A stretch of DNA of 64,000 nucleotides from Catellatospora coxensis (lineage in GTDB: Bacteria; Actinomycetota; Actinomycetes; Mycobacteriales; Micromonosporaceae): contig NZ_BONI01000001.1 of the NCBI RefSeq assembly GCF_016862635.1, forward strand, positions 62,001 through 126,000, written 5' to 3'. The position numbers were made by a program, and so were the translations under genes. A model generated the notes under the pieces. That model saw nothing but the letters and a program-made list of their open reading frames with translations. It did no database searches and had not been told where the DNA came from. How positions within the stretch are numbered: position 1 is the first letter of the stretch; every line of letters begins with the position of its first letter. Below, piece by piece: positions 1 through 64,000 of this stretch.

Positions 1-1
1 C

Positions 2-1597
2 ATGCAGATCTTCGACACCACGCTGCGCGACGGCGCCCAGCGCGAGGGCATCACCTACTCGGTAGCTGACAAACTCGCGGTGGCGCGCCTGCTCGATCAG
101 TTCGGGGTCGGGTTCATCGAGGGCGGGTGGCCAGGGGCGGTGCCCAAGGACACCGAGTTCTTCGAACGGGCCAGGACCGAGCTGGAGCTGAAGAACGCGC
201 TGCTGGTGGCGTTCGGCTCGACTCGCAAGGCGGGCGTCGCGGCGGCCGAGGACGCGCAGCTCGCGGGCCTGCTCGCGGCGCAGACGCCGGTGGTCTGCCT
301 GGTCGCCAAGTCCGATGTGCGCCACGTCGAGCGGGCGCTGCGCACCACCCGCGAGGAGAACCTCGCCATGGTCGCCGACAGCGTGACCCACCTGCGCTCG
401 CACGGCCGCCGCGTCTTCGTCGACTGCGAGCACTTCTTCGACGGCTTCCGCTTCGACCCCGACTACACCGCCTCGGTGGTGCGTACCGCGCTGGACGCGG
501 GCGCGGAGCGGGTCGTGCTCTGCGACACCAACGGCGGCATGCTGCCCTCGCAGGTGGGCGCCGCCATCGCCGACCTGGTCGCGCGGCTGGGCGTCTCGCC
601 GGAGCTGTTCGGCATGCACGCGCAGAACGACACCGCGTGCGCCGTCGCCAACACCATCGCCGCGGTGGAGGCGGGCGTACGCCACGTGCAGGGCACCGCC
701 AACGGCTACGGGGAACGCCCCGGCAACGCCGACATCTTCGCCGTGGTGGCGAACCTGCAGCTCAAGCTGGGCATGACCGTCCTACCGGACGGCTGCCTCG
801 AACAGATGGCGCACGTCTCGCACGCCATCGCCGAGATCGCCAACATCGCACCCGACTCCCACCAGGCCTACGTCGGGTCCGCGGCCTTCGCCCACAAGGC
901 GGGACTGCACGCGAGCGCGATCAAAGTCGACCCGGCCCTCTACAACCACGTGGACCCGGCCGTGGTCGGCAACGACATGACGATCCTCGTCACCGAGATG
1001 GCCGGCCGGGCCAGCATCGAGCTCAAGAGCCGCGAGCTCGGGCTGGACCTGGCCGGCCATCCCGACACGCTGTCCAAGGTGACGCACCGGGTGAAGGAGC
1101 TGGAGGCGGCCGGCTGGTCCTTCGAGGCCGCCGACGCGTCCTTCGAGCTGCTGGTGCGCCAGTCCCTGGGGGAGCAGACGACCCCGTTCACGCTGGAGTC
1201 GTACCGGGTGATCGTCGAGCACCGCGAGGACGGCGCGGTGGTCAGCGAGGCGACCGTGAAGCTGCGGGTGCGCGGCGAGCGGGTGATCGCCACCGCGGAG
1301 GGCAACGGCCCGGTGAACGCGCTGGACCAGGCGCTGCGCCAGGCGCTGGAGCGGCACTTCCCGCAGCTGTCCGGGCTGGAGCTGGCCGACTACAAGGTGC
1401 GCATCCTGGCCGGCTCGCACGGCACCGACGCGGTGACGCGGGTGCTGGTGGAGACGGTGGACGTCGACGGGCGCGACTGGACCACGGTCGGCGTGCACGA
1501 GAACGTGGTGGAGGCGAGCTGGCGGGCCCTGGTCGACGCGCTGGCGTACGGCGTGGCCGCCGCGGGCGGGGACCGCAAGGTGCGCTCGCGCCGCTGA
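2..1597 (+). CDS. cimA: Citramalate synthase (CimA-type HMGL/LeuA-family acyltransferase), 531 aa as seen
   Basis: Condenses acetyl-CoA with pyruvate to (R)-citramalate, an entry to 2-oxobutyrate and isoleucine. The N-terminal half is an HMGL-like TIM barrel that opens with the signature DTTLRDGAQREG at residues 5-16 and has the NGYGERPGNAD segment near 234. Residues from about 390 to 515 look like the LeuA regulatory domain. Homologues usually start a few residues earlier, and the window opens one base before this ATG, so the N-terminus may be incomplete. In the metal-binding HxHND segment the second His is Gln (His206, Gln208; codons CAC and CAG), which is unusual for the superfamily. The family assignment rests on overall similarity to actinobacterial CimA; 2-isopropylmalate or homocitrate synthase is less likely. 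Confidence 0.85.
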   Translation: MQIFDTTLRDGAQREGITYSVADKLAVARLLDQFGVGFIEGGWPGAVPKDTEFFERARTELELKNALLVAFGSTRKAGVAAAEDAQLAGLLAAQTPVVCLVAKSDVRHVERALRTTREENLAMVADSVTHLRSHGRRVFVDCEHFFDGFRFDPDYTASVVRTALDAGAERVVLCDTNGGMLPSQVGAAIADLVARLGVSPELFGMHAQNDTACAVANTIAAVEAGVRHVQGTANGYGERPGNADIFAVVANLQLKLGMTVLPDGCLEQMAHVSHAIAEIANIAPDSHQAYVGSAAFAHKAGLHASAIKVDPALYNHVDPAVVGNDMTILVTEMAGRASIELKSRELGLDLAGHPDTLSKVTHRVKELEAAGWSFEAADASFELLVRQSLGEQTTPFTLESYRVIVEHREDGAVVSEATVKLRVRGERVIATAEGNGPVNALDQALRQALERHFPQLSGLELADYKVRILAGSHGTDAVTRVLVETVDVDGRDWTTVGVHENVVEASWRALVDALAYGVAAAGGDRKVRSRR

Positions 1598-1653
1598 TCC
1601 TGTGCGGAACGTCCGCGCTCGGTGACGGCCCGTTGCGTGAATTTTCGGAAGGA

Positions 1654-1714
1654 TACTACGTAGTAACTGCAAGACATGCAAGTTCTTGACATCGACAGAC
1701 GTGGTTGGCACAGT
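1654..1714 (+). promoter_or_regulatory. Promoter and palindrome upstream of the M15 peptidase gene
   Basis: A perfect 12-bp palindrome, TACTACGTAGTA (1654-1665), lies upstream of a consensus -35 TTGACA (1686-1691). With 17 bp spacing the -10 would be CACAGT (1709-1714), which is weak, and transcription would begin almost at the ATG at 1722. A short inverted repeat CAAGA...TCTTG (1670-1688) overlaps the -35. The promoter reading is an inference. Confidence 0.4.
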
Positions 1715-1721
1715 GCCTGGC

Positions 1722-2471
1722 ATGTCTCGTCGCTTCCCTCGCAACGCCTTCATCCGGGCGTTCACCGTGCTGGTGATGGCGGCCATCGGATCGGTGGCCG
1801 CCATCACCGTCGGCGCGTCCCCCGCGTACGCCGACGGCTGCTACACCTGGGGCCGTTCGCTGTCCTCGGGCATGTCCGGAGAGGACGTCCGCCAGTTGCA
1901 GATCCGCGTCGCGGGCTGGCCTGGCTACAACAACACCATCGTCATCGACGGCATCTTCGGCGCGGAGACCCGGGACGCGGTGGTCCGCTTCCAGCAGGCG
2001 TACGGCCTCGGTGCGGACGGCATCGCCGGCCCGCTGACCTTCAACAAGATCTACGCCCTGCAGGACGACGACTGCACCCCGATCCACTTCAGCTACGCCG
2101 AGCTGAACAAGTGCAACACCACCTGGGCCGGCGGCGCTGTCTCGGCCGCCACCGCCAAGGCCAACGCGCTGCGGGCCATGTGGCGCCTGGAGGCGCTGCG
2201 CCACGCCCTCGGCGACCAGGCCCTGCGGGTCACCTCCGGCTTCCGCAGCACCGCCTGCAACACCGCCGCGGGCGGCGTCTCCGGCAGCCGCCACCTCTAC
2301 GGCGACGGCGTCGACCTCGGCTCGGGGCCGCTCTCCCTCTGCGCCATCGGCCGGCAGGCCCGCTACCACGGCTTCACCGGAATCCTCGGCCCCGGCTACC
2401 CCGACCACTCCGACCACATCCACACCGACGCCCGCAGCGGCACCCTCTGGTCCGCCTCCCAGTGCTTCTGA
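1722..2471 (+). CDS. Secreted zinc D-Ala-D-Ala carboxypeptidase (M15 family) with peptidoglycan-binding domain
   Basis: 249 aa. A signal peptide covers residues 1-37, with an AYA cleavage site before DGC. A peptidoglycan_binding_1 repeat follows at about 45-105 (SSGMSGEDVRQLQ, IDGIFGAETRDAV, GADGIAGPLT). The C-terminal M15 domain, about 120-249, has the zinc-site segments SRHLYGDGVDLG and DHIHTD. The architecture matches the Streptomyces albus G carboxypeptidase type, which trims peptidoglycan stem peptides outside the cell. I chose the ATG at 1722 because the signal peptide begins there; an upstream TTG at 1686 is in frame but overlaps the -35 box. Six cysteines in the mature part suggest disulfides. 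Confidence 0.85.
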   Translation: MSRRFPRNAFIRAFTVLVMAAIGSVAAITVGASPAYADGCYTWGRSLSSGMSGEDVRQLQIRVAGWPGYNNTIVIDGIFGAETRDAVVRFQQAYGLGADGIAGPLTFNKIYALQDDDCTPIHFSYAELNKCNTTWAGGAVSAATAKANALRAMWRLEALRHALGDQALRVTSGFRSTACNTAAGGVSGSRHLYGDGVDLGSGPLSLCAIGRQARYHGFTGILGPGYPDHSDHIHTDARSGTLWSASQCF

Positions 2472-2491
2472 CCTGACCCACCCCGAGCAAA

Positions 2492-2537
2492 GGAAGGGCA
2501 CCTTCACATCGCTATGCGTTGTAGAAGGTGCCCTTCC
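2492..2537. repeat. Palindromic repeat family A, copy 1
   Basis: Perfect 14-bp arms GGAAGGGCACCTTC and GAAGGTGCCCTTCC enclose an 18-nt loop containing GCTATGCGTTGTA. The same arms and an 18-nt loop recur at 22812, 28785 and 37196, with a broken copy at 63051. It lies between two genes on the same strand, so it could also act as a terminator for the M15 gene, but no T-run follows. Confidence 0.85.
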
Positions 2538-2656
2538 CATCGCCCCCTGGGGTCCCTGGTGGCGGTTCGGGGGAGGGCCCGGGGTCGCCGGGTGACGGTA
2601 GGCTGCGGCGGCAACGCACTCTGGCGGCCCGGCCGCGTCCGACGTGGAGGCACCCC

Positions 2657-3109
2657 GTGAGCGACAACCCGTACCGGGCACCGAGCCCGCCCGCTCCGCC
2701 CGAACCGCCCGCGACGGAGGCGCCCGCCGTCGCCGCGTGGTCCCACCCCTCGCTGGACATCCCGCCCCCGGTCCGGCGACCCGTGCAGGCCCGGCTGGTG
2801 TGGCGCGGCATCTTCACGATGCTGGGCGCGCACGCGCTGACCATGGTCGTCGGCGTCGTCGCGGGGCTGCTCTTCGGGCAGCAGAACGACTACGGCCCGG
2901 CCGGCGAGGGCAGCGACGAGTCCGTCTTCATGCTGGTCGGCGTCTTCGGGCAGTTCATTCTCGGCATCGTCGCCCTGGTCATGGGCATCGGCGGCGTCGT
3001 CGGCAAGGACGGCGGCAAGGGCGCGGGCATCCTCATCGGCTGGGTCGCCGGCATCCCGGCCAGCCTGATCGCCGGCATCGCCCTCACGATCACCCTCGCC
3101 AACGCCTGA
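2657..3109 (+). CDS. Small membrane protein with Pro-rich N-terminus, function unknown
   Basis: 150 aa. A proline/alanine-rich cytoplasmic head (residues 1-45) is followed by three hydrophobic segments: about 52-76, 90-115 (MLVGVFGQFILGIVALVMGIGGVV) and 122-148. The layout resembles DUF4190-like actinobacterial membrane proteins, but I do not recognise a specific family. The GTG start has a good Shine-Dalgarno GGAGG (2646-2650), and a -10-like TAGGCT lies at 2599-2604, giving a leader of about 45 nt. It faces the LD-carboxypeptidase gene convergently across a family B palindrome. Confidence 0.7.
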   Translation: MSDNPYRAPSPPAPPEPPATEAPAVAAWSHPSLDIPPPVRRPVQARLVWRGIFTMLGAHALTMVVGVVAGLLFGQQNDYGPAGEGSDESVFMLVGVFGQFILGIVALVMGIGGVVGKDGGKGAGILIGWVAGIPASLIAGIALTITLANA

Positions 3110-3167
3110 CCAACCGCCCTCGCTCGCCCGCCCCGGGGCTGCCCCGCGCTGCCTCGGGCCGCCTGGA

Positions 3168-3226
3168 TTGATCATGAACTTGTGGCACCGACACGCCGTC
3201 GAACCGTGCCATAAGTTCATGATCAA
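3168..3226 (+). repeat. Palindromic repeat family B, copy 1 (59 nt)
   Basis: Perfect 14-bp outer arms TTGATCATGAACTT / AAGTTCATGATCAA contain nested pairs TGGCAC/GTGCCA (3183-3188, 3206-3211) and CGAC/GTCG. A second 59-nt copy, with its centre inverted, lies at 42487-42545. It sits between convergent genes. Confidence 0.85.
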
Positions 3227-3249
3227 CGCGGATGGGGTGGGTGGGTGGG

Positions 3250-4173
3250 TCAGGTGGTGGCGGGGGCGACGGTGAGGGTGCCGGTGTCGGCGTCGAGGGT
3301 GGCGTGGGTGCCGAGGGGGACGGCGGTGTGCTGGGCGCCGTGACCGATGGGGAGGCCGCCGAGGACGGGTAGGTCCAGGTCGAGCAGGCGGTCGGTGAGG
3401 ACGTCGGCGATGGTGACCGGCCAGGCGTCCGCGCAGTCGGTGAACTGGCCGACGGCGATGCCCGCGACGCCGTCGAGCGCGCCGCTGCGGCGCAGGTGGG
3501 TGAGCATCCGGTCGACGCGGTACGGGTACTCGCCGACGTCCTCGATGAGCAGGATCGCGCCGGTCAGGTCCGGCAGGTGCGGGGTGCCCAGGGTGCTGAC
3601 CAGCAGCGACAGGTTGCCGCCGAGCAGGGTGCCTTCGGCGTGGCCGGAGGTGCGCACCCGGTGGGTGTCCTCGGCCGGGTCGGCGGCCACCGCGACCGGC
3701 TCCCCGCTCATCAGCGCGTGCCGCGCGCCGAGCGCGGTCGGCGAGTCCGCGCCCTTGTCGAACTGCGCCGCGACCGGCCCGTGCACGGTGGCCAGGCGCG
3801 CGCCGCGCCACAGGGCCAGGTGCAGCGCGGTGATGTCGGAGAACCCCATGACCAGCTTCGGGTCACGGCGTACGGCGTCCAGGTCGACGCGGTCGGTGAT
3901 GCGCTGCGCGCCGTAGCCGCCGCGGGTGCACAGCACGGCGCGCACCTGCGGGTCGCCGAGCGCGTCGTTGAGGTCGCCGAGGCGCTGGTCGTCGGTGCCG
4001 CCGAAGTAGCCGTGCCGGGCCAGCACGTGCGGGTACACCCGGGGCGCCAGGCCCCAGCCGGTGAGCACGGACACCGCCGCCTCGACGCGCTCGGCGGGCA
4101 CCGGCCCCGAGGGCGACACCAGCGCGACCGTGTCGCCGGGCCGGAGGGTCGCGGGGTGCAGGGTGGCCGTCAT
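3250..4173 (-). CDS. LD-carboxypeptidase (peptidase S66, LdcA/MccF-like)
   Basis: 307 aa. Typical S66 features: the opening LRPGDTVALVSPSGP, the oxyanion-type segment CTRGGYGAQRI, the nucleophile segment VMGFSDITALH, GGNLSLLVSTLGTPH, the Glu segment LLIEDVGEYPYRVDR and the His segment LPIGHGAQH near the C-terminus. Family members cut the L,D bond of murein tetrapeptides in the cytoplasm during recycling, or detoxify peptide-nucleotide antibiotics (MccF branch); the sequence alone does not decide. Start at ATG 4173, with TAGGCT eight bases upstream suggesting leaderless mRNA. There is no signal peptide, consistent with a cytoplasmic enzyme. Confidence 0.85.
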   Translation of the reverse strand: MTATLHPATLRPGDTVALVSPSGPVPAERVEAAVSVLTGWGLAPRVYPHVLARHGYFGGTDDQRLGDLNDALGDPQVRAVLCTRGGYGAQRITDRVDLDAVRRDPKLVMGFSDITALHLALWRGARLATVHGPVAAQFDKGADSPTALGARHALMSGEPVAVAADPAEDTHRVRTSGHAEGTLLGGNLSLLVSTLGTPHLPDLTGAILLIEDVGEYPYRVDRMLTHLRRSGALDGVAGIAVGQFTDCADAWPVTIADVLTDRLLDLDLPVLGGLPIGHGAQHTAVPLGTHATLDADTGTLTVAPATT

Positions 4174-4254
4174 GGCCGCAGAGCCTAACGCCGCGCACGG
4201 AACCTTCACAAAGCCCACACCTAGTTGACCATGAAAACGTATAGCATCCCGCGC

Positions 4255-5211
4255 ATGAAACGGTTCCTTCTGCGCGCGCTGCCCTGGGTCCTGGCGCTGC
4301 CGGCGGCGGTGTGGGCCGTGTTCCGGGTCGCGGGCTGGGACGACCGGTATCCGATGGCGCAGTTGATGGCGTTCACCCCGTACGTCGCCGCGGGTTCCCT
4401 GGTGCCGCTGGCGGCGCTGCTGCTGTGGCGGCGCTGGGCGGCCGCCGGTCTGGCCGCGGTGACCGCCGTGGCGCTGGCCGTGGTGGTGCTGCCGCGCTGG
4501 TTCGCCGACGGCGACCCGATGGCCGGGGCGGCGGGCGCGTCGCTGCGGGTGCTGAGCGCGAACGTGCTGGTCGGCTCGGCGGGCCCGGCCGAGCTGGTGG
4601 GCCTGGTCCGGGCGCACCGGGTGGACGTGCTGGCGCTGCAGGAGGTGACACCGGAGTTCCTGGCCGCGGCGGACGCGGCGGGGATGAGCGGCGAGCTGCC
4701 GTACCGGGTGGACTATGCGGTCCCCGGGGTGGAGGGGTCGGCGCTGCTGTCCCGGTTCCCGCTGCGCGACGACGGGGTGCGGGTCAACCCCGGCGGATTC
4801 CGGCAGGCGCGGGCCGAGGTGTCGGTGCCGGGCGGGGGCACCGTGCTGGTCGAGTCGGCGCACCCGCTGGCGCCCTGGGCCGACTTCGTGACCCCGCTGT
4901 GGGTACGCGGCTTCGAGGGGCAGCCGCGGGCCACGCCGGAAGGGCCGGTGCGCGTGCTGCTCGGCGACTTCAACGCGACCCTCGACCACCACCTGCTGCG
5001 CGACCTGATCGACTCGGGTTACCGGGACGCGGCCGACGTGCTGGGCCGCGGCTTCACCGGGACCTGGGGGCCGTACGACGGGGACCCGCTCCCGCCGGTG
5101 ACGCTGGACCGGGTGCTGGCCGACCGGCGGGTGGGCGTCAAGGACTTCCAGGTGCTGGAGCTGCCGGGCAGCGACCACCGGCCGGTGTACGCCGAGCTGG
5201 TCCTGCCGTAG
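4255..5211 (+). CDS. Membrane-anchored endonuclease/exonuclease/phosphatase family protein
   Basis: 318 aa. Three transmembrane segments occupy residues 5-85, and the EEP domain follows from about 95: LSANVLVG, LALQEVTPEF (catalytic Glu), LLGDFNATLDH (Asp-Asn pair) and GSDHRPVYAEL (catalytic Asp-His). With the short membrane part, the catalytic domain probably faces outside. The substrate could be a phosphodiester in lipids or nucleic acid; the family is too broad to say. ATG 4255 is chosen over ATG 4231 because TAGCAT (4242-4247) lies seven bases before it, the spacing seen at many starts here. It is divergent from the S66 peptidase gene, 81 bp away. Confidence 0.75.
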   Translation: MKRFLLRALPWVLALPAAVWAVFRVAGWDDRYPMAQLMAFTPYVAAGSLVPLAALLLWRRWAAAGLAAVTAVALAVVVLPRWFADGDPMAGAAGASLRVLSANVLVGSAGPAELVGLVRAHRVDVLALQEVTPEFLAAADAAGMSGELPYRVDYAVPGVEGSALLSRFPLRDDGVRVNPGGFRQARAEVSVPGGGTVLVESAHPLAPWADFVTPLWVRGFEGQPRATPEGPVRVLLGDFNATLDHHLLRDLIDSGYRDAADVLGRGFTGTWGPYDGDPLPPVTLDRVLADRRVGVKDFQVLELPGSDHRPVYAELVLP

Positions 5212-5223
5212 CGAAAGCCACTG

Positions 5224-5274
5224 TTTGAGCGGACGCTCAAGCCTGCTAGGCTGACGTTTGATCGACCGCTCAAA
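5224..5274 (+). promoter_or_regulatory. Twin operator and promoter of the TetR gene
   Basis: Two related palindromes: TTGAGCG-GA-CGCTCAA (5225-5240, perfect) and TTTGATCG-AC-CGCTCAAA (5257-5274, one mismatch). They flank a -10 TAGGCT (5247-5252); a -35-like TTTGAG (5224-5229) with 17 bp spacing lies inside the first. This is the usual arrangement of an autorepressed TetR-family promoter. The operator assignment is inferred. Confidence 0.7.
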
Positions 5275-5400
5275 TATGTGGCACGGGCCGTGTTTCCTGG
5301 AGACACCGTCCTGACCCGACACTGCCGCGCATCGGGCATCTGTTTTGTCAGACCGGTGCGAGAAAGTCTGGCCGTCCCGCGAGTCGGGGACGCGACAGTA

Positions 5401-5448
5401 CGGGCGGTGCCGGCCACATTGGCAACGGGGGGTGGCCGGCACCGCCCG
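5401..5448 (+). promoter_or_regulatory. 17-bp hairpin in the TetR leader, possible attenuator
   Basis: Perfect arms CGGGCGGTGCCGGCCAC (5401-5417) and GTGGCCGGCACCGCCCG (5432-5448) enclose a 14-nt loop and are followed by CTTTCGTGT. It lies between the promoter near 5250 and the ATG at 5497, so it could terminate a short leader RNA or attenuate the gene. The T-run is weak. Confidence 0.5.
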
Positions 5449-5496
5449 CTTTCGTGTGCGCAGCACGTCGCGGGCCCGGGAAACGAGGGGAGCGGC

Positions 5497-6132
5497 ATGT
5501 CCGACACGAAGCAGCGGTTGCTCGACGGAGCCATGGACACGCTGCGCAAACAGGGGATCGCGGGGGTGTCCGCGCGCAACATCGCGGGCGCGGCCGGGGT
5601 CAACCAGGCGCTGATCTTCTACCACTACGGCAGCGTGGACGACCTGCTGGTGGCGGCGTGCACGGCCGCGACCGGCGCGCGTGTCGAGGCGTACCGGGAA
5701 CGCTTCGCGACCGTGGGCTCGCTGCGCGAGCTGCTCGACGTCGGCCGCGCGCTGCACGAGGAGGAGCGCGACCTGGGCAACGTCGCGGTGCTCGCGCAGA
5801 TGCTGGCGGGCGCGCAGCACGACGAGAAGCTCGCCCGGGTGACCGCCGAGACGCTGGGCATGTGGACCGCCGAGATCGAGTCGGTGCTGCGCCGTGTGCT
5901 GGCGGGTTCGCCGTTCGCCGAGATGGCCGACGTGCCGGGGCTGGCCGCCGCGATCTCCGCCTCGTTCGTCGGGCTGGAGCTGTACGAGGGCGTGGACCGC
6001 CCCGGGGCGCAGCGCGCGATGGCCGCGCTGGAACAGCTCGGCACGCTGATGGAGGTCGTCGAGGAGCTGGGGCCGGTGGCCCGGCGGGCGCTGCGAAGCA
6101 AGATCAATAAAGCGGCGGCCCGGCGGTCCTGA
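5497..6132 (+). CDS. TetR-family transcriptional regulator
   Basis: 211 aa. The N-terminal TetR helix-turn-helix lies at about residues 5-52 (QRLLDGAMDTLRKQGIAG, then a recognition helix in VNQALIFYHYGSVDDLL). The C-terminal ligand domain is mostly helical and matches no ligand class I can name. ATG 5497 has GAGGGGA at 5485-5491 as ribosome binding site. The roughly 240-nt leader holds a strong hairpin (5401-5448), and the promoter carries two palindromic operators (5225-5274) that this protein probably binds. The EEP phosphodiesterase gene ends only 13 bp before the operators but points the same way, so the target may be elsewhere or only the regulator itself. Confidence 0.85.
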   Translation: MSDTKQRLLDGAMDTLRKQGIAGVSARNIAGAAGVNQALIFYHYGSVDDLLVAACTAATGARVEAYRERFATVGSLRELLDVGRALHEEERDLGNVAVLAQMLAGAQHDEKLARVTAETLGMWTAEIESVLRRVLAGSPFAEMADVPGLAAAISASFVGLELYEGVDRPGAQRAMAALEQLGTLMEVVEELGPVARRALRSKINKAAARRS

Positions 6133-6196
6133 GCAAGCCGGCCGAGCGGTTTCACCGGACAGCGGCCGGTGGCACGGCTCGTCTAGCATCGCGCCC

Positions 6197-6790
6197 GTGA
6201 ACGGACGGCTGGCGGGGGAGACCGGGCGGCAGGCCTGGTGGCGCAGGCATCGGCGCACCGTGGCGGGCATCGCGCTGCTCGGGATCGGGGTCGGGTTGTT
6301 CACGGCATACCTGCGGGGCGGCTCGGCGCAGATCATGCCGCCCGCGCCCGGGGCGGTCTGCCCGCTGCTGCGGGCCGAGCTGCTCGACCTGCTCGTGCCT
6401 GGCCGCAGCGTGAGCACGCTGGAGAACGACCGGAACGACGAGACGCTGTCGGCCTGGTGCATCGTCCAGCGACCCGAGGACGACGGCGAGGACGCCTCGC
6501 TGATGGTGGGCGTGATCAACGTGGGCCGGGCCGAGGGCGAGGACCCGGTGACCCGGGCGCGGCGGCACTTCAACCGCCAGTTCGCGGCCAACCGCGAACG
6601 CTTCCCGCTGGACGGCCTCGGCGAGCAGGCCGGGTACTGGTCCGAACTCGGCCCCGCCGGGCGGATCTACCTGACCGTGCGCGTGGGCGCGCGGCTGGTG
6701 CACGTGCAGTACCGCAACACCATGGTCGGTCCGGAGCGCAGCCGGGAGGCGGCCGTGCTGGCCGCGCGGGAGGTGCTGGCGAAGCTGTGA
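6197..6790 (+). CDS. Membrane-anchored protein with extracytoplasmic domain, function unknown
   Basis: 197 aa. A basic N-terminus (RRHRR) precedes one transmembrane helix at about residues 21-42, then an extracytoplasmic domain of about 150 residues with two cysteines (AVCPLLRAELLDLL and SAWCIVQR). The pattern resembles DUF3558-like actinobacterial envelope proteins, which is only a resemblance. The GTG start at 6197 has TAGCAT (6184-6189) seven bases upstream, suggesting leaderless transcription. Its stop overlaps the start of the next small gene, so the two are probably translated together. Confidence 0.65.
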   Translation: MNGRLAGETGRQAWWRRHRRTVAGIALLGIGVGLFTAYLRGGSAQIMPPAPGAVCPLLRAELLDLLVPGRSVSTLENDRNDETLSAWCIVQRPEDDGEDASLMVGVINVGRAEGEDPVTRARRHFNRQFAANRERFPLDGLGEQAGYWSELGPAGRIYLTVRVGARLVHVQYRNTMVGPERSREAAVLAAREVLAKL

Positions 6791-7059
6791 GAAACGACGA
6801 TCTGGTGGACGACCTCGTCGCGGGCCGCGGCGGGGCGGTCAGTCACCTGCTGCAGGAGCTGCGGCCGGAGCCGAACTGGCTGATCCGGTGGGCGGTGGCG
6901 ATCGCCGTGATGGTCGCCTGCGGGCTGGCCGGACACCACGGCAGCGGCCTGCTGCTGGAGCTGTCCACCCGGCTGGAGCTCGCCTGGTCCGGCTCGTCCT
7001 GGCAGGCCCCGCCGCAGCCGGACCTGCCGGCCGCGCCGTTCGGCCACCCGGTGCCCTGA
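6787..7059 (+). CDS. Small single-pass membrane protein, translationally coupled
   Basis: 90 aa. The GTG at 6787 overlaps the upstream TGA by four bases (GTGA), a classic coupling arrangement. The protein has an acidic start (RNDDLVDDLVAGRGG), one hydrophobic segment at about residues 36-52 (WAVAIAVMVACGLAGHH) and a proline-rich tail. I do not recognise the family. Codon use is like its neighbours, and the overlap plus the transmembrane segment argue that it is real and works with the preceding membrane protein. Confidence 0.6.
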   Translation: MRNDDLVDDLVAGRGGAVSHLLQELRPEPNWLIRWAVAIAVMVACGLAGHHGSGLLLELSTRLELAWSGSSWQAPPQPDLPAAPFGHPVP

Positions 7060-7120
7060 CCGCGGGCAGGCTTCGCGCCCGGTTGGGCCTCTGGTGCCCG
7101 GACCGCGGGCAGGCTTCGCG
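7058..7120. repeat. 20-bp direct repeat, two copies 43 bp apart
   Basis: GACCGCGGGCAGGCTTCGCG occurs at 7058-7077 and again at 7101-7120, each preceded by GGTGCCC. The first copy starts on the stop codon of the small membrane protein. It looks like a local tandem duplication in the gap before the GATase gene. Confidence 0.6.
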
Positions 7121-7218
7121 TCCAGCGCGGGGTGCCTCGGGCAGCCTGGGCGCTGACCTGGGGCGGGCGACGCTGGGCCGCTGACCGGCGCTGCCGCGGC
7201 CGGGCTAACCTCGTCAGC

Positions 7219-7980
7219 GTGGCGACCGCACTGGTGATCGAGAACGACCCGACCGACGACCTGCGCCGGCTCGGCGACTGGCTGACCGAGGCCGGGCTGG
7301 AGCTGACCGTCCTGCGCCCGCACGCCGGCGACGCGCTGCCCGACGACCTCGACGGGTACGCCGCGTTCGTGGTGCTGGGCGGCGAGCAGGACGCGTTCCC
7401 CAAGGACGGGGTGCCCGGCGCGCCGTGGTTCCCGAAGCTGGAGTCGCTGCTGCGCAAGGCGGTCAAGAACCGGGTGCCGACGCTGGGCGTCTGCCTCGGC
7501 GGGCAGCTGCTGGCACAGGCGCACGACGGCACCGTCGAGCGCTCCACCAGCGGGCCGGAGATCGGCGCGCGCCTGGTCGCGCGGCGGGACGTGGCCGAGG
7601 CCGACCCGCTGTGGTGGGCGGTGCCGTTCGCGCCCGACGTGATCCAGTACCACTTCGACGAGATCACCGAGCTGCCCATCGGCGCGACCCTGCTGGCCGC
7701 CTCGCCGCGCTACCCGCACCAGGCGTTCCGGGTCGGCGACCGGGCCTGGGGCACCCAGTTCCACATCGAGTGCGACGTCGACATGTTCGCCGGCTGGGTG
7801 GAGAACAACCGCGAGTGGATGACCGAGCAGGGCTGGCAGCCCGACGGGCTGATCGCCGGCGTCGAGGCGACCCAGGAGGACGTGGCCGAGGTGTGGCAGC
7901 CGTTCGCCCGGCGCTTCGCCGAGCTGGCCCTGGGCACGCTGCCCGAGGCGGGCCGCCGGGAACTGCCGCTGCTGAGCTGA
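7219..7980 (+). CDS. Class I glutamine amidotransferase-like protein (GATase1)
   Basis: 253 aa. Class I GATase fold with the nucleophile elbow LGVCLGGQLLA (Cys near residue 93) and the His-x-Glu segment TQFHIECD near 180. FVVLGGEQDA supplies the oxyanion region. Stand-alone proteins of this type are often annotated GMP synthase-like; the acceptor substrate is unknown. It directly precedes glnE, so a link to glutamine metabolism is plausible but unproven. The GTG start has TAACCT (7206-7211) seven bases upstream, indicating a leaderless transcript. Confidence 0.8.
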   Translation: MATALVIENDPTDDLRRLGDWLTEAGLELTVLRPHAGDALPDDLDGYAAFVVLGGEQDAFPKDGVPGAPWFPKLESLLRKAVKNRVPTLGVCLGGQLLAQAHDGTVERSTSGPEIGARLVARRDVAEADPLWWAVPFAPDVIQYHFDEITELPIGATLLAASPRYPHQAFRVGDRAWGTQFHIECDVDMFAGWVENNREWMTEQGWQPDGLIAGVEATQEDVAEVWQPFARRFAELALGTLPEAGRRELPLLS

Positions 7981-8031
7981 GCCGCCGCGCCGTGGCTTCT
8001 GCGCCCGGGCGCGCGCCGATAACCTGAGCGG

Positions 8032-11007
8032 GTGGCGGGAATCGGGCGGTTGGCACGGTACGGCTTCACGCTGTCGGCGACCGGCCCCGACCCGGCCGTG
8101 CTGCTGGGCGGGACCGGGCTGAACCTGTGGGACGCGGCCGCGCAGCGGCCCGTCGACGAGGAGAGCGCGCTCGTCCTGGAGCAGCTCGGCCGCGCCGCCG
8201 ATCCCGACCTGGCGCTGCGCCAGCTGCACCGCATCGCCGAGCGCGACGCCGGACCCGACAAGGGTGTGCTGGAGCGGCTCGGCGCCGACGAGGACCTGCG
8301 CATCCGGCTGATCACGGTGCTCGGGGCGTCGTCCGCGCTGGGCGACCAGATCGCCGCGCAGGCCGGGCAGTGGAAGGTGCTCACGCACACCGTGCCGCCG
8401 CGCTACGAGGTGCACAGCGGGCTGGCCGACGTGCCGTCGCTGCGGGCCGGCTACCAGCGCGGGCTGCTGCGCATCGCGGCCGGCGACCTGGCCGACGGGG
8501 TCGACGTCGAGACGACGATGGCCGAGGTGACCGCGCTGGCCGACGCGACGCTGCGGGCGGCGTACCGGATCGCGCTGGGCCGGGTCGGCGACCAGCGGCC
8601 CCGGCTGGCCGTCATCGCGATGGGCAAGTGCGGCGGGGACGAGCTGAACTACGTCTCGGACGTCGACGTCATCTTCGTCGCGGCCGAGGACGAGGACCTC
8701 GCCGCGGGCACCACCGTCGCCGCGGCGCTGATGGAGATCTGCGGCCACGTGGCCTGGCCGGTCGACGCCGCGCTGCGGCCGGAGGGCGGGCGCGGTCCGC
8801 TGGTGCGCACCCTGGCCAGCCACCTCGTCTACTACCAGCGCTGGGCCCGCACCTGGGAGTTCCAGGCGCTGCTCAAGGCCCGCCCGGTCGCCGGCGACGC
8901 CGGGGTCGGCAAGGCCTGGCTGGCCTCGTTGCAGCCGCTGATCTGGCACGCCGCCGAGCGGCCGGAGGCGGTCGAGGACGTGCGCGCGATGCGGCGGCGC
9001 ATCATCGACCAGGTGCCGCGGGCCGAGATCGAGCGGGAGATCAAACGCGGACCGGGCGGGCTGCGCGACATCGAGTTCGCGGTGCAGCTGCTGCAGCTGG
9101 TGCACGGGCGCGGCGACGAGACGCTGCGTTCGGGCAACACGCTCAACGCGCTGCGGGCGCTGGTCGCGGGCGGTTACGTGGGCCGCGGCGACGGGGAGGC
9201 GCTCAGCGCCGCGTACCGCTTCCTGCGCAACGTCGAGCACCGGCTGCAGCTGCAGCGGCTGCGGCGTACGCACACCGTGCCGGCCGACGACGGCCAGGCC
9301 GGCACCCTGGCGCTGCGCTGGCTGGCGCGCGCGATGAACTACAAGCGCGAGGAGCCGTCGCTGGGCACCGGCCGGGGCCGCGAGGGCGGCGGGCTGGACC
9401 CGATCGCGGCGTTCCGCGCCGACTGGGTCACCCACGCCGCCGAGGTCCGCCGGCTGCACGCCAAGCTGCTCTACCGGCCGCTGCTGGCCGCCGTGGCCAA
9501 GGTCCCCGCCGACGGCCTGTCGCTGCGCGCCGACGCCGCCCGCAAGCGCCTGGAGCTGCTCGGCTACGCCGACCCGGCGGGCGCGCTGCGGCACATCGAG
9601 GCGCTGACCTCAGGCGTGTCCCGGACCGCCGCGATCCAGCGCACCCTGCTGCCGGTGCTGCTGGCCGAGTTCGCCGACGCGCCCAATCCCGACGCCGGCC
9701 TGCTGGCCTACCGGCAGGTGTCCGACACGCTCGGCACCACCCCCTGGTATCTGCGCCTGCTGCGCGACGAGGGCCCGGTGGCGCTGCGGCTGGCCCGGGT
9801 GCTGGACAGCTCGCGCTACCTGACCGACCTGCTCTCCCGCGACCCGGAGGCGCTGCGGCTGCTGGCCGACGACACCGAGCTCGCCCCGCGCACCCGGCAG
9901 TCGCTGCTGGACGGCACGGCCGCCGCCGCCGGGCGGCACGCCGACCCGCGCGCGGCGGTGGCTGCGGTGCGGGCGATGCGCCGCCGCGAGCTGTTCCGCA
10001 TCGGCAGCGCGGACCTGCTCTCCGGGGCGGGCGAGCTCGCCCCGGCCAAACCGGTCGGCATCACCGAGGTCGGGCAGGGGCTCGCCGACCTCACCGACGC
10101 CACCATCGCGGCCGCGCTCGCGGTGGCCCGGCAGGCCGCGGGCGCCCCGGACGAGCTGCGCTTCGCCGTGATCGGCATGGGCCGGCTGGGCGGTGCCGAG
10201 ACCAGCTATCCGAGCGACGCCGACGTGCTGTTCGTGTACCAGCCCGCGCCTGGGATGAAAGATGACGAGGCCAACGGCGTCGCGCTGGCGATCGCGGAGC
10301 AGCTGCGCACGCTGCTGTCCGCGCCCGCGCCCGACCCGCCGCTGGGCATCGACGCCGACCTGCGCCCCGAGGGCCGGCAGGGTCCGCTGGTCCGCAGCCT
10401 CGCCGCGTACCAGCGCTACTACGCGACCTGGTCGCAGGTGTGGGAGGCGCAGGCGCTGCTGCGGGCCCGGCCCGTCGCCGGGGACGCCGGGCTGGCCGCC
10501 GAGTTCACCGCGCTCGTCGACCCGGTGCGCTACCCGGTCGACGGGCTGCGGCGGGAGCAGATCGTGGAGATCCGCCGGATCAAGGCCCGGGTGGAGAACG
10601 AGCGGCTGCCCCGGGGCGCGGACCCGCTCACCCACACCAAGCTGGGGCGCGGCGGCATCGCCGACGTCGAGTGGACGGTGCAGCTGTGGCAGCTGCGGCA
10701 CGGGCACGAGGTGGCGGGGCTGCGCTCCACGCGCACCCTCGACGCGCTCGCGGCGGCGCACGCGGCCGGGATCGTATCGGTCGAGGACGCCGAGGTGCTG
10801 GCCACGGCGTGGACGCTGTGCTCGCGGGTGCGCAACGCGCTGACGCTGATCCGCGGCCGGGCCGTCGACCAGCTGCCCCGGCACGGCGTCGAGCTGGCCG
10901 GGGTGGCCCGCCTGCTGGGCGGCGGCGACCCGGGCGGGTTCCTGGACGAGTACCTCAAGGTCACCCGCCGGGCCCGCGCCGCCGTCGAGCGGCTGTTCCT
11001 GGCCTGA
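8032..11007 (+). CDS. glnE: Bifunctional glutamine synthetase adenylyltransferase/deadenylase
   Basis: 991 aa, the usual full length. Two nucleotidyltransferase domains: the first has GKCGGDELNYVSDVDVIFV near residue 203 (deadenylylation half), the second GRLGGAETSYPSDADVLFV near 715 (adenylylation half). Each is followed by a helical domain with the GPGGLRDIEF or RGGIADVEW segment. The enzyme adenylylates and de-adenylylates a tyrosine of type I glutamine synthetase according to nitrogen status; glnA, 7.6 kb away, has a matching tyrosine. GTG start with TAACCT (8020-8025) six bases upstream, so probably leaderless. No GlnR-like box is visible in front of it. Confidence 0.95.
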   Translation: MAGIGRLARYGFTLSATGPDPAVLLGGTGLNLWDAAAQRPVDEESALVLEQLGRAADPDLALRQLHRIAERDAGPDKGVLERLGADEDLRIRLITVLGASSALGDQIAAQAGQWKVLTHTVPPRYEVHSGLADVPSLRAGYQRGLLRIAAGDLADGVDVETTMAEVTALADATLRAAYRIALGRVGDQRPRLAVIAMGKCGGDELNYVSDVDVIFVAAEDEDLAAGTTVAAALMEICGHVAWPVDAALRPEGGRGPLVRTLASHLVYYQRWARTWEFQALLKARPVAGDAGVGKAWLASLQPLIWHAAERPEAVEDVRAMRRRIIDQVPRAEIEREIKRGPGGLRDIEFAVQLLQLVHGRGDETLRSGNTLNALRALVAGGYVGRGDGEALSAAYRFLRNVEHRLQLQRLRRTHTVPADDGQAGTLALRWLARAMNYKREEPSLGTGRGREGGGLDPIAAFRADWVTHAAEVRRLHAKLLYRPLLAAVAKVPADGLSLRADAARKRLELLGYADPAGALRHIEALTSGVSRTAAIQRTLLPVLLAEFADAPNPDAGLLAYRQVSDTLGTTPWYLRLLRDEGPVALRLARVLDSSRYLTDLLSRDPEALRLLADDTELAPRTRQSLLDGTAAAAGRHADPRAAVAAVRAMRRRELFRIGSADLLSGAGELAPAKPVGITEVGQGLADLTDATIAAALAVARQAAGAPDELRFAVIGMGRLGGAETSYPSDADVLFVYQPAPGMKDDEANGVALAIAEQLRTLLSAPAPDPPLGIDADLRPEGRQGPLVRSLAAYQRYYATWSQVWEAQALLRARPVAGDAGLAAEFTALVDPVRYPVDGLRREQIVEIRRIKARVENERLPRGADPLTHTKLGRGGIADVEWTVQLWQLRHGHEVAGLRSTRTLDALAAAHAAGIVSVEDAEVLATAWTLCSRVRNALTLIRGRAVDQLPRHGVELAGVARLLGGGDPGGFLDEYLKVTRRARAAVERLFLA

Positions 11008-11020
11008 CCGCCCGCGTGTC

Positions 11021-11085
11021 ATCGACGCCGGCCCATCACGTCGAAAATGATCTACCGCCAGTCGATGTCATAGGCCAATGTCGAT
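11021..11085 (+). repeat. Palindromic repeat family D, copy 1 (65 nt)
   Basis: Begins ATCGACGCCGGCC and ends GGCCAATGTCGAT, with an inner CGTCGAAAATGATC segment. It has the same length and ends as the better-paired copy at 40170-40234. It lies just after glnE; its arms here are more diverged. Confidence 0.75.
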
Positions 11086-11193
11086 GCGGGCGGGGGTGGG
11101 TGGCGCGGAGACCGTCAGCCCTGCGTGTGTACGGCGCGCGCGAGGGCTCGGCGTGCCCAGGGAGCTTTCATGGTCATGTCGTACTGTGATCGC

Positions 11194-11979
11194 GTGACGC
11201 TCTACGTGGTCGGTGACGTGCACGGGCATCTCACGCCGCTGACCCAGGCGCTGCGGGTGACCGGCCTGCTCGACGCGCAGGGCGCGTGGTCCGGTGGCGA
11301 CGCGCGGCTGTGGTTCCTCGGCGACCTGACCGACCGCGGCCCGGACGGCATCGGCGTGATCGACCTGATCCGCCGGCTGCAGGGCGAGGCCGCCGCGGCC
11401 GGCGGCGAGGTCGGCTGCGTCATCGGCAACCACGACATGCTGCTGTACGGCAGCCGCTTCGTCCCGCAGTCGCCGGTGACCGAGGTGCGCACCATCGTGC
11501 AGGTGTGGGCGCTCAACGGCGGCCAGGAGCACGACCTGGAGGGCCTGAACGAGCAGCGGGCCGCCTGGCTGGCCGACCTGCCGGCGGTGGCGCTGGTGGA
11601 CGACCACCTGCTGCTGCACGCCGACACCCTGGCCTACCTGGAGTTCGGGCCGACCGTCGACGAGATCAACGCCGCGGTGCGCACCATCATGCGCGAGCGC
11701 GACGAGCAGACCTTCGGCCGCAACACCCGGCTGCTGTTCCGCCGGTTCGAGTTCCTGGAGCACAACGACGGCGTCGCCAACGCCCGCCTGCTGCTGGACA
11801 GGCTGGGCGGCCGGCAGATCGTGCACGGCCACTCGACCATCCCGGAGACCTTCGGCGTCGCCCCGACCGCGGTACGCGGGCCGGTCACCTACGCCGACGG
11901 GCTGGCCATGGCCGTGGACACCGGCATCTCGCTGGGCGCGCCCTGCATCGTCGTCTCGCTCACGCCCGCCGCCGCCTGA
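11194..11979 (+). CDS. Calcineurin-like metallophosphatase
   Basis: 261 aa. All metallophosphoesterase blocks are present: GDVHGH (residues 7-12), GDLTDRG (about 43), GNHDMLLYG (about 81) and VHGHSTIPE (about 209). The layout resembles bacterial protein-serine/threonine phosphatases and Ap4A hydrolases; the substrate cannot be told from sequence. The start is GTG 11194 rather than upstream codons because TACTGT (11182-11187) lies six bases before it and the protein begins directly with strand 1 (MTLYVVGDVHGH). It is probably a single-gene unit. Confidence 0.85.
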   Translation: MTLYVVGDVHGHLTPLTQALRVTGLLDAQGAWSGGDARLWFLGDLTDRGPDGIGVIDLIRRLQGEAAAAGGEVGCVIGNHDMLLYGSRFVPQSPVTEVRTIVQVWALNGGQEHDLEGLNEQRAAWLADLPAVALVDDHLLLHADTLAYLEFGPTVDEINAAVRTIMRERDEQTFGRNTRLLFRRFEFLEHNDGVANARLLLDRLGGRQIVHGHSTIPETFGVAPTAVRGPVTYADGLAMAVDTGISLGAPCIVVSLTPAAA

Positions 11980-12057
11980 CGTCGGCGGCGTCCGGTGAGG
12001 CCGGACGAGCCGCAGGGGGTGCCCGCGGCGTGTCGCGGTGGCCTAGGCTGGCTCCCC

Positions 12058-12240
12058 GTGACGTGGGGGATGGCGCGGCCGGCGGACCTGTCCCGGCGGG
12101 CGTGGTCGGTGGACGTCGGGCTGACCCTGACAGGCCGGGACTACCCGAGATCATTCGAGTTGCCCGGCACCTGTGCGAATGTGTCGTCAAGATACGCACA
12201 GGTGCCAGGCAACTCCGATGATCAAGGCTTTACGGCTTGA
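12058..12240 (+). other. Short ORF behind a leaderless-type promoter, running through a palindrome
   Basis: A GTG at 12058 has TAGGCT (12044-12049) eight bases upstream. The 60-codon frame looks ordinary for about 30 codons, then reads through the family C palindrome to a TGA at 12238-12240, overlapping the end of the acylase gene. It may be the 5' end of a gene cut by the repeat, or only a promoter with a chance frame. Confidence 0.25.
12149..12223 (+). repeat. Palindromic repeat family C, copy 1 (75 nt)
   Basis: Runs from GATC to GATC: two 29-nt arms with three mismatches and a 17-nt loop that starts AATG and ends TCAAGATA. Three more copies of exactly 75 nt lie at 26175, 33552 and 35604. 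This one ends seven bases before the stop of the acylase gene, between convergent genes. Confidence 0.9.
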
Positions 12241-14776
12241 GGATCTGCGTGTTCGTCGCTTCCTTCTCGATCGTCGCCTGGGCGAAGCGGAACGGCAGGG
12301 TCTGGCCGGTACGCCACAGTTCGAACTGGTCGGCGTAGTTGTCGTGGAACGCGTGGCCGGAGTTGCCGGTCAGCTGGATCCAGCGGGAGTCGTCCAGGTC
12401 GGCCAGGTTCACGATCATGCGCATGGACGGCACCGCGTCGACCTCGTACCCCTGCCCGGCGCTCCAGCCCGTGGCGTTGACGATCGCGTCGCCGCCGGAG
12501 ACGCCGACGGTGTCCCGGTTGAACAGCCACTCGATCGGGCCGATGCCGGACTCGCCGAACGTCGCGTGGGTCGGGGTGAGGGTGTGCATGTCGCCCCAGC
12601 GCCACTGCTTCGGGTCCTCGCCCTGCGCCTCGGACAGCTCCTGCACCGCCGCCGACATGGCCTGGGCCAGCATGTCGTCCCGCTTCTCGACGGCGGGCGT
12701 GCCCTTGTTGTCCCACCACTTGTCGTCGGGCTTGGCCAGCAGCGCGCGGACCACCTCGAACCAGCGGTCCCCGCCGTCGGCGGCGTAGTCCTCGCCCAGC
12801 TCGTCGAAGGTCAGGCCGAGCAGGTTCTTCCAGACCGCGTTGTAGTACGCGGCCGCGGCCGAGTCCTCGCCCTGCTGGAAGTCCCAGTCGACGAGCAGCG
12901 CGTCGGCGTTCTTCTCGACCTGCGACGGGGCCTGCCGAGGGGCCTTCTGCAGGGCCGGGATCAGCGTCGGGGCGAAGCCGTTGCGGTTGTCGAACTGCTG
13001 CTTCTGCACGTCGTCCAGCGTGATCTTCCCGCCGGCCGCGCCGAGCATGTCGTAGATGCGCTGGCTGCGGTAGCCGTAGCTCCAGTCGTCGGTCAGGTGC
13101 TGCTGGTACTGGTCGCCGATGACGGCCTGGTTGGCGGTGACCACGTAGCCGCGCTCGGGGTTGAGCACGTTCGGCAGCTCGTCGAACGGGATGAAGCCGG
13201 TCCAGTCGTACGCCGGGTCCCAGCCGGGCGCGAACCACTTGCCGTCGCCCTTGCCGCGCACCGGGATACGCCCCGGCGACTGGTAACCGATGTTACCCTC
13301 GACGTCGGCGTAGACGATGTTCTGCGCGGGCACCTCGAACAGCGCGGCCGCGGCCCGGAACTCGTCCCAGTCGCCCGCCTTGTTGATGGCGAACACGGCG
13401 TCGCCGGTGCGGCCCGGGTCGAGCGCGGTCCAGCGCATCGCGATCGCGTACTGCCCGCCGAGCTTCTTCAGGCTCTCGCTGGCGTCCGACAGCAGCGGGC
13501 CGTGCTTGCTGGTGCGCACCGTGATGGTGACGTCGGAGCCACCGGCGACCTTGAGCACCTCCTGGCGCGTGGCCAGCGGCTCCCAGGTCTCGCCGACCTT
13601 CACCTTGTCGCCCTCGACCTGCTCCAGGTACATGTCGATGACGTCGGGGTCGAGGTTGGTGAAGCCCCAGGCGATCTTCGCGTTGTGGCCGATGACCACG
13701 CCGGGCACGCCGGAGAAGGTGAAGCCCGCGACGTCGGTGCCGCACTCGCAGTGCAGGCCCATCTGGTACCAGATGCCGGGCTGGCTCGGGCTCAGGTGCG
13801 GGTCGTTGGCCAGGATCGGCTTGCCGGTGGCGGTCAGCTTGCCGCTGATCACCCACGAGTTGGAGCCGATGCCGTCGCCGTCGGCGTTGCCCATCAGGCC
13901 GGGCAGCCCGGCCAGCGCGTCGGCCATGTCGTTCAGGCCGTCGGCCGCCAGCGCCGCCAGGGGCGTGGCCGGCGGGGGGACCGATGCGGCCGGGGCGGTC
14001 GCCTTGGCGTCGAACGCGCCGTTCACGATCGCGCCGCCGGTGACGATCGGCAGGTTGCGGTCGATCGGGTACGCCGGGTAGAGCTGGTCCACCTGCTCCT
14101 TGCTCAGGCCCTCGGCCTGCAGCGCGGCGCGGCGGATCTCGGCCTCCATGTTGCCGCGCAGGTCCCAGGCCATCGCCTTGAGCCAGGCCAGGCTGTCCAC
14201 CGGCGACCAGCGCTCGATGACGTAGTCGGAGTTCTGCAGGCCGAGGATGCCGTACTCCAGGCTCAGCGCGCCCGACGCGGCGAACCCGTCACCGTCTTTG
14301 TCGGTGTTGGCGGCCAGCCACGCGTTCACGCCCTCGGCGTACGCCTCCAGCCCCTTGCGGGACTCCGGCGTCAGCAGCGCCACCTCCTGCTCGGCGACCC
14401 GGCGCCAGCCCATGGTGCGCAGGTACTTGTCCGTCTCCAGCTGCGACTCGCCGAACAGCTCGGAGACCCGGCCGGCGGTGACGTGGCGGCGGAAGTCCAT
14501 CTCCCAGAACCGGTCCTGGGCGTGCACGAAGCCCTGGGCGCGGTACAGGTCGTCGCTGGTCTTGGCGTAGATCTGGGGGATGCCGTGGCTGTCGCGGCGC
14601 ACGGTCACCGGCGCGGCGAGCCCGGTCAGGGTGAGCTCGCCGTCGAGAGTCGGCAGGGCGCGGCGCACCGACCAGACGGCCAGCCCGGCGACGAGGACGG
14701 CCAGCACCGTCACGACGCCCAGCAGCCAGAACGCGGTCTTACGCAGGCGGCGGAGCCAAAGGCGTGGGGGGTTCAC
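12230..14776 (-). CDS. Penicillin acylase family Ntn-hydrolase (peptidase S45), membrane-anchored
   Basis: 848 aa. One transmembrane helix at about residues 12-36 (TAFWLLGVVTVLAVLVAGLAVW) precedes the alpha-chain region with the family segments VTVRRDSHGIPQIYAKTSDDLYRAQGFVHAQDRFWEMD (quoted in part: HGIPQIYAK, GFVHAQDRFWEMD). The catalytic serine of the beta chain is predicted at Ser305 (GIGSNSWVISG), freed by autocleavage after Gly304. LANDPHL and GVVIGHN follow as expected. Members hydrolyse amide bonds of beta-lactams, acyl-homoserine lactones or lipopeptides; the substrate is unknown. GTG 14776 has TAGACT eight bases upstream. Confidence 0.88.
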   Translation of the reverse strand: MNPPRLWLRRLRKTAFWLLGVVTVLAVLVAGLAVWSVRRALPTLDGELTLTGLAAPVTVRRDSHGIPQIYAKTSDDLYRAQGFVHAQDRFWEMDFRRHVTAGRVSELFGESQLETDKYLRTMGWRRVAEQEVALLTPESRKGLEAYAEGVNAWLAANTDKDGDGFAASGALSLEYGILGLQNSDYVIERWSPVDSLAWLKAMAWDLRGNMEAEIRRAALQAEGLSKEQVDQLYPAYPIDRNLPIVTGGAIVNGAFDAKATAPAASVPPPATPLAALAADGLNDMADALAGLPGLMGNADGDGIGSNSWVISGKLTATGKPILANDPHLSPSQPGIWYQMGLHCECGTDVAGFTFSGVPGVVIGHNAKIAWGFTNLDPDVIDMYLEQVEGDKVKVGETWEPLATRQEVLKVAGGSDVTITVRTSKHGPLLSDASESLKKLGGQYAIAMRWTALDPGRTGDAVFAINKAGDWDEFRAAAALFEVPAQNIVYADVEGNIGYQSPGRIPVRGKGDGKWFAPGWDPAYDWTGFIPFDELPNVLNPERGYVVTANQAVIGDQYQQHLTDDWSYGYRSQRIYDMLGAAGGKITLDDVQKQQFDNRNGFAPTLIPALQKAPRQAPSQVEKNADALLVDWDFQQGEDSAAAAYYNAVWKNLLGLTFDELGEDYAADGGDRWFEVVRALLAKPDDKWWDNKGTPAVEKRDDMLAQAMSAAVQELSEAQGEDPKQWRWGDMHTLTPTHATFGESGIGPIEWLFNRDTVGVSGGDAIVNATGWSAGQGYEVDAVPSMRMIVNLADLDDSRWIQLTGNSGHAFHDNYADQFELWRTGQTLPFRFAQATIEKEATNTQILKP

Positions 14777-14784
14777 GTTGGCGG

Positions 14785-14825
14785 AGTCTACGCACATGTT
14801 GTGACCCGCGTTACCACCAGGTAAC
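14785..14825 (-). promoter_or_regulatory. Promoter of the acylase gene with a palindromic operator
   Basis: On the minus strand a -10 TAGACT (14790-14785) lies eight bases before the GTG. The palindrome GTTACC-N4-GGTAAC (14810-14825) covers the expected -35 position, so a repressor site is likely. The regulator is unknown. Confidence 0.45.
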
Positions 14826-14839
14826 ACAGACTTTGCTGG

Positions 14840-17800
14840 TCAGGTGCGCAGTCTTACCTGAGCCGTTCCGGTCGCCCGGTCGTTCGGGTCCACGATCAGC
14901 TGGTACGTCCCGGTCGCCGGCAGCTCGGTGCCCTCCTCGCGCAGCCCGCCCCTGCCGTTGATCACGCAGCCGGACTCGACCACGTCGCCGTCCGGGCCGC
15001 GCAGCTCCAGGCCGCCGCACTGGCTCGGCAGGTCCGTGCTCGGGACCTCGATGAACACCCGCTGCCCGATCCGCCCGGTGAAGGTCAGCACGCCGACCGC
15101 GCCCGGCCGGTCGATCCGGACGGTGACCGCGTCGCCGTCCACCGGAAGGTCGAGCCGTTGGTCCACGGCGAGGACCACGCGCACCTTCGCCTCGCCGACG
15201 TTCGTGTCCCGCGGGTCCACGACCACCGTGTACGTGCCGCCGTCCGGCAGGGTGAAGCCGTCGATGTAGCCGCTGCCGTTGATGACGCAGCCGGAGGTGA
15301 CCTGCTTGCCGTCCGGGCCGAGCAGGTCCAGGCCGCCGCACTGGCTCGGCAGGTTCGTGCTCGGCACGTCCACGAACACCTTCTGCCCGGCCGTCGCGGT
15401 GAAGGTGAACCGGGCGACCGTGCCCGGCTTCGCCAGGCGTGCGGTCAGCTCCGGGCCGTCCGGCGTGATCGCCTCCTGCTGGTCCTCGACGGTCAGCAGG
15501 CGCAGCCGGGCCTCACCGGTGTCGTCGCCCCGCGGATCGACCGTGATGCTGTACGTGCCGGTCTCCGGCAGCACCGTGCCGTCGATGTACCCGGCGCCGT
15601 TGATGACGCAGCCCGACGCCACCTGCTTGCCGTCCGGGCCGAGCAGGTCCAGGCCGCCGCACTGGCTCGGCAGCGTCGTCGCGGGCACGTCCAGGAAGAC
15701 CTTCTGCCCCTTCGTGCCCGCGAACTCGACCTTCGCGACCGCGCCCGGGGCGTCCACCCGCACCGTCCAGGTCTGCCCGCCCAGGTCCGCGCCCCCGGCG
15801 AAGACCTGGCCCGCCTTGGCGGCCACGGCGAAGTCGGGCTGCCCGGTCAGCGCCACGTCCAGCACGCAGCCGGCCAGCACGGCCGGGTCGGAGACGCCCA
15901 GCTCGCGGCAGATCGCCTCGGCCGAGGCCCGGTTCGGCAGCTCGGCGGTGGCCGCGTCCTGCTCCGGGAAGGCGCGGTCGACGTAGCTGTCGGTGGACTT
16001 GCCCGCCGGGTAGGTGAACAGGGACGACGCGGCATCGACGCGCCAGCTGTCGGCGTACGCCGGATAGAGCGCGGCGAACGTCGGCTGCGTGCCCAGCGGC
16101 GTGCCGCCGCGCGGGCGCACGTCGTCGTCGGACTTGCCGTTGAAGTCGCCGAGCAACCCTTCCAGCTTTCCCGCGTACGCCTGCGCGGGCTCGACCGACA
16201 GGGCCAGGCCCCAGATGCCGATCGGATCGATCACCAGGCGGGAGCCGTCCTTCCAGCGCAGCTCGACGTCGCCGTCGGCGTTCGTGCGCACCTCGCCGCC
16301 CCCGGCGAGCCGCCGGGGGGCGGCCAGCTCCGCCGGGGCCGGGCCGGTCGCCACGCCCGCCACCAGCAACTCGACGCCGGCCGTGGTCATCCGGGCCTCG
16401 ACCCGCTCGCCGTCGACCTTCGCCGCGACCGCCGAGTTCACCGCGACCATGCGCGAGCCCGGCACCGGCTCCTGGCGGACCTGGATCTCGTACGCCCCGG
16501 CGGTCTCGCGCACCGCGACGAACTCGCCCGCGGCCTGGAAGTCGTAGCGCAGCCCGTCGATCGTGCGCAGGTGCGGGTCCCCGGTGCTGTGCCCGCAACC
16601 CGCGCCCGTGCAGGCCGGGGGCGGCGGGGGAGCGGTGCAGTCCCCGCTCGGCAGCGGCCGGTCGCCGTAGTGGCTGCGCGCCGGGCGGCCCAGCGCCTCC
16701 CGCAGCCGGTTCTGCGCCCGGGTGGCCATCACCTCGGTCGTCGGGATGCCGCTGCCCGCGCAGTCCTCCCGGCTGTACGTGCCCTGGTTGTGCTGCCAGC
16801 CGTGGTGGAACTCGTGGTAGAGCACGTCGCACGGGTCGGCGTTGCCGCCGCTGCCGAAGTAGGCGTGCCGGTCCTCGGTGTCCCAGAAGACCAGGATGTT
16901 GTTCTTGTCGAGCGCGCCCTCGTGGCTGTCGCCGGGCTGGGCGCGGATGATGCTCACGGTCACCCCGGGCGCCTCCAGCGCGGGCAGGATGCCCGCCGGG
17001 TCGCCGCCGGGCGCGTGCAGGATCGCGCTGCAGGCGGCCCAGGCGTCGGCCAGCTCCGGGTCGGTCACGATGATCTCCGCGTACGCCGGGCGGCCCGGCC
17101 CCGCCACTGCGCCGAGCGCCACCACCAGCGCCAGCACCACCGCCCCGCCGATCCCGGCCACCCCGCCGGACCTGCCGGAGTCCCCGTTCCCGTCCGCTCC
17201 GTCGGACCCGGACCTGCCGGAGTCCGCGGTTCCGTCTCCGGCGCTGGAGCCTGTGCCGCCGGCCGCCGGACCGCCGTCGGGAGCGGGGCCGTCACCCGTC
17301 GCGGCGGCCGCGCGGCCGCGTCTGCGCCGCTTCACCAGGATCACGACGAGCAGCACCACCACCAGCACCGACGCGACGGCCCCGGCGAGGATCGCCCAGT
17401 GCCACCACGGGCGGCCGGCGTCCACCGCTTCGGCCGTGACAACTGCCCCGGCCAGCGGGGCGCAGGCGGCCGGCCCGCTCTCCGGCACGATCGGCACCGC
17501 GTACGTGAACTCCAGCCGCAGCGGCACCCCGGGCTTCACCGGGTACAGCGAGCCGAACGCGCCCGCGCCGGCCGACCAGGTGACGATCTCGATGGCGTGC
17601 CCCGTCGGCCCGATCGGGATGGCGCGCAGCGGCACCTCCGTGCTCGCCCCGGGCTCCAGCGTGTGCAGGCGCTCGGCCAGCACTGCCTCCAGCGATTCCG
17701 CGAACGAGGTCTCCATCGGCAGCGGCGTGACGGTGACGCCGTCCTGCTCCAGCCGGGTCACCGCGAGTGTGCCGTACGCCGAGGTCACCACCTGGCAGGC

Positions 17801-17959
17801 CGCGTCACCCCGGTTGGCCAGCACCAGCACCGTCGCGAGTGGATCATCACCGCGTACGGTCACCGCCAGGTCGCCGGCCGCACGGGCGGGCGTGGCGGGC
17901 AGGAGTACACAAGCGATCGCGGCGGCGCTGAGCAGCGCGCGGCGGAGGGGGTGCGCCAT
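14840..17959 (-). CDS. Large surface protein: HEXXH metallopeptidase-like domain, VWD domain and three C-terminal repeats
   Basis: 1039 aa. In order: a signal peptide (1-28); an extracytoplasmic domain; a transmembrane helix near 190-212 ending in KRRRRGR; a low-complexity Gly/Asp/Ser linker; a second hydrophobic segment ending in PAYA (about 280-305) that resembles an internal signal peptide; a zincin-like segment YHEFHHGWQHN (HEXXH near 383) with a possible third ligand in TTEVMATRAQN; a von Willebrand type D start GDPHLRTIDGLRYDF near 459; and three repeats of about 107 aa marked by LPSQCGGL (near 762, 869 and 975). The name is built from domains; the function is not known. The start has TATCGT seven bases upstream. 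Confidence 0.7.
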   Translation of the reverse strand: MAHPLRRALLSAAAIACVLLPATPARAAGDLAVTVRGDDPLATVLVLANRGDAACQVVTSAYGTLAVTRLEQDGVTVTPLPMETSFAESLEAVLAERLHTLEPGASTEVPLRAIPIGPTGHAIEIVTWSAGAGAFGSLYPVKPGVPLRLEFTYAVPIVPESGPAACAPLAGAVVTAEAVDAGRPWWHWAILAGAVASVLVVVLLVVILVKRRRRGRAAAATGDGPAPDGGPAAGGTGSSAGDGTADSGRSGSDGADGNGDSGRSGGVAGIGGAVVLALVVALGAVAGPGRPAYAEIIVTDPELADAWAACSAILHAPGGDPAGILPALEAPGVTVSIIRAQPGDSHEGALDKNNILVFWDTEDRHAYFGSGGNADPCDVLYHEFHHGWQHNQGTYSREDCAGSGIPTTEVMATRAQNRLREALGRPARSHYGDRPLPSGDCTAPPPPPACTGAGCGHSTGDPHLRTIDGLRYDFQAAGEFVAVRETAGAYEIQVRQEPVPGSRMVAVNSAVAAKVDGERVEARMTTAGVELLVAGVATGPAPAELAAPRRLAGGGEVRTNADGDVELRWKDGSRLVIDPIGIWGLALSVEPAQAYAGKLEGLLGDFNGKSDDDVRPRGGTPLGTQPTFAALYPAYADSWRVDAASSLFTYPAGKSTDSYVDRAFPEQDAATAELPNRASAEAICRELGVSDPAVLAGCVLDVALTGQPDFAVAAKAGQVFAGGADLGGQTWTVRVDAPGAVAKVEFAGTKGQKVFLDVPATTLPSQCGGLDLLGPDGKQVASGCVINGAGYIDGTVLPETGTYSITVDPRGDDTGEARLRLLTVEDQQEAITPDGPELTARLAKPGTVARFTFTATAGQKVFVDVPSTNLPSQCGGLDLLGPDGKQVTSGCVINGSGYIDGFTLPDGGTYTVVVDPRDTNVGEAKVRVVLAVDQRLDLPVDGDAVTVRIDRPGAVGVLTFTGRIGQRVFIEVPSTDLPSQCGGLELRGPDGDVVESGCVINGRGGLREEGTELPATGTYQLIVDPNDRATGTAQVRLRT

Positions 17960-18085
17960 GCGGCACACGATATGGCCTGCGGGCCTCCGCGGTCGGTCGG
18001 GAAGCGGATAGGTGACACGGGCGCATGCGATCTAAGCTCGTGAGCGCCTTTCGGGCATGCCCCCTCATCCCCCAGGAGAACTCCG

Positions 18086-18490
18086 ATGTACCTGCTGAAC
18101 AAGCAGTTCTGGATCGCCAGCGCCGAGCGTGCCATCAAGACCTTCGTGCAGGCCCTGATCGCCGCGTTCGGTGTCGGCCAGGTCAGCGGCGTGGTGGGCG
18201 TGGACGTCGCCGCGATCGACTGGCGCGGCGCGCTGTCGCTGGCCTTCAGCGCCGCGCTGCTGTCGGTGCTCATGTCCGTCGGTTCCGGACCGATCGGCGC
18301 GTCCAACAGCCCCAGCGTGCTCGCCGCCGCCCCCGCCGCCGCGGCCACGGCTCTCGTCGCGGCCGCCGCCGCCAGCCCGGTGCTCGCCCCGGCCGTCGCC
18401 GCCGCCACCGCGGCCACCGAGCCCGCACCCGCCGCCGAGCCCGCCCCGGCCGCCGCCCCGGCGGAGCCCGCGCCCGCCGCAGCAGCCTGA
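18086..18490 (+). CDS. r1t-type phage holin-like small membrane protein
   Basis: 134 aa. Residues 1-70 match the layout of the actinophage r1t holin family: an amphipathic start (NKQFWIASAERAIKTFVQALIAAFG), then IDWRGALSLAFSAALLSVLMSVGSGPIG, giving two transmembrane segments. The tail from about 75 is almost pure Ala/Pro/Glu. Holins open the membrane for endolysin; here there is no other phage gene, so it is an orphan or domesticated copy. ATG 18086 has AGGAGA as ribosome binding site, and TAAGCT (18033-18038) is a likely -10. A strong terminator follows directly. Homologues of this kind occur alone in many actinobacterial chromosomes, as far as I recall. Confidence 0.75.
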   Translation: MYLLNKQFWIASAERAIKTFVQALIAAFGVGQVSGVVGVDVAAIDWRGALSLAFSAALLSVLMSVGSGPIGASNSPSVLAAAPAAAATALVAAAAASPVLAPAVAAATAATEPAPAAEPAPAAAPAEPAPAAAA

Positions 18491-18498
18491 CCGGAACA

Positions 18499-18536
18499 CG
18501 GAAAAAGGCCCCGCCAACCGGCGGGGCCTTTTTCCG
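18499..18536. terminator. Bidirectional intrinsic terminator between holin-like gene and glnA
   Basis: Perfect 17-bp stem CGGAAAAAGGCCCCGCC / GGCGGGGCCTTTTTCCG around an AACC loop. The A5 and T5 runs make it work in both directions between the convergent genes. Confidence 0.9.
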
Positions 18537-18590
18537 TACCGCTTCTCAGCAGTCACTGGGCTTCTGCTTCGACTGCTATCCGCTTCGCTC

Positions 18591-20024
18591 CTAGCAGTCG
18601 AAGTACATCTGGAACTCGTGCGGGGTCGGGCGCAGGCGGACCGGGTCGATCTCGTTGGACCGCTTGTAGTCGACCCAGGTCTCGATCAGGTCGCTGGTGA
18701 AGACGCCACCGGCCTGCAGGTAGTCGTTGTCCTTCTCCAGCGCCGTGAGCACGTCGGCGAGGGAGCCCGGCACCTGGGTGACGTTGGCGACCTCCTCCGG
18801 CGGCAGGTCGTAGAGGTCCTTGTCGATCGGAGCCGGCGGCTCGATCTTGTTGCGGATGCCGTCGAGACCGGCCATCAGCATCGCCGAGAACGCCAGGTAC
18901 GGGTTCGACGACGGGTCGGGGCAGCGGAACTCGATGCGCTTGGCCTTCGCGTTCGTGCCGGTGACCGGGATACGGGTGCACGCGGAGCGGTTGCGCTGCG
19001 AGTACACCAGGTTGACCGGCGCCTCGAAGCCGGGCACGAGGCGCCGGTACGAGTTGATCGACGGGTTGGTGAACGCCAGCAGCGACGGCGCGTGGTGCAG
19101 CAGACCGCCGATGTACCAGCGGGCCATGTCCGACAGGCCGGCGTAGCCGGTCTCGTCGTAGAACAGCGGCTCGCCGCCCAGCCAGAGGCTCTGGTGGGTG
19201 TGCATGCCCGAGCCGTTGTCGCCGAACAGCGGCTTCGGCATGAAGGTCGCGGTCTTGCCCGCGTGCCAGGCGGTGTTCTTGATGACGTACTTGAACAGCT
19301 GCATCTGGTCGCCGGAGGCCAGCAGCGTCGAGAACTTGTAGTTGATCTCGGCCTGGCCGGCGGTGCCCACCTCGTGGTGGCCGCGCTCGACGGTGTAGCC
19401 GAGGTTCACCAGGTTCGTCACCATGGTGTCGCGCAGGTCGGCGTAGTGGTCGGTCGGCGCGACCGGGAAGTAGCCGCCCTTGTAGCCCGGCTTGTAACCG
19501 CGGTTGGCGCTGCCGTCGGCGTTGGTCGTCGCGCCGGTGTTCCACGCGCCCTCGACCGAGTCGATGTGGTAGAACGCCTGGTTGGCCTGGGTGGAGTAGC
19601 GGATCGAGTCGAAGATGTAGAACTCGGCCTCGGCGCCGAAGTACGCGGTGTCCGCGATGCCGCTGGCCGCCAGGTAGGCCTCGGCCTTCTTGGCCACGTT
19701 CCGCGGGTCACGGGAGTACGCCTCGCGCGTGAACGGGTCGTGGATGAAGAAGTTCAGCGCCAGGGTCTTCTGGATGCGGAACGGGTCGACGAACGCGGTG
19801 GTCACGTCCGGCAGCAGCAGCATGTCCGACTCGTGGATCTGCTGGAAGCCGCGGATGGACGAGCCGTCGAAGGCGAGACCGTCGGTGAAGACGCTCGCGT
19901 CGAACGACTGGACCGGCACGGTGAAGAACTGCATCACGCCGGGCAGGTCACAGAAGCGGACGTCGACGAACTTGACGTCTTCGTCCTTGAGGTACCGAAG
20001 CAGTTCCTCGGAATTGGCGAACAA
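18591..20024 (-). CDS. glnA: Type I glutamine synthetase
   Basis: 477 aa. Makes glutamine from glutamate, ammonia and ATP as a dodecamer. Signatures: [12 protein letters not shown] near 49, the ATP-binding block [18 protein letters not shown] near 263, NRSACTRIP, and the adenylylation loop [10 protein letters not shown] with the tyrosine at about 405, the target of GlnE. I chose TTG 20024 because it gives the usual MFAN start and lies five bases from AGGAGG (20035-20030); GTG 20027 is only two bases away from it. The leader region has a GlnR-type box at 20168-20205 and a possible -10 TAGCGT at 20157-20152. It is divergent from the RDD gene. Confidence 0.96.
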
Positions 20025-20167
20025 CACGTCCTCCTGGCACGGATGGTCTGCGGGAGCCTCCCGGCCCCCACTTCAGCACATCTCCGGGGCTGACCTCGGG
20101 AGACGCGGCCGACGGCGCTGCACTGCGTCGGGTGGCCATTGGCTGGTGGCGACGCTAGAACCGTGGC

Positions 20168-20205
20168 GTTGCCCGGCCGTGTCAGCTTTGTTTCCGCCGT
20201 GTTAC
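20168..20205 (-). promoter_or_regulatory. GlnR-type box with four half-sites upstream of glnA
   Basis: Read on the minus strand: GTAAC-N6-GAAAC-N6-GACAC-N6-GCAAC (20205 to 20168), each spacer exactly six. The first pair matches the Streptomyces GlnR consensus GTnAC-N6-GAAAC fully, and the second pair has one change per half-site. It lies about 11 bp upstream of the candidate -10 of glnA. Confidence 0.8.
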
Positions 20206-20284
20206 GTCACCCGTAAACCGGCCGTATGGGCTGGCCGGACAGCTCACCCGGCCGGTGCGGCGGGGCGGACGGTACGCTCGGCGG

Positions 20285-20650
20285 GTGACCGACGTATCCC
20301 TGCCTGCCGTACCCTCCCTGGCCCGAAGGTTCGGGGCGCTGCTGCTCGACTGGATGCTGTGCGTCCTGGCCGCCGGCGTCTTCGCGGACCCGATGCGGGA
20401 CGGCTGGGCGGCACCGGTGGTGCTGATCGCCGTGTACACGTTCTTCGTCGGGTTCTTCGGGCAGACGCCGGGCATGCGCGTGACGAAGATTACCTGCCTC
20501 GGCGTCGACTCGGGTCAGCCGGTCGGCCCCCTCAAGGCGGCCCTGCGGGGCACCCTGCTCGCGCTGGTCATCCCCGCCCTGATCATGGACGGCGAACGCC
20601 GTGGCCTGCACGACCGCGCCGCCGGCACCATGATCCGCCCCGCCGCCTGA
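20285..20650 (+). CDS. RDD family membrane protein
   Basis: 121 aa. RDD domain: the Arg-Asp signature lies in SLARRFGALLLDWML (residues 9-23), two or three transmembrane segments follow, and TPGMRVTKITCLGVDSGQPVG is the typical middle segment. The end, DRAAGTMIRPA, is also characteristic. An RDD protein next to glnA is conserved in actinobacteria; its role is unknown, perhaps in transport. GTG 20285 has TACGCT (20273-20278) six bases upstream, so leaderless. Confidence 0.85.
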   Translation: MTDVSLPAVPSLARRFGALLLDWMLCVLAAGVFADPMRDGWAAPVVLIAVYTFFVGFFGQTPGMRVTKITCLGVDSGQPVGPLKAALRGTLLALVIPALIMDGERRGLHDRAAGTMIRPAA

Positions 20651-20698
20651 CCCACCCCGCCCCTTCTTGCGAAGGGTGGGGGTGGGGTGGGGCGTCAG
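20647..20698. terminator. Hairpin spanning the stops of two convergent genes
   Basis: CTGAC...GTCAG outer arms and a CCCCTTC / GAAGGG inner stem enclose TTGC, covering both stop codons of the RDD and MFS genes. No T-run, so rho-independent action is uncertain. Confidence 0.45.
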
Positions 20699-22155
20699 GC
20701 GGGTGGAGTGAGGCGGGCCTGGCGGAGGGTGGGGATGGCCAGGCAGAGGGCGGCGGCGACGAGGATCAGCGAGGCGCTGGCGGCGAAGGCGGCGACCGTG
20801 CCCAGCAGGGCCGCGGCGAAGCCCATGACCGCCATCGCCGGCGGCACGATGCCCAGGCTCGCCAGGTTGTTGATCGAGGCGACCCGGCCGCGGTGCGAGT
20901 CGGCGGTGTACGTGTGCGTCAGGCCGCTCAGCAGCACCGCCTGCGGGCCGCCGGCCAGGCCGCCGACCGCGGTGGCGGCGAACGCCCAGCCCGGCGTGGG
21001 GGCGACGGCGATCGCGAACAGCGCGCCGCACTGCACCACCGCGCAGCAGGCCACGATCGCGCCGAGCCGTCCAGTGGGCCGCCACCGCATCATCAGCAGG
21101 TTGCCGCCGACCGAGCCGACACCGAACCCGGCCAGCATCACGCCGATCCCGCCCGCGCCCCAGCCCCGGTCGTCGGCCACGAGAGCCAGGCCCACGTTCA
21201 GCGGCCCGACCGCGCCCAGGTTGACCAGCAGCCCGACCAGGGTCACGGCCCGCAGCAGCCGGTGTCCGAGCAGGTAGCGCAGGCCCTCCCGCACCGCGGC
21301 GCCGATGGGCGCGCGGGCCGGTCCCGATGCCGGCTCGCCGTTCGCGTCCGCACCGCCGCCTTCACGGTCCGCGCCGTCGGGATCTAGAAGGTTTGTGGTC
21401 GCCCCGGCGACGACAACCCTTCTAGATCGCTGGGGATCGGGGGTGGTGGGGTGGACGGACCAGAGGGCAAGGACGGAGATGGCGAAGGTTGCGGCGTTGA
21501 CGAGGCAGGCCAGGGGGAGGCCGCCGAGCGGGAGCAGGAGGCCGCCGAGGGGTGCGCCGACGGTGAGGGCCAGGCGGGCGGTCAGGCCGGACAGGGCGAG
21601 GCCGCCGGTGAGCTGGGCGGGGGACAGCAGCCGGGGCAGCATCGCCCCGGCCGCGGGCAGGAACAGCGCGTCGGCCAGCCCGAAGAGGAGGGCCACCACG
21701 ACGAGCAGGGCGACACTCGGTTGGGCCAGGGCCAGCGCGGCGGTGGCGAGGGCGATCGCGCCGCGGGCGACGTCGCTGCCGATCATGAGCCGGCGGGGGC
21801 CGTACCGGTCCACGATCGCGCCGCCGAACAGCAGCAGCGCGAGGCGGGGCAGCGCGGAGACGGCCAGGACGGCCCCGGCTGCGCCCGGGGAGGCGAGCTG
21901 GACCGCGCTGTAGGACAGCGCGACGTACCAGACCTGGTCGCCGAGGATCGACACCGCTTGGCCGCCGAGGTAGCGCAGGAAGGCAGGCGACCGGTGAGCG
22001 GGCAGGTCGGCCGGGGGCGCGGGGTGCGCCGGGCTGCCGGTGACGCCGCGCTGCCGCGGCGCGACGCCCGGGTCGGGCAGCGCGCGGCCGGCGTCGGGTG
22101 TGCTGGTCGGGGTCGTGGGCACAGCGGAGGTCGGGGCGGGGGCGGCGGCGTTCAT
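20695..22155 (-). CDS. MFS transporter (probable drug/metabolite exporter)
   Basis: 486 aa. After a Pro/Ala-rich N-terminus (1-50) come twelve predicted transmembrane segments in two halves; the MFS loop motif is seen as GGAIVDRYGPRRLMIG between helices 2 and 3. The long central loop between helices 6 and 7 contains a 17-residue stretch encoded by an in-frame palindrome (21381-21428). ATG 22155 shares its A with the TGA of the upstream winged-helix gene, so the two are co-translated. Pairing with a regulator whose operator overlaps the promoter points to an inducible exporter; the substrate is unknown. Confidence 0.85.
   Translation of the reverse strand: MNAAAPAPTSAVPTTPTSTPDAGRALPDPGVAPRQRGVTGSPAHPAPPADLPAHRSPAFLRYLGGQAVSILGDQVWYVALSYSAVQLASPGAAGAVLAVSALPRLALLLFGGAIVDRYGPRRLMIGSDVARGAIALATAALALAQPSVALLVVVALLFGLADALFLPAAGAMLPRLLSPAQLTGGLALSGLTARLALTVGAPLGGLLLPLGGLPLACLVNAATFAISVLALWSVHPTTPDPQRSRRVVVAGATTNLLDPDGADREGGGADANGEPASGPARAPIGAAVREGLRYLLGHRLLRAVTLVGLLVNLGAVGPLNVGLALVADDRGWGAGGIGVMLAGFGVGSVGGNLLMMRWRPTGRLGAIVACCAVVQCGALFAIAVAPTPGWAFAATAVGGLAGGPQAVLLSGLTHTYTADSHRGRVASINNLASLGIVPPAMAVMGFAAALLGTVAAFAASASLILVAAALCLAIPTLRQARLTPPA
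21381..21428. repeat. 48-nt palindrome inside the MFS coding region
   Basis: Perfect outer arms GATCTAGAAGG / CCTTCTAGATC, then GTTTGT/ACAACC-type pairing and a TCGCC/GGCGA core. It is read in frame as RRVVVAGATTNLL in the central loop of the transporter and includes a CTA leucine codon, rare in this DNA. It looks like an inserted palindromic element. Confidence 0.7.
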
Positions 22156-22730
22156 CAGGGGCGCTCCGGGAAGGCGTGGAAGAAGAGGAAGACGTGCTCG
22201 CGGGGCTCGGCGTCCGGGGCGGCGGCGTGTTCGTTGCTGCGCTGCTTCCAGCGCACGACCAGCTCGTGCAGCTCGCCGGTCAGCTCGGCGAGCTCGGCGG
22301 GGGTCAGGCGCAGGAAGGTGTCGCTGCTCATGGCGGCGGCCTGCCACTGCTCGGTCCAGGTGTCGCGGGACTGCTCGTAGGCGCGTACCCGCTCGAACTC
22401 GTCGATGACGGTCTGCGCCTTGACGGCCGACGCGATGGCCTGGCCCTCAGGGGTGGGGAAGTCGAGCGACGACCAGCCGTGCGGGCCGGGCACCGCGCGC
22501 CACCAGCGCTCGCGGCGGTCGCGGGCCAGTTCCGGGACGTCCTCGACGAAGCCGGCCTTGACCAGCTCGCGCAGGTGGTAGCTGGTCTGCCCGGGGTCGG
22601 TGCCCAGGCGCTTGGACAGGGTCGCGCCGGTGGCCGGCCCGGCCTGGACGAGCAGCCGGTAGAGCTTCTGCCGGATCGGCTGCGCCAGGCCCTTGAGGAC
22701 CTGCGGATCGGTGATGCGCCTCATCTCCAT
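22155..22730 (-). CDS. ArsR-like winged-helix regulator of the MFS exporter
   Basis: 191 aa. The N-terminal winged helix is at about residues 5-75: LKGLAQPIRQKLYRLLVQAG, GATLSKRLGTDPGQTSYHLRELVKAGFVEDV (quoted in parts), a typical helix-turn-helix with recognition helix near GQTSYHLREL. The C-terminal half (about 90-191) is helical, a probable ligand or dimer domain. ATG 22730 lies seven bases after TAGGTT; an inverted repeat AGATCCAGTAG...CTACTGGATCT (22743-22782) abuts this -10, so autorepression is likely. Its TGA overlaps the ATG of the exporter. Confidence 0.8.
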   Translation of the reverse strand: MEMRRITDPQVLKGLAQPIRQKLYRLLVQAGPATGATLSKRLGTDPGQTSYHLRELVKAGFVEDVPELARDRRERWWRAVPGPHGWSSLDFPTPEGQAIASAVKAQTVIDEFERVRAYEQSRDTWTEQWQAAAMSSDTFLRLTPAELAELTGELHELVVRWKQRSNEHAAAPDAEPREHVFLFFHAFPERP

Positions 22731-22737
22731 ACCCACC

Positions 22738-22782
22738 AACCTAGATCCAGTAGATCCCTACCGCAATACTTCTACTGGATCT
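22738..22782 (-). promoter_or_regulatory. Promoter and operator of the regulator/exporter operon
   Basis: Minus-strand -10 TAGGTT (22743-22738), seven bases before the ATG. The arms AGATCCAGTAG (22743-22753) and CTACTGGATCT (22772-22782), 18 bp apart, touch the -10 on one side and cover the -35 on the other. Likely binding site of the adjacent regulator. Confidence 0.65.
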
Positions 22783-22811
22783 TGCGAACATCGATGGATT
22801 CGAGCGTTCAA

Positions 22812-22853
22812 AAGGGCACCTTCTACAACGCATGGCGTTGTGAAGGTGCCCTT
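22812..22853. repeat. Palindromic repeat family A, copy 2
   Basis: Arms AAGGGCACCTTC / GAAGGTGCCCTT with an 18-nt loop that itself pairs fully (ACAACGC-ATG-GCGTTGT). Lies between two minus-strand genes. Confidence 0.85.
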
Positions 22854-22862
22854 CCTTTGGGC

Positions 22863-23555
22863 TCAGCGCTGGCGGCCGCCGCCGCGGGGCATGCGCGGCG
22901 GGCGGAACTCCTTGGGGAGCTGGCCGCGGGGCATCTGGGGGCGGGCGTTGAGGGCGGTCAGGGCCCGGTCGAGGGCGTTGACCTCCTTGCCCGACAGGTT
23001 GCGGGGCAGGCGCATCAGGGTCATCCGCAGCTTGCGGATGGACAGCTGGCCCTCTTCGGTGCCGATGATGTAGTCGTACAGCGGGGCGTCGCCGATGACC
23101 TTGGTCAGGCGGCGCTTCTGCTCGCCCAGCAGCGGCTTGAGCCGCGCCGGGTTGCCCTCGGCGAGCAGGATGACGCCCGGCTTGCCGATCACCAGGTGCA
23201 CCACGTCGAACTGGGTGGTCGCCGAGACGGCCTGCTTGACCCGCCAGTCACCGCGCATCTGCTCGACGAGCTGGCCCGCCGCGCCGGGCTGGCCCTCCAT
23301 CATGTTCATCATCGCGGTGTTGGACCGCAGGTTGAGCACGATGAGCACGGCCAGCAGCGTGGTCAGGATGCCCAGCGGGATCCAGATCCAGGCACCGGTG
23401 TACAGGAAGACCGCCACGGTGATCGCCAGCGGCAGCACGACAGCGGCCACCACCAGGGGTGTGAACCATTTGTCCTGCTTGGCGGTGAACTTGAACACCA
23501 TGCCGATCTGCTTCAACCGCTGGAAGAAGCTGACCTTTTCTTCGGCCTTTGCCAT
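22863..23555 (-). CDS. DUF4191 family membrane protein
   Basis: 230 aa. A basic N-terminal segment (KVSFFQRLKQIGMVFKFTAKQDKWF) is followed by two transmembrane helices (about 34-80) and a cytoplasmic domain ending in an Arg/Gly/Pro-rich tail (PPRMPRGGGRQR). The gene is conserved next to lipA in actinobacteria; its role is not known. It starts 50 bp after the lipA stop on the same strand, so the two probably share a transcript. Confidence 0.85.
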   Translation of the reverse strand: MAKAEEKVSFFQRLKQIGMVFKFTAKQDKWFTPLVVAAVVLPLAITVAVFLYTGAWIWIPLGILTTLLAVLIVLNLRSNTAMMNMMEGQPGAAGQLVEQMRGDWRVKQAVSATTQFDVVHLVIGKPGVILLAEGNPARLKPLLGEQKRRLTKVIGDAPLYDYIIGTEEGQLSIRKLRMTLMRLPRNLSGKEVNALDRALTALNARPQMPRGQLPKEFRPPRMPRGGGRQR

Positions 23556-23604
23556 AGACGATCCTTCAGATGGGCAGAGTCTAGTTTGGGTGACGGTGGG
23601 AGGT

Positions 23605-24540
23605 TCAGGCGGCGGCGGTGCGCGCGTCGAGTGCTTGACGATACAAGCGACCGGCCCGGTACGACGAACGCACCAGCGGTCCGCTCATCACGCCGGCGAA
23701 GCCGATCTCCTCGGCCTCCTCGCGCAGCTCGACGAACTCCTCCGGCTTCACCCAGCGCTCCACGGGGTGGTGGCGCGGGGTGGGGCGCAGGTACTGCGTG
23801 ATGGTGATCAGCTCGCAGCCGGCCTCGTGCAGGTCGCGCAGCGCCTGGGAGACCTCCGCGCGCTCCTCGCCCATCCCCAGGATCAGGTTCGACTTGGTGA
23901 CCAGCCCGGCCTTGCGGGCCTGGGTGATCACGTCGAGGGAGCGCTCGTAGCGGAACCCGGGCCGGATGCGCTTGAAGATGCGCGGCACCGTCTCGACGTT
24001 GTGCGCCAGCACCTCGGGCGCGGCCGAGAACACCTCGGCGAGCTGCTCCGGGACGGCGTTGAAGTCGGGGATCAGCAGCTCGACGCCGCAGCCCGGGACG
24101 AGCGCGTGGATCTGGCGGACGGTCTCGGCGTACAGCCAGGCGCCGCCGTCGGGCAGGTCGTCGCGGGCCACACCGGTCACGGTGGCGTACTTCAGGCCCA
24201 TGGTGGCGACGGACTCGCCGACCCGGCGGGGCTCGTCGGCGTCGAACTCGGCGGGCTTGCCCGTGTCGATCTGGCAGAAGTCGCAGCGCCGGGTGCACTG
24301 GTCGCCGCCGATGAGGAAGGTCGCCTCGCGGTCCTCCCAGCACTCGTAGATGTTCGGGCAGCCGGCCTCCTGGCACACCGTGTGCAGGCCTTCCCGCTTC
24401 ACCAGTGAGCTGAGCTGGGTGAATTCCGGACCCATCTTCGCCTTGACCTTGATCCACTCAGGCTTACGCTCGATGGGGGTCTCGGCGTTGCGGGCCTCGA
24501 CGCGCAGCAGGCGCCGGCCCTCGGGAGCGACGATGGTCAT
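23605..24540 (-). CDS. lipA: Lipoyl synthase (radical SAM)
   Basis: 311 aa. Inserts two sulfurs into protein-bound octanoyl groups. The auxiliary cluster motif is [12 protein letters not shown] (about residues 56-67), and the radical SAM motif CTRRCDFC lies near 82-89. [11 protein letters not shown] and the C-terminal [13 protein letters not shown] (RSSY, the conserved arginine-serine segment) complete the family pattern. It works with LipB (28844-29506) to lipoylate SucB and GcvH. ATG 24540 has TACGCT six bases upstream, suggesting a leaderless transcript shared with the DUF4191 gene. Confidence 0.96.
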
Positions 24541-24651
24541 GCCGCCAGCGTACGCGCCGAAAAGGCCCTGATCTTCCGCTGGGTAACGGACGTCTCAGCC
24601 CCGCCGTGACCGGAAAACCGGGCTGCGCGCTTCCCGATCATGGTCTACAGT

Positions 24652-24848
24652 CTCCGCTCAACAGCAAGTGACGGAGCGAATCACCGGAGTGACGCCCGGG
24701 TCGGGTCGGCGTGCAGCCGCCCGTGTGGCCCCTTCACCTGCTGGTAGAGGCCCGGATCATCCGGGTGAAGGTGTGGTGGCACCGCGGGTTCCCAAACCGC
24801 CCACACCCCTTTGGGGATGGCGTTGCGGAAGAACCGGAGGTAACCCAC
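24652..24848 (+). promoter_or_regulatory. T-box riboswitch leader of the aspartyl-tRNA synthetase gene
   Basis: The diagnostic T-box GGTGGCACCGCGGGTT lies at 24775-24790, inside a helix GGTGTGG / CCACACC (24770-24776, 24800-24806). A GCGG(G)TT / AACCGC helix and the SD region (GGAGG, 24836-24840) follow, so control is probably of translation. The bulge TGGC would pair with a tRNA ending GCCA, that is discriminator G, as in tRNA-Asp and tRNA-Asn. A short stem I may form from CTCCGCTC (24652-24659) and GAGC/GGAG; candidate specifiers are GAC (24670-24672) and AAC (24660-24662). The other 100 bp after lipA show nothing I can name. Confidence 0.75.
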
Positions 24849-24849
24849 C

Positions 24850-26127
24850 ATGCAACGCGTCCTTTCCGTCGAGCTGCCCCGCCATGTGGGCGCACGGATC
24901 ACCATCGCCGGCTGGATCCATCGCCGCCGGCTGCTCAAGTCGGTCTCCTTCCTCATCGTGCGCGACGCGTCCGGCCTGAGCCAGGTCGTGGTCACCGCAC
25001 CGGAGCTGCGCGAATTCCTGGAGACACTGCCCGAGGAGACCGTGGTCGCCGTCGAGGGCCTGGTCACCGCGAACCCGGCCGCGCCCGGCGGGGTGGAGCT
25101 GACCGAACCGGCGGTACGCCTGCTCGGCGAGCCCGCCCAGCCCACGCCGTTCGACCTGTACCGGCCGGTGCTGACGCCGACCCTGCCCACGCAGCTGGAC
25201 CACGCCCCGCTGTCCCTGCGCCACCCGTCCCGGGCCCGCGCGCTGCGGATCAGCGCCGCGGCGGCGGCCGGCTTCCGCGAGGGCCTCGACACGCTCGGCT
25301 TCACCGAGATCCACACGCCCAAGATCGTGGCGACGGCGACCGAGTCCGGGGCGAACGTGTTCGCGCTGGACTACTTCGGCCGCCCCGCCTACCTGGCCCA
25401 GTCGCCGCAGTTCTACAAGCAGCAGCTGGTCGGCGTGTTCGAGCGGGTGTACGAGGTCGGGCCGGTGTTCCGGGCCGAGCCCAGCGACACCACCCGGCAC
25501 CTGGCGCAGTACACCTCGCTGGACGCGGAGCTGGGTTTCATCGGCGACCACCGCGACGTGATGGCGGTGCTGCGCGAGACCGTGGCGGCCATGGTCGCCC
25601 GGGTCGGCGCGCTCGGCGCGGCCGTGGCGGGGCTGGAACTGCCCGAGGTGCCGGCCGAGATCCCGTCCCTGCACTTCAGCGAGGCGCTCAAGATCGCCGG
25701 GGCGCCGGCGGACGAGCCCGACCTGGCGCCGGCGCACGAGCGGGCGATCGGGGAGTGGGCCAAGCGCGAGCACGGCAGCGAGTTCGTCTTCGTCACCGGC
25801 TACCCGATGGCGAAGCGGCCGTTCTACACCCACCCGCAGCCCGGCGACGAGCGCTGGTCGAACAGCTTCGACCTGCTGTTCCGGGGCCTGGAGCTGGTCA
25901 CCGGCGGGCAGCGGCTGCACCGCCACAGCGACTACCTCGCGGCGCTGGCCGCGCGCGGGGAGAGCGCCGAGCCGTACGAGCCCTACCTGCAGGCGTTCCG
26001 CCACGGCATGCCGCCGCACGGCGGGTTCGCGATCGGCCTGGAGCGTTTCGTCGCCCGCATCACCGGGGCGCAGAACATCCGCGAGGTCACCGCCTACCCG
26101 CGCGACCTGCACCGCGTCACCCCGTAA
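24850..26127 (+). CDS. aspS: Archaeal-type aspartyl-tRNA(Asp/Asn) synthetase
   Basis: 425 aa, shorter than the bacterial AspRS (about 590) because the GAD insertion domain is missing. An N-terminal OB fold (residues 1-100; HVGARITIAGWIHRRRLLK) is followed by the class II core: motif 2 near FRAEPSDTTRHLAQYTSLDAE and motif 3 GGFAIGLERFVARI. Archaeal-type enzymes are often non-discriminating and also charge tRNA-Asn for the transamidation route. It may be a second AspRS, in addition to the housekeeping one. ATG 24850 with GGAGG eight bases upstream. A T-box leader controls it. Confidence 0.85.
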   Translation: MQRVLSVELPRHVGARITIAGWIHRRRLLKSVSFLIVRDASGLSQVVVTAPELREFLETLPEETVVAVEGLVTANPAAPGGVELTEPAVRLLGEPAQPTPFDLYRPVLTPTLPTQLDHAPLSLRHPSRARALRISAAAAAGFREGLDTLGFTEIHTPKIVATATESGANVFALDYFGRPAYLAQSPQFYKQQLVGVFERVYEVGPVFRAEPSDTTRHLAQYTSLDAELGFIGDHRDVMAVLRETVAAMVARVGALGAAVAGLELPEVPAEIPSLHFSEALKIAGAPADEPDLAPAHERAIGEWAKREHGSEFVFVTGYPMAKRPFYTHPQPGDERWSNSFDLLFRGLELVTGGQRLHRHSDYLAALAARGESAEPYEPYLQAFRHGMPPHGGFAIGLERFVARITGAQNIREVTAYPRDLHRVTP

Positions 26128-26174
26128 CCCCCAGACCCGCCGCGCGGCCCACCACACCGGGTCGCGCGGCGCTC

Positions 26175-26249
26175 GATCCACCGACGTGCCTGGCAATCGG
26201 GCGTATGAGCAGTCAAGATACGTCCGATTGCCAGGCAAGACGGATGATC
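26175..26249 (+). repeat. Palindromic repeat family C, copy 4 (75 nt)
   Basis: GATC-to-GATC element with 29-nt arms and a loop TATGAGCAG followed by the conserved TCAAGATA. The arm core GGCAATCGG / CCGATTGCC differs from copy 1 (GGCACCTGT / ACAGGTGCC), but both strands changed together. Between two genes on the plus strand. Confidence 0.88.
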
Positions 26250-26267
26250 AGGTGGCACGGTGAGGGC

Positions 26268-26864
26268 ATGGAGTTCCTGATCGGGCTGATCTGCCTGGTG
26301 GTCATCGCGGTGGTGATCGTGGCCTGGGTCGCCTCGCTCTACAACGGCCTGGTCCGGGCGCGCAACGGCTACCAGAACGCGTTCGCGCAGATCGACGTGC
26401 AGCTCACCCGCCGCCACGATCTGATCCCGAACCTGGTCGAGACGGCGAAGGGCTACCTCAAGCACGAGCGCGAGACGCTGGAGGCGGTCACCGCCGCGCG
26501 GACCGCCGCGATGACCGCCCAGGCCAACGCCGCCCGCAACCCGGGCGACCCGGCCGCGATGCAGGGCCTGGCCGGTGCCGAGAACGGACTCACCCAGGCG
26601 CTGGGCCGGCTGTTCGCGGTGTCCGAGGCCTACCCGGACCTCAAGGCCAACCAGAACATGATGCAGCTGTCCGAGGAGCTCACCTCGACGGAGAACCGGG
26701 TCGCGTTCGCCCGGCAGGGCTACAACGACGCGGTGCTGGCGTACAACAACAAGCGCGAGACGTTCCCGGGCAGCCTGCTCGCCGGGCCGTTCGGCTTCCA
26801 CCGGGCGGCGCTGCTGGAGATCGACGACCCGGGCAAGCGCGAGGCGCCGCGCGTGCAGTTCTGA
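26268..26864 (+). CDS. LemA family protein
   Basis: 198 aa. One N-terminal transmembrane helix (residues 2-27), then the LemA helical domain with LYNGLVRARNGYQNAFAQIDVQLTRRHDLIPNLVETAKGYLKHE (in parts: NAFAQIDVQLTRR, DLIPNLVETAKGY) and a C-terminal RVAFARQGYNDAVLAYNN, all family hallmarks. Function is unknown; lemA is commonly paired with an M48 peptidase, as here, where the next ATG is 11 bp downstream. The pair may handle membrane protein quality. Confidence 0.92.
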   Translation: MEFLIGLICLVVIAVVIVAWVASLYNGLVRARNGYQNAFAQIDVQLTRRHDLIPNLVETAKGYLKHERETLEAVTAARTAAMTAQANAARNPGDPAAMQGLAGAENGLTQALGRLFAVSEAYPDLKANQNMMQLSEELTSTENRVAFARQGYNDAVLAYNNKRETFPGSLLAGPFGFHRAALLEIDDPGKREAPRVQF

Positions 26865-26875
26865 CCGCCGCGCCG

Positions 26876-28804
26876 ATGGACTTCTTCGAGCGCCAGCGCC
26901 AGGTCAAGCGGATGTCGTTCCGCCTGATCCTGCTGTACGTGCTGGCCGTGCTCGCCATCGTGGTGGTCGTCTGCCTCGCGGTCGCTTTCGCGCTGGGCGC
27001 GTTCGAGGCCCCGGCCGCCGAGCTGGCCTGGCTGATGGTGTGGACCGCGGTGCTGACCGCCGGGGCGATCCTGCTGGCGTCGCTGTTCCGCACCATCGGG
27101 CTGCGCGCCGGCGGCGGCAAGGTAGCCCGTGACCTGGGTGGCGTGCTGGTCCCCGAGGACACCACCGACCTGCGGCTGCGCCGGCTGCGCAACGTGGTCG
27201 AGGAGGTCGCGCTGGCCTCCGGCGTGCCGGTGCCCGAGGTGTACGTGCTGGAGGACGAACCCGGCATCAACGCGTTCGCGGCCGGCTGGTCCCCGGCGGA
27301 CGCGGCGGTCGCGGTGACCCGCGGCGCGCTCGACCGGCTCAACCGCGACGAGCTGCAGGGCGTCATCGCGCACGAGTTCAGCCACGTGCTCAACGGCGAC
27401 ATGCGGATCAACATCCGGCTGATCGGGCTGCTGTTCGGCATCCTGTTCCTGGCCATCGTCGGCCGCACCTTCCTGTACGCGGGCGCCTTCGGCGGCGGCC
27501 GCGACCGCCGCGACAACCAGGGCAGCAACCCGCTGCCGCTGATCGGCATCGCGCTGATCGTGGCCGGGTCGATCGGCGTGTTCGCCGGACGGCTGATCCA
27601 GGCCTCGGTGTCGCGGCAGCGGGAGTACCTGGCCGACGCGTCGGCGGTGCAGTTCACCAGGCAGACCTCCGGCATCGCCGGGGCGCTCAAGAAGATCGGC
27701 GGCCTGGAGACCGGCTCCCGGCTGTCCACCCCGAAGATCGACGAGGTCGGGCACATGCTGTTCGGCGAGGCCCGGCTGCGCTCGCTGTTCGCCACCCACC
27801 CGCCGCTGGCCGACCGCATCCGGGCCCTGGAACCGGACTTCGACCCGGCGCAGCTCGACGCGCTCGCGCGCAAGTGGCGCGCCGCGCCGCCCTCGGGGCT
27901 GGTCGAGGACGCCGCGATGGGCCTGTCACTGGCCGAGCAGGGCGGCCCGCTGCCGGATCAGGACACCCGGATGGCGGTACGCCCCGACGCGGTCGCCGCC
28001 TCCGTGGGCACGCCGCAGCAGCCCGCGTACCAGCGGGCGGAGTCCATCCTGGAGCGCTTCCCGCCCGAGATCCTGGCCCGCGCCCGGCGCGGCGACACCG
28101 CGCCGTCCCTGGTGTTCGGCCTGCTGCTGTCGGAGCAGCCGGAGGTCGCCGACAGCCAGCTCGCGGCGCTGCGCGAACGGCACGGCGAGGCCGCCGTCGC
28201 GGACACCGTCGCCGCCGCGGGCCGGCTGGCCGGGCTGCACCCGCTGCTCCGGCTGCCGCTGGCCCAGCTCTGCTTCCCGGCGCTGCGCGCCCACCCGGCC
28301 GCCACCCGGCAGGACCTGCTCGGCACCATCGACGCCCTGACCAGGGCCGACGGCCGCGTCAGCGTCTTCGAGTACGCCCTGTCCCGGCTGCTCTACCGCG
28401 ACCTGTACGAGGCCACCTACGACACCCCGCCCTGGCCGGTCCGCGCGCACAGCCTCGCGACCTGCCGCAACGCGATCGCCTCGCTGCTCGCGGTGCTGGC
28501 CCGCGCGGGCCACCCCGACGAGGCGTCGGCCGACCGCGCGTACCACGTCGGCCTGGCGCTGGTCCTGCCCGGACAGCAGGTGCCGATGACCGCCCCCCAG
28601 CACGGCGTACTGGCCCTGGACGCCGCCTGGCCGATGCTCGACGGCCTCGCCCCCCAGGACAAATCCCTCCTGATCAAGGCCGTCGTAGCGGTCATCTCCG
28701 AAGACGGCACCATGACCGTCACCGAACAGGAACTCACCCGCACCATCTGCGGCATGCTCCACTGCCCCCTGCCGCCCTTGACGCAAGGAAGGGCACCTTC
28801 TTAA
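26876..28804 (+). CDS. M48 family membrane metalloprotease (HtpX-like)
   Basis: 642 aa. Two transmembrane helices (about 18-68) and the zinc motif HEFSH at 166-170, with the third ligand in SRQREYLADASAVQ near 250; two further membrane segments lie between. Residues 380-630 form a helical domain with a TerB-like end (SLLIKAVVAVISEDG). HtpX-type proteases degrade misfolded membrane proteins. It probably forms an operon with lemA. The last codons (QGRAPS) and the TAA come from a family A palindrome (28785-28834), so the native C-terminus has been replaced or extended. Confidence 0.88.
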   Translation: MDFFERQRQVKRMSFRLILLYVLAVLAIVVVVCLAVAFALGAFEAPAAELAWLMVWTAVLTAGAILLASLFRTIGLRAGGGKVARDLGGVLVPEDTTDLRLRRLRNVVEEVALASGVPVPEVYVLEDEPGINAFAAGWSPADAAVAVTRGALDRLNRDELQGVIAHEFSHVLNGDMRINIRLIGLLFGILFLAIVGRTFLYAGAFGGGRDRRDNQGSNPLPLIGIALIVAGSIGVFAGRLIQASVSRQREYLADASAVQFTRQTSGIAGALKKIGGLETGSRLSTPKIDEVGHMLFGEARLRSLFATHPPLADRIRALEPDFDPAQLDALARKWRAAPPSGLVEDAAMGLSLAEQGGPLPDQDTRMAVRPDAVAASVGTPQQPAYQRAESILERFPPEILARARRGDTAPSLVFGLLLSEQPEVADSQLAALRERHGEAAVADTVAAAGRLAGLHPLLRLPLAQLCFPALRAHPAATRQDLLGTIDALTRADGRVSVFEYALSRLLYRDLYEATYDTPPWPVRAHSLATCRNAIASLLAVLARAGHPDEASADRAYHVGLALVLPGQQVPMTAPQHGVLALDAAWPMLDGLAPQDKSLLIKAVVAVISEDGTMTVTEQELTRTICGMLHCPLPPLTQGRAPS

Positions 28805-28834
28805 CGCTATGCGTTGTAGAAGGTGCCCTTCCTT
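28785..28834. repeat. Palindromic repeat family A, copy 3, overlapping a gene end
   Basis: The longest arms of the family, 16 bp, with an 18-nt loop whose AACGC-TAT-GCGTT pairs. The left arm is translated as the last codons of the M48 gene, and the loop holds its TAA (28802-28804). It lies between convergent genes. Confidence 0.88.
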
Positions 28835-28843
28835 CGCTCGCGG

Positions 28844-29506
28844 TCAGGTGGCGAGGAGTTTGGGGAGGTGGCGTTCGACGATGGGGAGGACCTCGTCGAT
28901 GGTGACCTCGCGGCCGAGTTCGGCGGACAGGGAGGTGACCGAGGCGTCGGTGATGCCGCAGGGCACGATCCGGTCGAACCAGGTCATGTCGGGGTTGCAG
29001 TTGAGCGCGAAGCCGTGGAGTGAGACGTCGCGGGCGACCCGGATGCCGATCGCGGCGACCTTGCGGTCCGGGCCGCGCTCGTCCTCGCGCACCCATACGC
29101 CGGAGCGGTTGTTGCCCTTGATCCGGGTGGTGGCGACACCCAGCTCGGCGCAGACGTCGATGAGCATCTGCTCGGTACGCCGCACGTGCGCGACCACGTC
29201 GGCGAGCCCGCCACGCTGCTTCGGCAGCTTGATGATCGGGTAGCCGACGAGCTGCCCCGGGCCGTGCCAGGTGATCTTGCCGCCGCGGTCCACGTCCACC
29301 ACCGGGGTGCCGTCGAACGGCCGCTCCCAGGGCTCGGTGAGCTTGCCGGCGGTGTACACGCTGGGGTGCTCCAGCAGCAGCACGGTGTCCGGCTCGGTGC
29401 CCGCGACGACGCCCGCGTGCAGGCGGCGCTGCTCGTCCCAGGCGGTCAGATACTCGACGGTGCCGGCGCGGCGTACCGCGAGTGCCGGCGAGACGATGCT
29501 GGTCAC
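28844..29506 (-). CDS. lipB: Octanoyl-ACP:protein octanoyltransferase
   Basis: 220 aa. Transfers octanoate from acyl carrier protein to lipoyl domains, the step before LipA. Family segments: [12 protein letters not shown], the [17 protein letters not shown] block, [10 protein letters not shown] with the catalytic lysine, and the catalytic cysteine in [17 protein letters not shown] 29506 has TAGCCT seven bases upstream, so leaderless. In this organism it is separated from lipA by the AspRS, LemA and M48 genes. Confidence 0.95.
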
Positions 29507-29617
29507 GTCGCTCAGGCTACTCGCGCCCGCGCGCCTGGCCAGGGAAGGTGCTCGGCGTCACCCGTACCCGTGAATGCGTGCCCGGCTCGCGACCGGTTAG
29601 GGTGTGCGCGAACACGC

Positions 29618-29642
29618 TTGTGAAAACTTTCACGAATAGTGT
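29618..29642 (+). promoter_or_regulatory. Palindromic operator candidate upstream of the MMPL gene
   Basis: GTGAAA-AC-TTTCAC (29620-29633) with near-symmetric flanks, followed by a -10-like TAGTGT (29637-29642). Position suggests repressor control of the MMPL exporter. A further GTGT...ACAC repeat lies just upstream. Confidence 0.4.
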
Positions 29643-29689
29643 CACGCAGTGCCAACCATGCTCCGCACGTAGGGAAAGGACGCCTCGCG

Positions 29690-32017
29690 ATGACGGCGAC
29701 GCGGGAGAAGAAGGAGCTCCGGGCCGCACCGGAGCAGGAGGCGGCCGCCCCGCCGCGGCCGGGGCGGCGGCGCTGGCTGCTGCCGGCGCTCGGGCTCGTG
29801 GTCTGGCTGGTGCTGGGCGGGGCCATGGGCGGCTTCGCGAGCAAGACGGCCGACGTGCAGAAGAACGACAACGCCTCCTTCCTGCCGGCGAGCGCCGAGG
29901 CGACCGTCGTGCTCGACCTGAGCAAGAAGTTCGCCGGGCTCGACGTGGTGCCCGCGCAGCTCGTCTACGGCCGCGACAGCGGGCTCACCGAGGCCGACAA
30001 GACGGCCATCACCGAGCAGCTCGCCAGCATCAAGCGGGAGCTGGGCAGCCGGCTGGCCGACGTGCCGATGCTGCCGCGCTACTCCGACGACGGCAAGGCG
30101 GCCCAGGTCACCGTGCTGTTCACGGAGACCGACGCGCAGAAGAACATGGCCGACGTGACCTGGATCCGCGAGCACACCGGCCTGCCCGACGGGCTGAACG
30201 CCCACGTCGGCGGCCTGGGCGGCATCCTGACCGACATGATGGAGGTCTTCGGCTCCATCGACGGCCTGCTGCTCGGCGTCACCGTCGGCATCATCGGCGT
30301 CATCCTGCTGATCGTGTACCGCAGCCCGATCCTGCCCGTGGTCGTGCTCTTCGGCGCGGGCCTGGCGTTCGCGCTCGCCAACGGCGTGGTCTACCTGCTG
30401 GCCAAGGAGGAGATCATCACGGTCTCCGGGCAGAGCCAGGCCATCCTCGACGTGCTGGTGCTCGGCGCGGCCACCGACTACGCGATGCTGCTGGTCTCCC
30501 GGTTCCGCGAGGAGCTGCGGCACACCGAGAGCCGGTACGACGCGATGCGGGTCGCGCTGCGCGCCTCGTTCGAACCGATCCTGGCCAGCGGCGCGACCGT
30601 CATCCTGGGCCTGCTCTGCCTGCTCGTGTCCGACCTCGCCTCCAACAAGGGCCTCGGCCCCGTCGGCGCGATCGGCATCGCCAGCAGCCTCGCCGTCTCG
30701 CTGACCCTGCTGCCGGCCGTCCTGGCCCTGCTCGGCCGGGTGGCGTTCTGGCCGGTGCGGCCGAAGTTCGGCTCCGCGCCGGTCGAGGAGAAGGGCCTCT
30801 GGGCGAAGGTGTCCGCGCTGGTCGGCCGCCGGGCCCGGCTGGTCTGGATCGGCACCGCGGTGCTGCTGCTGGCCGGCGTCGCGGGCCTGACCAGGCTGGA
30901 CGCCGACGGCATCCCGCAGTCCGAGGGCTTCACCGGCCACCCCGACTCGGTCTCCGCGCAGGAGCTGACCACCGCCCACTTCCCGGGCGGCACCGGCAAC
31001 CCTGCCGAGATCGTGACCCGGGCCGAGAAGCTCGACCAGGTGCTGCTCGCGGTACGCCAGACCAAGGGCGTGGCCGAGGCGGCCCCGTTCACCGGGATGC
31101 CCGCCATGCCGGTGCTGCCGCCGTCCGGCGACGGCCAGACCCCGGCACCGGGCCAGACCCCGGCACCGGGCCAGACCCCCGCACCGGGCCAGACTCCGGC
31201 GGCCGGGGAGACGCCCGCGAGCGGGGCGACGGGCACCGGGCAGGGCACGCCGGCGCCGGTCGCGGTGCCGCCGCTGCCGGAGCCGAAGGTCGTCGACGGC
31301 ATGGCGCGGATCGACGCGACGCTCACCGACCCGGCCGACTCACCGGCCGCGCTGGCGACGGTCGAGCGGCTGCGGGCCGCCGTGCATGCGATCGACGGCG
31401 CGGACGCGAAGGTCGGCGGGTTCAGCGCGATCAACTACGACGTGCAGCACACGTCGCAGCGCGACCGCAACGTGATCATCCCGCTGGTGCTGGGCGTCAT
31501 CTTCCTGATCCTGATGGTGCTGCTGCGCTCGCTGATCGCGCCGCTGCTGCTCATCGCGACGGTGGTGCTGTCCTACCTGGCCACGCTGGGCATCTCCGGG
31601 GTCGTGTTCAAGGACCTGCTGGGCTTCCCCGGAGCCGACTCGTCGTACCCGCTGTTCGCGTTCGTGTTCCTGGTGGCGCTGGGCGTCGACTACAACATCT
31701 TCCTGATGACCCGGGTGCGCGAGGAGGCCGCCAAGCTCGGCCACACACCAGGCACGCTGAAGGGCCTGGCGGTGACCGGCGGTGTCATCACCTCCGCGGG
31801 TGTGGTGCTCGCGGCGACGTTCGCGGCGCTCGCGGTGCTGCCGCTGGTCTTCGTGGTCGAGATCGCGTTCGCGGTGGCCTTCGGCGTCCTGCTGGACACG
31901 CTGCTCGTGCGCTCGCTGCTGGTGCCGGCGCTGACGGTCGACATCGGCCGGTTCGTCTGGTGGCCGGGCCGGCTCTGGCGCGCCGGCAGCCCCGAGAAGG
32001 GCGTTCACCTGCCGTAA
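29690..32017 (+). CDS. MMPL/RND family transporter
   Basis: 775 aa. Twelve predicted transmembrane helices in two repeats of 1+5, each with a large extracytoplasmic loop after the first helix. The second loop is preceded by a Pro/Gln-rich spacer built of repeated QTPAPG units from an 18-bp tandem repeat (31133-31204). LGAATDYAMLLVSRFREEL and LGVDYNIFLMTRVREE are the paired proton-relay segments with Asp-Tyr. MMPL proteins export lipids or hydrophobic compounds; the substrate is unknown. ATG 29690 follows AGGGAAAGGA; the upstream palindrome suggests a dedicated repressor. Confidence 0.9.
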   Translation: MTATREKKELRAAPEQEAAAPPRPGRRRWLLPALGLVVWLVLGGAMGGFASKTADVQKNDNASFLPASAEATVVLDLSKKFAGLDVVPAQLVYGRDSGLTEADKTAITEQLASIKRELGSRLADVPMLPRYSDDGKAAQVTVLFTETDAQKNMADVTWIREHTGLPDGLNAHVGGLGGILTDMMEVFGSIDGLLLGVTVGIIGVILLIVYRSPILPVVVLFGAGLAFALANGVVYLLAKEEIITVSGQSQAILDVLVLGAATDYAMLLVSRFREELRHTESRYDAMRVALRASFEPILASGATVILGLLCLLVSDLASNKGLGPVGAIGIASSLAVSLTLLPAVLALLGRVAFWPVRPKFGSAPVEEKGLWAKVSALVGRRARLVWIGTAVLLLAGVAGLTRLDADGIPQSEGFTGHPDSVSAQELTTAHFPGGTGNPAEIVTRAEKLDQVLLAVRQTKGVAEAAPFTGMPAMPVLPPSGDGQTPAPGQTPAPGQTPAPGQTPAAGETPASGATGTGQGTPAPVAVPPLPEPKVVDGMARIDATLTDPADSPAALATVERLRAAVHAIDGADAKVGGFSAINYDVQHTSQRDRNVIIPLVLGVIFLILMVLLRSLIAPLLLIATVVLSYLATLGISGVVFKDLLGFPGADSSYPLFAFVFLVALGVDYNIFLMTRVREEAAKLGHTPGTLKGLAVTGGVITSAGVVLAATFAALAVLPLVFVVEIAFAVAFGVLLDTLLVRSLLVPALTVDIGRFVWWPGRLWRAGSPEKGVHLP
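31133..31204 (+). repeat. 18-bp tandem repeat, four units, within the MMPL gene
   Basis: Units of GGCCAGACCCCGGCACCG at 31133, 31151, 31169 and 31187, the last ones with changes. They encode a PAPGQT spacer. In frame, so copy number can vary without frameshift. Confidence 0.85.
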
Positions 32018-32035
32018 CAGCCCCGGGGTGGGGGT

Positions 32036-32076
32036 GAAGCGCACCTTCGGCCGATCGTCGGCCGGAGGTGCGCTTC
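32036..32076. terminator. Strong hairpin after the MMPL gene
   Basis: Outer arms GAAGCGCACCT / AGGTGCGCTTC and inner arms CGGCCGA-TCG-TCGGCCG, 18 bp paired. No T-run; likely a terminator or transcript 3' end. Confidence 0.6.
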
Positions 32077-32134
32077 CGCGTTTCGGCACCGGCGGGGGCA
32101 GGTGACGGCGGGAGGCGGTGCGTAAGGTGACGCC

Positions 32135-33514
32135 GTGTCGCTGACCACCATGGCACCCGCCGCCGAGAACCTGTCCGAGCCGCCCGCGCGGCGGCGTCCA
32201 CCCTGGACGTCGGTCGTGGAGACGCTGCTCATCGTGGCCGGGCTGGCCCGCCTGGTCTGGGGCCAGCAGGTCGCGGTCGTCGCCGACGGCCAGGACCGGC
32301 TCGCCAGCCTGAGCCTGCTGCTCGGCGAGGGCCGCCTGAACAACAGCGAGTACTCCATCGTCGGCCCGCTGTTCTCCGCCCCGCTGTGGCTGCTGGGCCG
32401 GGCCGTGGCCACGCCCGAGGCCGGGATCAGGTACTTCAACCTGGTCGTCTTCACCGCCGGGCTGGCCGCGCTCGGGCTGCTGCTGCGCGGGCTGGTCCCC
32501 GGCGCGCTGATCCGCCGGTTCATGCTGATCACGATCGCGGCGAGCATGCTCGCGCCGGACGTCGGCCACTACGGCAGCGAGACCTTCACCATGATGGGCG
32601 TCATGGTCGGCATCGTCGTCGTGGTCCGTGGGCGGCGGCGCGGCTGGGGCTGGGCGGCGGCGGTGCTCGGCGCGGTCAACACCCCGGCGACGGTGGCCGG
32701 GCTCGGGCTGGTGAGCCTCGCCGAGACCTGGCGGCACCGGCGGCTGCGGCTGCTGGTCCCGGTGGCGGTCGCCGCGGCGCTGGTGCTGGTGGAGATCCTG
32801 GCCCGCAAGGGCGGGTACGCCGGGGACCGCGGCGCGAGGGACGTCATGCCGTTCTCCGGGCGGCCCGGGTTCTCGTACCCCGTCTTCTTCGGCGTGCTGG
32901 CGATCCTGTTCTCGTTCGGCCGCGGCCTCGTCTGGTACCTGCCCGGCATGTTCCTGCCGACCCGCCGCGCGCTGGCCGACCTGGGCCCGACCGGCATCGA
33001 CCTGGCCCGGATCCAGCGGCTCTGGCTGATCTTCGTCGGCGGCCTGGTGCTGGTGTACGCCCCCTGGTGGGCCTGGTACGCCGGGATGTCCTGGGGGCCG
33101 CGCTTCTTCCTCGCCGGCATCCTGCCCGCCGCGCTGGCGCTCGCCCTGCGCCTGGGCCACCGCCAGGCCGGGCTCGGCGCGAACCTGGTCACGCTGGCCG
33201 TCCTGGTGCTCTCGGTCTGGATCGGCCTGAACAGCCTGTTCTGGCACGAGCTGTGGCCCGCCGCCTGCTTCGGCACCCCGCAGTCGGTCGAGGCCCTGTG
33301 CTGGCACTCACCCGAGTACAGCTCGCTGTGGTACCCGCTGGTGTCCTGGCAGTTCGCCCACCTGACCGGCGGGCAGTGGATCAGCGCCGCCTACAGCGCG
33401 GTCGTGCTCGGCTGGCTCGGCACACCCCTGGTGCGCCGGATCGGCGGCCAGCTCACCACCGCCTGGCGCGACCACCTCAACCCGCGTCTGGCCCGTACCG
33501 CCTGGCGCTGGTAG
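32135..33514 (+). CDS. Polytopic membrane protein, function unknown
   Basis: 459 aa with about ten to eleven predicted transmembrane segments. Between the first two lies an extracytoplasmic stretch, VVADGQDRLASLSLLLGEGRLNNSEYSI (in part DGQDRLASL). The general layout, a first loop with acidic residues followed by many helices, recalls GT-C glycosyltransferases, but I see no certain catalytic motif. GTG 32135 has TAAGGT (32123-32128) six bases upstream. It is convergent with another large membrane protein of similar type, across a family C palindrome. Confidence 0.65.
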   Translation: MSLTTMAPAAENLSEPPARRRPPWTSVVETLLIVAGLARLVWGQQVAVVADGQDRLASLSLLLGEGRLNNSEYSIVGPLFSAPLWLLGRAVATPEAGIRYFNLVVFTAGLAALGLLLRGLVPGALIRRFMLITIAASMLAPDVGHYGSETFTMMGVMVGIVVVVRGRRRGWGWAAAVLGAVNTPATVAGLGLVSLAETWRHRRLRLLVPVAVAAALVLVEILARKGGYAGDRGARDVMPFSGRPGFSYPVFFGVLAILFSFGRGLVWYLPGMFLPTRRALADLGPTGIDLARIQRLWLIFVGGLVLVYAPWWAWYAGMSWGPRFFLAGILPAALALALRLGHRQAGLGANLVTLAVLVLSVWIGLNSLFWHELWPAACFGTPQSVEALCWHSPEYSSLWYPLVSWQFAHLTGGQWISAAYSAVVLGWLGTPLVRRIGGQLTTAWRDHLNPRLARTAWRW

Positions 33515-33551
33515 CCCGCGCTTGGTGTGGCGCGGTGCGGTGCCACACCAT

Positions 33552-33626
33552 GATCATTCGACTTGCCAGGCACTTGGGCGAATGGCGCTTCAAGATACGC
33601 ACGGGTGCCAGGCAAGTCGGACGATC
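33552..33626 (+). repeat. Palindromic repeat family C, copy 2 (75 nt)
   Basis: GATC-to-GATC, arms with GACTTGCC / GGCAAGTC, loop AATGGCGCT then TCAAGATA. Copy 1 has GAGTTGCC / GGCAACTC at this position, a paired change. Between convergent genes. Confidence 0.9.
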
Positions 33627-33643
33627 ATGGGCGCGGGCCCGCG

Positions 33644-35521
33644 TCAGGCCGTGGGGACCTTCCAGAGCCAGACGTCGGCGACGCGCTGGGGCGGGCCGAG
33701 GAGGTCGGTCATCACGGACTTCAGGGCGGGCTGGTAGGTGGGCCAGTGGGCGCCGTGCACGTCGTCGCCGAGCACCACGATGCTCGCGTTCCAGTAGCGC
33801 AGGTCCTCGCGCAGCGCGGCCCGGTCGGCGTCGGTGACCGCGGGGGCCGCGCCGGTCTTGGCGACCGTCTCCAGCAGCGTCTGGGTCGGGCGGGGGATCG
33901 GGCCGATGCGACCGGTGCCGTTCGGGCCGCCGGGGCCGAGGAAGAAGCCCGCGGGCAGGCGGAACACGCCCTCGCCCGCGCCTGCCGCGTCGGCCAGGGC
34001 GGCGGCCTGCCAGCGCTGGCCGTCGGGCAGCAGGTCGTTGGTGATCGGCACGGGGACCACGGTGCCGCCGTCGGCGACGTACTCGCGCCACTGGCCGGAG
34101 GCGAAGAAGTCCGGCACGGGGGCGCGCTCGCGGGCCAGCAGCGGGGTGGGGACCAGCGGCAGCAGCGCGACGGTGAGCCCGGCGACCCAGGCCCAGCGCG
34201 GGCCGGGCAGGGACACCTTCATGCTGCCGCCGTCGGTGCGGCTCAGCGCGGTGGCCAGCCAGGCCAGGACCAGCCCGAAGACGGGCGCGACGATCAGCGC
34301 GAGCCGGGACGGCAGCGCCGCGTTGAACACCGGCAGCCCGCCGATCAGCGCCTCGGGCATCGGGATGCCGGTCAGCTGACCCAGCCAGCGCAGCTCGGGG
34401 CCGAGCGAGAGCACGAGGAACACGCCCGCGGTGACGCCGAGGCCGAGCAGGTTGGCCCGGTGCGCCCGGTCGGTGCGCCGCCACAGCACCACCAGCCCGA
34501 TGATCACGAGCAGTAGCAGCGGCAGGCCGAAGAACGAGTTCTCCTCGGTCGGGTTCGCGGCCAGGTCGGTGTTGAGGCCGACCGCGCCGGCCAGCGAGCG
34601 CTCCGGCCAGGCGGCGTACGCGGCGAGGTCCTCGTTGTGGATGCGCGGGTCGAAGCCGGTGCCGTGGTAGCGCTGCGGCCCGGCGAAGTGCAGCCACAGC
34701 GGGTACGCCAGCAGCGCGCCCGCGACGAGCGCGCCGCTGCCCAGCCCGATCAGCACCGGGCGCAGCAGCGCCTTCACCTCGTCACGCCGGAACAGCACCC
34801 AGACCAGCGTGAACACGCCCAGCGCCAGCGCGGTGAAGAACAGCGCCTCGGCGGCGATGGAGAAGCAGACCGCGATGAGCAGGCCCAGCAGCGCGCCGTC
34901 GCGCACGGGCCTGTCCCGGCGCACCAGCAGCAGGCAGCGCGCGATGATCAGTGGGATCACCCACTGCGCGGTCCAGTTCAGGTGGGCGTTCGCGTGGGAG
35001 ATCATCGCCGGGGCGAAACCGCAGAACAGGCCGCCGACGGCCGCGCCGATCCGGTTCGCGCCCAGGTGCCGGGAGAACAGCCAGTACCAGGCGTAGGCGG
35101 TGCCGGCCAGGTTCAGGGTGAGGATGACCAGGAAGGTCAGCGCCGGGCCGGCCAGGATGGTCAGCGGGGCGAAGGCGAACGCGTACACCGAGATCGAGGT
35201 GTTGACCGCCAGGTTCACCCCGTCCGGGACGTTGAGCAGGTGGGTGAAGAGCGGGTCGGCGCCGTGGGTGAGCGCGTACGCGCCGTACGACAGCAGCCAC
35301 TCGAAGAACGCCTGGTCACCGGAGTTGACACCGCTGGCGCGGTGCGCGGGGTCGGACCAGAGCGCGCCGGTGACCCATACCGCCAGGACCAGGGCGGTGG
35401 CCGCGACCAGCAGGTCGGCGCGGCGGCGGCGGGTCCGCACGGCGCCCTCCGCCTGCTCCGGCGTGTCCACGACCTGGTCGTCGGCAGGGCTCAGCGGGGC
35501 GGCAGGCGAGGCGATCGACAC
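33644..35521 (-). CDS. Polytopic membrane protein, probable GT-C type glycosyltransferase
   Basis: 625 aa. About eleven transmembrane segments occupy residues 30-470, and a soluble extracytoplasmic domain covers the last 150. The first loop contains SGVNSGDQAFFEWLLSYG with an acidic pair placed like the catalytic aspartate of GT-C enzymes (polyprenol-sugar dependent). The soluble tail has no motif I know. The start is GTG 35521, with TAAACT seven bases upstream, instead of codons further out. GT-C membership is inferred from topology and the loop only. Confidence 0.65.
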   Translation of the reverse strand: MSIASPAAPLSPADDQVVDTPEQAEGAVRTRRRRADLLVAATALVLAVWVTGALWSDPAHRASGVNSGDQAFFEWLLSYGAYALTHGADPLFTHLLNVPDGVNLAVNTSISVYAFAFAPLTILAGPALTFLVILTLNLAGTAYAWYWLFSRHLGANRIGAAVGGLFCGFAPAMISHANAHLNWTAQWVIPLIIARCLLLVRRDRPVRDGALLGLLIAVCFSIAAEALFFTALALGVFTLVWVLFRRDEVKALLRPVLIGLGSGALVAGALLAYPLWLHFAGPQRYHGTGFDPRIHNEDLAAYAAWPERSLAGAVGLNTDLAANPTEENSFFGLPLLLLVIIGLVVLWRRTDRAHRANLLGLGVTAGVFLVLSLGPELRWLGQLTGIPMPEALIGGLPVFNAALPSRLALIVAPVFGLVLAWLATALSRTDGGSMKVSLPGPRWAWVAGLTVALLPLVPTPLLARERAPVPDFFASGQWREYVADGGTVVPVPITNDLLPDGQRWQAAALADAAGAGEGVFRLPAGFFLGPGGPNGTGRIGPIPRPTQTLLETVAKTGAAPAVTDADRAALREDLRYWNASIVVLGDDVHGAHWPTYQPALKSVMTDLLGPPQRVADVWLWKVPTA

Positions 35522-35603
35522 TCGGCGCAGTTTATCAGCGCGTCCGCCCCGCTCCACCGGCCGCCGGACGGCGTCACACCGCCCCGCGCCCGCCCCGGTC
35601 CAA

Positions 35604-35678
35604 GATCGCTCGACTTGCCAGGCACCAGGGCGAATGGCGCTTCAAGATACGAACATATGCCCGGCAAGTCGGACGATC
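35604..35678 (+). repeat. Palindromic repeat family C, copy 3 (75 nt)
   Basis: Left arm and loop are almost identical to copy 2; the right arm is more diverged (CGAACATATGCCCGG). It lies between divergent genes, so it is not simply a terminator. Confidence 0.88.
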
Positions 35679-35745
35679 AAGGGCACGTCCGGCGGACGGA
35701 CTGGACGGCGGTCACGGGGCGACACGCGCGGGATACGCGGGGTGA

Positions 35746-35778
35746 TTGACCCGCCTATTGAAAATGACTATCAATAGC
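35746..35778 (+). promoter_or_regulatory. Promoter and metal-repressor-like operator before the CooC/MinD-like gene
   Basis: -35 TTGACC (35746-35751), 17 bp, -10 TATCAA (35769-35774). Over the -10 lies a perfect inverted repeat CTATTGA-N9-TCAATAG (35755-35777). The stretch 35760-35778 also matches the Fur box core (GATAATGATAATCATTATC) at 14 of 19 positions. Either reading gives a repressor site; the Fur/Zur identity is an inference. Confidence 0.55.
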
Positions 35779-35781
35779 AGT

Positions 35782-36759
35782 ATGAAGATGGCATTCGTCG
35801 GCAAGGGCGGTAGCGGTAAGACCACCCTTGCGGCGCTGGTGGCCAGGCATCTGGCGGCGGCGACTACGCCCGCGGCCCTGCTGGCCATCGACGCGGACAT
35901 CAATCAGCACCTGGCGACGGCGCTCGGGCTCAGCGAGGACGAGGCCGTCCTGCTGCCGTCGCTCGGTGATCACCTGGACAAGATCAAGGACTACCTGCGC
36001 GGCGACAACCCGCGGATCTCCTCGGCGGCCGCCATGGTCAAGACCACCCCGCCGGGGGAGGGCTCCCGGCTGCTCCGGGTGGGCGGGAGCAACCCGATCT
36101 ACGACGCGCTGGTGCGCCCGGTCGGCGGGGTGCGGCTTGCCGTGACCGGGCCGTTCGCCACCGAGGACCTGGGCGTGGCCTGCTACCACTCCAAGGTCGG
36201 CGCGGTCGAGTTGCTGCTCAACCACCTGGTCGACGGGCCGGGGGAGTACGTGGTGGTGGACATGACCGCCGGCGCGGACAGCTTCGCCTCCGGCCTGTTC
36301 ACCCGGTTCGACGCCACCTTCCTGGTGTGCGAGCCGACCCTGCGCAGCGTGGGCGTGTACCGGCAGTACATCGGCTACGCCCGCGACTTCGGGGTGCGGG
36401 TGCACGTGATCGGCAACAAGATCGACGACGAGTCGGACGTGGCCTTCCTGCGCGAGCACGTCGGCGACGACCTGCTCACCTGGATCAGCAGGTCTCGATT
36501 CGTGCGCGCCGCCGAGCGCGGCGCTCCGCAGCCGATCAACGAGCTGGAGGCCGCCAACCGCGCCGCACTGGACAGGATCGGGTCCACTGTGGATGGTGTT
36601 GGTAAGGACTGGCCGCGCTACACCGCGCAGGCCGTCGAGTTCCACCTGCGCAACGCGCAGGCCTGGGGCAACGCCCGCAGCGGCGAGGACCTCGCCGCTC
36701 AGGTCGACCCCGCGTTCGTGCTCGGGCCGCAGCGGCTCGAGCTGGCACGACACCACTGA
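35782..36759 (+). CDS. CooC/MinD-like P-loop ATPase
   Basis: 325 aa. The deviant Walker A GKGGSGKTT lies at residues 6-14, with the second lysine-type signature of the MinD/CooC/NifH class. LAIDADINQHLA (switch region) and VVVDMTAGADSFASGLF follow. No CxC metal site like that of CooC is evident, so metal insertion is not proven. I use ATG 35782, because the upstream ATG 35764 lies inside the operator and before the predicted transcript start. A possible Fur/Zur-type operator covers the promoter. The next gene starts 33 bp downstream. Confidence 0.8.
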   Translation: MKMAFVGKGGSGKTTLAALVARHLAAATTPAALLAIDADINQHLATALGLSEDEAVLLPSLGDHLDKIKDYLRGDNPRISSAAAMVKTTPPGEGSRLLRVGGSNPIYDALVRPVGGVRLAVTGPFATEDLGVACYHSKVGAVELLLNHLVDGPGEYVVVDMTAGADSFASGLFTRFDATFLVCEPTLRSVGVYRQYIGYARDFGVRVHVIGNKIDDESDVAFLREHVGDDLLTWISRSRFVRAAERGAPQPINELEAANRAALDRIGSTVDGVGKDWPRYTAQAVEFHLRNAQAWGNARSGEDLAAQVDPAFVLGPQRLELARHH

Positions 36760-36791
36760 CGGCCCCGCCGTCCCCACAGAAGGAGAACACC

Positions 36792-37187
36792 ATGTCCCTG
36801 GACGTCCCCGTGGCGCTGCTGGAGCGGGCCGAGGCCGGGCAGGTCGACGACGCCGAGTTCGTCGACTGCGTGCGCCAGTCGCTGCCGTACGCCTGGACGG
36901 TGGTCAGCGCCGCCGCCCAGCGTCTGGCCGACGAGCCCGGCGCGGAGTTCGGCGAGCACGGCACGCCGCCGCCGAGCGAGGCCGAGCGCGGCGAGCTGCT
37001 GCGCGCCCTGGCCAGCGACGCGATCCGGGGTGGCCTGGAGCGCCACTTCGGCATCAAGCTCGCCTTCCAGAACTGCCACCGCGTCGCCGCCTTCTCCCTC
37101 GCCGCCGTCGGCGGCGAGACCTACCAGGACTTCATCTCCCCGGTAGCCCAGCTCCGCAACCAGTCCCCCGAACTCCGCGACTGCTGA
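36792..37187 (+). CDS. Small conserved actinobacterial protein (SCO5389-like), function unknown
   Basis: 131 aa. The conserved pattern is SLPYAWTVVSAAAQRL, TPPPSEAERGELLRALASDAIRG, LERHFGIKLAFQNCHRVAAF and the ending NQSPELRDC, which I recall from the SCO5389-type family of actinobacteria (from memory). No membrane segment or known catalytic motif. ATG 36792 has AAGGAG just upstream. It likely forms an operon with the CooC/MinD-like ATPase and may be its partner or client. Confidence 0.75.
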   Translation: MSLDVPVALLERAEAGQVDDAEFVDCVRQSLPYAWTVVSAAAQRLADEPGAEFGEHGTPPPSEAERGELLRALASDAIRGGLERHFGIKLAFQNCHRVAAFSLAAVGGETYQDFISPVAQLRNQSPELRDC

Positions 37188-37195
37188 GTGAGGGA

Positions 37196-37243
37196 AGGAA
37201 GGGCACCTTCTTAACGCTCCGCGTTAAAGAAGGTGCCCTTCCT
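37196..37243. repeat. Palindromic repeat family A, copy 4
   Basis: 15-bp arms AGGAAGGGCACCTTC / GAAGGTGCCCTTCCT. The 18-nt loop contains TTAACGC-TCC-GCGTTAA, a paired change from copy 2 (ACAACGC / GCGTTGT). It starts nine bases after a stop. Confidence 0.88.
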
Positions 37244-37296
37244 AATGCGTGAGCCCCTGTGAGCTGGGCTGATTCGATCCAATGACGGGAGCGACC

Positions 37297-38301
37297 GTGG
37301 ACATCTTTCTGACCAGCGCCTTCGGCCCGGCCGTGGCGGTGGCCCACGCGCGCGCCGCCGAGCAGGCCGGTATGCGCGGGGTATGGCTGGCCGAGCACCA
37401 CTTCGTCGAGTACGGGCAGTGCCCGTCGGCGACCGTGCTCGCCGGGCACCTGCTGGCCGGCACCCGGCGCATCACCGTCGGCACCGCCGCCTGCGTGCTG
37501 GGCTCCCGGCATCCCGTCGCGCTCGGCGAGGAGGCGGCCCTGCTGCACGCGCTGGCCGGGGACCGGTTCCAGCTCGGCGTGGCACGCGGCGGCCCCTGGC
37601 AGGAGATCGAGATCCTCGGGCGCGGCCTCGACCACTACCGCCGCGGCTTCGCCGAGTCCCTCGACGTGCTGCTGCGCTGGTTGTCCGGTGCTCCCGAGGC
37701 GCAGGCCCGTGGCGAGTTCCACCGCTTCGGGCCGCTGACCGTGGTGCCGCGGCCCGCGACACCCGTGCCGGTGCGGGTCGCGGTGACCTCGGCCGAGACC
37801 GCGGACCTGGCCGGGCGGCACGGCCTGCCGCTGCTGCTCGGCGTGCACGCCGACGACGCCGAGGTCACGGTGCTGGTGGACCGGTGGGCGCAGGCGGCCT
37901 CCGCGCACGGGCACGACCCGGCCGCCGCGGACCACGCGCGGGTGCGGCTGGCGTACCCCTGCCCGACCCGGGCCGACGGCGAGCGCGAGCTGCGCGCCAA
38001 CCTCCCACGCTGGCTCGCGGGCATCCGCGCGGCGGTCCCGGTCGGCGGCGCGCCGCCCGCCCGCGACCTGACCGCCCACGTCGAGAACCTGCTGCGCAGC
38101 CAACCGGTCGGCCCGCCGGGGGAGGTCGCGGCTGCGTTGGCCCACAGTGCCGAAACCACGGGGGTACGCCGTCAGCTGTGCATGGTCGAGGCGGCCGGCT
38201 CGCCCGAGGCGACCTCGGACCTCATCGCGACCCTGGCCGCCCTGCCGTCCGCGTGGCGGCTCGAACGAGCACCGCTGGGCCCTGCCCTCACCGGCTCCTG
38301 A
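37297..38301 (+). CDS. LLM-class flavin-dependent oxidoreductase (luciferase-like)
   Basis: 334 aa. Bacterial luciferase-like TIM barrel: AEQAGMRGVWLAEHHFVEYG, AGHLLAGTRRITVGTAACVLGSRHPVALGEE (partly), and LGVARGGPWQEIEILG. The AEHHF block and the RHPVALGEEAALLHALAGDRF block are typical of flavin-binding members. It lacks the F420 family's usual opening, so FMN is more likely. Substrate unknown. GTG 37297 follows GGGAG at five bases; ATG 37282 is an alternative. The gene stands alone between a family A palindrome and the esterase gene. Confidence 0.85.
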   Translation: MDIFLTSAFGPAVAVAHARAAEQAGMRGVWLAEHHFVEYGQCPSATVLAGHLLAGTRRITVGTAACVLGSRHPVALGEEAALLHALAGDRFQLGVARGGPWQEIEILGRGLDHYRRGFAESLDVLLRWLSGAPEAQARGEFHRFGPLTVVPRPATPVPVRVAVTSAETADLAGRHGLPLLLGVHADDAEVTVLVDRWAQAASAHGHDPAAADHARVRLAYPCPTRADGERELRANLPRWLAGIRAAVPVGGAPPARDLTAHVENLLRSQPVGPPGEVAAALAHSAETTGVRRQLCMVEAAGSPEATSDLIATLAALPSAWRLERAPLGPALTGS

Positions 38302-38444
38302 ACGGACCGGGCCGGGTCGGTGCGCGGTGACGCCATAACGGGGCGGGGCAATGTGTGTTTCGTGGACATGTCGGGAGTGTTGCGGCAGACCGTAGCGTGC
38401 GGCTCCACAGGGGAGTGACACGGATCACTATCGAGGAGCCCGCC

Positions 38445-40121
38445 ATGCCCAGACCCTCCGCCCCGCGGTTGCTCCGCGCGGCGCTCGCCGTCCTGACCGG
38501 ACTCGCCGGGGTGGCCGTCGCGGCCGCCCCCGCCCAGGCCGCGACGCTGACCCAGGTCAGCTCGTTCGGCAGCAACCCCGGCAACCTCGCCATGTACAGC
38601 TACCGCCCCGACAACCTGCCCGCGGGCCGCCCCGTGGTGGTGCTGCTGCACGGCTGCACCCAGAACGCCTCCGGCTACTTCACCAACTCGGGCTGGCGCA
38701 AGTACGCCGACCTGTGGGGCTTCGGCCTGATCGTGGCCGAGCAGAAGTCCGCCAACAACTCGCTGAGCTGCTTCAACTGGTTCCAGGCCGGGGACATCGC
38801 ACGCGGGCAGGGCGAAGCCCTGTCGGTCAAGCAGATGGTCGACCACGCGGTCGCCAACCTCGGCGCGGACGCGAGCCGCGTCTACGTGTCCGGCCTGTCC
38901 GCGGGCGGCGCGATGAGCGCGGTGATGCTCGCGACCTACCCGGACGTGTTCAAGGCCGGCTCGGTCGTCGCGGGTATCCCGTACAACTGCGGCACCGCCT
39001 GCCAGTCCGCCGCTCAGAGCAAGACCCCGCAGCAGTGGGGCAACCTGGTCCGCAACGCGTACAGCGGCTACACCGGCCCGTGGCCGAGGGTCGCGATCTG
39101 GCAGGGGCAGTCGGACTCCACGGTGGTGCCCGCCAACGGCACCGAGCTGATGACCCAGTGGACCAACGTGCACGGCGTCGCGCAGACCCCGACCGGCACG
39201 ACGAGCCTGCCCGCGGGCACGACGCTGGAGACGTACGGCAGTGACGTGGTGCGGCTCTACAAGATCGCGGGCATGGGCCACGGCACCCCGGTCGACCCGG
39301 GCAGCGGCACCGACCAGTGCGGCACCGCGACGTCGTACTTCCTGGACACCATCTGCTCGGCGTACCGCGACGCCGTGTACTTCGGCCTCGACAGCACCGT
39401 GAGCACGCCGCCGGGCGCGCCCACCGGCCTGGCCGTCACCGGCACCACGAACGTCAGCGTCACGCTGTCCTGGACGGCGGTCTCCGGCGCGACCGGCTAC
39501 CACGTGTACCGGGGCGGCACGAAGGTCACGGCGTCGCCGGTGACCGGGACGTCGTACACCGACGGCGGCCTGACCGCGTCCACCACCTACAGCTACACCG
39601 TGCGCGCCGTGAACGCGGCGGGCGAGGGGCCCGCGTCCGGCGCGGTCTCGGCGACGACCGCGGCCACCGCGCCGCCCGGCCCCGCCGCCCCGACCGGGCT
39701 GGCCGTCACCGCGGTCACCGACACCAGCGTCGCGCTGTCCTGGACGGCGGTCTCCGGCGCGACCGGCTACCACGTGTACCGCGGCGGCGTGAAGGTCACG
39801 TCGTCCCCGGTCGGCGGGACGTCGTACACGAACACGGGACTGGCCGCGTCCACCACGTACAGCTACACGGTCAGCGCGGTGAACTCGTCCGGGGTCGAGG
39901 GAGCGCAGTCGGCGGCCGTGCCGGCGACCACGGCCGCGACGGCAGCCTGCTTCACCGCCAGCAACTACGCCCAGGTCGCGGCGGGGCGGGCGTACCACTC
40001 GCTCGGGTACACGTACGCCAACGGCTCGAACCAGAACATGGGCCTCTACAACACCTTCTACACCCACACCCTCAAGCAGACCGCCCCCAACTACTACGTC
40101 ATCGCCGACGGCCAGTGCTGA
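38445..40121 (+). CDS. Secreted PHB-depolymerase-like esterase with two FnIII domains and a C-terminal binding module
   Basis: 558 aa. Signal peptide 1-32 (APAQAA). The alpha/beta hydrolase domain (about 35-320) has VVVLLHGCTQNASGY, the nucleophile elbow SGLSAGGAM (Ser near 150), Asp in WQGQSDSTVV and His in AGMGHGTPVD. Two fibronectin III domains (about 325-420 and 415-505) repeat with a 270-bp period and an exact 47-bp identity (39464-39510, 39734-39780). The last 55 residues (ASNYAQVAAGRAYHSLGYTY) are a module seen on other secreted actinobacterial hydrolases. It probably attacks extracellular polyesters or esters. Good GAGGAG upstream of ATG 38445. Confidence 0.85.
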   Translation: MPRPSAPRLLRAALAVLTGLAGVAVAAAPAQAATLTQVSSFGSNPGNLAMYSYRPDNLPAGRPVVVLLHGCTQNASGYFTNSGWRKYADLWGFGLIVAEQKSANNSLSCFNWFQAGDIARGQGEALSVKQMVDHAVANLGADASRVYVSGLSAGGAMSAVMLATYPDVFKAGSVVAGIPYNCGTACQSAAQSKTPQQWGNLVRNAYSGYTGPWPRVAIWQGQSDSTVVPANGTELMTQWTNVHGVAQTPTGTTSLPAGTTLETYGSDVVRLYKIAGMGHGTPVDPGSGTDQCGTATSYFLDTICSAYRDAVYFGLDSTVSTPPGAPTGLAVTGTTNVSVTLSWTAVSGATGYHVYRGGTKVTASPVTGTSYTDGGLTASTTYSYTVRAVNAAGEGPASGAVSATTAATAPPGPAAPTGLAVTAVTDTSVALSWTAVSGATGYHVYRGGVKVTSSPVGGTSYTNTGLAASTTYSYTVSAVNSSGVEGAQSAAVPATTAATAACFTASNYAQVAAGRAYHSLGYTYANGSNQNMGLYNTFYTHTLKQTAPNYYVIADGQC

Positions 40122-40169
40122 CCCCCTGAACCGACCCGCCGGCCGGGGCGCGCACCCGGTACGCCTGTC

Positions 40170-40234
40170 ATCGACGTTGGCCTATCTCATCGAAAATCCG
40201 TGCTCCGGATTCGATGTGATAGGCCAACGTCGAT
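40170..40234 (+). repeat. Palindromic repeat family D, copy 2 (65 nt)
   Basis: 17-bp perfect arms ATCGACGTTGGCCTATC / GATAGGCCAACGTCGAT, then CATCGAA / TTCGATG and ATCCG / CGGAT inside: almost fully paired. Same length and loop motif (TCGAAAAT) as copy 1 at 11021. Between convergent genes. Confidence 0.9.
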
Positions 40235-40251
40235 TGAACGACGGGGCCCGG

Positions 40252-41142
40252 CTACGCCGGGATGGGGTCGGTGAGGGCGGCGTGGAGGGCCTGGGTGACG
40301 GTGCGGTGGCGGAACGGGAAGCCGGCCGCCGTCAGCGCCCCCGGCATGGCCCGCAGGCTGCGGTACGCCTCGTTGCCGAACTCCCCGTAGAGGATCTTCA
40401 GCGCGGCCTTCGGGATCGGCATCACCGTGGGCCGGTGCAGCTCCGCCCCGAACGCCTTGGTGAACTGCGCGTTGGTGACCGGCGCCGGCCCGACCATGTT
40501 CACCGGCCCCTCGACCTGGTCGCTGTCCAGGATGAACTGCGTCGCGGCCAGCCAGTCGAACAGCGAGATCCACGGCACCCACTGCCGCCCGTTGCCCAGC
40601 CGGCCGCCGATGCCCATCTTGAACGGCACCAGCTGCGCCTTGAGGAAGCCGCCGTCGCGGTGCAGCGGGTAGCCGGTGCGCAGCAGCGACACCCGGGCCC
40701 CCGCCGCCGCTGCGGGCGCGGTCGCCTGCTCCCAGTGTTTGGAGACACCGGCCAGGAAGTCGTCCCCGGCGGGGGACAGCTCGGTCACCTCGCGGTCGCC
40801 GGTGTCGCCGTAGTAGCCCACCCCGGAGGCGTTGACCAGGATCGGGACCCGCTGCGCGGCGACCGCGCGGGACAGCGTCGCGGTCGGCACGACCCGGCTG
40901 GACAGGATCAGCGCCTGGTAGTCCTCGGTCCAGCGGCGGTCGCTGACGCCGACCCCGCACAGGTTCACCACCGCGTCGGTGCCCTCGGGCAGCCGGATCG
41001 GCTCGGCCGGGTCCCACTGCCGCTCCGAGGCGTCCGCCGCGGGACGGCGTACGAGCTGGACGACCTCGTGACCCGTTGAGCGCAGGGTCGACACCAGGGG
41101 CTGGCCCAGGAAGCCGGAAGCTCCCGCCACCACGATCCGCAT
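40252..41142 (-). CDS. TIGR01777-type NAD-dependent epimerase/dehydratase (SDR)
   Basis: 296 aa. The Rossmann glycine motif GASGFLG (residues 6-12) opens the domain, followed by NLCGVGVSDRRW and LVNASGVGYYGDTGD, which carries the Tyr of the active site, and PWISLFDWLAATQFILD. The C-terminal DUF1731 part ends at FRHRTVTQALHAAL. These proteins (YfcH-like) have no established reaction. ATG 41142 has CATGAT six bases upstream, a weaker form of the leaderless signal. Confidence 0.88.
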   Translation of the reverse strand: MRIVVAGASGFLGQPLVSTLRSTGHEVVQLVRRPAADASERQWDPAEPIRLPEGTDAVVNLCGVGVSDRRWTEDYQALILSSRVVPTATLSRAVAAQRVPILVNASGVGYYGDTGDREVTELSPAGDDFLAGVSKHWEQATAPAAAAGARVSLLRTGYPLHRDGGFLKAQLVPFKMGIGGRLGNGRQWVPWISLFDWLAATQFILDSDQVEGPVNMVGPAPVTNAQFTKAFGAELHRPTVMPIPKAALKILYGEFGNEAYRSLRAMPGALTAAGFPFRHRTVTQALHAALTDPIPA

Positions 41143-41172
41143 ACGACAATCATGCCCGATCGCGGCGCGCGC

Positions 41173-42438
41173 TCAGCGTGCCGACACCGCCTGGCGCAGT
41201 TCCTCGAAGCGGTTCGCCAGTTCCCCGTCGATGCGGGCGTTCTGCTCGGCGGTCAGCTCGACCAGCGCGGCCCGGGGCGGTTCGGCCTGGTGCGCCTCCA
41301 GCAGGCGGGCGCGCAGACCGCTCGGCGGGTGCGAGGCGAACAGCGACGCCTCCTCGCGCACCGACAGCTGGCGCAGCCGGGTGCGCCGGGGCGCGGCCTG
41401 CTCCCGTACGTGCTCGGCGCCGGACAGCCACACCGCCGGGCCCGCGCCCATCCGGGCCGAGCGGCCCAGCGGCTCCAGCACCTCGTGCAGCACCACCATG
41501 CCGTCGGCAAGGTCCCGCGCGGCCACGTCGCCCGCCACCCGGGCGGAGATCCGGTCGGCGAGATACTCCGCCTGGTGGCCGCCCCGCGCCGCGGCGACGT
41601 GCATGGCGAACTCCAGCAGCCCCACCACCCAGCCGAGCGCGCCGGTGAAGACCCGGACGGCCAGGCCGCCGGGACCGGCCAGAGCCATCGAGGCGTACGA
41701 CGGCCGCAGCACCTCGATCAGCCGGGCCACCAGCGTCATCGCCGGCGCCACCAGGTACGCCCGCCGCTGGTCGCCGTTGACGAAGTGGCCCATCTCGTGG
41801 CCGAGCAGCGCCACCCGCTGCTGCGCCGGCAGCACCGCCCACATCGGCAGGCCGAGCAGCATGACCCGGCGACGCCGGAACAGCCCGATCTCGGCGGTGC
41901 CCGCGTTCATGTCGTAGGTCAGCGCGACGACGTCCGGCGGCGCGGTGCCCACCGCCGCGGCGACCCGGTCGATCAGCTCGTGCAGGGCCGGGAAACGCTC
42001 CCGGGTGGCCACCGGCAGCTCGTCGTCGAGCCGGCCGAAGCGCGGTCGCAGCCCGTACGCCAGCACCAGGCAGAGCACGCCGATGATCAGCCAGCCGTTG
42101 ACCTCGGTGAACACCAGCCGGACGCCGGTGAACAGCAGCAGCGCCCAGCCCGCCAGCAGGACGGCCGACACCGCCTGCAACGCCAGCCAGGTCGCCCGGC
42201 GCGGACGCTGCACCCCGTCCCGCGCCCAGGCGGCGAAGTCGCGCGTGGACCGGCGCAGCGCCCAGCGGAACGTGAGCCGGTCGATCCACCGCGACCCCGG
42301 GCCGCGGCGACGTCGGTCGTACGCGTCGAGGTTCCACTCACACGACTCGCACCACGGCAGCGCATCCCGCTCGGACACCAGCGGCTGCCCACACGCCCCG
42401 CAGCCCGCACCCGGCACCAGACCCGATCTCCTCGACAC
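41173..42438 (-). CDS. M48 family metalloprotease with N-terminal zinc ribbon
   Basis: 421 aa. A zinc ribbon opens the protein (CGACGQ and CESC, within the first 40 residues). Two transmembrane helices follow (about 80-130), then the peptidase domain with the zinc motif LLGHEMGHFVNGD and the third-ligand segment GGHQAEYLADRIS. It is unlike the HtpX-type gene at 26876, so two M48 types coexist. Possibly a CAAX-type or quality-control protease. The start is set at GTG 42438, with CAGAAT six bases before it; 42462 is an in-frame alternative. It lies 30 bp from the SDR gene on the same strand. Confidence 0.8.
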   Translation of the reverse strand: MSRRSGLVPGAGCGACGQPLVSERDALPWCESCEWNLDAYDRRRRGPGSRWIDRLTFRWALRRSTRDFAAWARDGVQRPRRATWLALQAVSAVLLAGWALLLFTGVRLVFTEVNGWLIIGVLCLVLAYGLRPRFGRLDDELPVATRERFPALHELIDRVAAAVGTAPPDVVALTYDMNAGTAEIGLFRRRRVMLLGLPMWAVLPAQQRVALLGHEMGHFVNGDQRRAYLVAPAMTLVARLIEVLRPSYASMALAGPGGLAVRVFTGALGWVVGLLEFAMHVAAARGGHQAEYLADRISARVAGDVAARDLADGMVVLHEVLEPLGRSARMGAGPAVWLSGAEHVREQAAPRRTRLRQLSVREEASLFASHPPSGLRARLLEAHQAEPPRAALVELTAEQNARIDGELANRFEELRQAVSAR

Positions 42439-42486
42439 CGCCGCATTCTGCCCCGCCCCCACCGATCCCGCCGCCCCCCACCCTAG

Positions 42487-42545
42487 TTGATCATGAACTT
42501 ATGGCACGGTTCGACGGCGTGTCACCGGCATAACTTCATGATCGA
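42487..42545 (-). repeat. Palindromic repeat family B, copy 2 (59 nt)
   Basis: Arms TTGATCATGAACTTATG / CATAACTTCATGATCGA with two mismatches. The centre is the reverse complement of copy 1 (GGTTCGACGGCGTGTC against GACACGCCGTCGAACC), so the two copies are in opposite orientation. Confidence 0.85.
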
Positions 42546-42587
42546 CGGTGGTGGGGCGCTCGGCTCTGGCCGCTCGCGGGCCGGCGG

Positions 42588-44159
42588 TCAGGGGCGGCGG
42601 TGGCGTCGCCACAGGTATCCGGCGAGCACGAGTGCCGACAGCGCCGCCTGCGCGGCGGTTGCCGGGCCGGGCGCGGCGGTCGGGTCGGACAGGGCCAGCA
42701 GCAGGGGGAGCAGGCCCGGCACGGCCACGTCCAGCCCGGACAGGGTCCAGGTGAGCCAGCCGAGCGGGATCCGGGAACCGGTCATCGGCATCACCACGGG
42801 CGCGGACGCGTGGTCGATGTGGCCGCGCCGGGCCATCCGCAGCGCGGCGACCGCCGGCACCCCGGCCGCGGCCGGGCCGAGCCATGCCCAGCCTGTGCCC
42901 GGCAGCGCCCCGGCCGGCTCCAGCAGGGCCAGCGCGCCGGTGAGCCAGGCACCGGCGAGCAGCGCGGGCAGGACCAGCCGGGCCGCGTCGGTGGGCAGTC
43001 CGGCGACGCCGAACAGGCGGCGCAGGGCGGGGCTGCCGGTCTCGCGGCGTACGCCGCCCGCACCGGCGCTCGCCGCGGCGAGACCGAGGACCAGCACGGC
43101 GGCGGCGAACAGCAGCGGGCGGTCCGGCCACACGGTGGCCAGCAGGACGGGCACCAGCGTGCTCAGTGCGAGCGCGGCGAGCCGGGCCGGACGTCGGCGC
43201 AGGCCGCGCCAGTCCAGCCAGGCCAGCACCAGCGGGCCCGGCCAGGCAGGCCACGGCCGGGACGGCGGCCGGCGCTCGCGCCAGTACGCGTTCTCCGCCA
43301 CGCGGGACAGGAACGACGGCTCCAGCGCGACGACCGCATCGCCCGCGGCGCTCAGCCGGGCCGCCGCGTCCAGCACCGGCCGCGCCGGGAACGTCACGAG
43401 GCCGCGCCACACCGCGACCGCCGTCACCAGCGCGCAGAGCAGACCAGCCGCGGCCGCGGCGAGCGCGGCGGGCAGCGGAACGGTGGGCAGCGGGCGCACC
43501 GCGCCACCCGCCGCGGCCACCGTCGCGCCGGTGAGCAGGGCGAGCACCGCCGCACCGCTCGCGATCCGGCGCAGCCACGGCGCGGCCCGCTCGGAGCGCT
43601 GCGCCAGCGCGGCCAGGCCGACGCCGGTCAGCGCGTACGAGCCGCCGGACACGACGGCCGCGGCCAGCCGCAGCGCCCCGTGATCGGGGATGCCGAGCAG
43701 CGACAGCGTCCCACCGCCGAGCACCACGCCGACGACCACCGCGGTCACGGCGGCGCGCAGCACGGCAGGGGTGAGCACCGCGCGACGGTCCAGTGGCGAC
43801 ATCAGCAGCCAGCGCGCGTCCGCGGGGGTGAGCAGCACCGGGCCTGCCACTGCGGCGACCTGCGTCAGCGCCGCCAGCGCCGCCACCGCCAGCGCGAGGC
43901 CGACCAGGGCGGTCACCGGCGGGGCGGGCGGGAGCGGCGTCGACAGGTCGCTCAGCAGGCGCTGGAACGGGCCGAACAGCAGTGCCCCGCCGACGCCGAC
44001 CCCCGCGAACGGCAGGTATCGGTCTGACCAGTGTGGATCGGCGGACCGCCGGGCAGGGGAGCGGAGCATCGCCCGTGCGGCGCGGGCGGTGGCAGGACCG
44101 GTGGCAGGGGCGCCGGTGGCGCCGTCGACCCTGGGCGGAGGCACGCTGGGGGCGGTCAT
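42588..44159 (-). CDS. ABC exporter permease (DUF6297-like), 523 aa
   Basis: About twelve predicted transmembrane segments with an Ala/Leu-rich character. A charged N-terminal stretch (ARAARAMLRSPARRSADPHW) precedes helix 1. The cytoplasmic loop EPSFLSRVAENAYWRERRPPSRPW in the middle is of the DUF6297 type that accompanies a short ABC ATPase in actinobacteria (from memory). It ends 112 bp after the ATPase gene on the same strand, so they form one transporter. Substrate not evident. Confidence 0.75.
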   Translation of the reverse strand: MTAPSVPPPRVDGATGAPATGPATARAARAMLRSPARRSADPHWSDRYLPFAGVGVGGALLFGPFQRLLSDLSTPLPPAPPVTALVGLALAVAALAALTQVAAVAGPVLLTPADARWLLMSPLDRRAVLTPAVLRAAVTAVVVGVVLGGGTLSLLGIPDHGALRLAAAVVSGGSYALTGVGLAALAQRSERAAPWLRRIASGAAVLALLTGATVAAAGGAVRPLPTVPLPAALAAAAAGLLCALVTAVAVWRGLVTFPARPVLDAAARLSAAGDAVVALEPSFLSRVAENAYWRERRPPSRPWPAWPGPLVLAWLDWRGLRRRPARLAALALSTLVPVLLATVWPDRPLLFAAAVLVLGLAAASAGAGGVRRETGSPALRRLFGVAGLPTDAARLVLPALLAGAWLTGALALLEPAGALPGTGWAWLGPAAAGVPAVAALRMARRGHIDHASAPVVMPMTGSRIPLGWLTWTLSGLDVAVPGLLPLLLALSDPTAAPGPATAAQAALSALVLAGYLWRRHRRP

Positions 44160-44271
44160 GCGACCACGGAGCCGGGCCGGGCGGCGGTCAGGTGCGGCCC
44201 GGGTGGGGCAGCCGCGGGCCGGTGGCGGCGGTGCTGTCCCACGGGATGTGCGCGCTGCCGGAGAACAGCGG

Positions 44272-44916
44272 TCATCGGGCCACCGGGCCCGGCTCGGCGA
44301 GCCGGCCGTCGCGCATGCGCAGGCTGGTCGCGTTCATGGCGGTGACCAGGGCCGCGTCATGAGTGGCCAGTACGACCGTGCCACCGGCGTCGGCGTACGC
44401 CCGGATCATCGCGGCCAGGCGGTCGCGGAACCCGGCGTCGAGCTTCTGCTCGGGCTCGTCGAGCAGCAGCAGGCGGCTGGGACGGGCCATCGTCGTGGCG
44501 AGCGCCAGCCGCTGGCGCTGCCCCGACGACAGCGTCAGCGGGCTCGCGCCGGCGCGGGAGGTCAGCTCGAACTCGTCGAGGGTGCGGTCCACCGGCGCGG
44601 CCCCGCCGTGGGTCAGCGCGACCAGTTCGAGGTGCTCGCGTACGGACAGGCCGGGATACCAGGCGGGCTCCTCGGCCAGCAGGCCGACCTCCCGCCAGAA
44701 CGCGGGATCGGCGGACGGGGCCGTGCCCAGCACCTCCACCTCGCCGCCGCCGGGGCGCAGCAGCCCGCTGAGGCAGCGCAGCAGGGTGGACTTGCCGCAG
44801 CCGTTCACCCCCTGCACGGCCACGATCTGGCCGGTGCCGGCGGTGAGGTTCACGCGGTCCAGCACGGTGCCGCCACCGAGCTCGACCGACAGGTCACGGG
44901 TGACGACGGCGGGCAT
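44272..44916 (-). CDS. ABC transporter ATP-binding protein
   Basis: 214 aa. Walker A GVNGCGKST near residue 36, Q-loop region, signature LTLSSGQRQRLALA, Walker B RLLLLDEPEQKLD and the switch His in VVLATHDAAL. The signature (LSSGQ) is canonical. ATG 44916 has TACTGT six bases upstream, so leaderless. It pairs with the DUF6297-like permease downstream. Confidence 0.9.
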   Translation of the reverse strand: MPAVVTRDLSVELGGGTVLDRVNLTAGTGQIVAVQGVNGCGKSTLLRCLSGLLRPGGGEVEVLGTAPSADPAFWREVGLLAEEPAWYPGLSVREHLELVALTHGGAAPVDRTLDEFELTSRAGASPLTLSSGQRQRLALATTMARPSRLLLLDEPEQKLDAGFRDRLAAMIRAYADAGGTVVLATHDAALVTAMNATSLRMRDGRLAEPGPVAR

Positions 44917-44962
44917 TCCGCCACAGTAGCGACGCCGTCCAGCACGTATCCCTCGCAAGCGA

Positions 44963-44992
44963 AAGGGCGGTCGGCTCGCGCCGACCGCCCTT
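44963..44992. terminator. Terminator after sucB
   Basis: 12-bp perfect stem AAGGGCGGTCGG / CCGACCGCCCTT with a 6-nt loop. On the minus strand it is followed by a T-rich start (CTTTCG). Separates sucB from the ABC genes. Confidence 0.75.
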
Positions 44993-45030
44993 CACTGCTT
45001 CTCAGCCCGGATCGCCGACCCGGACCGGGC

Positions 45031-46776
45031 TCACAGACCCAGTTCGCCCTCGAAGTTGCCCGTCTCCAGGCGCTCCTTGACCGTGCCCAGGAAACGCGCG
45101 GCGTCGGAGCCGTCGACCAGGCGGTGGTCGTAGGACAGGGCCAGGTAGACCATGTACCGCGGCACGATCAGCTCGCCCAGGCTCGGGTCGTCGACGACCA
45201 CGGCGCGCTTGACGACCGCGCCGGTGCCGAGGATGGCGACCTGCGGCTGGTTGATGATCGGCGTGTCGAACAGGGCGCCCCGGCTGCCGGTGTTGGTCAG
45301 CGTGAAGGTGCCGCCCGACAGCTCGTCCGGCAGGATCTTGTTGGAGCGGGTGCGCTCGGCCACGTCGGCGATCCGGCGGGCCAGGCCCGCCAGGTTGAGG
45401 TCGCCGGCGTTGCGGATCACCGGGACGATGAGGCCCTTGTCGGTGTCCACGGCCATGCCCAGGTGCTCGGCGTCGTGGTAGGTGACCGTGCCGGCCTCCA
45501 GGTCCATCGACGCGTTCACGTTCGGGTGCACCCGCAGCGCCTCGACCGCCGCCAGCGCGAAGAACGGCAGGAAGGACAGCTTCACACCGTTCTTGGCGAG
45601 GAAGTCGGCCTTGGCCTGCTCACGCAGCTTGGCGATCTTGGTGACGTCGACCTCGACCACGGTGGTGAGCTGCGCCGAGACCTGCAGCGACTCCACCATG
45701 CGCTTGGCGATGGTGGTACGCAGCCGCGACAGCTTCTCGGTGCGGCCCCGCAGCGGGCTCGGCGCGGCCTTGGCGGCCGGAGCCGCGGCAGCCGCGACGG
45801 GGGCGGCAGCGGCGGGCGCGGCGGCCGGAGCCTTGGCCTTCTCCGCCGCGTCCAGCACGTCCTGCTTGCGGATACGGCCGCCGACACCGGTGCCGGTGAC
45901 CTTGCCCAGGTCCACGCCGTGCTCGGCGGCGAGCTTGCGCACCAGCGGCGTGACGTAGCCGTCCGCGCCGTTGACCGCCTCGGCGGCCGGAGCCGCCTGC
46001 GCCGGAGCCACCGCGGGAGCCGGAGCGGCCGGGGCGGGAGCAGCGGCGGCCGGTGCGGCCGGAGCCGGTGCGGCGGCCGGGGCCGGGGCCGGGGCGGGAG
46101 CCGCGGGGGCGGCCGGCGCGGGCGCCGGTGCGGCCGGAGCGGCGGCCGCCGGAGCGGCACCGGCGGCGCCGATGAGGGCGAGCTGCGCGCCGACGGCGGC
46201 GGTCTCGTCCTCGGGCACCGTGATCTCCAGCAGGGTGCCGGCGACCGGGGACGGGATCTCCGTGTCGACCTTGTCCGTGGAGACCTCGAGCAGCGGCTCG
46301 TCGACCTCGATCGTGTCGCCGACCTGCTTGAGCCAGCGGGTGACGGTGCCCTCGGTGACGCTCTCGCCGAGCGCGGGCATCTTCACCGGGGTGGCGTCCC
46401 CGGCGGGAGCCGCGGCCGGAGCCGGAGCGGCGGCGGGAGCCGGCGCCGGTGCCGGTGCCGCCTCCTGAACCGGGGCGGCCGGGGTGGGCGCCTCGGCGGC
46501 GGGTGCGGCGGCCGGGGCCGGAGCGGCCGGGCTCTCGCTGCCGTCGCCGATGATGGCGAGCTCGGCGCCTACCTCAGCGGTCTCGTCCTCACCGACGATG
46601 ATCTTGCTGAGAATGCCGGCCGCCGGCGACGGGATCTCCGTGTCGACCTTGTCGGTGGAGACCTCGAGCAGCGGCTCGTCGACCTCGACCCGGTCACCCT
46701 CCTGCTTGAGCCACCGGGTGACGGTGCCCTCGGTGACACTCTCGCCGAGCCGCGGCATGGTTACCGATACCGGCAT
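45031..46776 (-). CDS. sucB: Dihydrolipoamide acyltransferase E2 (2-oxoglutarate dehydrogenase type)
   Basis: 581 aa. Two lipoyl domains (about 1-78 and 125-205), each with the [14 protein letters not shown] motif and its lipoylated Lys; Ala/Pro linkers; a peripheral subunit binding domain ([20 protein letters not shown]... near 275); and the catalytic domain ending with [16 protein letters not shown] (HRxxDG). Transfers succinyl groups to CoA in the TCA cycle. The lysines need LipA and LipB, encoded 17 kb away. RBS GAGGAG before ATG 46776. Whether the E1 partner is 2-oxoglutarate or pyruvate specific cannot be settled here, though the two lipoyl domains are the actinobacterial SucB pattern. 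Confidence 0.9.
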
Positions 46777-46840
46777 TGCTTCAGACTCCTCAGTTAAGTG
46801 CAGATCCGCAGTGATAAAAGGACGAGGTGAGCTTATTCGC

Positions 46841-48217
46841 TCAGTTGTGCGCGTGCAGCGGCTTGCCCGCCAGCGCCAGGTGCGCCTCGCCGAGCGCCTC
46901 GTTCTGCGTCGGGTGGGCGTGGATGAGCGCCGCGACCTCGGCCGGGAACGCCTCCCAGTTGACGATCAGCGAAGCCTCGCCGACCTGCTCGCCGATCCGG
47001 GCGCCGATCATGTGGATGCCCACGACCGGGCCGTCCTTCTGGCGGACCAGCTTCACGAAGCCCTGGGTGCCCAGGATCTTGCTCTTGCCGTTGCCGCCCA
47101 GGTTGTAGTTGTACGTCTCGATGGCGTCCGCGCCGAACTTCTCCTTGGCCTGGGCCTCGGTGATGCCGACCGACGCGATCTCGGGGTCGGTGTAGGTGAC
47201 GCGCGGGATGCCCGACTCGACGATCGGGGCCGGGTTCTGCCCGGCGATGGTCTCCGCGACGAAGATGCCCTGCGCGAAGCCGCGGTGCGCCAGCTGCAGG
47301 CCGGGCACGATGTCGCCGACGGCGTACACGTTGGGCAGGTTGGTGCGCAGGCGCTCATCGGTGATCACGAAGCCGCGCTCCATGGTCACGCCCTGGGCCT
47401 CGAAGCCGCAGTCGGCGGTGGCCGGGCCGCGGCCCACGGCGACCAGCAGCAGCTCGGCCTCCAGGGTCTCGCCGCCGGCGATGGTGACCTTCACGCCGGA
47501 GTCGGTCTTCTCGACCTTCTCGAACGGCTTGCCGACCTTGAAGCCGATGCCGCGCTTGCGGAAGGTGCGCTCCAGCTGCTTCGAGATGTCCGGGTCCTCG
47601 GCCGCGACCAGGCGGGGCAGCGCCTCGACGATGGTCACGTCGGCGCCCAGCGACTTCCACGCGCTGGCGAACTCGACGCCGATCACGCCACCGCCCAGCA
47701 CGATCGCGGACGTGGGGACCCGGTCCAGGGTCAGCGCGTGCTCGCTGGCGATGACCCTCTCGCCGTCCAGCTCCAGGCCGGGCAGGCTCTTCGAGTACGA
47801 CCCGGTGGCCAGCACGATGTTGCGGCCGGTGACCCGCTGCCCGTTCACCTCGACGGCGTTCGGGGCGACCAGGGTGCCCTTGCCCTCGATGTAGGTGACC
47901 TTGGCGGACTTGATCAGACCCTGCAGGCCCTTGTACAGGCCGGCGACCACGCCGTCCTTGTACGAGTTCACGCCCGCCATGTCGATCTGGATCAGCTCGG
48001 CCTTGATGCCGATGTGCGCCGCGTCGCGGGTCTGGTCGGCGACCTCGCCGGCGTGCAGCAGCGCCTTGGTCGGGATGCAGCCCCGGTGCAGGCAGGTGCC
48101 GCCCAGCTTGTCCTTCTCGATCAGCGCGACGGACAGACCCAGCTGCGCCGCACGCAGCGCGGTGGCGTAACCACCGCTGCCGCCGCCGAGGATGACTACG
48201 TCAAAGGTCTCGCTCAC
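46841..48217 (-). CDS. lpdA: Dihydrolipoyl dehydrogenase E3
   Basis: 458 aa. FAD-binding [15 protein letters not shown], the redox disulfide [16 protein letters not shown] (Cys near residues 41 and 46), NAD-binding [11 protein letters not shown] and the C-terminal [13 protein letters not shown] with the active-site His-Glu pair. It re-oxidises the lipoyl groups of SucB and GcvH, using NAD. It is upstream of sucB on the same strand with a 64-bp gap, so the two are co-transcribed. Confidence 0.96.
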
Positions 48218-48300
48218 GATCGCTCCAAGGTCGCGTCATTGCCACTTCGCGTCACTGTGAGCCGGCGTGTGCTCAGCCCACACTCGGCCATCTTGTCACT

Positions 48301-48351
48301 GCGGGAGTGCTCCCGCGCACCGAGGTGCTCAAGGACACGTCTGGCTACTCT
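48301..48351 (+). promoter_or_regulatory. Palindrome and -10 in the divergent lpdA region
   Basis: Perfect palindrome GCGGGAG-TG-CTCCCGC (48301-48316) and a plus-strand -10-like TACTCT (48346-48351). The palindrome may be an operator for lpdA or for the small gene at 48400. Confidence 0.35.
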
Positions 48352-48399
48352 TGCCCGGTACCATGCGCACCGCAGAGGCACCGTCGGAGAGGAGCAGGT

Positions 48400-48717
48400 G
48401 TGGGTTGGTTCCGCCGCCGGGGCGGGTCCCCGGCTGATCGCCCGGCCAACCCGGCCGACGTCACCCATCTGGAGCAGTTCGCGCAGTCCCGCCGCGGCGT
48501 CGAGGCGTTCATCGAGCCCCGTACGACGGTGACCGGCACCACGGTCATCCTCATCGCCCACGACGGCGAGTGGACCCGCCGCCGCATGCCCAGCCCCACG
48601 GCCGTGCGCCAGTTCGCCCAGCGCCTCTCCATGCCCGTCTACGACGTCCAGCTCGTCGGCTACCCCCAGCGCATGCGCGACTTCAACGCCCGCCAGAAAC
48701 TCCGCCCCGCGGAATAG
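48400..48717 (+). CDS. Small conserved actinobacterial protein, function unknown
   Basis: 105 aa. Starts with GWFRRRG; the body reads VTHLEQFAQSRRGVEAFIEPRTTV, LIAHDGEWTRRRMPSP, AVRQFAQRLSMPVYDVQLVGYPQRM, a pattern conserved beside lpdA/sucB in actinobacteria (recollection). No membrane segment. GTG 48400 has GGAGAGGAG ending six bases upstream. Earlier codons in frame lack homologous sequence. Confidence 0.75.
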   Translation: MGWFRRRGGSPADRPANPADVTHLEQFAQSRRGVEAFIEPRTTVTGTTVILIAHDGEWTRRRMPSPTAVRQFAQRLSMPVYDVQLVGYPQRMRDFNARQKLRPAE

Positions 48718-48721
48718 CCAA

Positions 48722-48802
48722 AAGCGCCGATCTTGCGCGAATGACCCCCACGACACGCCCGAAACGGGCAGCGGAGGGGCCATTCGCGCAAGATCGGCGC
48801 TT
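48722..48802. repeat. 81-nt palindrome after the small gene
   Basis: Perfect 22-bp arms (48722-48743 and 48781-48802; core GATCTTGCGCG / CGCGCAAGATC) enclose an inner GCCCG-AAA-CGGGC hairpin. It begins five bases after the TAG. No second copy in this window. Confidence 0.85.
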
Positions 48803-48814
48803 CGGGTGGGTGGG

Positions 48815-48995
48815 TCAGCCGTTCGGCGCAGTGCCTGACCGGCGGCTCGGCGGCCGATCCGCTGCGCTTCTCAGCCGTTCGGCGCAGTGACTGATCGGCG
48901 GCTCGGCGGCCGATCCGCTGCGCTTCTCAGCCGTTCGCCACAGTGCCTGACCGGCGGCTCGGCGGCCGATCCGCTGCGCTTCTCAGCCGTTCGCC
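48815..48995. repeat. 56-bp tandem repeat, three full units plus part of a fourth
   Basis: Units start at 48815, 48871, 48927 and (partial) 48983, differing at a few positions, each beginning TCAGCCGTTCG. On the minus strand that is the last codons and TGA of pepA, so the array looks like repeated copies of the pepA 3' end plus following spacer. Confidence 0.85.
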
Positions 48996-50551
48996 GCGAT
49001 GTCGTCGACCAGGGCGAGGAGGGTGCGGACCGGGACGCCCGTGCCGCCCTTGCTCCAGTGGCCGGTGGCCTCGCCGGAGTGGAAGGACGGGCCGGCGATG
49101 TCGATGTGGGCCCACTCGACGCCCTCGGTCACGAACTCGCGCAGGAAGACGCCGCCCTGCAGCATGTGGCCGGCGCGCTCCATGCCCGCGCTGACCTGCA
49201 GGATGTCGGCGACATCGGACTCCATCGACTTGCGGATCTCGTCCGGCAGCGGCATCGGCCAGGTCGGCTCGCCGACCAGGTCGCCGGCGGCCTTGGTGCG
49301 CTGGGCCAGCTTCTCCGAGCCCATCACGCCGGCGATCTTCTTGCCGAGCGCGATGACCTGGCCGCCGGTCAGCGTCGAGGTCTCGATGAGGTAGTCGGGC
49401 TGGGCCTCGCAGGCCAGCGCGATGGCGTCGGCGAGGATCATGCGGCCCTCGGCGTCGGTGTTGAGCACCTCGACCTTCTTGCCGCTGCGCATGGTGATCA
49501 CGTCGCCGGGCCGGTACGCCTCACCGGAGAGCATGTTCTCCGCGATCGGGATGTACGCGGTCACCGCCACGGCGGGCCTCAGCTCGGCGATCGCGGCCAT
49601 GGTGCTGGCCACGGCGGCCGCGCCGGCCATGTCGGACTTCATCTCCCACATGCCCTGCGCCGGCTTGATCGACACGCCGCCGGTGTCGAACGTGATGCCC
49701 TTGCCGATCAGCGCCACCTTGGTGGTCGACTCGGCCGGCGTGTACGTGATCTTCACCAGGCGCGGCTTGGCGGCCGAGCCCATGCCGACGGCGAGGATGC
49801 CGCCGAAGCCGCCCTCGATGAGCGCCTTCTCGTCGAGCACCTCGACGTCCAGCCCGGCCTTGCCGGCCAGCGCGGCGATCTCGTCGGCGAAGTTCGGCGG
49901 GCGCAGCAGGTTGGCGGGGGCGTTCACCCAGTCGCGGGTGCGGGCTACCGCGGCGGTCACCACGCCGGCGCGCTTGAGCTCGGCGTTGGCGGCGGCCTCC
50001 TTGGCGTCGGGCACCAGCACCGACACCGCGGTGACCGGGTCCTTGCGGCCGGCGGCCGGCTTGCCCTTGTAACCGGTGAACCGGTACGCCCCCAGCGCCG
50101 CGCCCTCCGCGACCGCGCGCAGGGTCAGCGCGCCGCTGTCGTCGGCGTCGTCGGACAGGGGCAGCGCCAGCACGACCTTCTTCGCGCCGGCCAGGGCGCG
50201 GACCGCGGCGGCGGTGGCGCGCCGCAGGGTGTCGGGGGCGGGCGCCGGGCCGGTGGGCTCGCCGCCCAGGCCGACGGCGACCAGGACGGGCGCGGTGATG
50301 GTGCCGAGCGTGGCGAGCTTGGTGACCTCGCCCGCGCCGCCGGTCGCCCCCAGCAGCGCCAGGGTGGCGGTCAGCTTGCCGTCGAACGCGGCGGCGATGC
50401 TCTCGGCCCCGGACGCCAGCAGCAGCTCGCCGACCGCGCCCTCGGCGCCTTCCTGACTGTGTACGCCGATGACGACGGCGTCCACGGTGAGGTCGGCGGG
50501 GTCGGTGTCGGCGAGGCTCAGCGTGGGCAGAGCCGTGGTGGGCGTGGTCAC
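48983..50551 (-). CDS. pepA: Leucyl aminopeptidase (M17)
   Basis: 522 aa. The catalytic C-terminal domain has GKGITFDTGGVSIKP, KSDMAGAAAV and the NTDAEGRMILADA box with metal-ligand Asp and Glu. N-terminal macro-like domain covers about 1-170. It removes N-terminal residues from peptides and may moonlight in DNA binding. GTG 50551 follows AGGAG five to six bases upstream; the earlier in-frame start adds nothing conserved. The stop region is duplicated as a 56-bp tandem array. Divergent from gcvT, 72 bp away. Confidence 0.95.
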   Translation of the reverse strand: MTTPTTALPTLSLADTDPADLTVDAVVIGVHSQEGAEGAVGELLLASGAESIAAAFDGKLTATLALLGATGGAGEVTKLATLGTITAPVLVAVGLGGEPTGPAPAPDTLRRATAAAVRALAGAKKVVLALPLSDDADDSGALTLRAVAEGAALGAYRFTGYKGKPAAGRKDPVTAVSVLVPDAKEAAANAELKRAGVVTAAVARTRDWVNAPANLLRPPNFADEIAALAGKAGLDVEVLDEKALIEGGFGGILAVGMGSAAKPRLVKITYTPAESTTKVALIGKGITFDTGGVSIKPAQGMWEMKSDMAGAAAVASTMAAIAELRPAVAVTAYIPIAENMLSGEAYRPGDVITMRSGKKVEVLNTDAEGRMILADAIALACEAQPDYLIETSTLTGGQVIALGKKIAGVMGSEKLAQRTKAAGDLVGEPTWPMPLPDEIRKSMESDVADILQVSAGMERAGHMLQGGVFLREFVTEGVEWAHIDIAGPSFHSGEATGHWSKGGTGVPVRTLLALVDDIAANG

Positions 50552-50623
50552 AAAGTACTCCTGGTGGACGTGGGTTGCTGCGCCGATGCTAACGAACCCC
50601 AAACGCCAGGGTAAGTTGCGCTC

Positions 50624-51745
50624 ATGACCGACATGGGTTCAAAAGACTCAGCCGACCTGCTCACATCGCCTCTGCACGATCGTCACACGGCGCTGGGAGC
50701 GAAGTTCGCCGCTTTCGGCGGCTGGGACATGCCGCTGGAGTACGCCGGGGGCGGGGTGCTCAAGGAGCACGCCGCGGTCCGCGAGGGCGTGGGCGTGTTC
50801 GACGTCAGCCACCTGGGCAAGGCGCGGATCACGGGGCCGGGCGCGGCGGACTTCGTCAACGCCTGCCTGACCAACGACCTGGGCCGCATCAAGCCTGGTA
50901 AAGCGCAGTACACGCTGTGCTGCGACGATGCGACCGGCGGCGTGGTCGACGACATCATCGCCTACCTGTACGGCGACGACCACGTCTTTCTGATCCCGAA
51001 TGCGGCCAACACCACCGAGGTCGTCCGCCGGCTGACCGCCGCCGCGCCCGCCGAGCTGACCGTCACCAACGAGCACGCGGACTTCGCGGTGCTGGCGGTG
51101 CAGGGTCCGCGCTCGGCGGAGCTGCTGGCCGAGCTGGGCCTGCCCACCGACCACGAGTACATGAGCTTCGCCACAGCCGAGCTCGACGGGGTCACCCTGA
51201 CCGTGTGCCGCACCGGCTACACCGGCGAGCACGGCTACGAGCTGGTCGTCCCGTCGGCCGACGCGACCCGGGTCTGGGATGCCCTGTTCGGCGCGTCCGT
51301 GCCCGCCCGCGCCTGCGGCCTGGCCTCCCGCGACACCCTGCGCACCGAGATGGGCTACCCCCTGCACGGCCAGGACCTGTCCCTCGACATCACCCCGGTG
51401 CAGGCCCGCGCCGGCTGGGCCGTCGGCTGGAACAAGCCCGCCTTCTGGGGCCGCGACGTGCTGACCGCCGAGAAGGCCGCCGGCCCGCGCCGCACCCTGT
51501 GGGGCCTGGTCGCCACCGACCGCGGCATCCCGCGCGCCCACATGAGCGTGCTCTCCGGTGACCGGACCGTCGGCGAGATCACCAGCGGCACCTTCTCGCC
51601 CACCCGCAAGATCGGTATCGCGCTCGCCCTGCTCGACACCGCCGCCGGCCTGACCGAGGGCGACACCGTCGAGGTCGACGTGCGTGGCCGCCGAAGCTCC
51701 ATGACGGTCACCAAGCCGCCGTTCGTGCAGCCGTCCGTCAAGTGA
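50624..51745 (+). CDS. gcvT: Glycine cleavage system T protein (aminomethyltransferase)
   Basis: 373 aa. Transfers the aminomethyl carbon from lipoyl-GcvH to tetrahydrofolate. The family opening [26 protein letters not shown] is present, then [19 protein letters not shown] (with catalytic Asp in the later [10 protein letters not shown] segment), [13 protein letters not shown] and [12 protein letters not shown]-terminal barrel ends in FVQPSVK. ATG 50624 has TAAGTT (50612-50617) six bases upstream, so leaderless. There is no room for a glycine riboswitch in the 72-bp gap. Confidence 0.95.
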
Positions 51746-51906
51746 CCGCGACACGGCGACAGGCACCGGCCGCCGCTGGTGCGGCTGTCCGTGAGATGAG
51801 CCCGTCGCGGTGACGCCGCCAGAGGCCACCGCGCGGCGTGCGCTGTCGGCGCAGCACCGCATGCGCCGGACACGGACCGTGACGCGAACGGCGCGGCCAT
51901 ACGCGT

Positions 51907-51958
51907 GAGCGGCTACATCTTTTTTGATGTGGGCACATCAAAAAAGATGTAGCCGCTC
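51907..51958. repeat. 25-bp perfect hairpin with A/T tracts
   Basis: Arms of 25 bp (51907-51931, 51934-51958) with a GG loop, no mismatch. Each arm contains a six-base T or A tract and is itself symmetric (ACATC-T6-GATGT). It is the most AT-rich stretch around. It lies in the 293-bp gap between gcvT and the YjbR-like gene, in which I see nothing else certain. Confidence 0.85.
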
Positions 51959-52038
51959 GGCGAAGACTGTCGTGCCGAAGCCCCCGCAACGGCATCGAGG
52001 CGGTGTCGCAGGTTCGCCGATGGCCTAGGGTGGGCGCC

Positions 52039-52389
52039 ATGGCGGTCGCGTACGAGCAGGTGAGGGACTGGGTGCTGGCGCTGCCCGGGTGCGCCGAGGT
52101 GATGGTCGAGGAGTGGGGGCACCCGACCCTGCGGGTGGGGGACAAAATGTTCGCCTCCGGCATGCCGGGCAGCGACACCATGTCGGTGAAGGCCTCGAAG
52201 GAGGAGCAGGCGGCGCTGCTCGCCGCCGCGCCGGAGGTGTACTCGGCGGCGGCGTACGTCGGGCGGTTCGGGTGGGTGCGGGTCGAGCTGTCCCGGGTGG
52301 ACGCGGCCGAGCTGCGGGAGCTGGTCGTCGAGGCGTGGCGGCGAACCGCGCCGAAGAAGCTGGTCAAGCAGTACGACGCGCAGGTCTGA
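52039..52389 (+). CDS. MmcQ/YjbR family protein
   Basis: 116 aa. Small double-wing fold: VRDWVLALPGCAEVMVEEWGHPTLRVGDKMFA at the start, MSVKASKEEQAALLAAAPEVYSAAAYVGRFGWVRVELSRVDAAELRELVVEAWRRTAPKKLVKQ following (named here by short parts: LPGC, HPTLRVGDKMFA, AYVGRFGWV, APKKLVKQ). Some relatives bind DNA; the role is unknown. ATG 52039 has TAGGGT seven bases upstream, so leaderless. It ends ten bases from the convergent next gene. Confidence 0.85.
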   Translation: MAVAYEQVRDWVLALPGCAEVMVEEWGHPTLRVGDKMFASGMPGSDTMSVKASKEEQAALLAAAPEVYSAAAYVGRFGWVRVELSRVDAAELRELVVEAWRRTAPKKLVKQYDAQV

Positions 52390-52399
52390 CCGCGGTGGG

Positions 52400-53473
52400 T
52401 CAGGCCGGACCGTCGAAGCCCTTCGCCTCGGCCACCCGGCCCAGCCACGAGGCCGCCTCGGCGGCGGGCAGCACCTCGTCGAGCGTGATCGAGGCCGTCA
52501 TCATCGGGTAGCGGCGGACGTTGTCCCAGCCCCGGGCGTAGGGCGGCGGGTCCAGCACGACCACCCGCTGCCCGTCCAGCGCCGGGATGTCGGCGGGCAC
52601 ACCCTCGTTCCAGATCCACGCGCCGTACGCGTCGACCAGGTTGAACGAGCCGGTCACCTGCCCGCCGAACGACGTGGCGGGCGCGTCCAGCGCCACCGCG
52701 GTCCAGGCCGGGTCGACGGCCAGGCCCTCCAGCAGGCCGTCGGCGGCCGGGCCGGACAGGGTCGCGGCCAGCAGCGTGTGCAGCTGGAAGTTGTCGCCGA
52801 TCCCGCCGACGGTCACCCGCCAGCCGCGCCCGGTGGCCCGGTGCAGCACCAGCAGCCGCTCCCCGTCGAGCACCGCCAGCAGCATGGCCAGCCAGCCCAT
52901 GTCCTCGCGCTCGGGTTCCAGCGCGGCCACCGCCGCCCGCAGCGCCGGTTCGGCCTGGCAGGCCCGGCGCGCCGCGGCCGACTTCTGCAGCAGCGTGGTG
53001 GCGCAGCGCATCCAGGACTGCAACCCGAACCAGCTCTCGGCGAGCCGCACCGCCTGGTCCGGCGGGATGGCCGCGTCGAGGCGCTCCAGCGTGGTCTCGA
53101 ACTCCGCGGGGTCGGGCTCGGGGGTGCCCTCGCCGGGGAACTCGCGTGCCCACACCTCGGCGAACTCCGCCGCCAGGCCCGCCACCTCGGTGAGCCGCTC
53201 ACGCAGCACCGGGACCAGCGGGTCCGGGGCCGCGCCGAGCTCGATCAGCGCCCCGCAGAGCACCGCGAACTCGCCGCCGAAGCCGGGTCCCAACTCGCCG
53301 AGCAGCTCCGCGCAGGCGGTCAGGGCGGTGGTGAGCTCGTCCGCCGGGGCCGTCTGCGCGGCCTCCCACAGCTGCGCGGTGGCCGACTCGAAGGCCTCGA
53401 TGTCGCGCTCGCGGCGGGCGCGCACCAGCGCGTCGCAGGCGCGGGCGAGCGGGGTGGCGGATTCGAAGATCAT
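52400..53473 (-). CDS. Hypothetical protein, 357 aa
   Basis: No signal peptide and no membrane helix. The N-terminal half (about 1-215) is alpha-helical and Ala/Glu/Leu-rich; the C-terminal part has a mixed fold (GRGWRVTVGGIGDNFQLHTLLAA, then FGGQVTGSFNLVDAYGAWIWNEGVPAD). I do not recognise the family. ATG 53473 has TAGCAT six bases upstream, which supports it as a real, leaderless gene. It lies 24 bp from cobS on the same strand but probably has its own promoter. Confidence 0.65.
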   Translation of the reverse strand: MIFESATPLARACDALVRARRERDIEAFESATAQLWEAAQTAPADELTTALTACAELLGELGPGFGGEFAVLCGALIELGAAPDPLVPVLRERLTEVAGLAAEFAEVWAREFPGEGTPEPDPAEFETTLERLDAAIPPDQAVRLAESWFGLQSWMRCATTLLQKSAAARRACQAEPALRAAVAALEPEREDMGWLAMLLAVLDGERLLVLHRATGRGWRVTVGGIGDNFQLHTLLAATLSGPAADGLLEGLAVDPAWTAVALDAPATSFGGQVTGSFNLVDAYGAWIWNEGVPADIPALDGQRVVVLDPPPYARGWDNVRRYPMMTASITLDEVLPAAEAASWLGRVAEAKGFDGPA

Positions 53474-53497
53474 TCGCGAATGCTAGCGGGCCGCGGG

Positions 53498-54292
53498 TCA
53501 GAAGAGAATCAGTCCGATGGCGATCACCGTGGTCGCCGTTTCGGACAGGAAACCGAGCACGTCGCCGGTGACGCCGCCGAACCGGCGTACCAGATGGACA
53601 CGCAGGCCGGCCACGACGAGCAGCGAGGCGAGCACGGCGGCCGGGCCCTGCCAGGGCCGGCCCGGCACGGCCGGCACCGCCAGGGCCGCGACGAGCAGGG
53701 CGGCCAGGGCGAGCGCGGCCGGGTGCACCGTGCCCGCGACCAGGGCGCCCATCCCGCCGGGCCGTGCCGCGGGCACGCCCCGTCGGCAGGCCTCGGTGAT
53801 CGCCAGCCGTCCACCCGCGACGGCGGCGGCCACCGCCGCCACCAGCGCGGGCAGCGGCCGCGCCGACAGCTGTGCCAGCGCCCCGACCTGCAGCAGCAGC
53901 ACCAGGATCAGGGCGACCACGCCGAACGGGCCGACCTCCGGCGACTTCATGATCTCCAGGGCGCGCTCACGCGAACGGTACGAGCCCAGCGCGTCCACCG
54001 TGTCCGCGAGCCCGTCCAGGTGCAGCCCGCGGCTCAGCAGCGCGGCCAGGCCCACCGTCAGCGTCGCGGCCACCAGCGCGGGCAGTCCCGCCGCGAACAC
54101 CGCCAGCAGGCCGCCGAGCAGCGCACCCAGCAGCGCGCCGACGGCCGGGCCGAGGGTCATGGCCCGCCCGGCGACGACCCGGTCAAGCGTGCCCGGCCCG
54201 GCGACCGGCGCGACCGTGTACGTGGTCAGCGCCAGCCGCAGGCCGTCGAGCCACGACCCGCCCGGACCGTCAGTCCACGATGGAGGCGTCAT
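53498..54292 (-). CDS. cobS: Adenosylcobinamide-GDP ribazoletransferase
   Basis: 264 aa, membrane protein with several helices. Signatures: WLDGLRLALTTYTVAP, the metal-binding HLDGLADTVDALGSYRSRERALEIMKSPEVG (in parts HLDGLADTVDA, ERALEIMKSP) and GPFGVVALIL. It joins alpha-ribazole to adenosylcobinamide-GDP, the last step but one of cobalamin assembly. Its start overlaps the 3' end of the cobU-cobT fusion by 23 bp (ATG 54292; GTG 54298 is possible), so coupling is likely. Confidence 0.92.
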   Translation of the reverse strand: MTPPSWTDGPGGSWLDGLRLALTTYTVAPVAGPGTLDRVVAGRAMTLGPAVGALLGALLGGLLAVFAAGLPALVAATLTVGLAALLSRGLHLDGLADTVDALGSYRSRERALEIMKSPEVGPFGVVALILVLLLQVGALAQLSARPLPALVAAVAAAVAGGRLAITEACRRGVPAARPGGMGALVAGTVHPAALALAALLVAALAVPAVPGRPWQGPAAVLASLLVVAGLRVHLVRRFGGVTGDVLGFLSETATTVIAIGLILF

Positions 54293-56189
54293 CGGCACGG
54301 GCCACGGCCGGGTCGGTGGCTTCGTCCGGCTCGTCCTCGGGTTCCTGCAGGTGCGCGGGCGGCTCGTCGAGCAGCGGCGGCAGCGCGGGCAGCGACGCGG
54401 CCAGGGTCAGCGCCGAACGCAGCAGCGGCAGCGCCAGCAGCGCGCCCGCGCCCTCGCCGAGACCGGTGTTCAGGTCGGTCAGCGGGGTCAGGCCGAGCAC
54501 GTCGGCGGCCAGCACCGTGGTCGGGTGCCGCCCGGTGTCGGCCAGCGCGCACCACAGCCGCGACTGGCTGCCCAGGTCCCGGGCGACCAGCCCGGCGGCG
54601 ACGCCGACCGGCCCGTCCAGCAGCACCGGCGTGCGCCGCGCGGTCGCGCCCAGGATGACGCCGGCCGCGACCGCCAGATCCGGCCCGCCCAGCTCGGTGA
54701 GCAGCTCCTTGGCCGGCAGCACCCGCCCGCGGACCCGGTGCAGCGCGTCACGCACCGCGGCGCAGCGCCGCATCCACGCGGCGTCGTCGACCGTGCCGTC
54801 GGCGCTGACCACCCGGGCCAGCAGGCCGGGCACCTCCGCGCCGGTCACCGCGGACACCACCGCGGCGGCTGCCGCCTCGGCACCGGCCCCGCACGAGCCC
54901 AGCACCAGCAGGTCGACCCCGCTGTCGACGGCCTCGTCGGCGAGCTGCCAGCCGTAGCGCAGCAGCCCCTCGACGGTGTCCGGCTCGGTCGCCGGGCTGT
55001 GCTCGATGGCCTCGGCCGTGGCCGTGTCGACGATCTGCAGGCTGACCCCGTGCTCGGCGGCAAGCAGCCCGATCGGGCCCTCGCCGCGCCGGGCCTGCGC
55101 CGCGAGCAGCGCCGCCCCGTGCGGGGTCTGCCCGGCGGCGGCGTCGCCCTCGTGGTTGCCGTGCAGCAGCAGCATCCGGGGCTGCTGCCAGGGCAGCGGC
55201 ACGGTACGGCCCTGCGCCCCCGCGGCGAACAGCACGATCTCGGCCAGCCGGCCCAGGCCCGCGCCGGGGATGTCGAGCAGGTGCAGGTGGTCGCGGGCGG
55301 CCTCGCGGGCGTCGCCGTCCGGGATGGGCAGGTCCATGTTCGGCCCGATGACGACGCCCGTGGCCACGAGCGGCAGGGCCTGGGTGCTCTCGGTCAGCGC
55401 GGCCGACGGCTTCGGCGCGGCGGCGGCCGGGGTGAGCACCTCGGGGCTGGGGATCACGGGAACAGACGGGATCGTCACGGTCGTCGGCGAACCGGCCGCG
55501 GCCGAGCCGGTGGCACCGGTGCCCGTGGCGGCGACCGCCGCAGCGGCACCTGCGCCCGTGACAGCCGCGTCCGACGTCGCACCGGCCGGTTGCGCGGTGG
55601 TGACCGGTGCGCCCGCCCCGGCCTGGCCCGTGGCTGCGGCGTCCCCGCCGCGCAACCAGAAGGGCTGTCCCGCGACGACGAGGGCCACCGCGTCGCAGGC
55701 CGCGGCGACGGCCTGGTTGACCAGTCCCATCAGGTCGGCGAAGCGCACACCCGCCTCGGACGGCGGCACGACGGACAGCCCGACCTCGGGGCTGACCAGC
55801 ACCACCCGTGCCGCACAGCCGGCGACGGCGGCGGCCAGCCGGCTGACGTGCACGCTCGCGTCGTCGCGGTCCAGCAGGTTCACCACCCAGCCGCCGAGGT
55901 CGTCGACGATCAGCGTGTCCTCGGCGGCGGCCTGGCCGAGCGCGTCGACCAGGGCGGCCGGGTCGCCGTACGTCTCGACGGTGATCCAGGAGTGCGGCCT
56001 GCGCGCGCGGTGCGCGGCCACCCGGTCGGCGAACGCCGGGTCACCGCCGTCCGCCAGGGCGGTGGCCAGGTAGCGCACCGAGCGCGCGCCCGACAGCAGC
56101 GATTCGGCGTACTCGCTCTTGCCTGAACGAATGCCTCCGAGCACCAGCACCCGTGCCCCGAAGTGTGGGGGCCAACCGTCATGCGACAT
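54270..56189 (-). CDS. Fused CobU-CobT: cobinamide kinase/guanylyltransferase and DMB phosphoribosyltransferase
   Basis: 639 aa. Residues 10-185 are CobU: P-loop VLVLGGIRSGKSEYAE, then DDLGGWVVNLL and VLVSPEVGLSVVPPSE. An Ala/Thr/Pro-rich linker (about 185-245) leads to a CobT-like domain (to about 615) with LGGPDLAVAAGVILGAT, TPVLLDGPVGVAAGLVA and the catalytic-Glu segment LNTGLGEGAGALLAL. The usual EMGIGNTT loop is not found; the place reads GSCGAGAEAAAA. CobU activates cobinamide; CobT makes alpha-ribazole phosphate. ATG 56189 has TAAGGT six bases upstream. Upstream of cobS on the same strand. Confidence 0.85.
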   Translation of the reverse strand: MSHDGWPPHFGARVLVLGGIRSGKSEYAESLLSGARSVRYLATALADGGDPAFADRVAAHRARRPHSWITVETYGDPAALVDALGQAAAEDTLIVDDLGGWVVNLLDRDDASVHVSRLAAAVAGCAARVVLVSPEVGLSVVPPSEAGVRFADLMGLVNQAVAAACDAVALVVAGQPFWLRGGDAAATGQAGAGAPVTTAQPAGATSDAAVTGAGAAAAVAATGTGATGSAAAGSPTTVTIPSVPVIPSPEVLTPAAAAPKPSAALTESTQALPLVATGVVIGPNMDLPIPDGDAREAARDHLHLLDIPGAGLGRLAEIVLFAAGAQGRTVPLPWQQPRMLLLHGNHEGDAAAGQTPHGAALLAAQARRGEGPIGLLAAEHGVSLQIVDTATAEAIEHSPATEPDTVEGLLRYGWQLADEAVDSGVDLLVLGSCGAGAEAAAAAVVSAVTGAEVPGLLARVVSADGTVDDAAWMRRCAAVRDALHRVRGRVLPAKELLTELGGPDLAVAAGVILGATARRTPVLLDGPVGVAAGLVARDLGSQSRLWCALADTGRHPTTVLAADVLGLTPLTDLNTGLGEGAGALLALPLLRSALTLAASLPALPPLLDEPPAHLQEPEDEPDEATDPAVARADDASIVD

Positions 56190-56279
56190 GCCCGTACCTT
56201 ATGACCTTCGGCGGCGGAGCGGGTCAGCGGATGCGCCGCCTGCGCGGCCGGACGACGGGCGGCGGATAAGCTGATCGTC

Positions 56280-56474
56280 ATGACGTGGAGCTGGCGGTAC
56301 GAGGACGCGGCGGGCAAGCCGGTCGAAGGCCCGAACGAGACGTTCAGCAACCAGGCCGATGCCGAGTCGTGGCTCGGCCAGACCTGGCGTGACCTGGTCG
56401 CCGCCGGTGCGGTGGAGGTGATCCTCGTCGAGGGCGACCGCGACGAGTACCGGATGAGCCTGCAGGGGGCCTGA
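56280..56474 (+). CDS. Small conserved protein, 64 aa, function unknown
   Basis: 64 aa, acidic, no membrane segment. MTWSWRYEDAAGKPVEG is followed by FSNQADAESWLGQTWRDLVAAGAVEVILVEGD, a compact alpha/beta pattern typical of small actinobacterial proteins. ATG 56280 has TAAGCT seven bases upstream. It is divergent from cobU-cobT and ends just before a strong terminator. Confidence 0.8.
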   Translation: MTWSWRYEDAAGKPVEGPNETFSNQADAESWLGQTWRDLVAAGAVEVILVEGDRDEYRMSLQGA

Positions 56475-56484
56475 GCCCTGGACC

Positions 56485-56516
56485 GTCAGGGGCCGCCCGC
56501 GCGGGCGGCCCCTGAC
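56485..56516. terminator. Bidirectional GC terminator hairpin
   Basis: Perfect 16-bp self-complementary element GTCAGGGGCCGCCCGC / GCGGGCGGCCCCTGAC, no loop. Between convergent genes. Confidence 0.7.
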
Positions 56517-56523
56517 GTCACCG

Positions 56524-57522
56524 CTACGGCCGCTCGGCGGGGGACACGGTCTTGGCCGGGTCCCGCTCCGTGATCGGCTCGACGATCTCGTCGATCGCCT
56601 TCATCAGGTCGGCGTCGAGCTTGACGCCCGAGGCCTTGACGTTGTCGTACACCTGCTCCGGGCGGGTCGCGCCGACGATCGCCGACGAGACGTTCGGGTT
56701 CTGCAGCACCCACGCGATGGCGAGCTGCGCCATGGTCAGGCCCGCCTGCTCGGCCAGCGGCCTGAGCAGCTGCACCCGGGTCAACACGTCCTCGTCGAGC
56801 CAGCGCGCGATGAAACCGGCGCCCGACTTCTCGTCGGTGGCCCGCGAACCGGCCGGCGGCGGCTGGCCCGGCAGGTACTTGCCGCTCAGCACACCCTGGG
56901 CCATCGGCGACCAGACGATCTGGCCCAGGCCCAGCTCCTCACAGGTCGGCACGACCTCGGCCTCGATGACCCGCCACAGCATCGAGTACTGCGGCTGGCT
57001 CGACACCAGCGAGATCTTCAGCTCGGTCGCCAACGCGTGGGCGGCGCGGATCTCCGACGCCTTCCACTCCGAGACGCCGATGTAGTGCGCCTTGCCCGAG
57101 TGCACGATGTCGGCGAACGCCGTCATCGTCTCCTCGAGCGGGGTCGCGTAGTCGTAGCGGTGCGCCTGGTAGAGGTCGACGTAGTCGGTCTGCAGGCGGG
57201 TCAGCGAGCCGTTGATCGACTCCATGATGTGCTTGCGGGACAGGCCCCGGTCGTTGCGCCCCGCACCGGTCGGCCAGAAGACCTTGGTGAAGATCTCCAG
57301 GCCCTCGCGGCGCTCGCCCTTCAGCGCGCGGCCGAGGACGGACTCCGCGCGGGTGCCGGCGTACACGTCGGCGGTGTCGAAGGTGGTGATCCCGCTGTCG
57401 AGGGCCGCGCGCACGCACGCGTCGGCGGCGTCCTCCTCGACCTGCGAGCCGTGGGTGATCCAGTTTCCGTACGAGATCTCGCTGACGAGCATCCCGGAAC
57501 GGCCCAAATGCCGAAACTCCAT
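56524..57522 (-). CDS. Aldo/keto reductase (Kv-beta/YghZ-like)
   Basis: 332 aa. Catalytic tetrad segments: FDTADVYAG (Asp and Tyr), KVFWPTG (Lys position) and YQAHRYDY (His). GVSEWKASEIRAAH and the NADPH-binding end IVGATRPEQVYDNVKAS complete the pattern. The loop YVDLYQAHRYDYATPLEETM is that of the potassium channel beta subunit-like group. It reduces carbonyls with NADPH; the substrate is unknown. ATG 57522 has TAGGGT six bases upstream, so leaderless. The WG-repeat gene ends 55 bp before it on the same strand. Confidence 0.92.
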   Translation of the reverse strand: MEFRHLGRSGMLVSEISYGNWITHGSQVEEDAADACVRAALDSGITTFDTADVYAGTRAESVLGRALKGERREGLEIFTKVFWPTGAGRNDRGLSRKHIMESINGSLTRLQTDYVDLYQAHRYDYATPLEETMTAFADIVHSGKAHYIGVSEWKASEIRAAHALATELKISLVSSQPQYSMLWRVIEAEVVPTCEELGLGQIVWSPMAQGVLSGKYLPGQPPPAGSRATDEKSGAGFIARWLDEDVLTRVQLLRPLAEQAGLTMAQLAIAWVLQNPNVSSAIVGATRPEQVYDNVKASGVKLDADLMKAIDEIVEPITERDPAKTVSPAERP

Positions 57523-57576
57523 ACGCAGACCCTATGCCGCCAGGCTCCCGCCGGCGGCAGAGGGTTGGTGAACCTT

Positions 57577-60282
57577 CTACAAAACCGGTTTCGTGTCGGC
57601 CAGCAGGCGGTCCAGCTCCTCCATGACGACCTGGCGGCTGGGCAGCTCCGGGTCGATGAACGGGCGGCCCTTGCGGTCGAGCGCGCCCCACCGGCCGGAC
57701 GGCCCGGCGATCAGGAACGCGACCGGGTGGATGACCAGGGCGGGGTGCACCGGCGGCACCACCACGGCACCGGTGCGGTCCACCACGCCCTTGCGGCCGC
57801 CCGCGTCCACGATGGCCAGGCCCTCGTCGGAGAAGCCGTCGACGTAGCGGCCGTCGGTCAGCGCGGTCGCGAAACCGGTGAACTGGAACGGCACCACGGC
57901 CCGGCCCTGCTTGTCGACCGCGCCCCAGCCGCCCCGGCGCACCGCGGCCAGGCCGCGGCGGAACGGGCGCACGTCCTCGAAGCCGGTCGAGATGATGACC
58001 CGGCCCTGCTTGTCGATGGCGACCCAGTTGCCCGCGCCGTCGCGCGACACCCAGGCCAGCCCGTCGGAGAACGAGCCCACGCCGAGCCAGCCGGCCCGGC
58101 CGTCGATGAGTCGGGCGCCCGCCTCGTCGATCAGCTCCCAGGTCTCCATCTCCGGGCGGCGTACCCACGCCGCGCCGTCGCGGAACGGCTGCACGTCGGC
58201 GAACGCGGGGGAGATCACCGTGCGGCCGTCGGCCCCGGCGAAGCCCCAGCACTGCACGCGCTCGTCGAAGCGCGGCACCGGCGGCTTGCTGACCTGCAGG
58301 ATCTCGTCCATGCTGCGCGGGTACGGGCCCATGCCGTTCTCGGCGATCTTCATCGAGACGGCGTCGAGCGCCATCTCGGTGCGCGTGATCAGCTCCGGGT
58401 CCTCGACCTTGCGCAGTTCGAGGGCCTTCTCGAAGTGGTTGAACGCCTCCATGTAACGGCCCTGGTCCAGGCAGGAACGCCCGGCGTGCTCGTGCATGGT
58501 GGCGCGCAGCCGGTCGGGCAGCTCGGTGGAGTTGGCCTCGGCGAACAGCTTGTCGGCCTCGGTGAAGTCGCCGCGCCACTGCAGCACGTGCGCCAGCCGG
58601 GCCTTGGCCAGCGCGATACGGCGCAGCTCGCCGGTCGCCTCGGCGTGCACGAGGGCCATCTTGCCGTCCGACAGCGCCTTGGTCAGGTCGCCGAGGATGC
58701 GCGAGACCACGGCCCGCAGGCTGAGCAGCCGGGCCCGGGTCGGGTTGTCGGTGGCCGGGGTGAGCTTCTCGGTGAGCCGGTCACGGATCTCCCGCAGCTC
58801 GTCCGGGTTGTCGACCAGCTCGCGCAGGGTCTCGTGGTGGAAGCGCCACTCGTACGCCGCCAGCACCTGCTCCGGGTCGGGACCCGACTCGGGGGTGGCC
58901 TCCGGCTCCGGCTCGGCGGCCGCGGCGGCTGCCGCCGCGTCACCGGTGACGGTGGCCGTCGTCGCCGCGGGCTCGGCCGCGGGCGTGGGCGCGGCGCCCG
59001 GGCGGACCAGCGGGTGCAGCATCGTCGGGGCGGACAGCGCGGTGGCCGCGCCGGCCGCGCTCGCGGCGACGGGCAGCACCGTGTCCGGGGTGGCCACGAC
59101 CGGGGTGGTCGGCGCGGCCGGCGAGACCGGGTTCGCCGAGACCGGCGCGGCCGACACGGGAGCGGGGGAGACCGGCGCGGCAGCGGCCGCGGGCTCGCCG
59201 GAGACCGGCGCGGCCGCGGGGGCGGCCGACTCGGCCGGAGCCGGGGTGTCGTCCTTGACGGCGGGAATCATGCCGGTGTCCGAGGTGGCGTGGCGACCAC
59301 GGCGACCCGGTGCGGCCTGCGCCTGCTCGGTCGCCGCCGGGGCGGCGGGCGTGGCGGCCTGCGCAGCCGGGGTGGGCTGGGCGGGGGACGTCGGGGCGGC
59401 CTGCTGCGCGGGCGGGGCCGCGGGCGGCGCGGCTGCCGCGGCCTGCGCGACCTGCTGCGCCACGGGCTGGCCCGGGGCCTGCTGGCCGGGAGCCTGCTGG
59501 CCCGGCGCGGGGGCATAGCCCTGCTGGCCGGGAGCCTGCTGGCCCTGGCCGGGCGCGCCGGGGTGGCCCTGCGGCGGCATGCCGGGCTGGCCGTAGACCT
59601 GGCCCTGCGGCGGCTGGCCGGGACGGCCCTGCGGGGGGCCGTACGGCGGCTGGCCCTGCGGGTGCCCGTAGGGCTGGCCCTGCTGCTGGCCGTGGCCGGG
59701 GTGCGGCTGGCCGTACTGCTGGGGGCCGTTCGGGTGCTGGTTGGGGCCGCCGTAGACCTGCCCCTGCTGCGGCGGGCGCGGACCCTGCGGGCCGGGGCCC
59801 TGCTGCGGGTGGCGGCCCTGCTGGGGCGGACCGTACTGGCCCTGCGGGCCGGGGCCCTGCTGCTGCGGAGGGCCGCCGTAGACCTGGCCCTGGGGGCCGT
59901 TCGGGCGATACTGCGGGCCGGGCTGCGGCGGCATCGGGCCGGGACGCCCGCCACGCTGCGCGTTCGGGTCCCAGTTGCCCTGGCCCTGCTGCGGCGGGCG
60001 CTGGCCGTTGGCGGGTGGGAACGGTCCGGGCGGCGGGCCCTGGCCGGCCTGGGGCTGGCCGTACTGCTGGGGGCCGTTGGGGTGCGGCTGGCCGGGGCCG
60101 TACTGGCCGGGCTGCTGCGGGCCGCCCTGCTGCGGCGCCTGCGCGCCGGCGGGCTGCTGCGCGGCGGGGTCGGGGGAGTCCGCGGGCGGGCGCTGTCCGG
60201 GCACGCGCGACCACGGCGACGTTGGCGTGCCGGCCCAGGCCGGCGTGCCGCGGTGCCGTTCGTCGGTGCGCTCGTCGGTCAC
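57577..60282 (-). CDS. WG-repeat protein with long Gln/Pro/Gly-rich N-terminus and TPR-like region
   Basis: 901 aa. Residues 1-290 are Gln/Pro/Gly-rich with many PQGQ and QYG units; 290-490 are Ala/Pro-rich; 510-650 form helical TPR-like repeats (RDRLTEKLTPATDNPTRARLLSLR, ALELRKVEDPELI); and from about 660 come WG (KWG-type) beta repeats of about 50 residues, for example GWGAVDKQGRAVVPFQF and GRWGALDRKGRPFI. No signal peptide. WG repeats usually mediate binding; function not known. GTG 60282 follows a purine-rich AGGTGGGGC. Divergent from the ABC exporter genes. Confidence 0.8.
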   Translation of the reverse strand: MTDERTDERHRGTPAWAGTPTSPWSRVPGQRPPADSPDPAAQQPAGAQAPQQGGPQQPGQYGPGQPHPNGPQQYGQPQAGQGPPPGPFPPANGQRPPQQGQGNWDPNAQRGGRPGPMPPQPGPQYRPNGPQGQVYGGPPQQQGPGPQGQYGPPQQGRHPQQGPGPQGPRPPQQGQVYGGPNQHPNGPQQYGQPHPGHGQQQGQPYGHPQGQPPYGPPQGRPGQPPQGQVYGQPGMPPQGHPGAPGQGQQAPGQQGYAPAPGQQAPGQQAPGQPVAQQVAQAAAAAPPAAPPAQQAAPTSPAQPTPAAQAATPAAPAATEQAQAAPGRRGRHATSDTGMIPAVKDDTPAPAESAAPAAAPVSGEPAAAAAPVSPAPVSAAPVSANPVSPAAPTTPVVATPDTVLPVAASAAGAATALSAPTMLHPLVRPGAAPTPAAEPAATTATVTGDAAAAAAAAEPEPEATPESGPDPEQVLAAYEWRFHHETLRELVDNPDELREIRDRLTEKLTPATDNPTRARLLSLRAVVSRILGDLTKALSDGKMALVHAEATGELRRIALAKARLAHVLQWRGDFTEADKLFAEANSTELPDRLRATMHEHAGRSCLDQGRYMEAFNHFEKALELRKVEDPELITRTEMALDAVSMKIAENGMGPYPRSMDEILQVSKPPVPRFDERVQCWGFAGADGRTVISPAFADVQPFRDGAAWVRRPEMETWELIDEAGARLIDGRAGWLGVGSFSDGLAWVSRDGAGNWVAIDKQGRVIISTGFEDVRPFRRGLAAVRRGGWGAVDKQGRAVVPFQFTGFATALTDGRYVDGFSDEGLAIVDAGGRKGVVDRTGAVVVPPVHPALVIHPVAFLIAGPSGRWGALDRKGRPFIDPELPSRQVVMEELDRLLADTKPVL

Positions 60283-60402
60283 GCCCCACCTCGCCTGGTT
60301 CTGAGTCGCTTATGGCACAAATGCATCGCGAACCGGTTCGCCACGAAGGTATGGTCGCGCCCGGTCCGAAAAAAGAATGCGGTTGCGAGTGGAGGGTACG
60401 GG

Positions 60403-61266
60403 GTGGGCTTCGTCACCGCCACTGCGGATCGGCTCACAATCCGAAACTTCACCGAGACGGCAGGGCTCTTCCGGACATTAGGTGCATCCGGCTTCCGGCG
60501 ATTCTCCACATACCGCCAGGCGACCGCAGCGGCCACCGCCACCAACACCGTGTTCGGCTTCCTGCGCACCTACGTCATGCTGGCGGTGGCCGGCTCCGCG
60601 GCGGCGCTCGGCGGGCAGGCGGCCGGCTACGACGCCCCGCAGCTGATCACCTACGTCTGGGTCGGGCAGGGCCTGATCGGCGTGGTGGGGATGTGGGGCT
60701 GGACCGAGCTGGCCGACCGCATCCGCTCCGGCGACGTGGTCACCGACCTGCTGCGCCCGGTCCACCCCGTGCTCGGCTACCTGCTGCCGGACCTCGGCCG
60801 AGCGGCGTACGCCCTGCTCACAAGGTTTGTCGTGCCGATCGTGGTGGGCGCGCTCGCGTTCGACATGTACCTGCCGCGGCGGCCCGCGACCTACCCGCTG
60901 TTCGCGGTGTCGGTGCTGCTCGCGGTGCTGGTCTGCTTCGCCGGCCGGTTCCTGGCCAACGCGGCCGGCTACTGGCTGCTGGACACGCGCGGCGTGCTGA
61001 TGGGCTGGGCGCTGTGCGCCGGGGTGCTCGGCGGCCTGTACTTCCCGATCCGCTTCCTGCCCGAGTGGGCGGCGACGGCCCTCTACCTGGGCACCCCGTT
61101 CCCGTCCCTGCTGCAGGTTCCGCTGGACGTGCTGGTCGAGCGCGATCCGCCGATCGGGCAACTGGGCCTGCTGGGCCTGCAGGCGCTGTGGGCCGGGGTG
61201 CTGTTCACGGCCTGCGTCGTCGTGCAGCGGCGGGCCGAGCGGCGGCTGGTCGTGCAGGGTGGCTGA
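60403..61266 (+). CDS. ABC-2 type permease, subunit 1 (DUF990-like)
   Basis: 287 aa. Six predicted transmembrane segments; begins GFVTATADRLTIRNF and has the N-terminal TYRQATAAATATNTVFGFLRTYVML (in parts). GTG 60403 follows GGAGGG at six bases; upstream codons lack conservation. The 120-bp gap to the WG-repeat gene holds a possible -10 TATGGT (60349-60354). Forms an operon with the next two genes; the protein type is the ABC2_membrane_6 class found as pairs. Confidence 0.82.
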   Translation: MGFVTATADRLTIRNFTETAGLFRTLGASGFRRFSTYRQATAAATATNTVFGFLRTYVMLAVAGSAAALGGQAAGYDAPQLITYVWVGQGLIGVVGMWGWTELADRIRSGDVVTDLLRPVHPVLGYLLPDLGRAAYALLTRFVVPIVVGALAFDMYLPRRPATYPLFAVSVLLAVLVCFAGRFLANAAGYWLLDTRGVLMGWALCAGVLGGLYFPIRFLPEWAATALYLGTPFPSLLQVPLDVLVERDPPIGQLGLLGLQALWAGVLFTACVVVQRRAERRLVVQGG

Positions 61267-62077
61267 GCCCGCGGCCGCGTCGACCGCGGCGATCTACCGG
61301 CGGCTGGTCGCCGCGCAGGTGCGCTCGCAGCTGTCGTACCGGGTGAGTTTCGTCCTCGACCTGGTCTCCAACGTGGTCTTCCTCGGCGCCGACCTGCTCA
61401 CGGTGCTGGTGGTGTTCCACCGGGTGCCGGTGCTGGCCGGGTTCTCACTGGCCGACACGCTGCTGGTGTTCGGGCTGGCGTCGCTGGGCTTCTCGCTGGC
61501 CGAGCTGATCGTCGGCAGCATCGACCACATGCAGCGCCACGTGCGCACCGGGCTGCTCGACGCGGTGCTGATCCGCCCGCTGGGCGTGCTGTGGCAGCTG
61601 CTGGTGCTCGACGTGGGCCTGCGGCGGGTCGGCCGGGTGTGCTCCGGGCTGGTCCTGCTCGCGATCGCGGTGCGCCTCGCGGAGGTGGCGGTCACGCCGG
61701 CCAACCTGCTGCTCCTGGTGATCACGCCGGTGGTCGGGGCGGTCTTCTTCGGCGCCGTCTTCGTGGCCACCGCCACCGTGGCGTTCTGGTGGGTGGACTC
61801 GGGTGAGCTGAGCGCCGCGCTGACCCACGGCGGGCGCGACTTCACCTCTTACCCGATGACGGTCTTCGGCGGCTGGTTCCGCCGGCTGTTCGCCTTCGGG
61901 CTGGGCTTCGGCTTCATCGCGTACTACCCGGCGCTGATCCTGCTGGACCGCCCCGACCCGCTGGGCGCGCCGGCCTGGCTGGGCTGGTGCGGCCCGCTGC
62001 TGGCGGCCGCCGCCGCGACCCTGGCCGGGCTGATCTGGCGCACCGGCGTGCGCCACTACCGCAGCACCGGCTCATGA
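61259..62077 (+). CDS. ABC-2 type permease, subunit 2 (DUF990-like)
   Basis: 272 aa with six transmembrane segments. GTG 61259 overlaps the previous gene by eight bases, so the two are translated together. Segment ERYVSFVLDL-like opening (SYRVSFVLDLVSNVVF) and GSIDHMQRHVRTGLLDAVLIRPLG (in part HVRTGLLDAVLIRP) match the family pattern of the paired permeases. The ATPase start overlaps its stop. Confidence 0.85.
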   Translation: MAEPAAASTAAIYRRLVAAQVRSQLSYRVSFVLDLVSNVVFLGADLLTVLVVFHRVPVLAGFSLADTLLVFGLASLGFSLAELIVGSIDHMQRHVRTGLLDAVLIRPLGVLWQLLVLDVGLRRVGRVCSGLVLLAIAVRLAEVAVTPANLLLLVITPVVGAVFFGAVFVATATVAFWWVDSGELSAALTHGGRDFTSYPMTVFGGWFRRLFAFGLGFGFIAYYPALILLDRPDPLGAPAWLGWCGPLLAAAAATLAGLIWRTGVRHYRSTGS

Positions 62078-63081
62078 ACACCGACGGGAGGCACGGCGGC
62101 GTGAACGTGATCGAGGCCCACGGGCTGCGCAAGGACTTCACCGTACGGGTACGCAAGGGCCTGCTGCGCCGGGAACGCCGCGACGTCGCCGCGGTCGACG
62201 GCGTCGACCTGGCCGTCCAGCGTGGCGAGCTGCTCGGCTACCTCGGCCCGAACGGCGCGGGCAAGTCCACGACGCTGAAGATGCTCACCGGTGTGCTGCA
62301 CCCCTCCGGCGGGCGCGTGTCGGTGTGCGGGCTGACCCCGGTGCCGCAGCGCATCCTGCTGGCCCGGCGCATCGGCGTGGTGTTCGGGCAGCGCTCGCAG
62401 CTGTGGTGGGACCTGCCGCTGCGCGACTCGTACGAGCTGCTGCGCCACATCTACCGGGTGCCCGCCGCCGAGCACGCCGCCCGCCTGCGCCGTTGCCGCG
62501 ACCTGCTGGAACTGGACCCGTTCCTGGACACCCCGGTGCGCCAGCTCTCGCTGGGCCAGCGCATGCGTGGCGAGCTGACCGCCGCCCTGCTGCACGGCCC
62601 CGAGGTGCTGTTCCTCGACGAGCCGACGATCGGCCTGGACGTGGTCAGCAAGCAGGCCGTCCGCGGCTTCCTCGCCGAACTCGGCCAGACCGGCGACACC
62701 ACGATCGTGCTGACCACCCACGACCTCGCCGACATCGAACGGCTGTGCCGCCGCATCGTGGTGATCGACCACGGCCGCGTGGTGCACGACGGCGGCATCG
62801 ACGCCCTGCACGCCCGCTACGGCTCGCAGCGCCGCGTCACCGTCGACTTCGACACCGCGCCCGCGGCCCTGCCCGACCTCCCCGGCGTACACCTCGAAGC
62901 CACCACCGGCCCCCGCCTCACCTTCACCCTCGACAACTCCGCCTCCGTCGGCACCCTCATCTCCACCCTCACCACCCTCGGCAGCCTCCGCGACCTCTCC
63001 GTGACCGAACCCGAGATCGAAGAAGTCATCGCCCGCCTCTACCGCTCCGAAGGAAGGGCACCTTCACCACGCTTTCCGTAG
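62074..63081 (+). CDS. ABC transporter ATP-binding protein of the permease pair
   Basis: 335 aa. Walker A GPNGAGKST near residue 67, signature LSLGQRMRGEL, Walker B EVLFLDEPTIGLD and His in LTTHDLADIE. C-terminal extension of about 80 residues. Family with the DUF990 permeases, exporter of unknown substrate. ATG 62074 overlaps the preceding TGA (ATGA). The last codons (EGRAPSPRFP) and the TAG come from a family A repeat (63051-63095), like the M48 gene at 28804. A start at GTG 62101 is possible. Confidence 0.9.
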   Translation: MNTDGRHGGVNVIEAHGLRKDFTVRVRKGLLRRERRDVAAVDGVDLAVQRGELLGYLGPNGAGKSTTLKMLTGVLHPSGGRVSVCGLTPVPQRILLARRIGVVFGQRSQLWWDLPLRDSYELLRHIYRVPAAEHAARLRRCRDLLELDPFLDTPVRQLSLGQRMRGELTAALLHGPEVLFLDEPTIGLDVVSKQAVRGFLAELGQTGDTTIVLTTHDLADIERLCRRIVVIDHGRVVHDGGIDALHARYGSQRRVTVDFDTAPAALPDLPGVHLEATTGPRLTFTLDNSASVGTLISTLTTLGSLRDLSVTEPEIEEVIARLYRSEGRAPSPRFP

Positions 63082-63095
63082 AGGAAGGGCACCTT
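63051..63095. repeat. Palindromic repeat family A, copy 5 (degenerate, two left halves in tandem)
   Basis: AGGAAGGGCACCTTC (63051-63065) is followed not by the complementary arm but by a second left half, AGGAAGGGCACCTT (63082-63095), with TTAACGCG after it. It ends the ABC ATPase gene: TAG at 63079-63081 lies between the halves. Confidence 0.75.
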
Positions 63096-63244
63096 ATTAA
63101 CGCGCGGTCGACTGTGCCGCTGGTGACAGCCGGTTCCGGGGGCGGATCTTGTGCGGGTAGACTCGGCGGCGCACAGGGCCGCAAGGGGCACGCTGGTTGG
63201 GTGGGACGGCGCGCATCAACCGCGCTGTACCCGGAGCAACCCAC

Positions 63245-64000
63245 ATGCCCGCCCGTGCCTCCTACCGTGACCTCGTCCGCATCACCGGACCCTGGTTCCT
63301 CGTCCTCTCCTTCCTCGCCCGGCTGCCCGCCGCCATGGGCCCGCTCGGCGTGATCACCCTCGTCGTCGCCGCCACCGGCAGCTACGGCACCGCGGGCCTG
63401 GCCACCGCCGCGTTCGGCATCGGCGCGGCGCTCGGCGGCCCCGTCACCGGCACCCTCGCCGACCGCTTCGGCCAGCGCGCCGTCGGCATCGCCACCGCGA
63501 TCGTCGACGCCGCCGCGTACGCCGCCCTCGTGCTCGCCGTCACCGGCGGCCTGTCCGCCGCGGTGCTGCCGCTGGCCGCGCTCGCCGGGTTCGCCATGCC
63601 GCAGGTCGGGCCGCTGGTCCGGGTGCGCTGGGCGGTGCTGCTCGGCGACCGCGGGCAGCAGCGGCGACTGCCCACCGCGATGGCGTACGAGGGAGCCGCC
63701 GACGAGGCCTCCTTCCTGGCCGGCCCGGCGCTGGTCGGCATCCTCGCGCTGTCCGGCTGGGCCGGCGCGCCGCTGCTCGTCGGATCCGTGCTGACCGTGC
63801 TGGCGGCGGTGCCGTTCGCACTGCACCGCACCGTGCCGCCCGTGCTGCGGGCACCCCGCGCCGACGCGCCGGCCGGTCCGGCTGCCGCCGAGGACGCGGG
63901 GCGGATGCCGTTCTCGCGGGTGGCGGTGCTGGTCGCGGCCATGTCCGTGATCGGGATCGTGTTCGGGGCGACCCAGACCGGCGTGACCGCGTTCGCCGAC
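63245..64000 (+). CDS. MFS transporter, 3' end beyond the window
   Basis: Partial, 252 codons, no stop before the window ends. ATG 63245 opens PARASYRDLVRITGPWFLVLSFLARLPAAMGPLG, followed by five further hydrophobic segments; the MFS loop motif is seen as GTLADRFGQRAVG. QVGPLVRVRWAVLLGD and TAMAYEGAADEASFLAGPA are typical of actinobacterial MFS proteins. A -10-like TAGACT lies at 63158-63163, giving a leader of about 75 nt; the SD is weak (CGGAG). The 163-bp gap before it contains only the degenerate repeat end. Confidence 0.8.
   Translation, partial: MPARASYRDLVRITGPWFLVLSFLARLPAAMGPLGVITLVVAATGSYGTAGLATAAFGIGAALGGPVTGTLADRFGQRAVGIATAIVDAAAYAALVLAVTGGLSAAVLPLAALAGFAMPQVGPLVRVRWAVLLGDRGQQRRLPTAMAYEGAADEASFLAGPALVGILALSGWAGAPLLVGSVLTVLAAVPFALHRTVPPVLRAPRADAPAGPAAAEDAGRMPFSRVAVLVAAMSVIGIVFGATQTGVTAFAD

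Follow-up and report, generated by a model that had tools for sequence, protein, structure and literature searches.

The window analysed here, a stretch of 64,000 nucleotides from Catellatospora coxensis, carries four copies of a hairpin on its forward strand, all measuring exactly 75 nt from one GATC to the other with 29-nt arms around a 17-nt loop, as the original prediction had it. The first copy (12149–12223; arms 12149–12177 and 12195–12223, loop 12178–12194) lies at a convergent junction, with a Metallophos-domain gene on its left and a penicillin amidase gene on its right. The second (26175–26249; arms 26175–26203 and 26221–26249, loop 26204–26220) lies between two genes of the same direction, a class II tRNA synthetase gene and then a LemA family gene. 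The third (33552–33626; arms 33552–33580 and 33598–33626, loop 33581–33597) is again at a convergent junction, and the fourth (35604–35678), with degenerate inner arms, is at a divergent one. The loop end TCAAGATA followed by CG is invariant in all four, as predicted. Four sister hairpins of other lengths, also GATC-anchored and given no strand, were found in the window, i.e., two of 55 nt (3170–3224 and 42489–42543), one of 67 nt (48729–48795) and one of 48 nt (21381–21428). Further long inverted repeats outside the 75-nt family lie at 51907–51958 and 40170–40234.

The sequence TCAAGATACG (≤1 mismatch) occurs four times in the window versus 0.62 times expected from shuffles, and a longer pattern of the 75-nt element four times versus 0.00 expected. 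On both strands, all four copies gave a better predicted fold than shuffled sequences did (z −4.5 to −10.8). Given this excess of the pattern and these z values, the four hairpins are not chance occurrences. Across them, 86.2% of the arm cells pair. The expectation that the arms change on both sides held for 6 of the 29 pairs, but not for the copy at 35604, whose inner arms are unpaired (−32.6 kcal/mol on the given strand).

Copy number was determined in the genome of C. coxensis itself (G000) and in G007, and distribution was profiled across a genus sample of 11 Catellatospora genomes and in genomes from outside the genus. A covariance model built from the four copies found at least 131 distinct places in G000, one of them a 31-nt partial match (E 0.03); this count was made by eye from at least 150 rows, 19 of which duplicated a place already hit on the opposite strand. 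The complete chromosome of G007 has 138 copies matching the pattern with ≤2 mismatches (71 and 67 by strand), and the backward-pattern control gave no match there. Among the matches listed for G007, 75-nt copies are sparse at ~4.9–6.8 Mb of contig C1. When 61 genomes were searched with the covariance model, all 11 Catellatospora genomes matched, with at least 79 scored candidates (79/79 matches), and the 50 genomes from outside the genus yielded weak matches only in G022 (n = 1) and G028 (n = 2). G028, from a related genus, has a degenerate 75-type hairpin with a different loop, plus one 55-type hairpin. A scan of contigs returned at least 100 stretches, and all 80 stretches with titles were from Catellatospora (80/80), a result from which absence elsewhere is not inferable. 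Half-sites (≤1 mismatch) number 8 to 260 per genome in 11/11 Catellatospora genomes, and at most two per genome in 139 other Micromonosporaceae genomes (any in 17/139), a level that the backward control also reaches. The loop-arm pattern was detected in one of 396 genomes of the phylum, that of C. coxensis, in a sample with one other genome of the taxonomic family. The 75-nt family is thus restricted to Catellatospora in the samples searched, occurring almost nowhere else. No published description of these hairpins was found in the literature searched, a scope with most subscription papers outside it.

The words GATC, CGACTTGCC.GGCA, G.GCG, CAAGATACGC.C, TGCC.GGCAAGTC and GATC are conserved over 122 of the 123 collected copies, and the variable positions are 5–7, 17, 22–24, 30, 32, 34–38, 50, 52–54, 59 and 70–71. 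Conservation continues past the GATCs, with YCWW before and WWGR after (245/255 copies), so GATC was rejected as the boundary of the element, and the unit is ~83 nt long. The flank bases are unpaired, are majority rather than invariant ones (two-base classes at 81–91% at each flank position) and do not covary (position −1 has 97 pairs versus 97.3 expected). Each arm has its own palindrome, TGCCNGGCA, and the centres of the two are 42 bp apart. Two A/T bases follow the hairpin and then mostly G/C, with no U-tract.

Pairing between the arms was evaluated with the 177 of 245 copies left once near-identical ones were removed. It exceeded shuffles at 9:67, 11:65, 17:59, 22:54, 23:53 and 26:50, marginally at 6:70, and did not at 5:71, 7:69, 8:68, 12:64 and 24:52. 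At variable positions it is weak (17:59 pairs in 81/177 copies, 23:53 in 67/177), and the strongest associations link neighbouring positions within one arm. Within a single clade, the arms do covary, but weakly. On the transcribed strand of 128 tandem copies, G.U mismatches hardly outnumber A.C mismatches (165 versus 145), so an RNA mismatch signature is absent.

Several fixed-length, GATC-anchored hairpin families are present in Catellatospora, of 48, 55, 61, 62, 67 and 75 nt. In 1.93 Mb from five related species (orthologues included), we detected 369 strong inverted repeats, at 17–20 per 100 kb, and 127 of them have an aligned GATC on both arms, versus 69 for the next palindromic tetramer. 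The GATC-anchored repeats are mostly of 67 nt (n = 27), 75 nt (n = 26), 55 nt (n = 23) and 61 nt (n = 22), followed by 48 nt (n = 6), 62 nt (n = 5) and 85 nt (n = 4, the 67-nt type with longer arms), with other lengths at ≤3 each. In 60 kb of G028 there were two strong inverted repeats, neither GATC-anchored. General over-use of GATC was rejected (observed/expected 0.99–1.00 in coding and 1.15–1.23 in intergenic sequence). Dam-type methylation as a candidate reason for the GATCs fits the genomes incompletely: a D12 methyltransferase has a strong match in 8/11 Catellatospora genomes, a weak one in G008 and G009 and none in G005, whereas GATC elements are in all 11, including G005. A Dam-like D12 adenine methyltransferase gene on contig C17 of G000 (L435, 1432–2394) scores below the NCBIfam dam cut-off.

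To profile the genomic context of the 75-nt element, 195 copies were placed relative to genes called with our own codon-usage caller, i.e., 69 of the ~130 in G000, 26 of the 138 in G007 and 100 from named contigs, a sample that is mostly high-scoring and includes orthologues. The junctions were convergent (n = 73), tandem (n = 98) or divergent (n = 15), and the remaining copies lay inside a called gene (n = 3) or at contig edges (n = 6); as a background, 17% of intergenic bases are convergent, 53% tandem and 30% divergent. Among the tandem copies, 85 are nearer the upstream stop and 13 nearer the next start; adding those 85 to the convergent copies gives 158 of the 195. The 75-nt copies are thus biased towards gene 3′ ends, as are those of the 61- and 67-nt sister families and, less so, those of the 55-nt family. 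The loop points the same way as the tandem genes in 50 cases and the opposite way in 48; the shared orientation noticed for the four window copies therefore does not extend to the family. The earlier view that a plain terminator role does not fit, which was based on those four copies, is unsupported because 158/195 copies are at such positions, in either loop orientation.

A stable hairpin at the gene 3′ end, as in an intrinsic terminator, is indicated by the predicted fold and the junction counts. PMC8355165 describes U trails as often absent in M. tuberculosis and Streptomyces, and a title among that paper's references has the mycobacterial polymerase requiring a U-tract. Convergent junctions without the element had a hairpin of ≥13/14 pairs in 134/237 cases, and convergent gaps of 40–200 nt without it had another hairpin in 114/163. 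With the element, a second hairpin was present at 0/16 convergent junctions (1/16 at 11/12 pairs), although these junctions offer little space for one and include several orthologues. Tandem junctions showed no such exclusion in a test that merged hairpins within 60 nt (another hairpin at 3/22 with the element and 101/848 without). The 3′-end bias could also reflect mere tolerance of insertions.

Comparison of orthologous sites revealed how copies are kept and lost. All eight testable copies are shared between G002 and G007, a ninth G002 copy having no syntenic flank, and six of nine G003 copies are shared with G010, one with a 6-base deletion. Of the three G003 copies missing from G010, one leaves half an element there and one is present in G000, so these two look like losses; the third is absent from G010, and one G010 copy is absent from G003. 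The seven presence/absence sites compared have imprecise gaps, including one half-deleted copy, and show no clean excision or target duplication, though their flanks have diverged. The G000 site orthologous to position 49572 of G010, first scored as empty, held a degenerate copy with a reversed loop, so such labels can miss degenerate copies. No element is present at the junction of copy 33552 in G001, G002, G003, G007 and G010. Copy 35604 was found at the orthologous junction in none of the ten relatives; alignment around this junction is good for five of them (G001, G003, G004, G006 and G010).

Orthologues change little at conserved positions. In 13 intact pairs, 6/533 conserved, 9/169 intermediate and 38/273 variable positions had changed and no gap fell inside the element, a low-change result favoured by the scan, which picked intact pairs and left out the pair with the 6-base deletion. 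Their flanking intergenic positions had 112/1309 changes and 161 gap columns, some being end effects of the fixed window. Four more distant G000/G003 pairs changed more at conserved positions, with 6/164, 12/52 and 16/84 changes at conserved, intermediate and variable positions, respectively.

The loop has inverted over evolution. In 109 orthologue pairs from 52 loci (111 were found and two same-locus rows dropped), 20 pairs, from 11 loci, have loops that face opposite ways; where flank identity is ≥94%, this applies to 3/16 loci. Nine pairs at six loci qualify as inversions in place under a simple rule, which asks for a better direct match of the outer arms together with a better inverted match of the loop. 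Two of these loci, that of copy 26175 (L337 versus G000, G003 and G010) and L020/L317, pass with a wide margin on both parts, whereas the margin is narrow on one or both parts at the other four (a single base of 24 for copy 33552); at the remaining reversed loci, the symmetry of the outer arms prevents a call. Orthologues of copy 26175 have the same loop orientation in G003 and G010 and the reverse one in C. sichuanensis (L337) and C. bangladeshensis (L307), and in the L011/L307 pair of this locus the outer arms lean the opposite way by one base. The junction orthologous to that of copy 33552 has a reversed loop in G004 and G006. In the 86 unreversed pairs, two-sided changes of a stem pair numbered 125 versus 101 ± 7 in shuffles.

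The arms have also changed in concert between two clades, including at orthologous sites, with the loop fixed. In the second clade (51 copies assigned by us, mostly from G005, G008 and G009), the consensus arms are CAAGTTGCC/GGCAACTTG instead of CGACTTGCC/GGCAAGTCG, with ATC/GAT at 22–24/52–54 and G/C at 17/59. The consensus sequences of the clades differ at 9/67, 11/65, 17/59 and 22–24/52–54, and the loop CAAGATACGC is the same in both. Fourteen of 15 cross-clade orthologue pairs (eight distinct second-clade copies) have the features of their own clade at most positions, with single-position exceptions; in the fifteenth, the copy from C. methionotrophica, a species put in the second clade provisionally, is of the first type. 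Such change at orthologous sites is not explained by vertical inheritance alone. In a test of gene conversion between copies as a possible source of the concerted change, 11/27 close orthologue pairs were farther apart than some non-orthologous copy and the differences were overdispersed (variance/mean 2.86), both in a small sequence space. Template switching between inverted repeats, described in PMC8604942 for yeast genes and, with the same outcomes, in PMC8794818 for RNA genes, homogenises arms and inverts spacers. The 75-nt element likewise shows loop inversion and arm homogenisation; unlike in the published spacer inversion, this recurs across scattered copies of a single family whose loop sequence is conserved in both orientations.

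The insensitivity to loop direction, the lack of an RNA mismatch signature, the constraint and the 3′-end placement favour an orientation-independent 3′-end element. We give about an even chance to the fuller reading that this is a genus-specific, dispersed, REPIN-like hairpin that lies mainly at gene 3′ ends, serves as a two-sided 3′-end element independent of orientation, is mostly vertically inherited and evolves in concert. The element would work on both sides whichever way its loop points, and would mostly be inherited with its site and lost through ordinary deletion. Its arms would change symmetrically across the family around a fixed loop, and template switching between the arms during replication, which we infer as the cause, would invert the loop in place and help to homogenise them. 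Most likely, the hairpin would terminate or block transcription without the help of a U-tract. Like intrinsic terminators that lack a U-tract, it is a strong hairpin that follows stop codons or separates convergent genes, with no T-run after it; it differs from them in its conserved arm and loop sequence, fixed length, high copy number and confinement to one genus in the samples searched. Conserved arms and loop are not needed for termination, which argues against a pure terminator, and the divergent copies (15/195) and the tandem copies nearer the next start (13/98) argue against the terminator or barrier reading, as do the weak pairing at variable positions, the lack of a U-tract and the tandem junctions that show no exclusion of a second hairpin.

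A selfish REPIN- or MITE-like population, spread by a putative transposase that would recognise the whole 75-nt unit and tolerated at gene ends, is a distinctly less probable account. It would suit the many copies across the genus, the several parallel fixed-length families and clade-specific types, the presence of copy 35604 in no relative compared, and the half-sites (≤3 mismatches, 1.93 Mb), 86/104 of which sit in a paired unit; of the 18 unpaired ones, 11 are in called genes with 3 mismatches. The RAYT link offered by the original prediction was rejected, as Y1_Tnp (RAYT-type) matches are present in 6/11 Catellatospora genomes and missing from 5/11, and 0/9 Y1 loci have a GATC-anchored inverted repeat within ~1.1 kb. 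The sole Y1 transposase match in G000 (L061, contig C10) has an in-frame TAA. No transposase that would explain the spread of the copies was found in this analysis, and the absence of clean excision or target duplication at the seven diverged sites, the copies common to G002 and G007, the small change at conserved positions and the lack of any demonstrated gain weigh against such a population. REPs are by definition of the GTAG/GGAG type, and the halves of the 75-nt element contain none. It further differs from REP–RAYT systems in having no flanking Y1_Tnp gene, in the 5/11 genomes without a match, in a conserved loop that reverses and in its several parallel families. The predicted kinship with dispersed REP or REPIN elements was borne out by additional copies in this genome and in related ones: as in REPINs and REP-BIMEs, there are many short extragenic palindromic units, arranged as inverted doublets in which two half-sites form a hairpin. 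Going by PMC3116915, REPINs are the nearest named kind.

Somewhat less probable still is a role as a DNA-level site, in duplex or cruciform form, to which a putative nucleoid or barrier protein would bind, co-evolving with the arms and accepting the loop either way. Gyrase-binding BIMEs are comparable DNA-level protein-binding elements. The two arm palindromes at their 42-bp spacing, the conserved flanks without covariation, the indifference to strand, the missing mismatch signature and the symmetric, family-wide arm change around a fixed loop are all consistent with such a site. Covariation between the arms of one copy is unexpected for independent half-sites, though template switching could produce it, and our search for candidate proteins covered the D12 methyltransferase only. 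A strand-specific structured or regulatory RNA, as also proposed originally, is very improbable despite the strong predicted fold, conserved loop and some covariation, because gene-end placement holds in either loop orientation (50/48 relative to tandem genes), loops reverse at orthologous sites, G.U hardly exceeds A.C and Rfam gave no match above the gathering score in the whole window.

Alongside the favoured reading of an orientation-independent 3′-end element, we tentatively suggest, as a proposition with more doubt than belief attached, that the fixed-length GATC-anchored hairpin families may form a new class of DNA-level chromosome element. Their conserved loops would face either way, and a trans-acting factor specific to Catellatospora, co-evolving with the arms across the genome, would keep them at gene 3′ ends as two-sided barriers to transcription or supercoils. 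Since template switching can generate covariation, a covarying hairpin is not in itself a sign of selection on RNA structure. The family raises the question of how arms change in concert throughout, at orthologous sites and with no recognisable transposase. Its numerous similar copies in each genome, across 11 species, make it a natural set for tracking arm homogenisation and loop inversion site by site.
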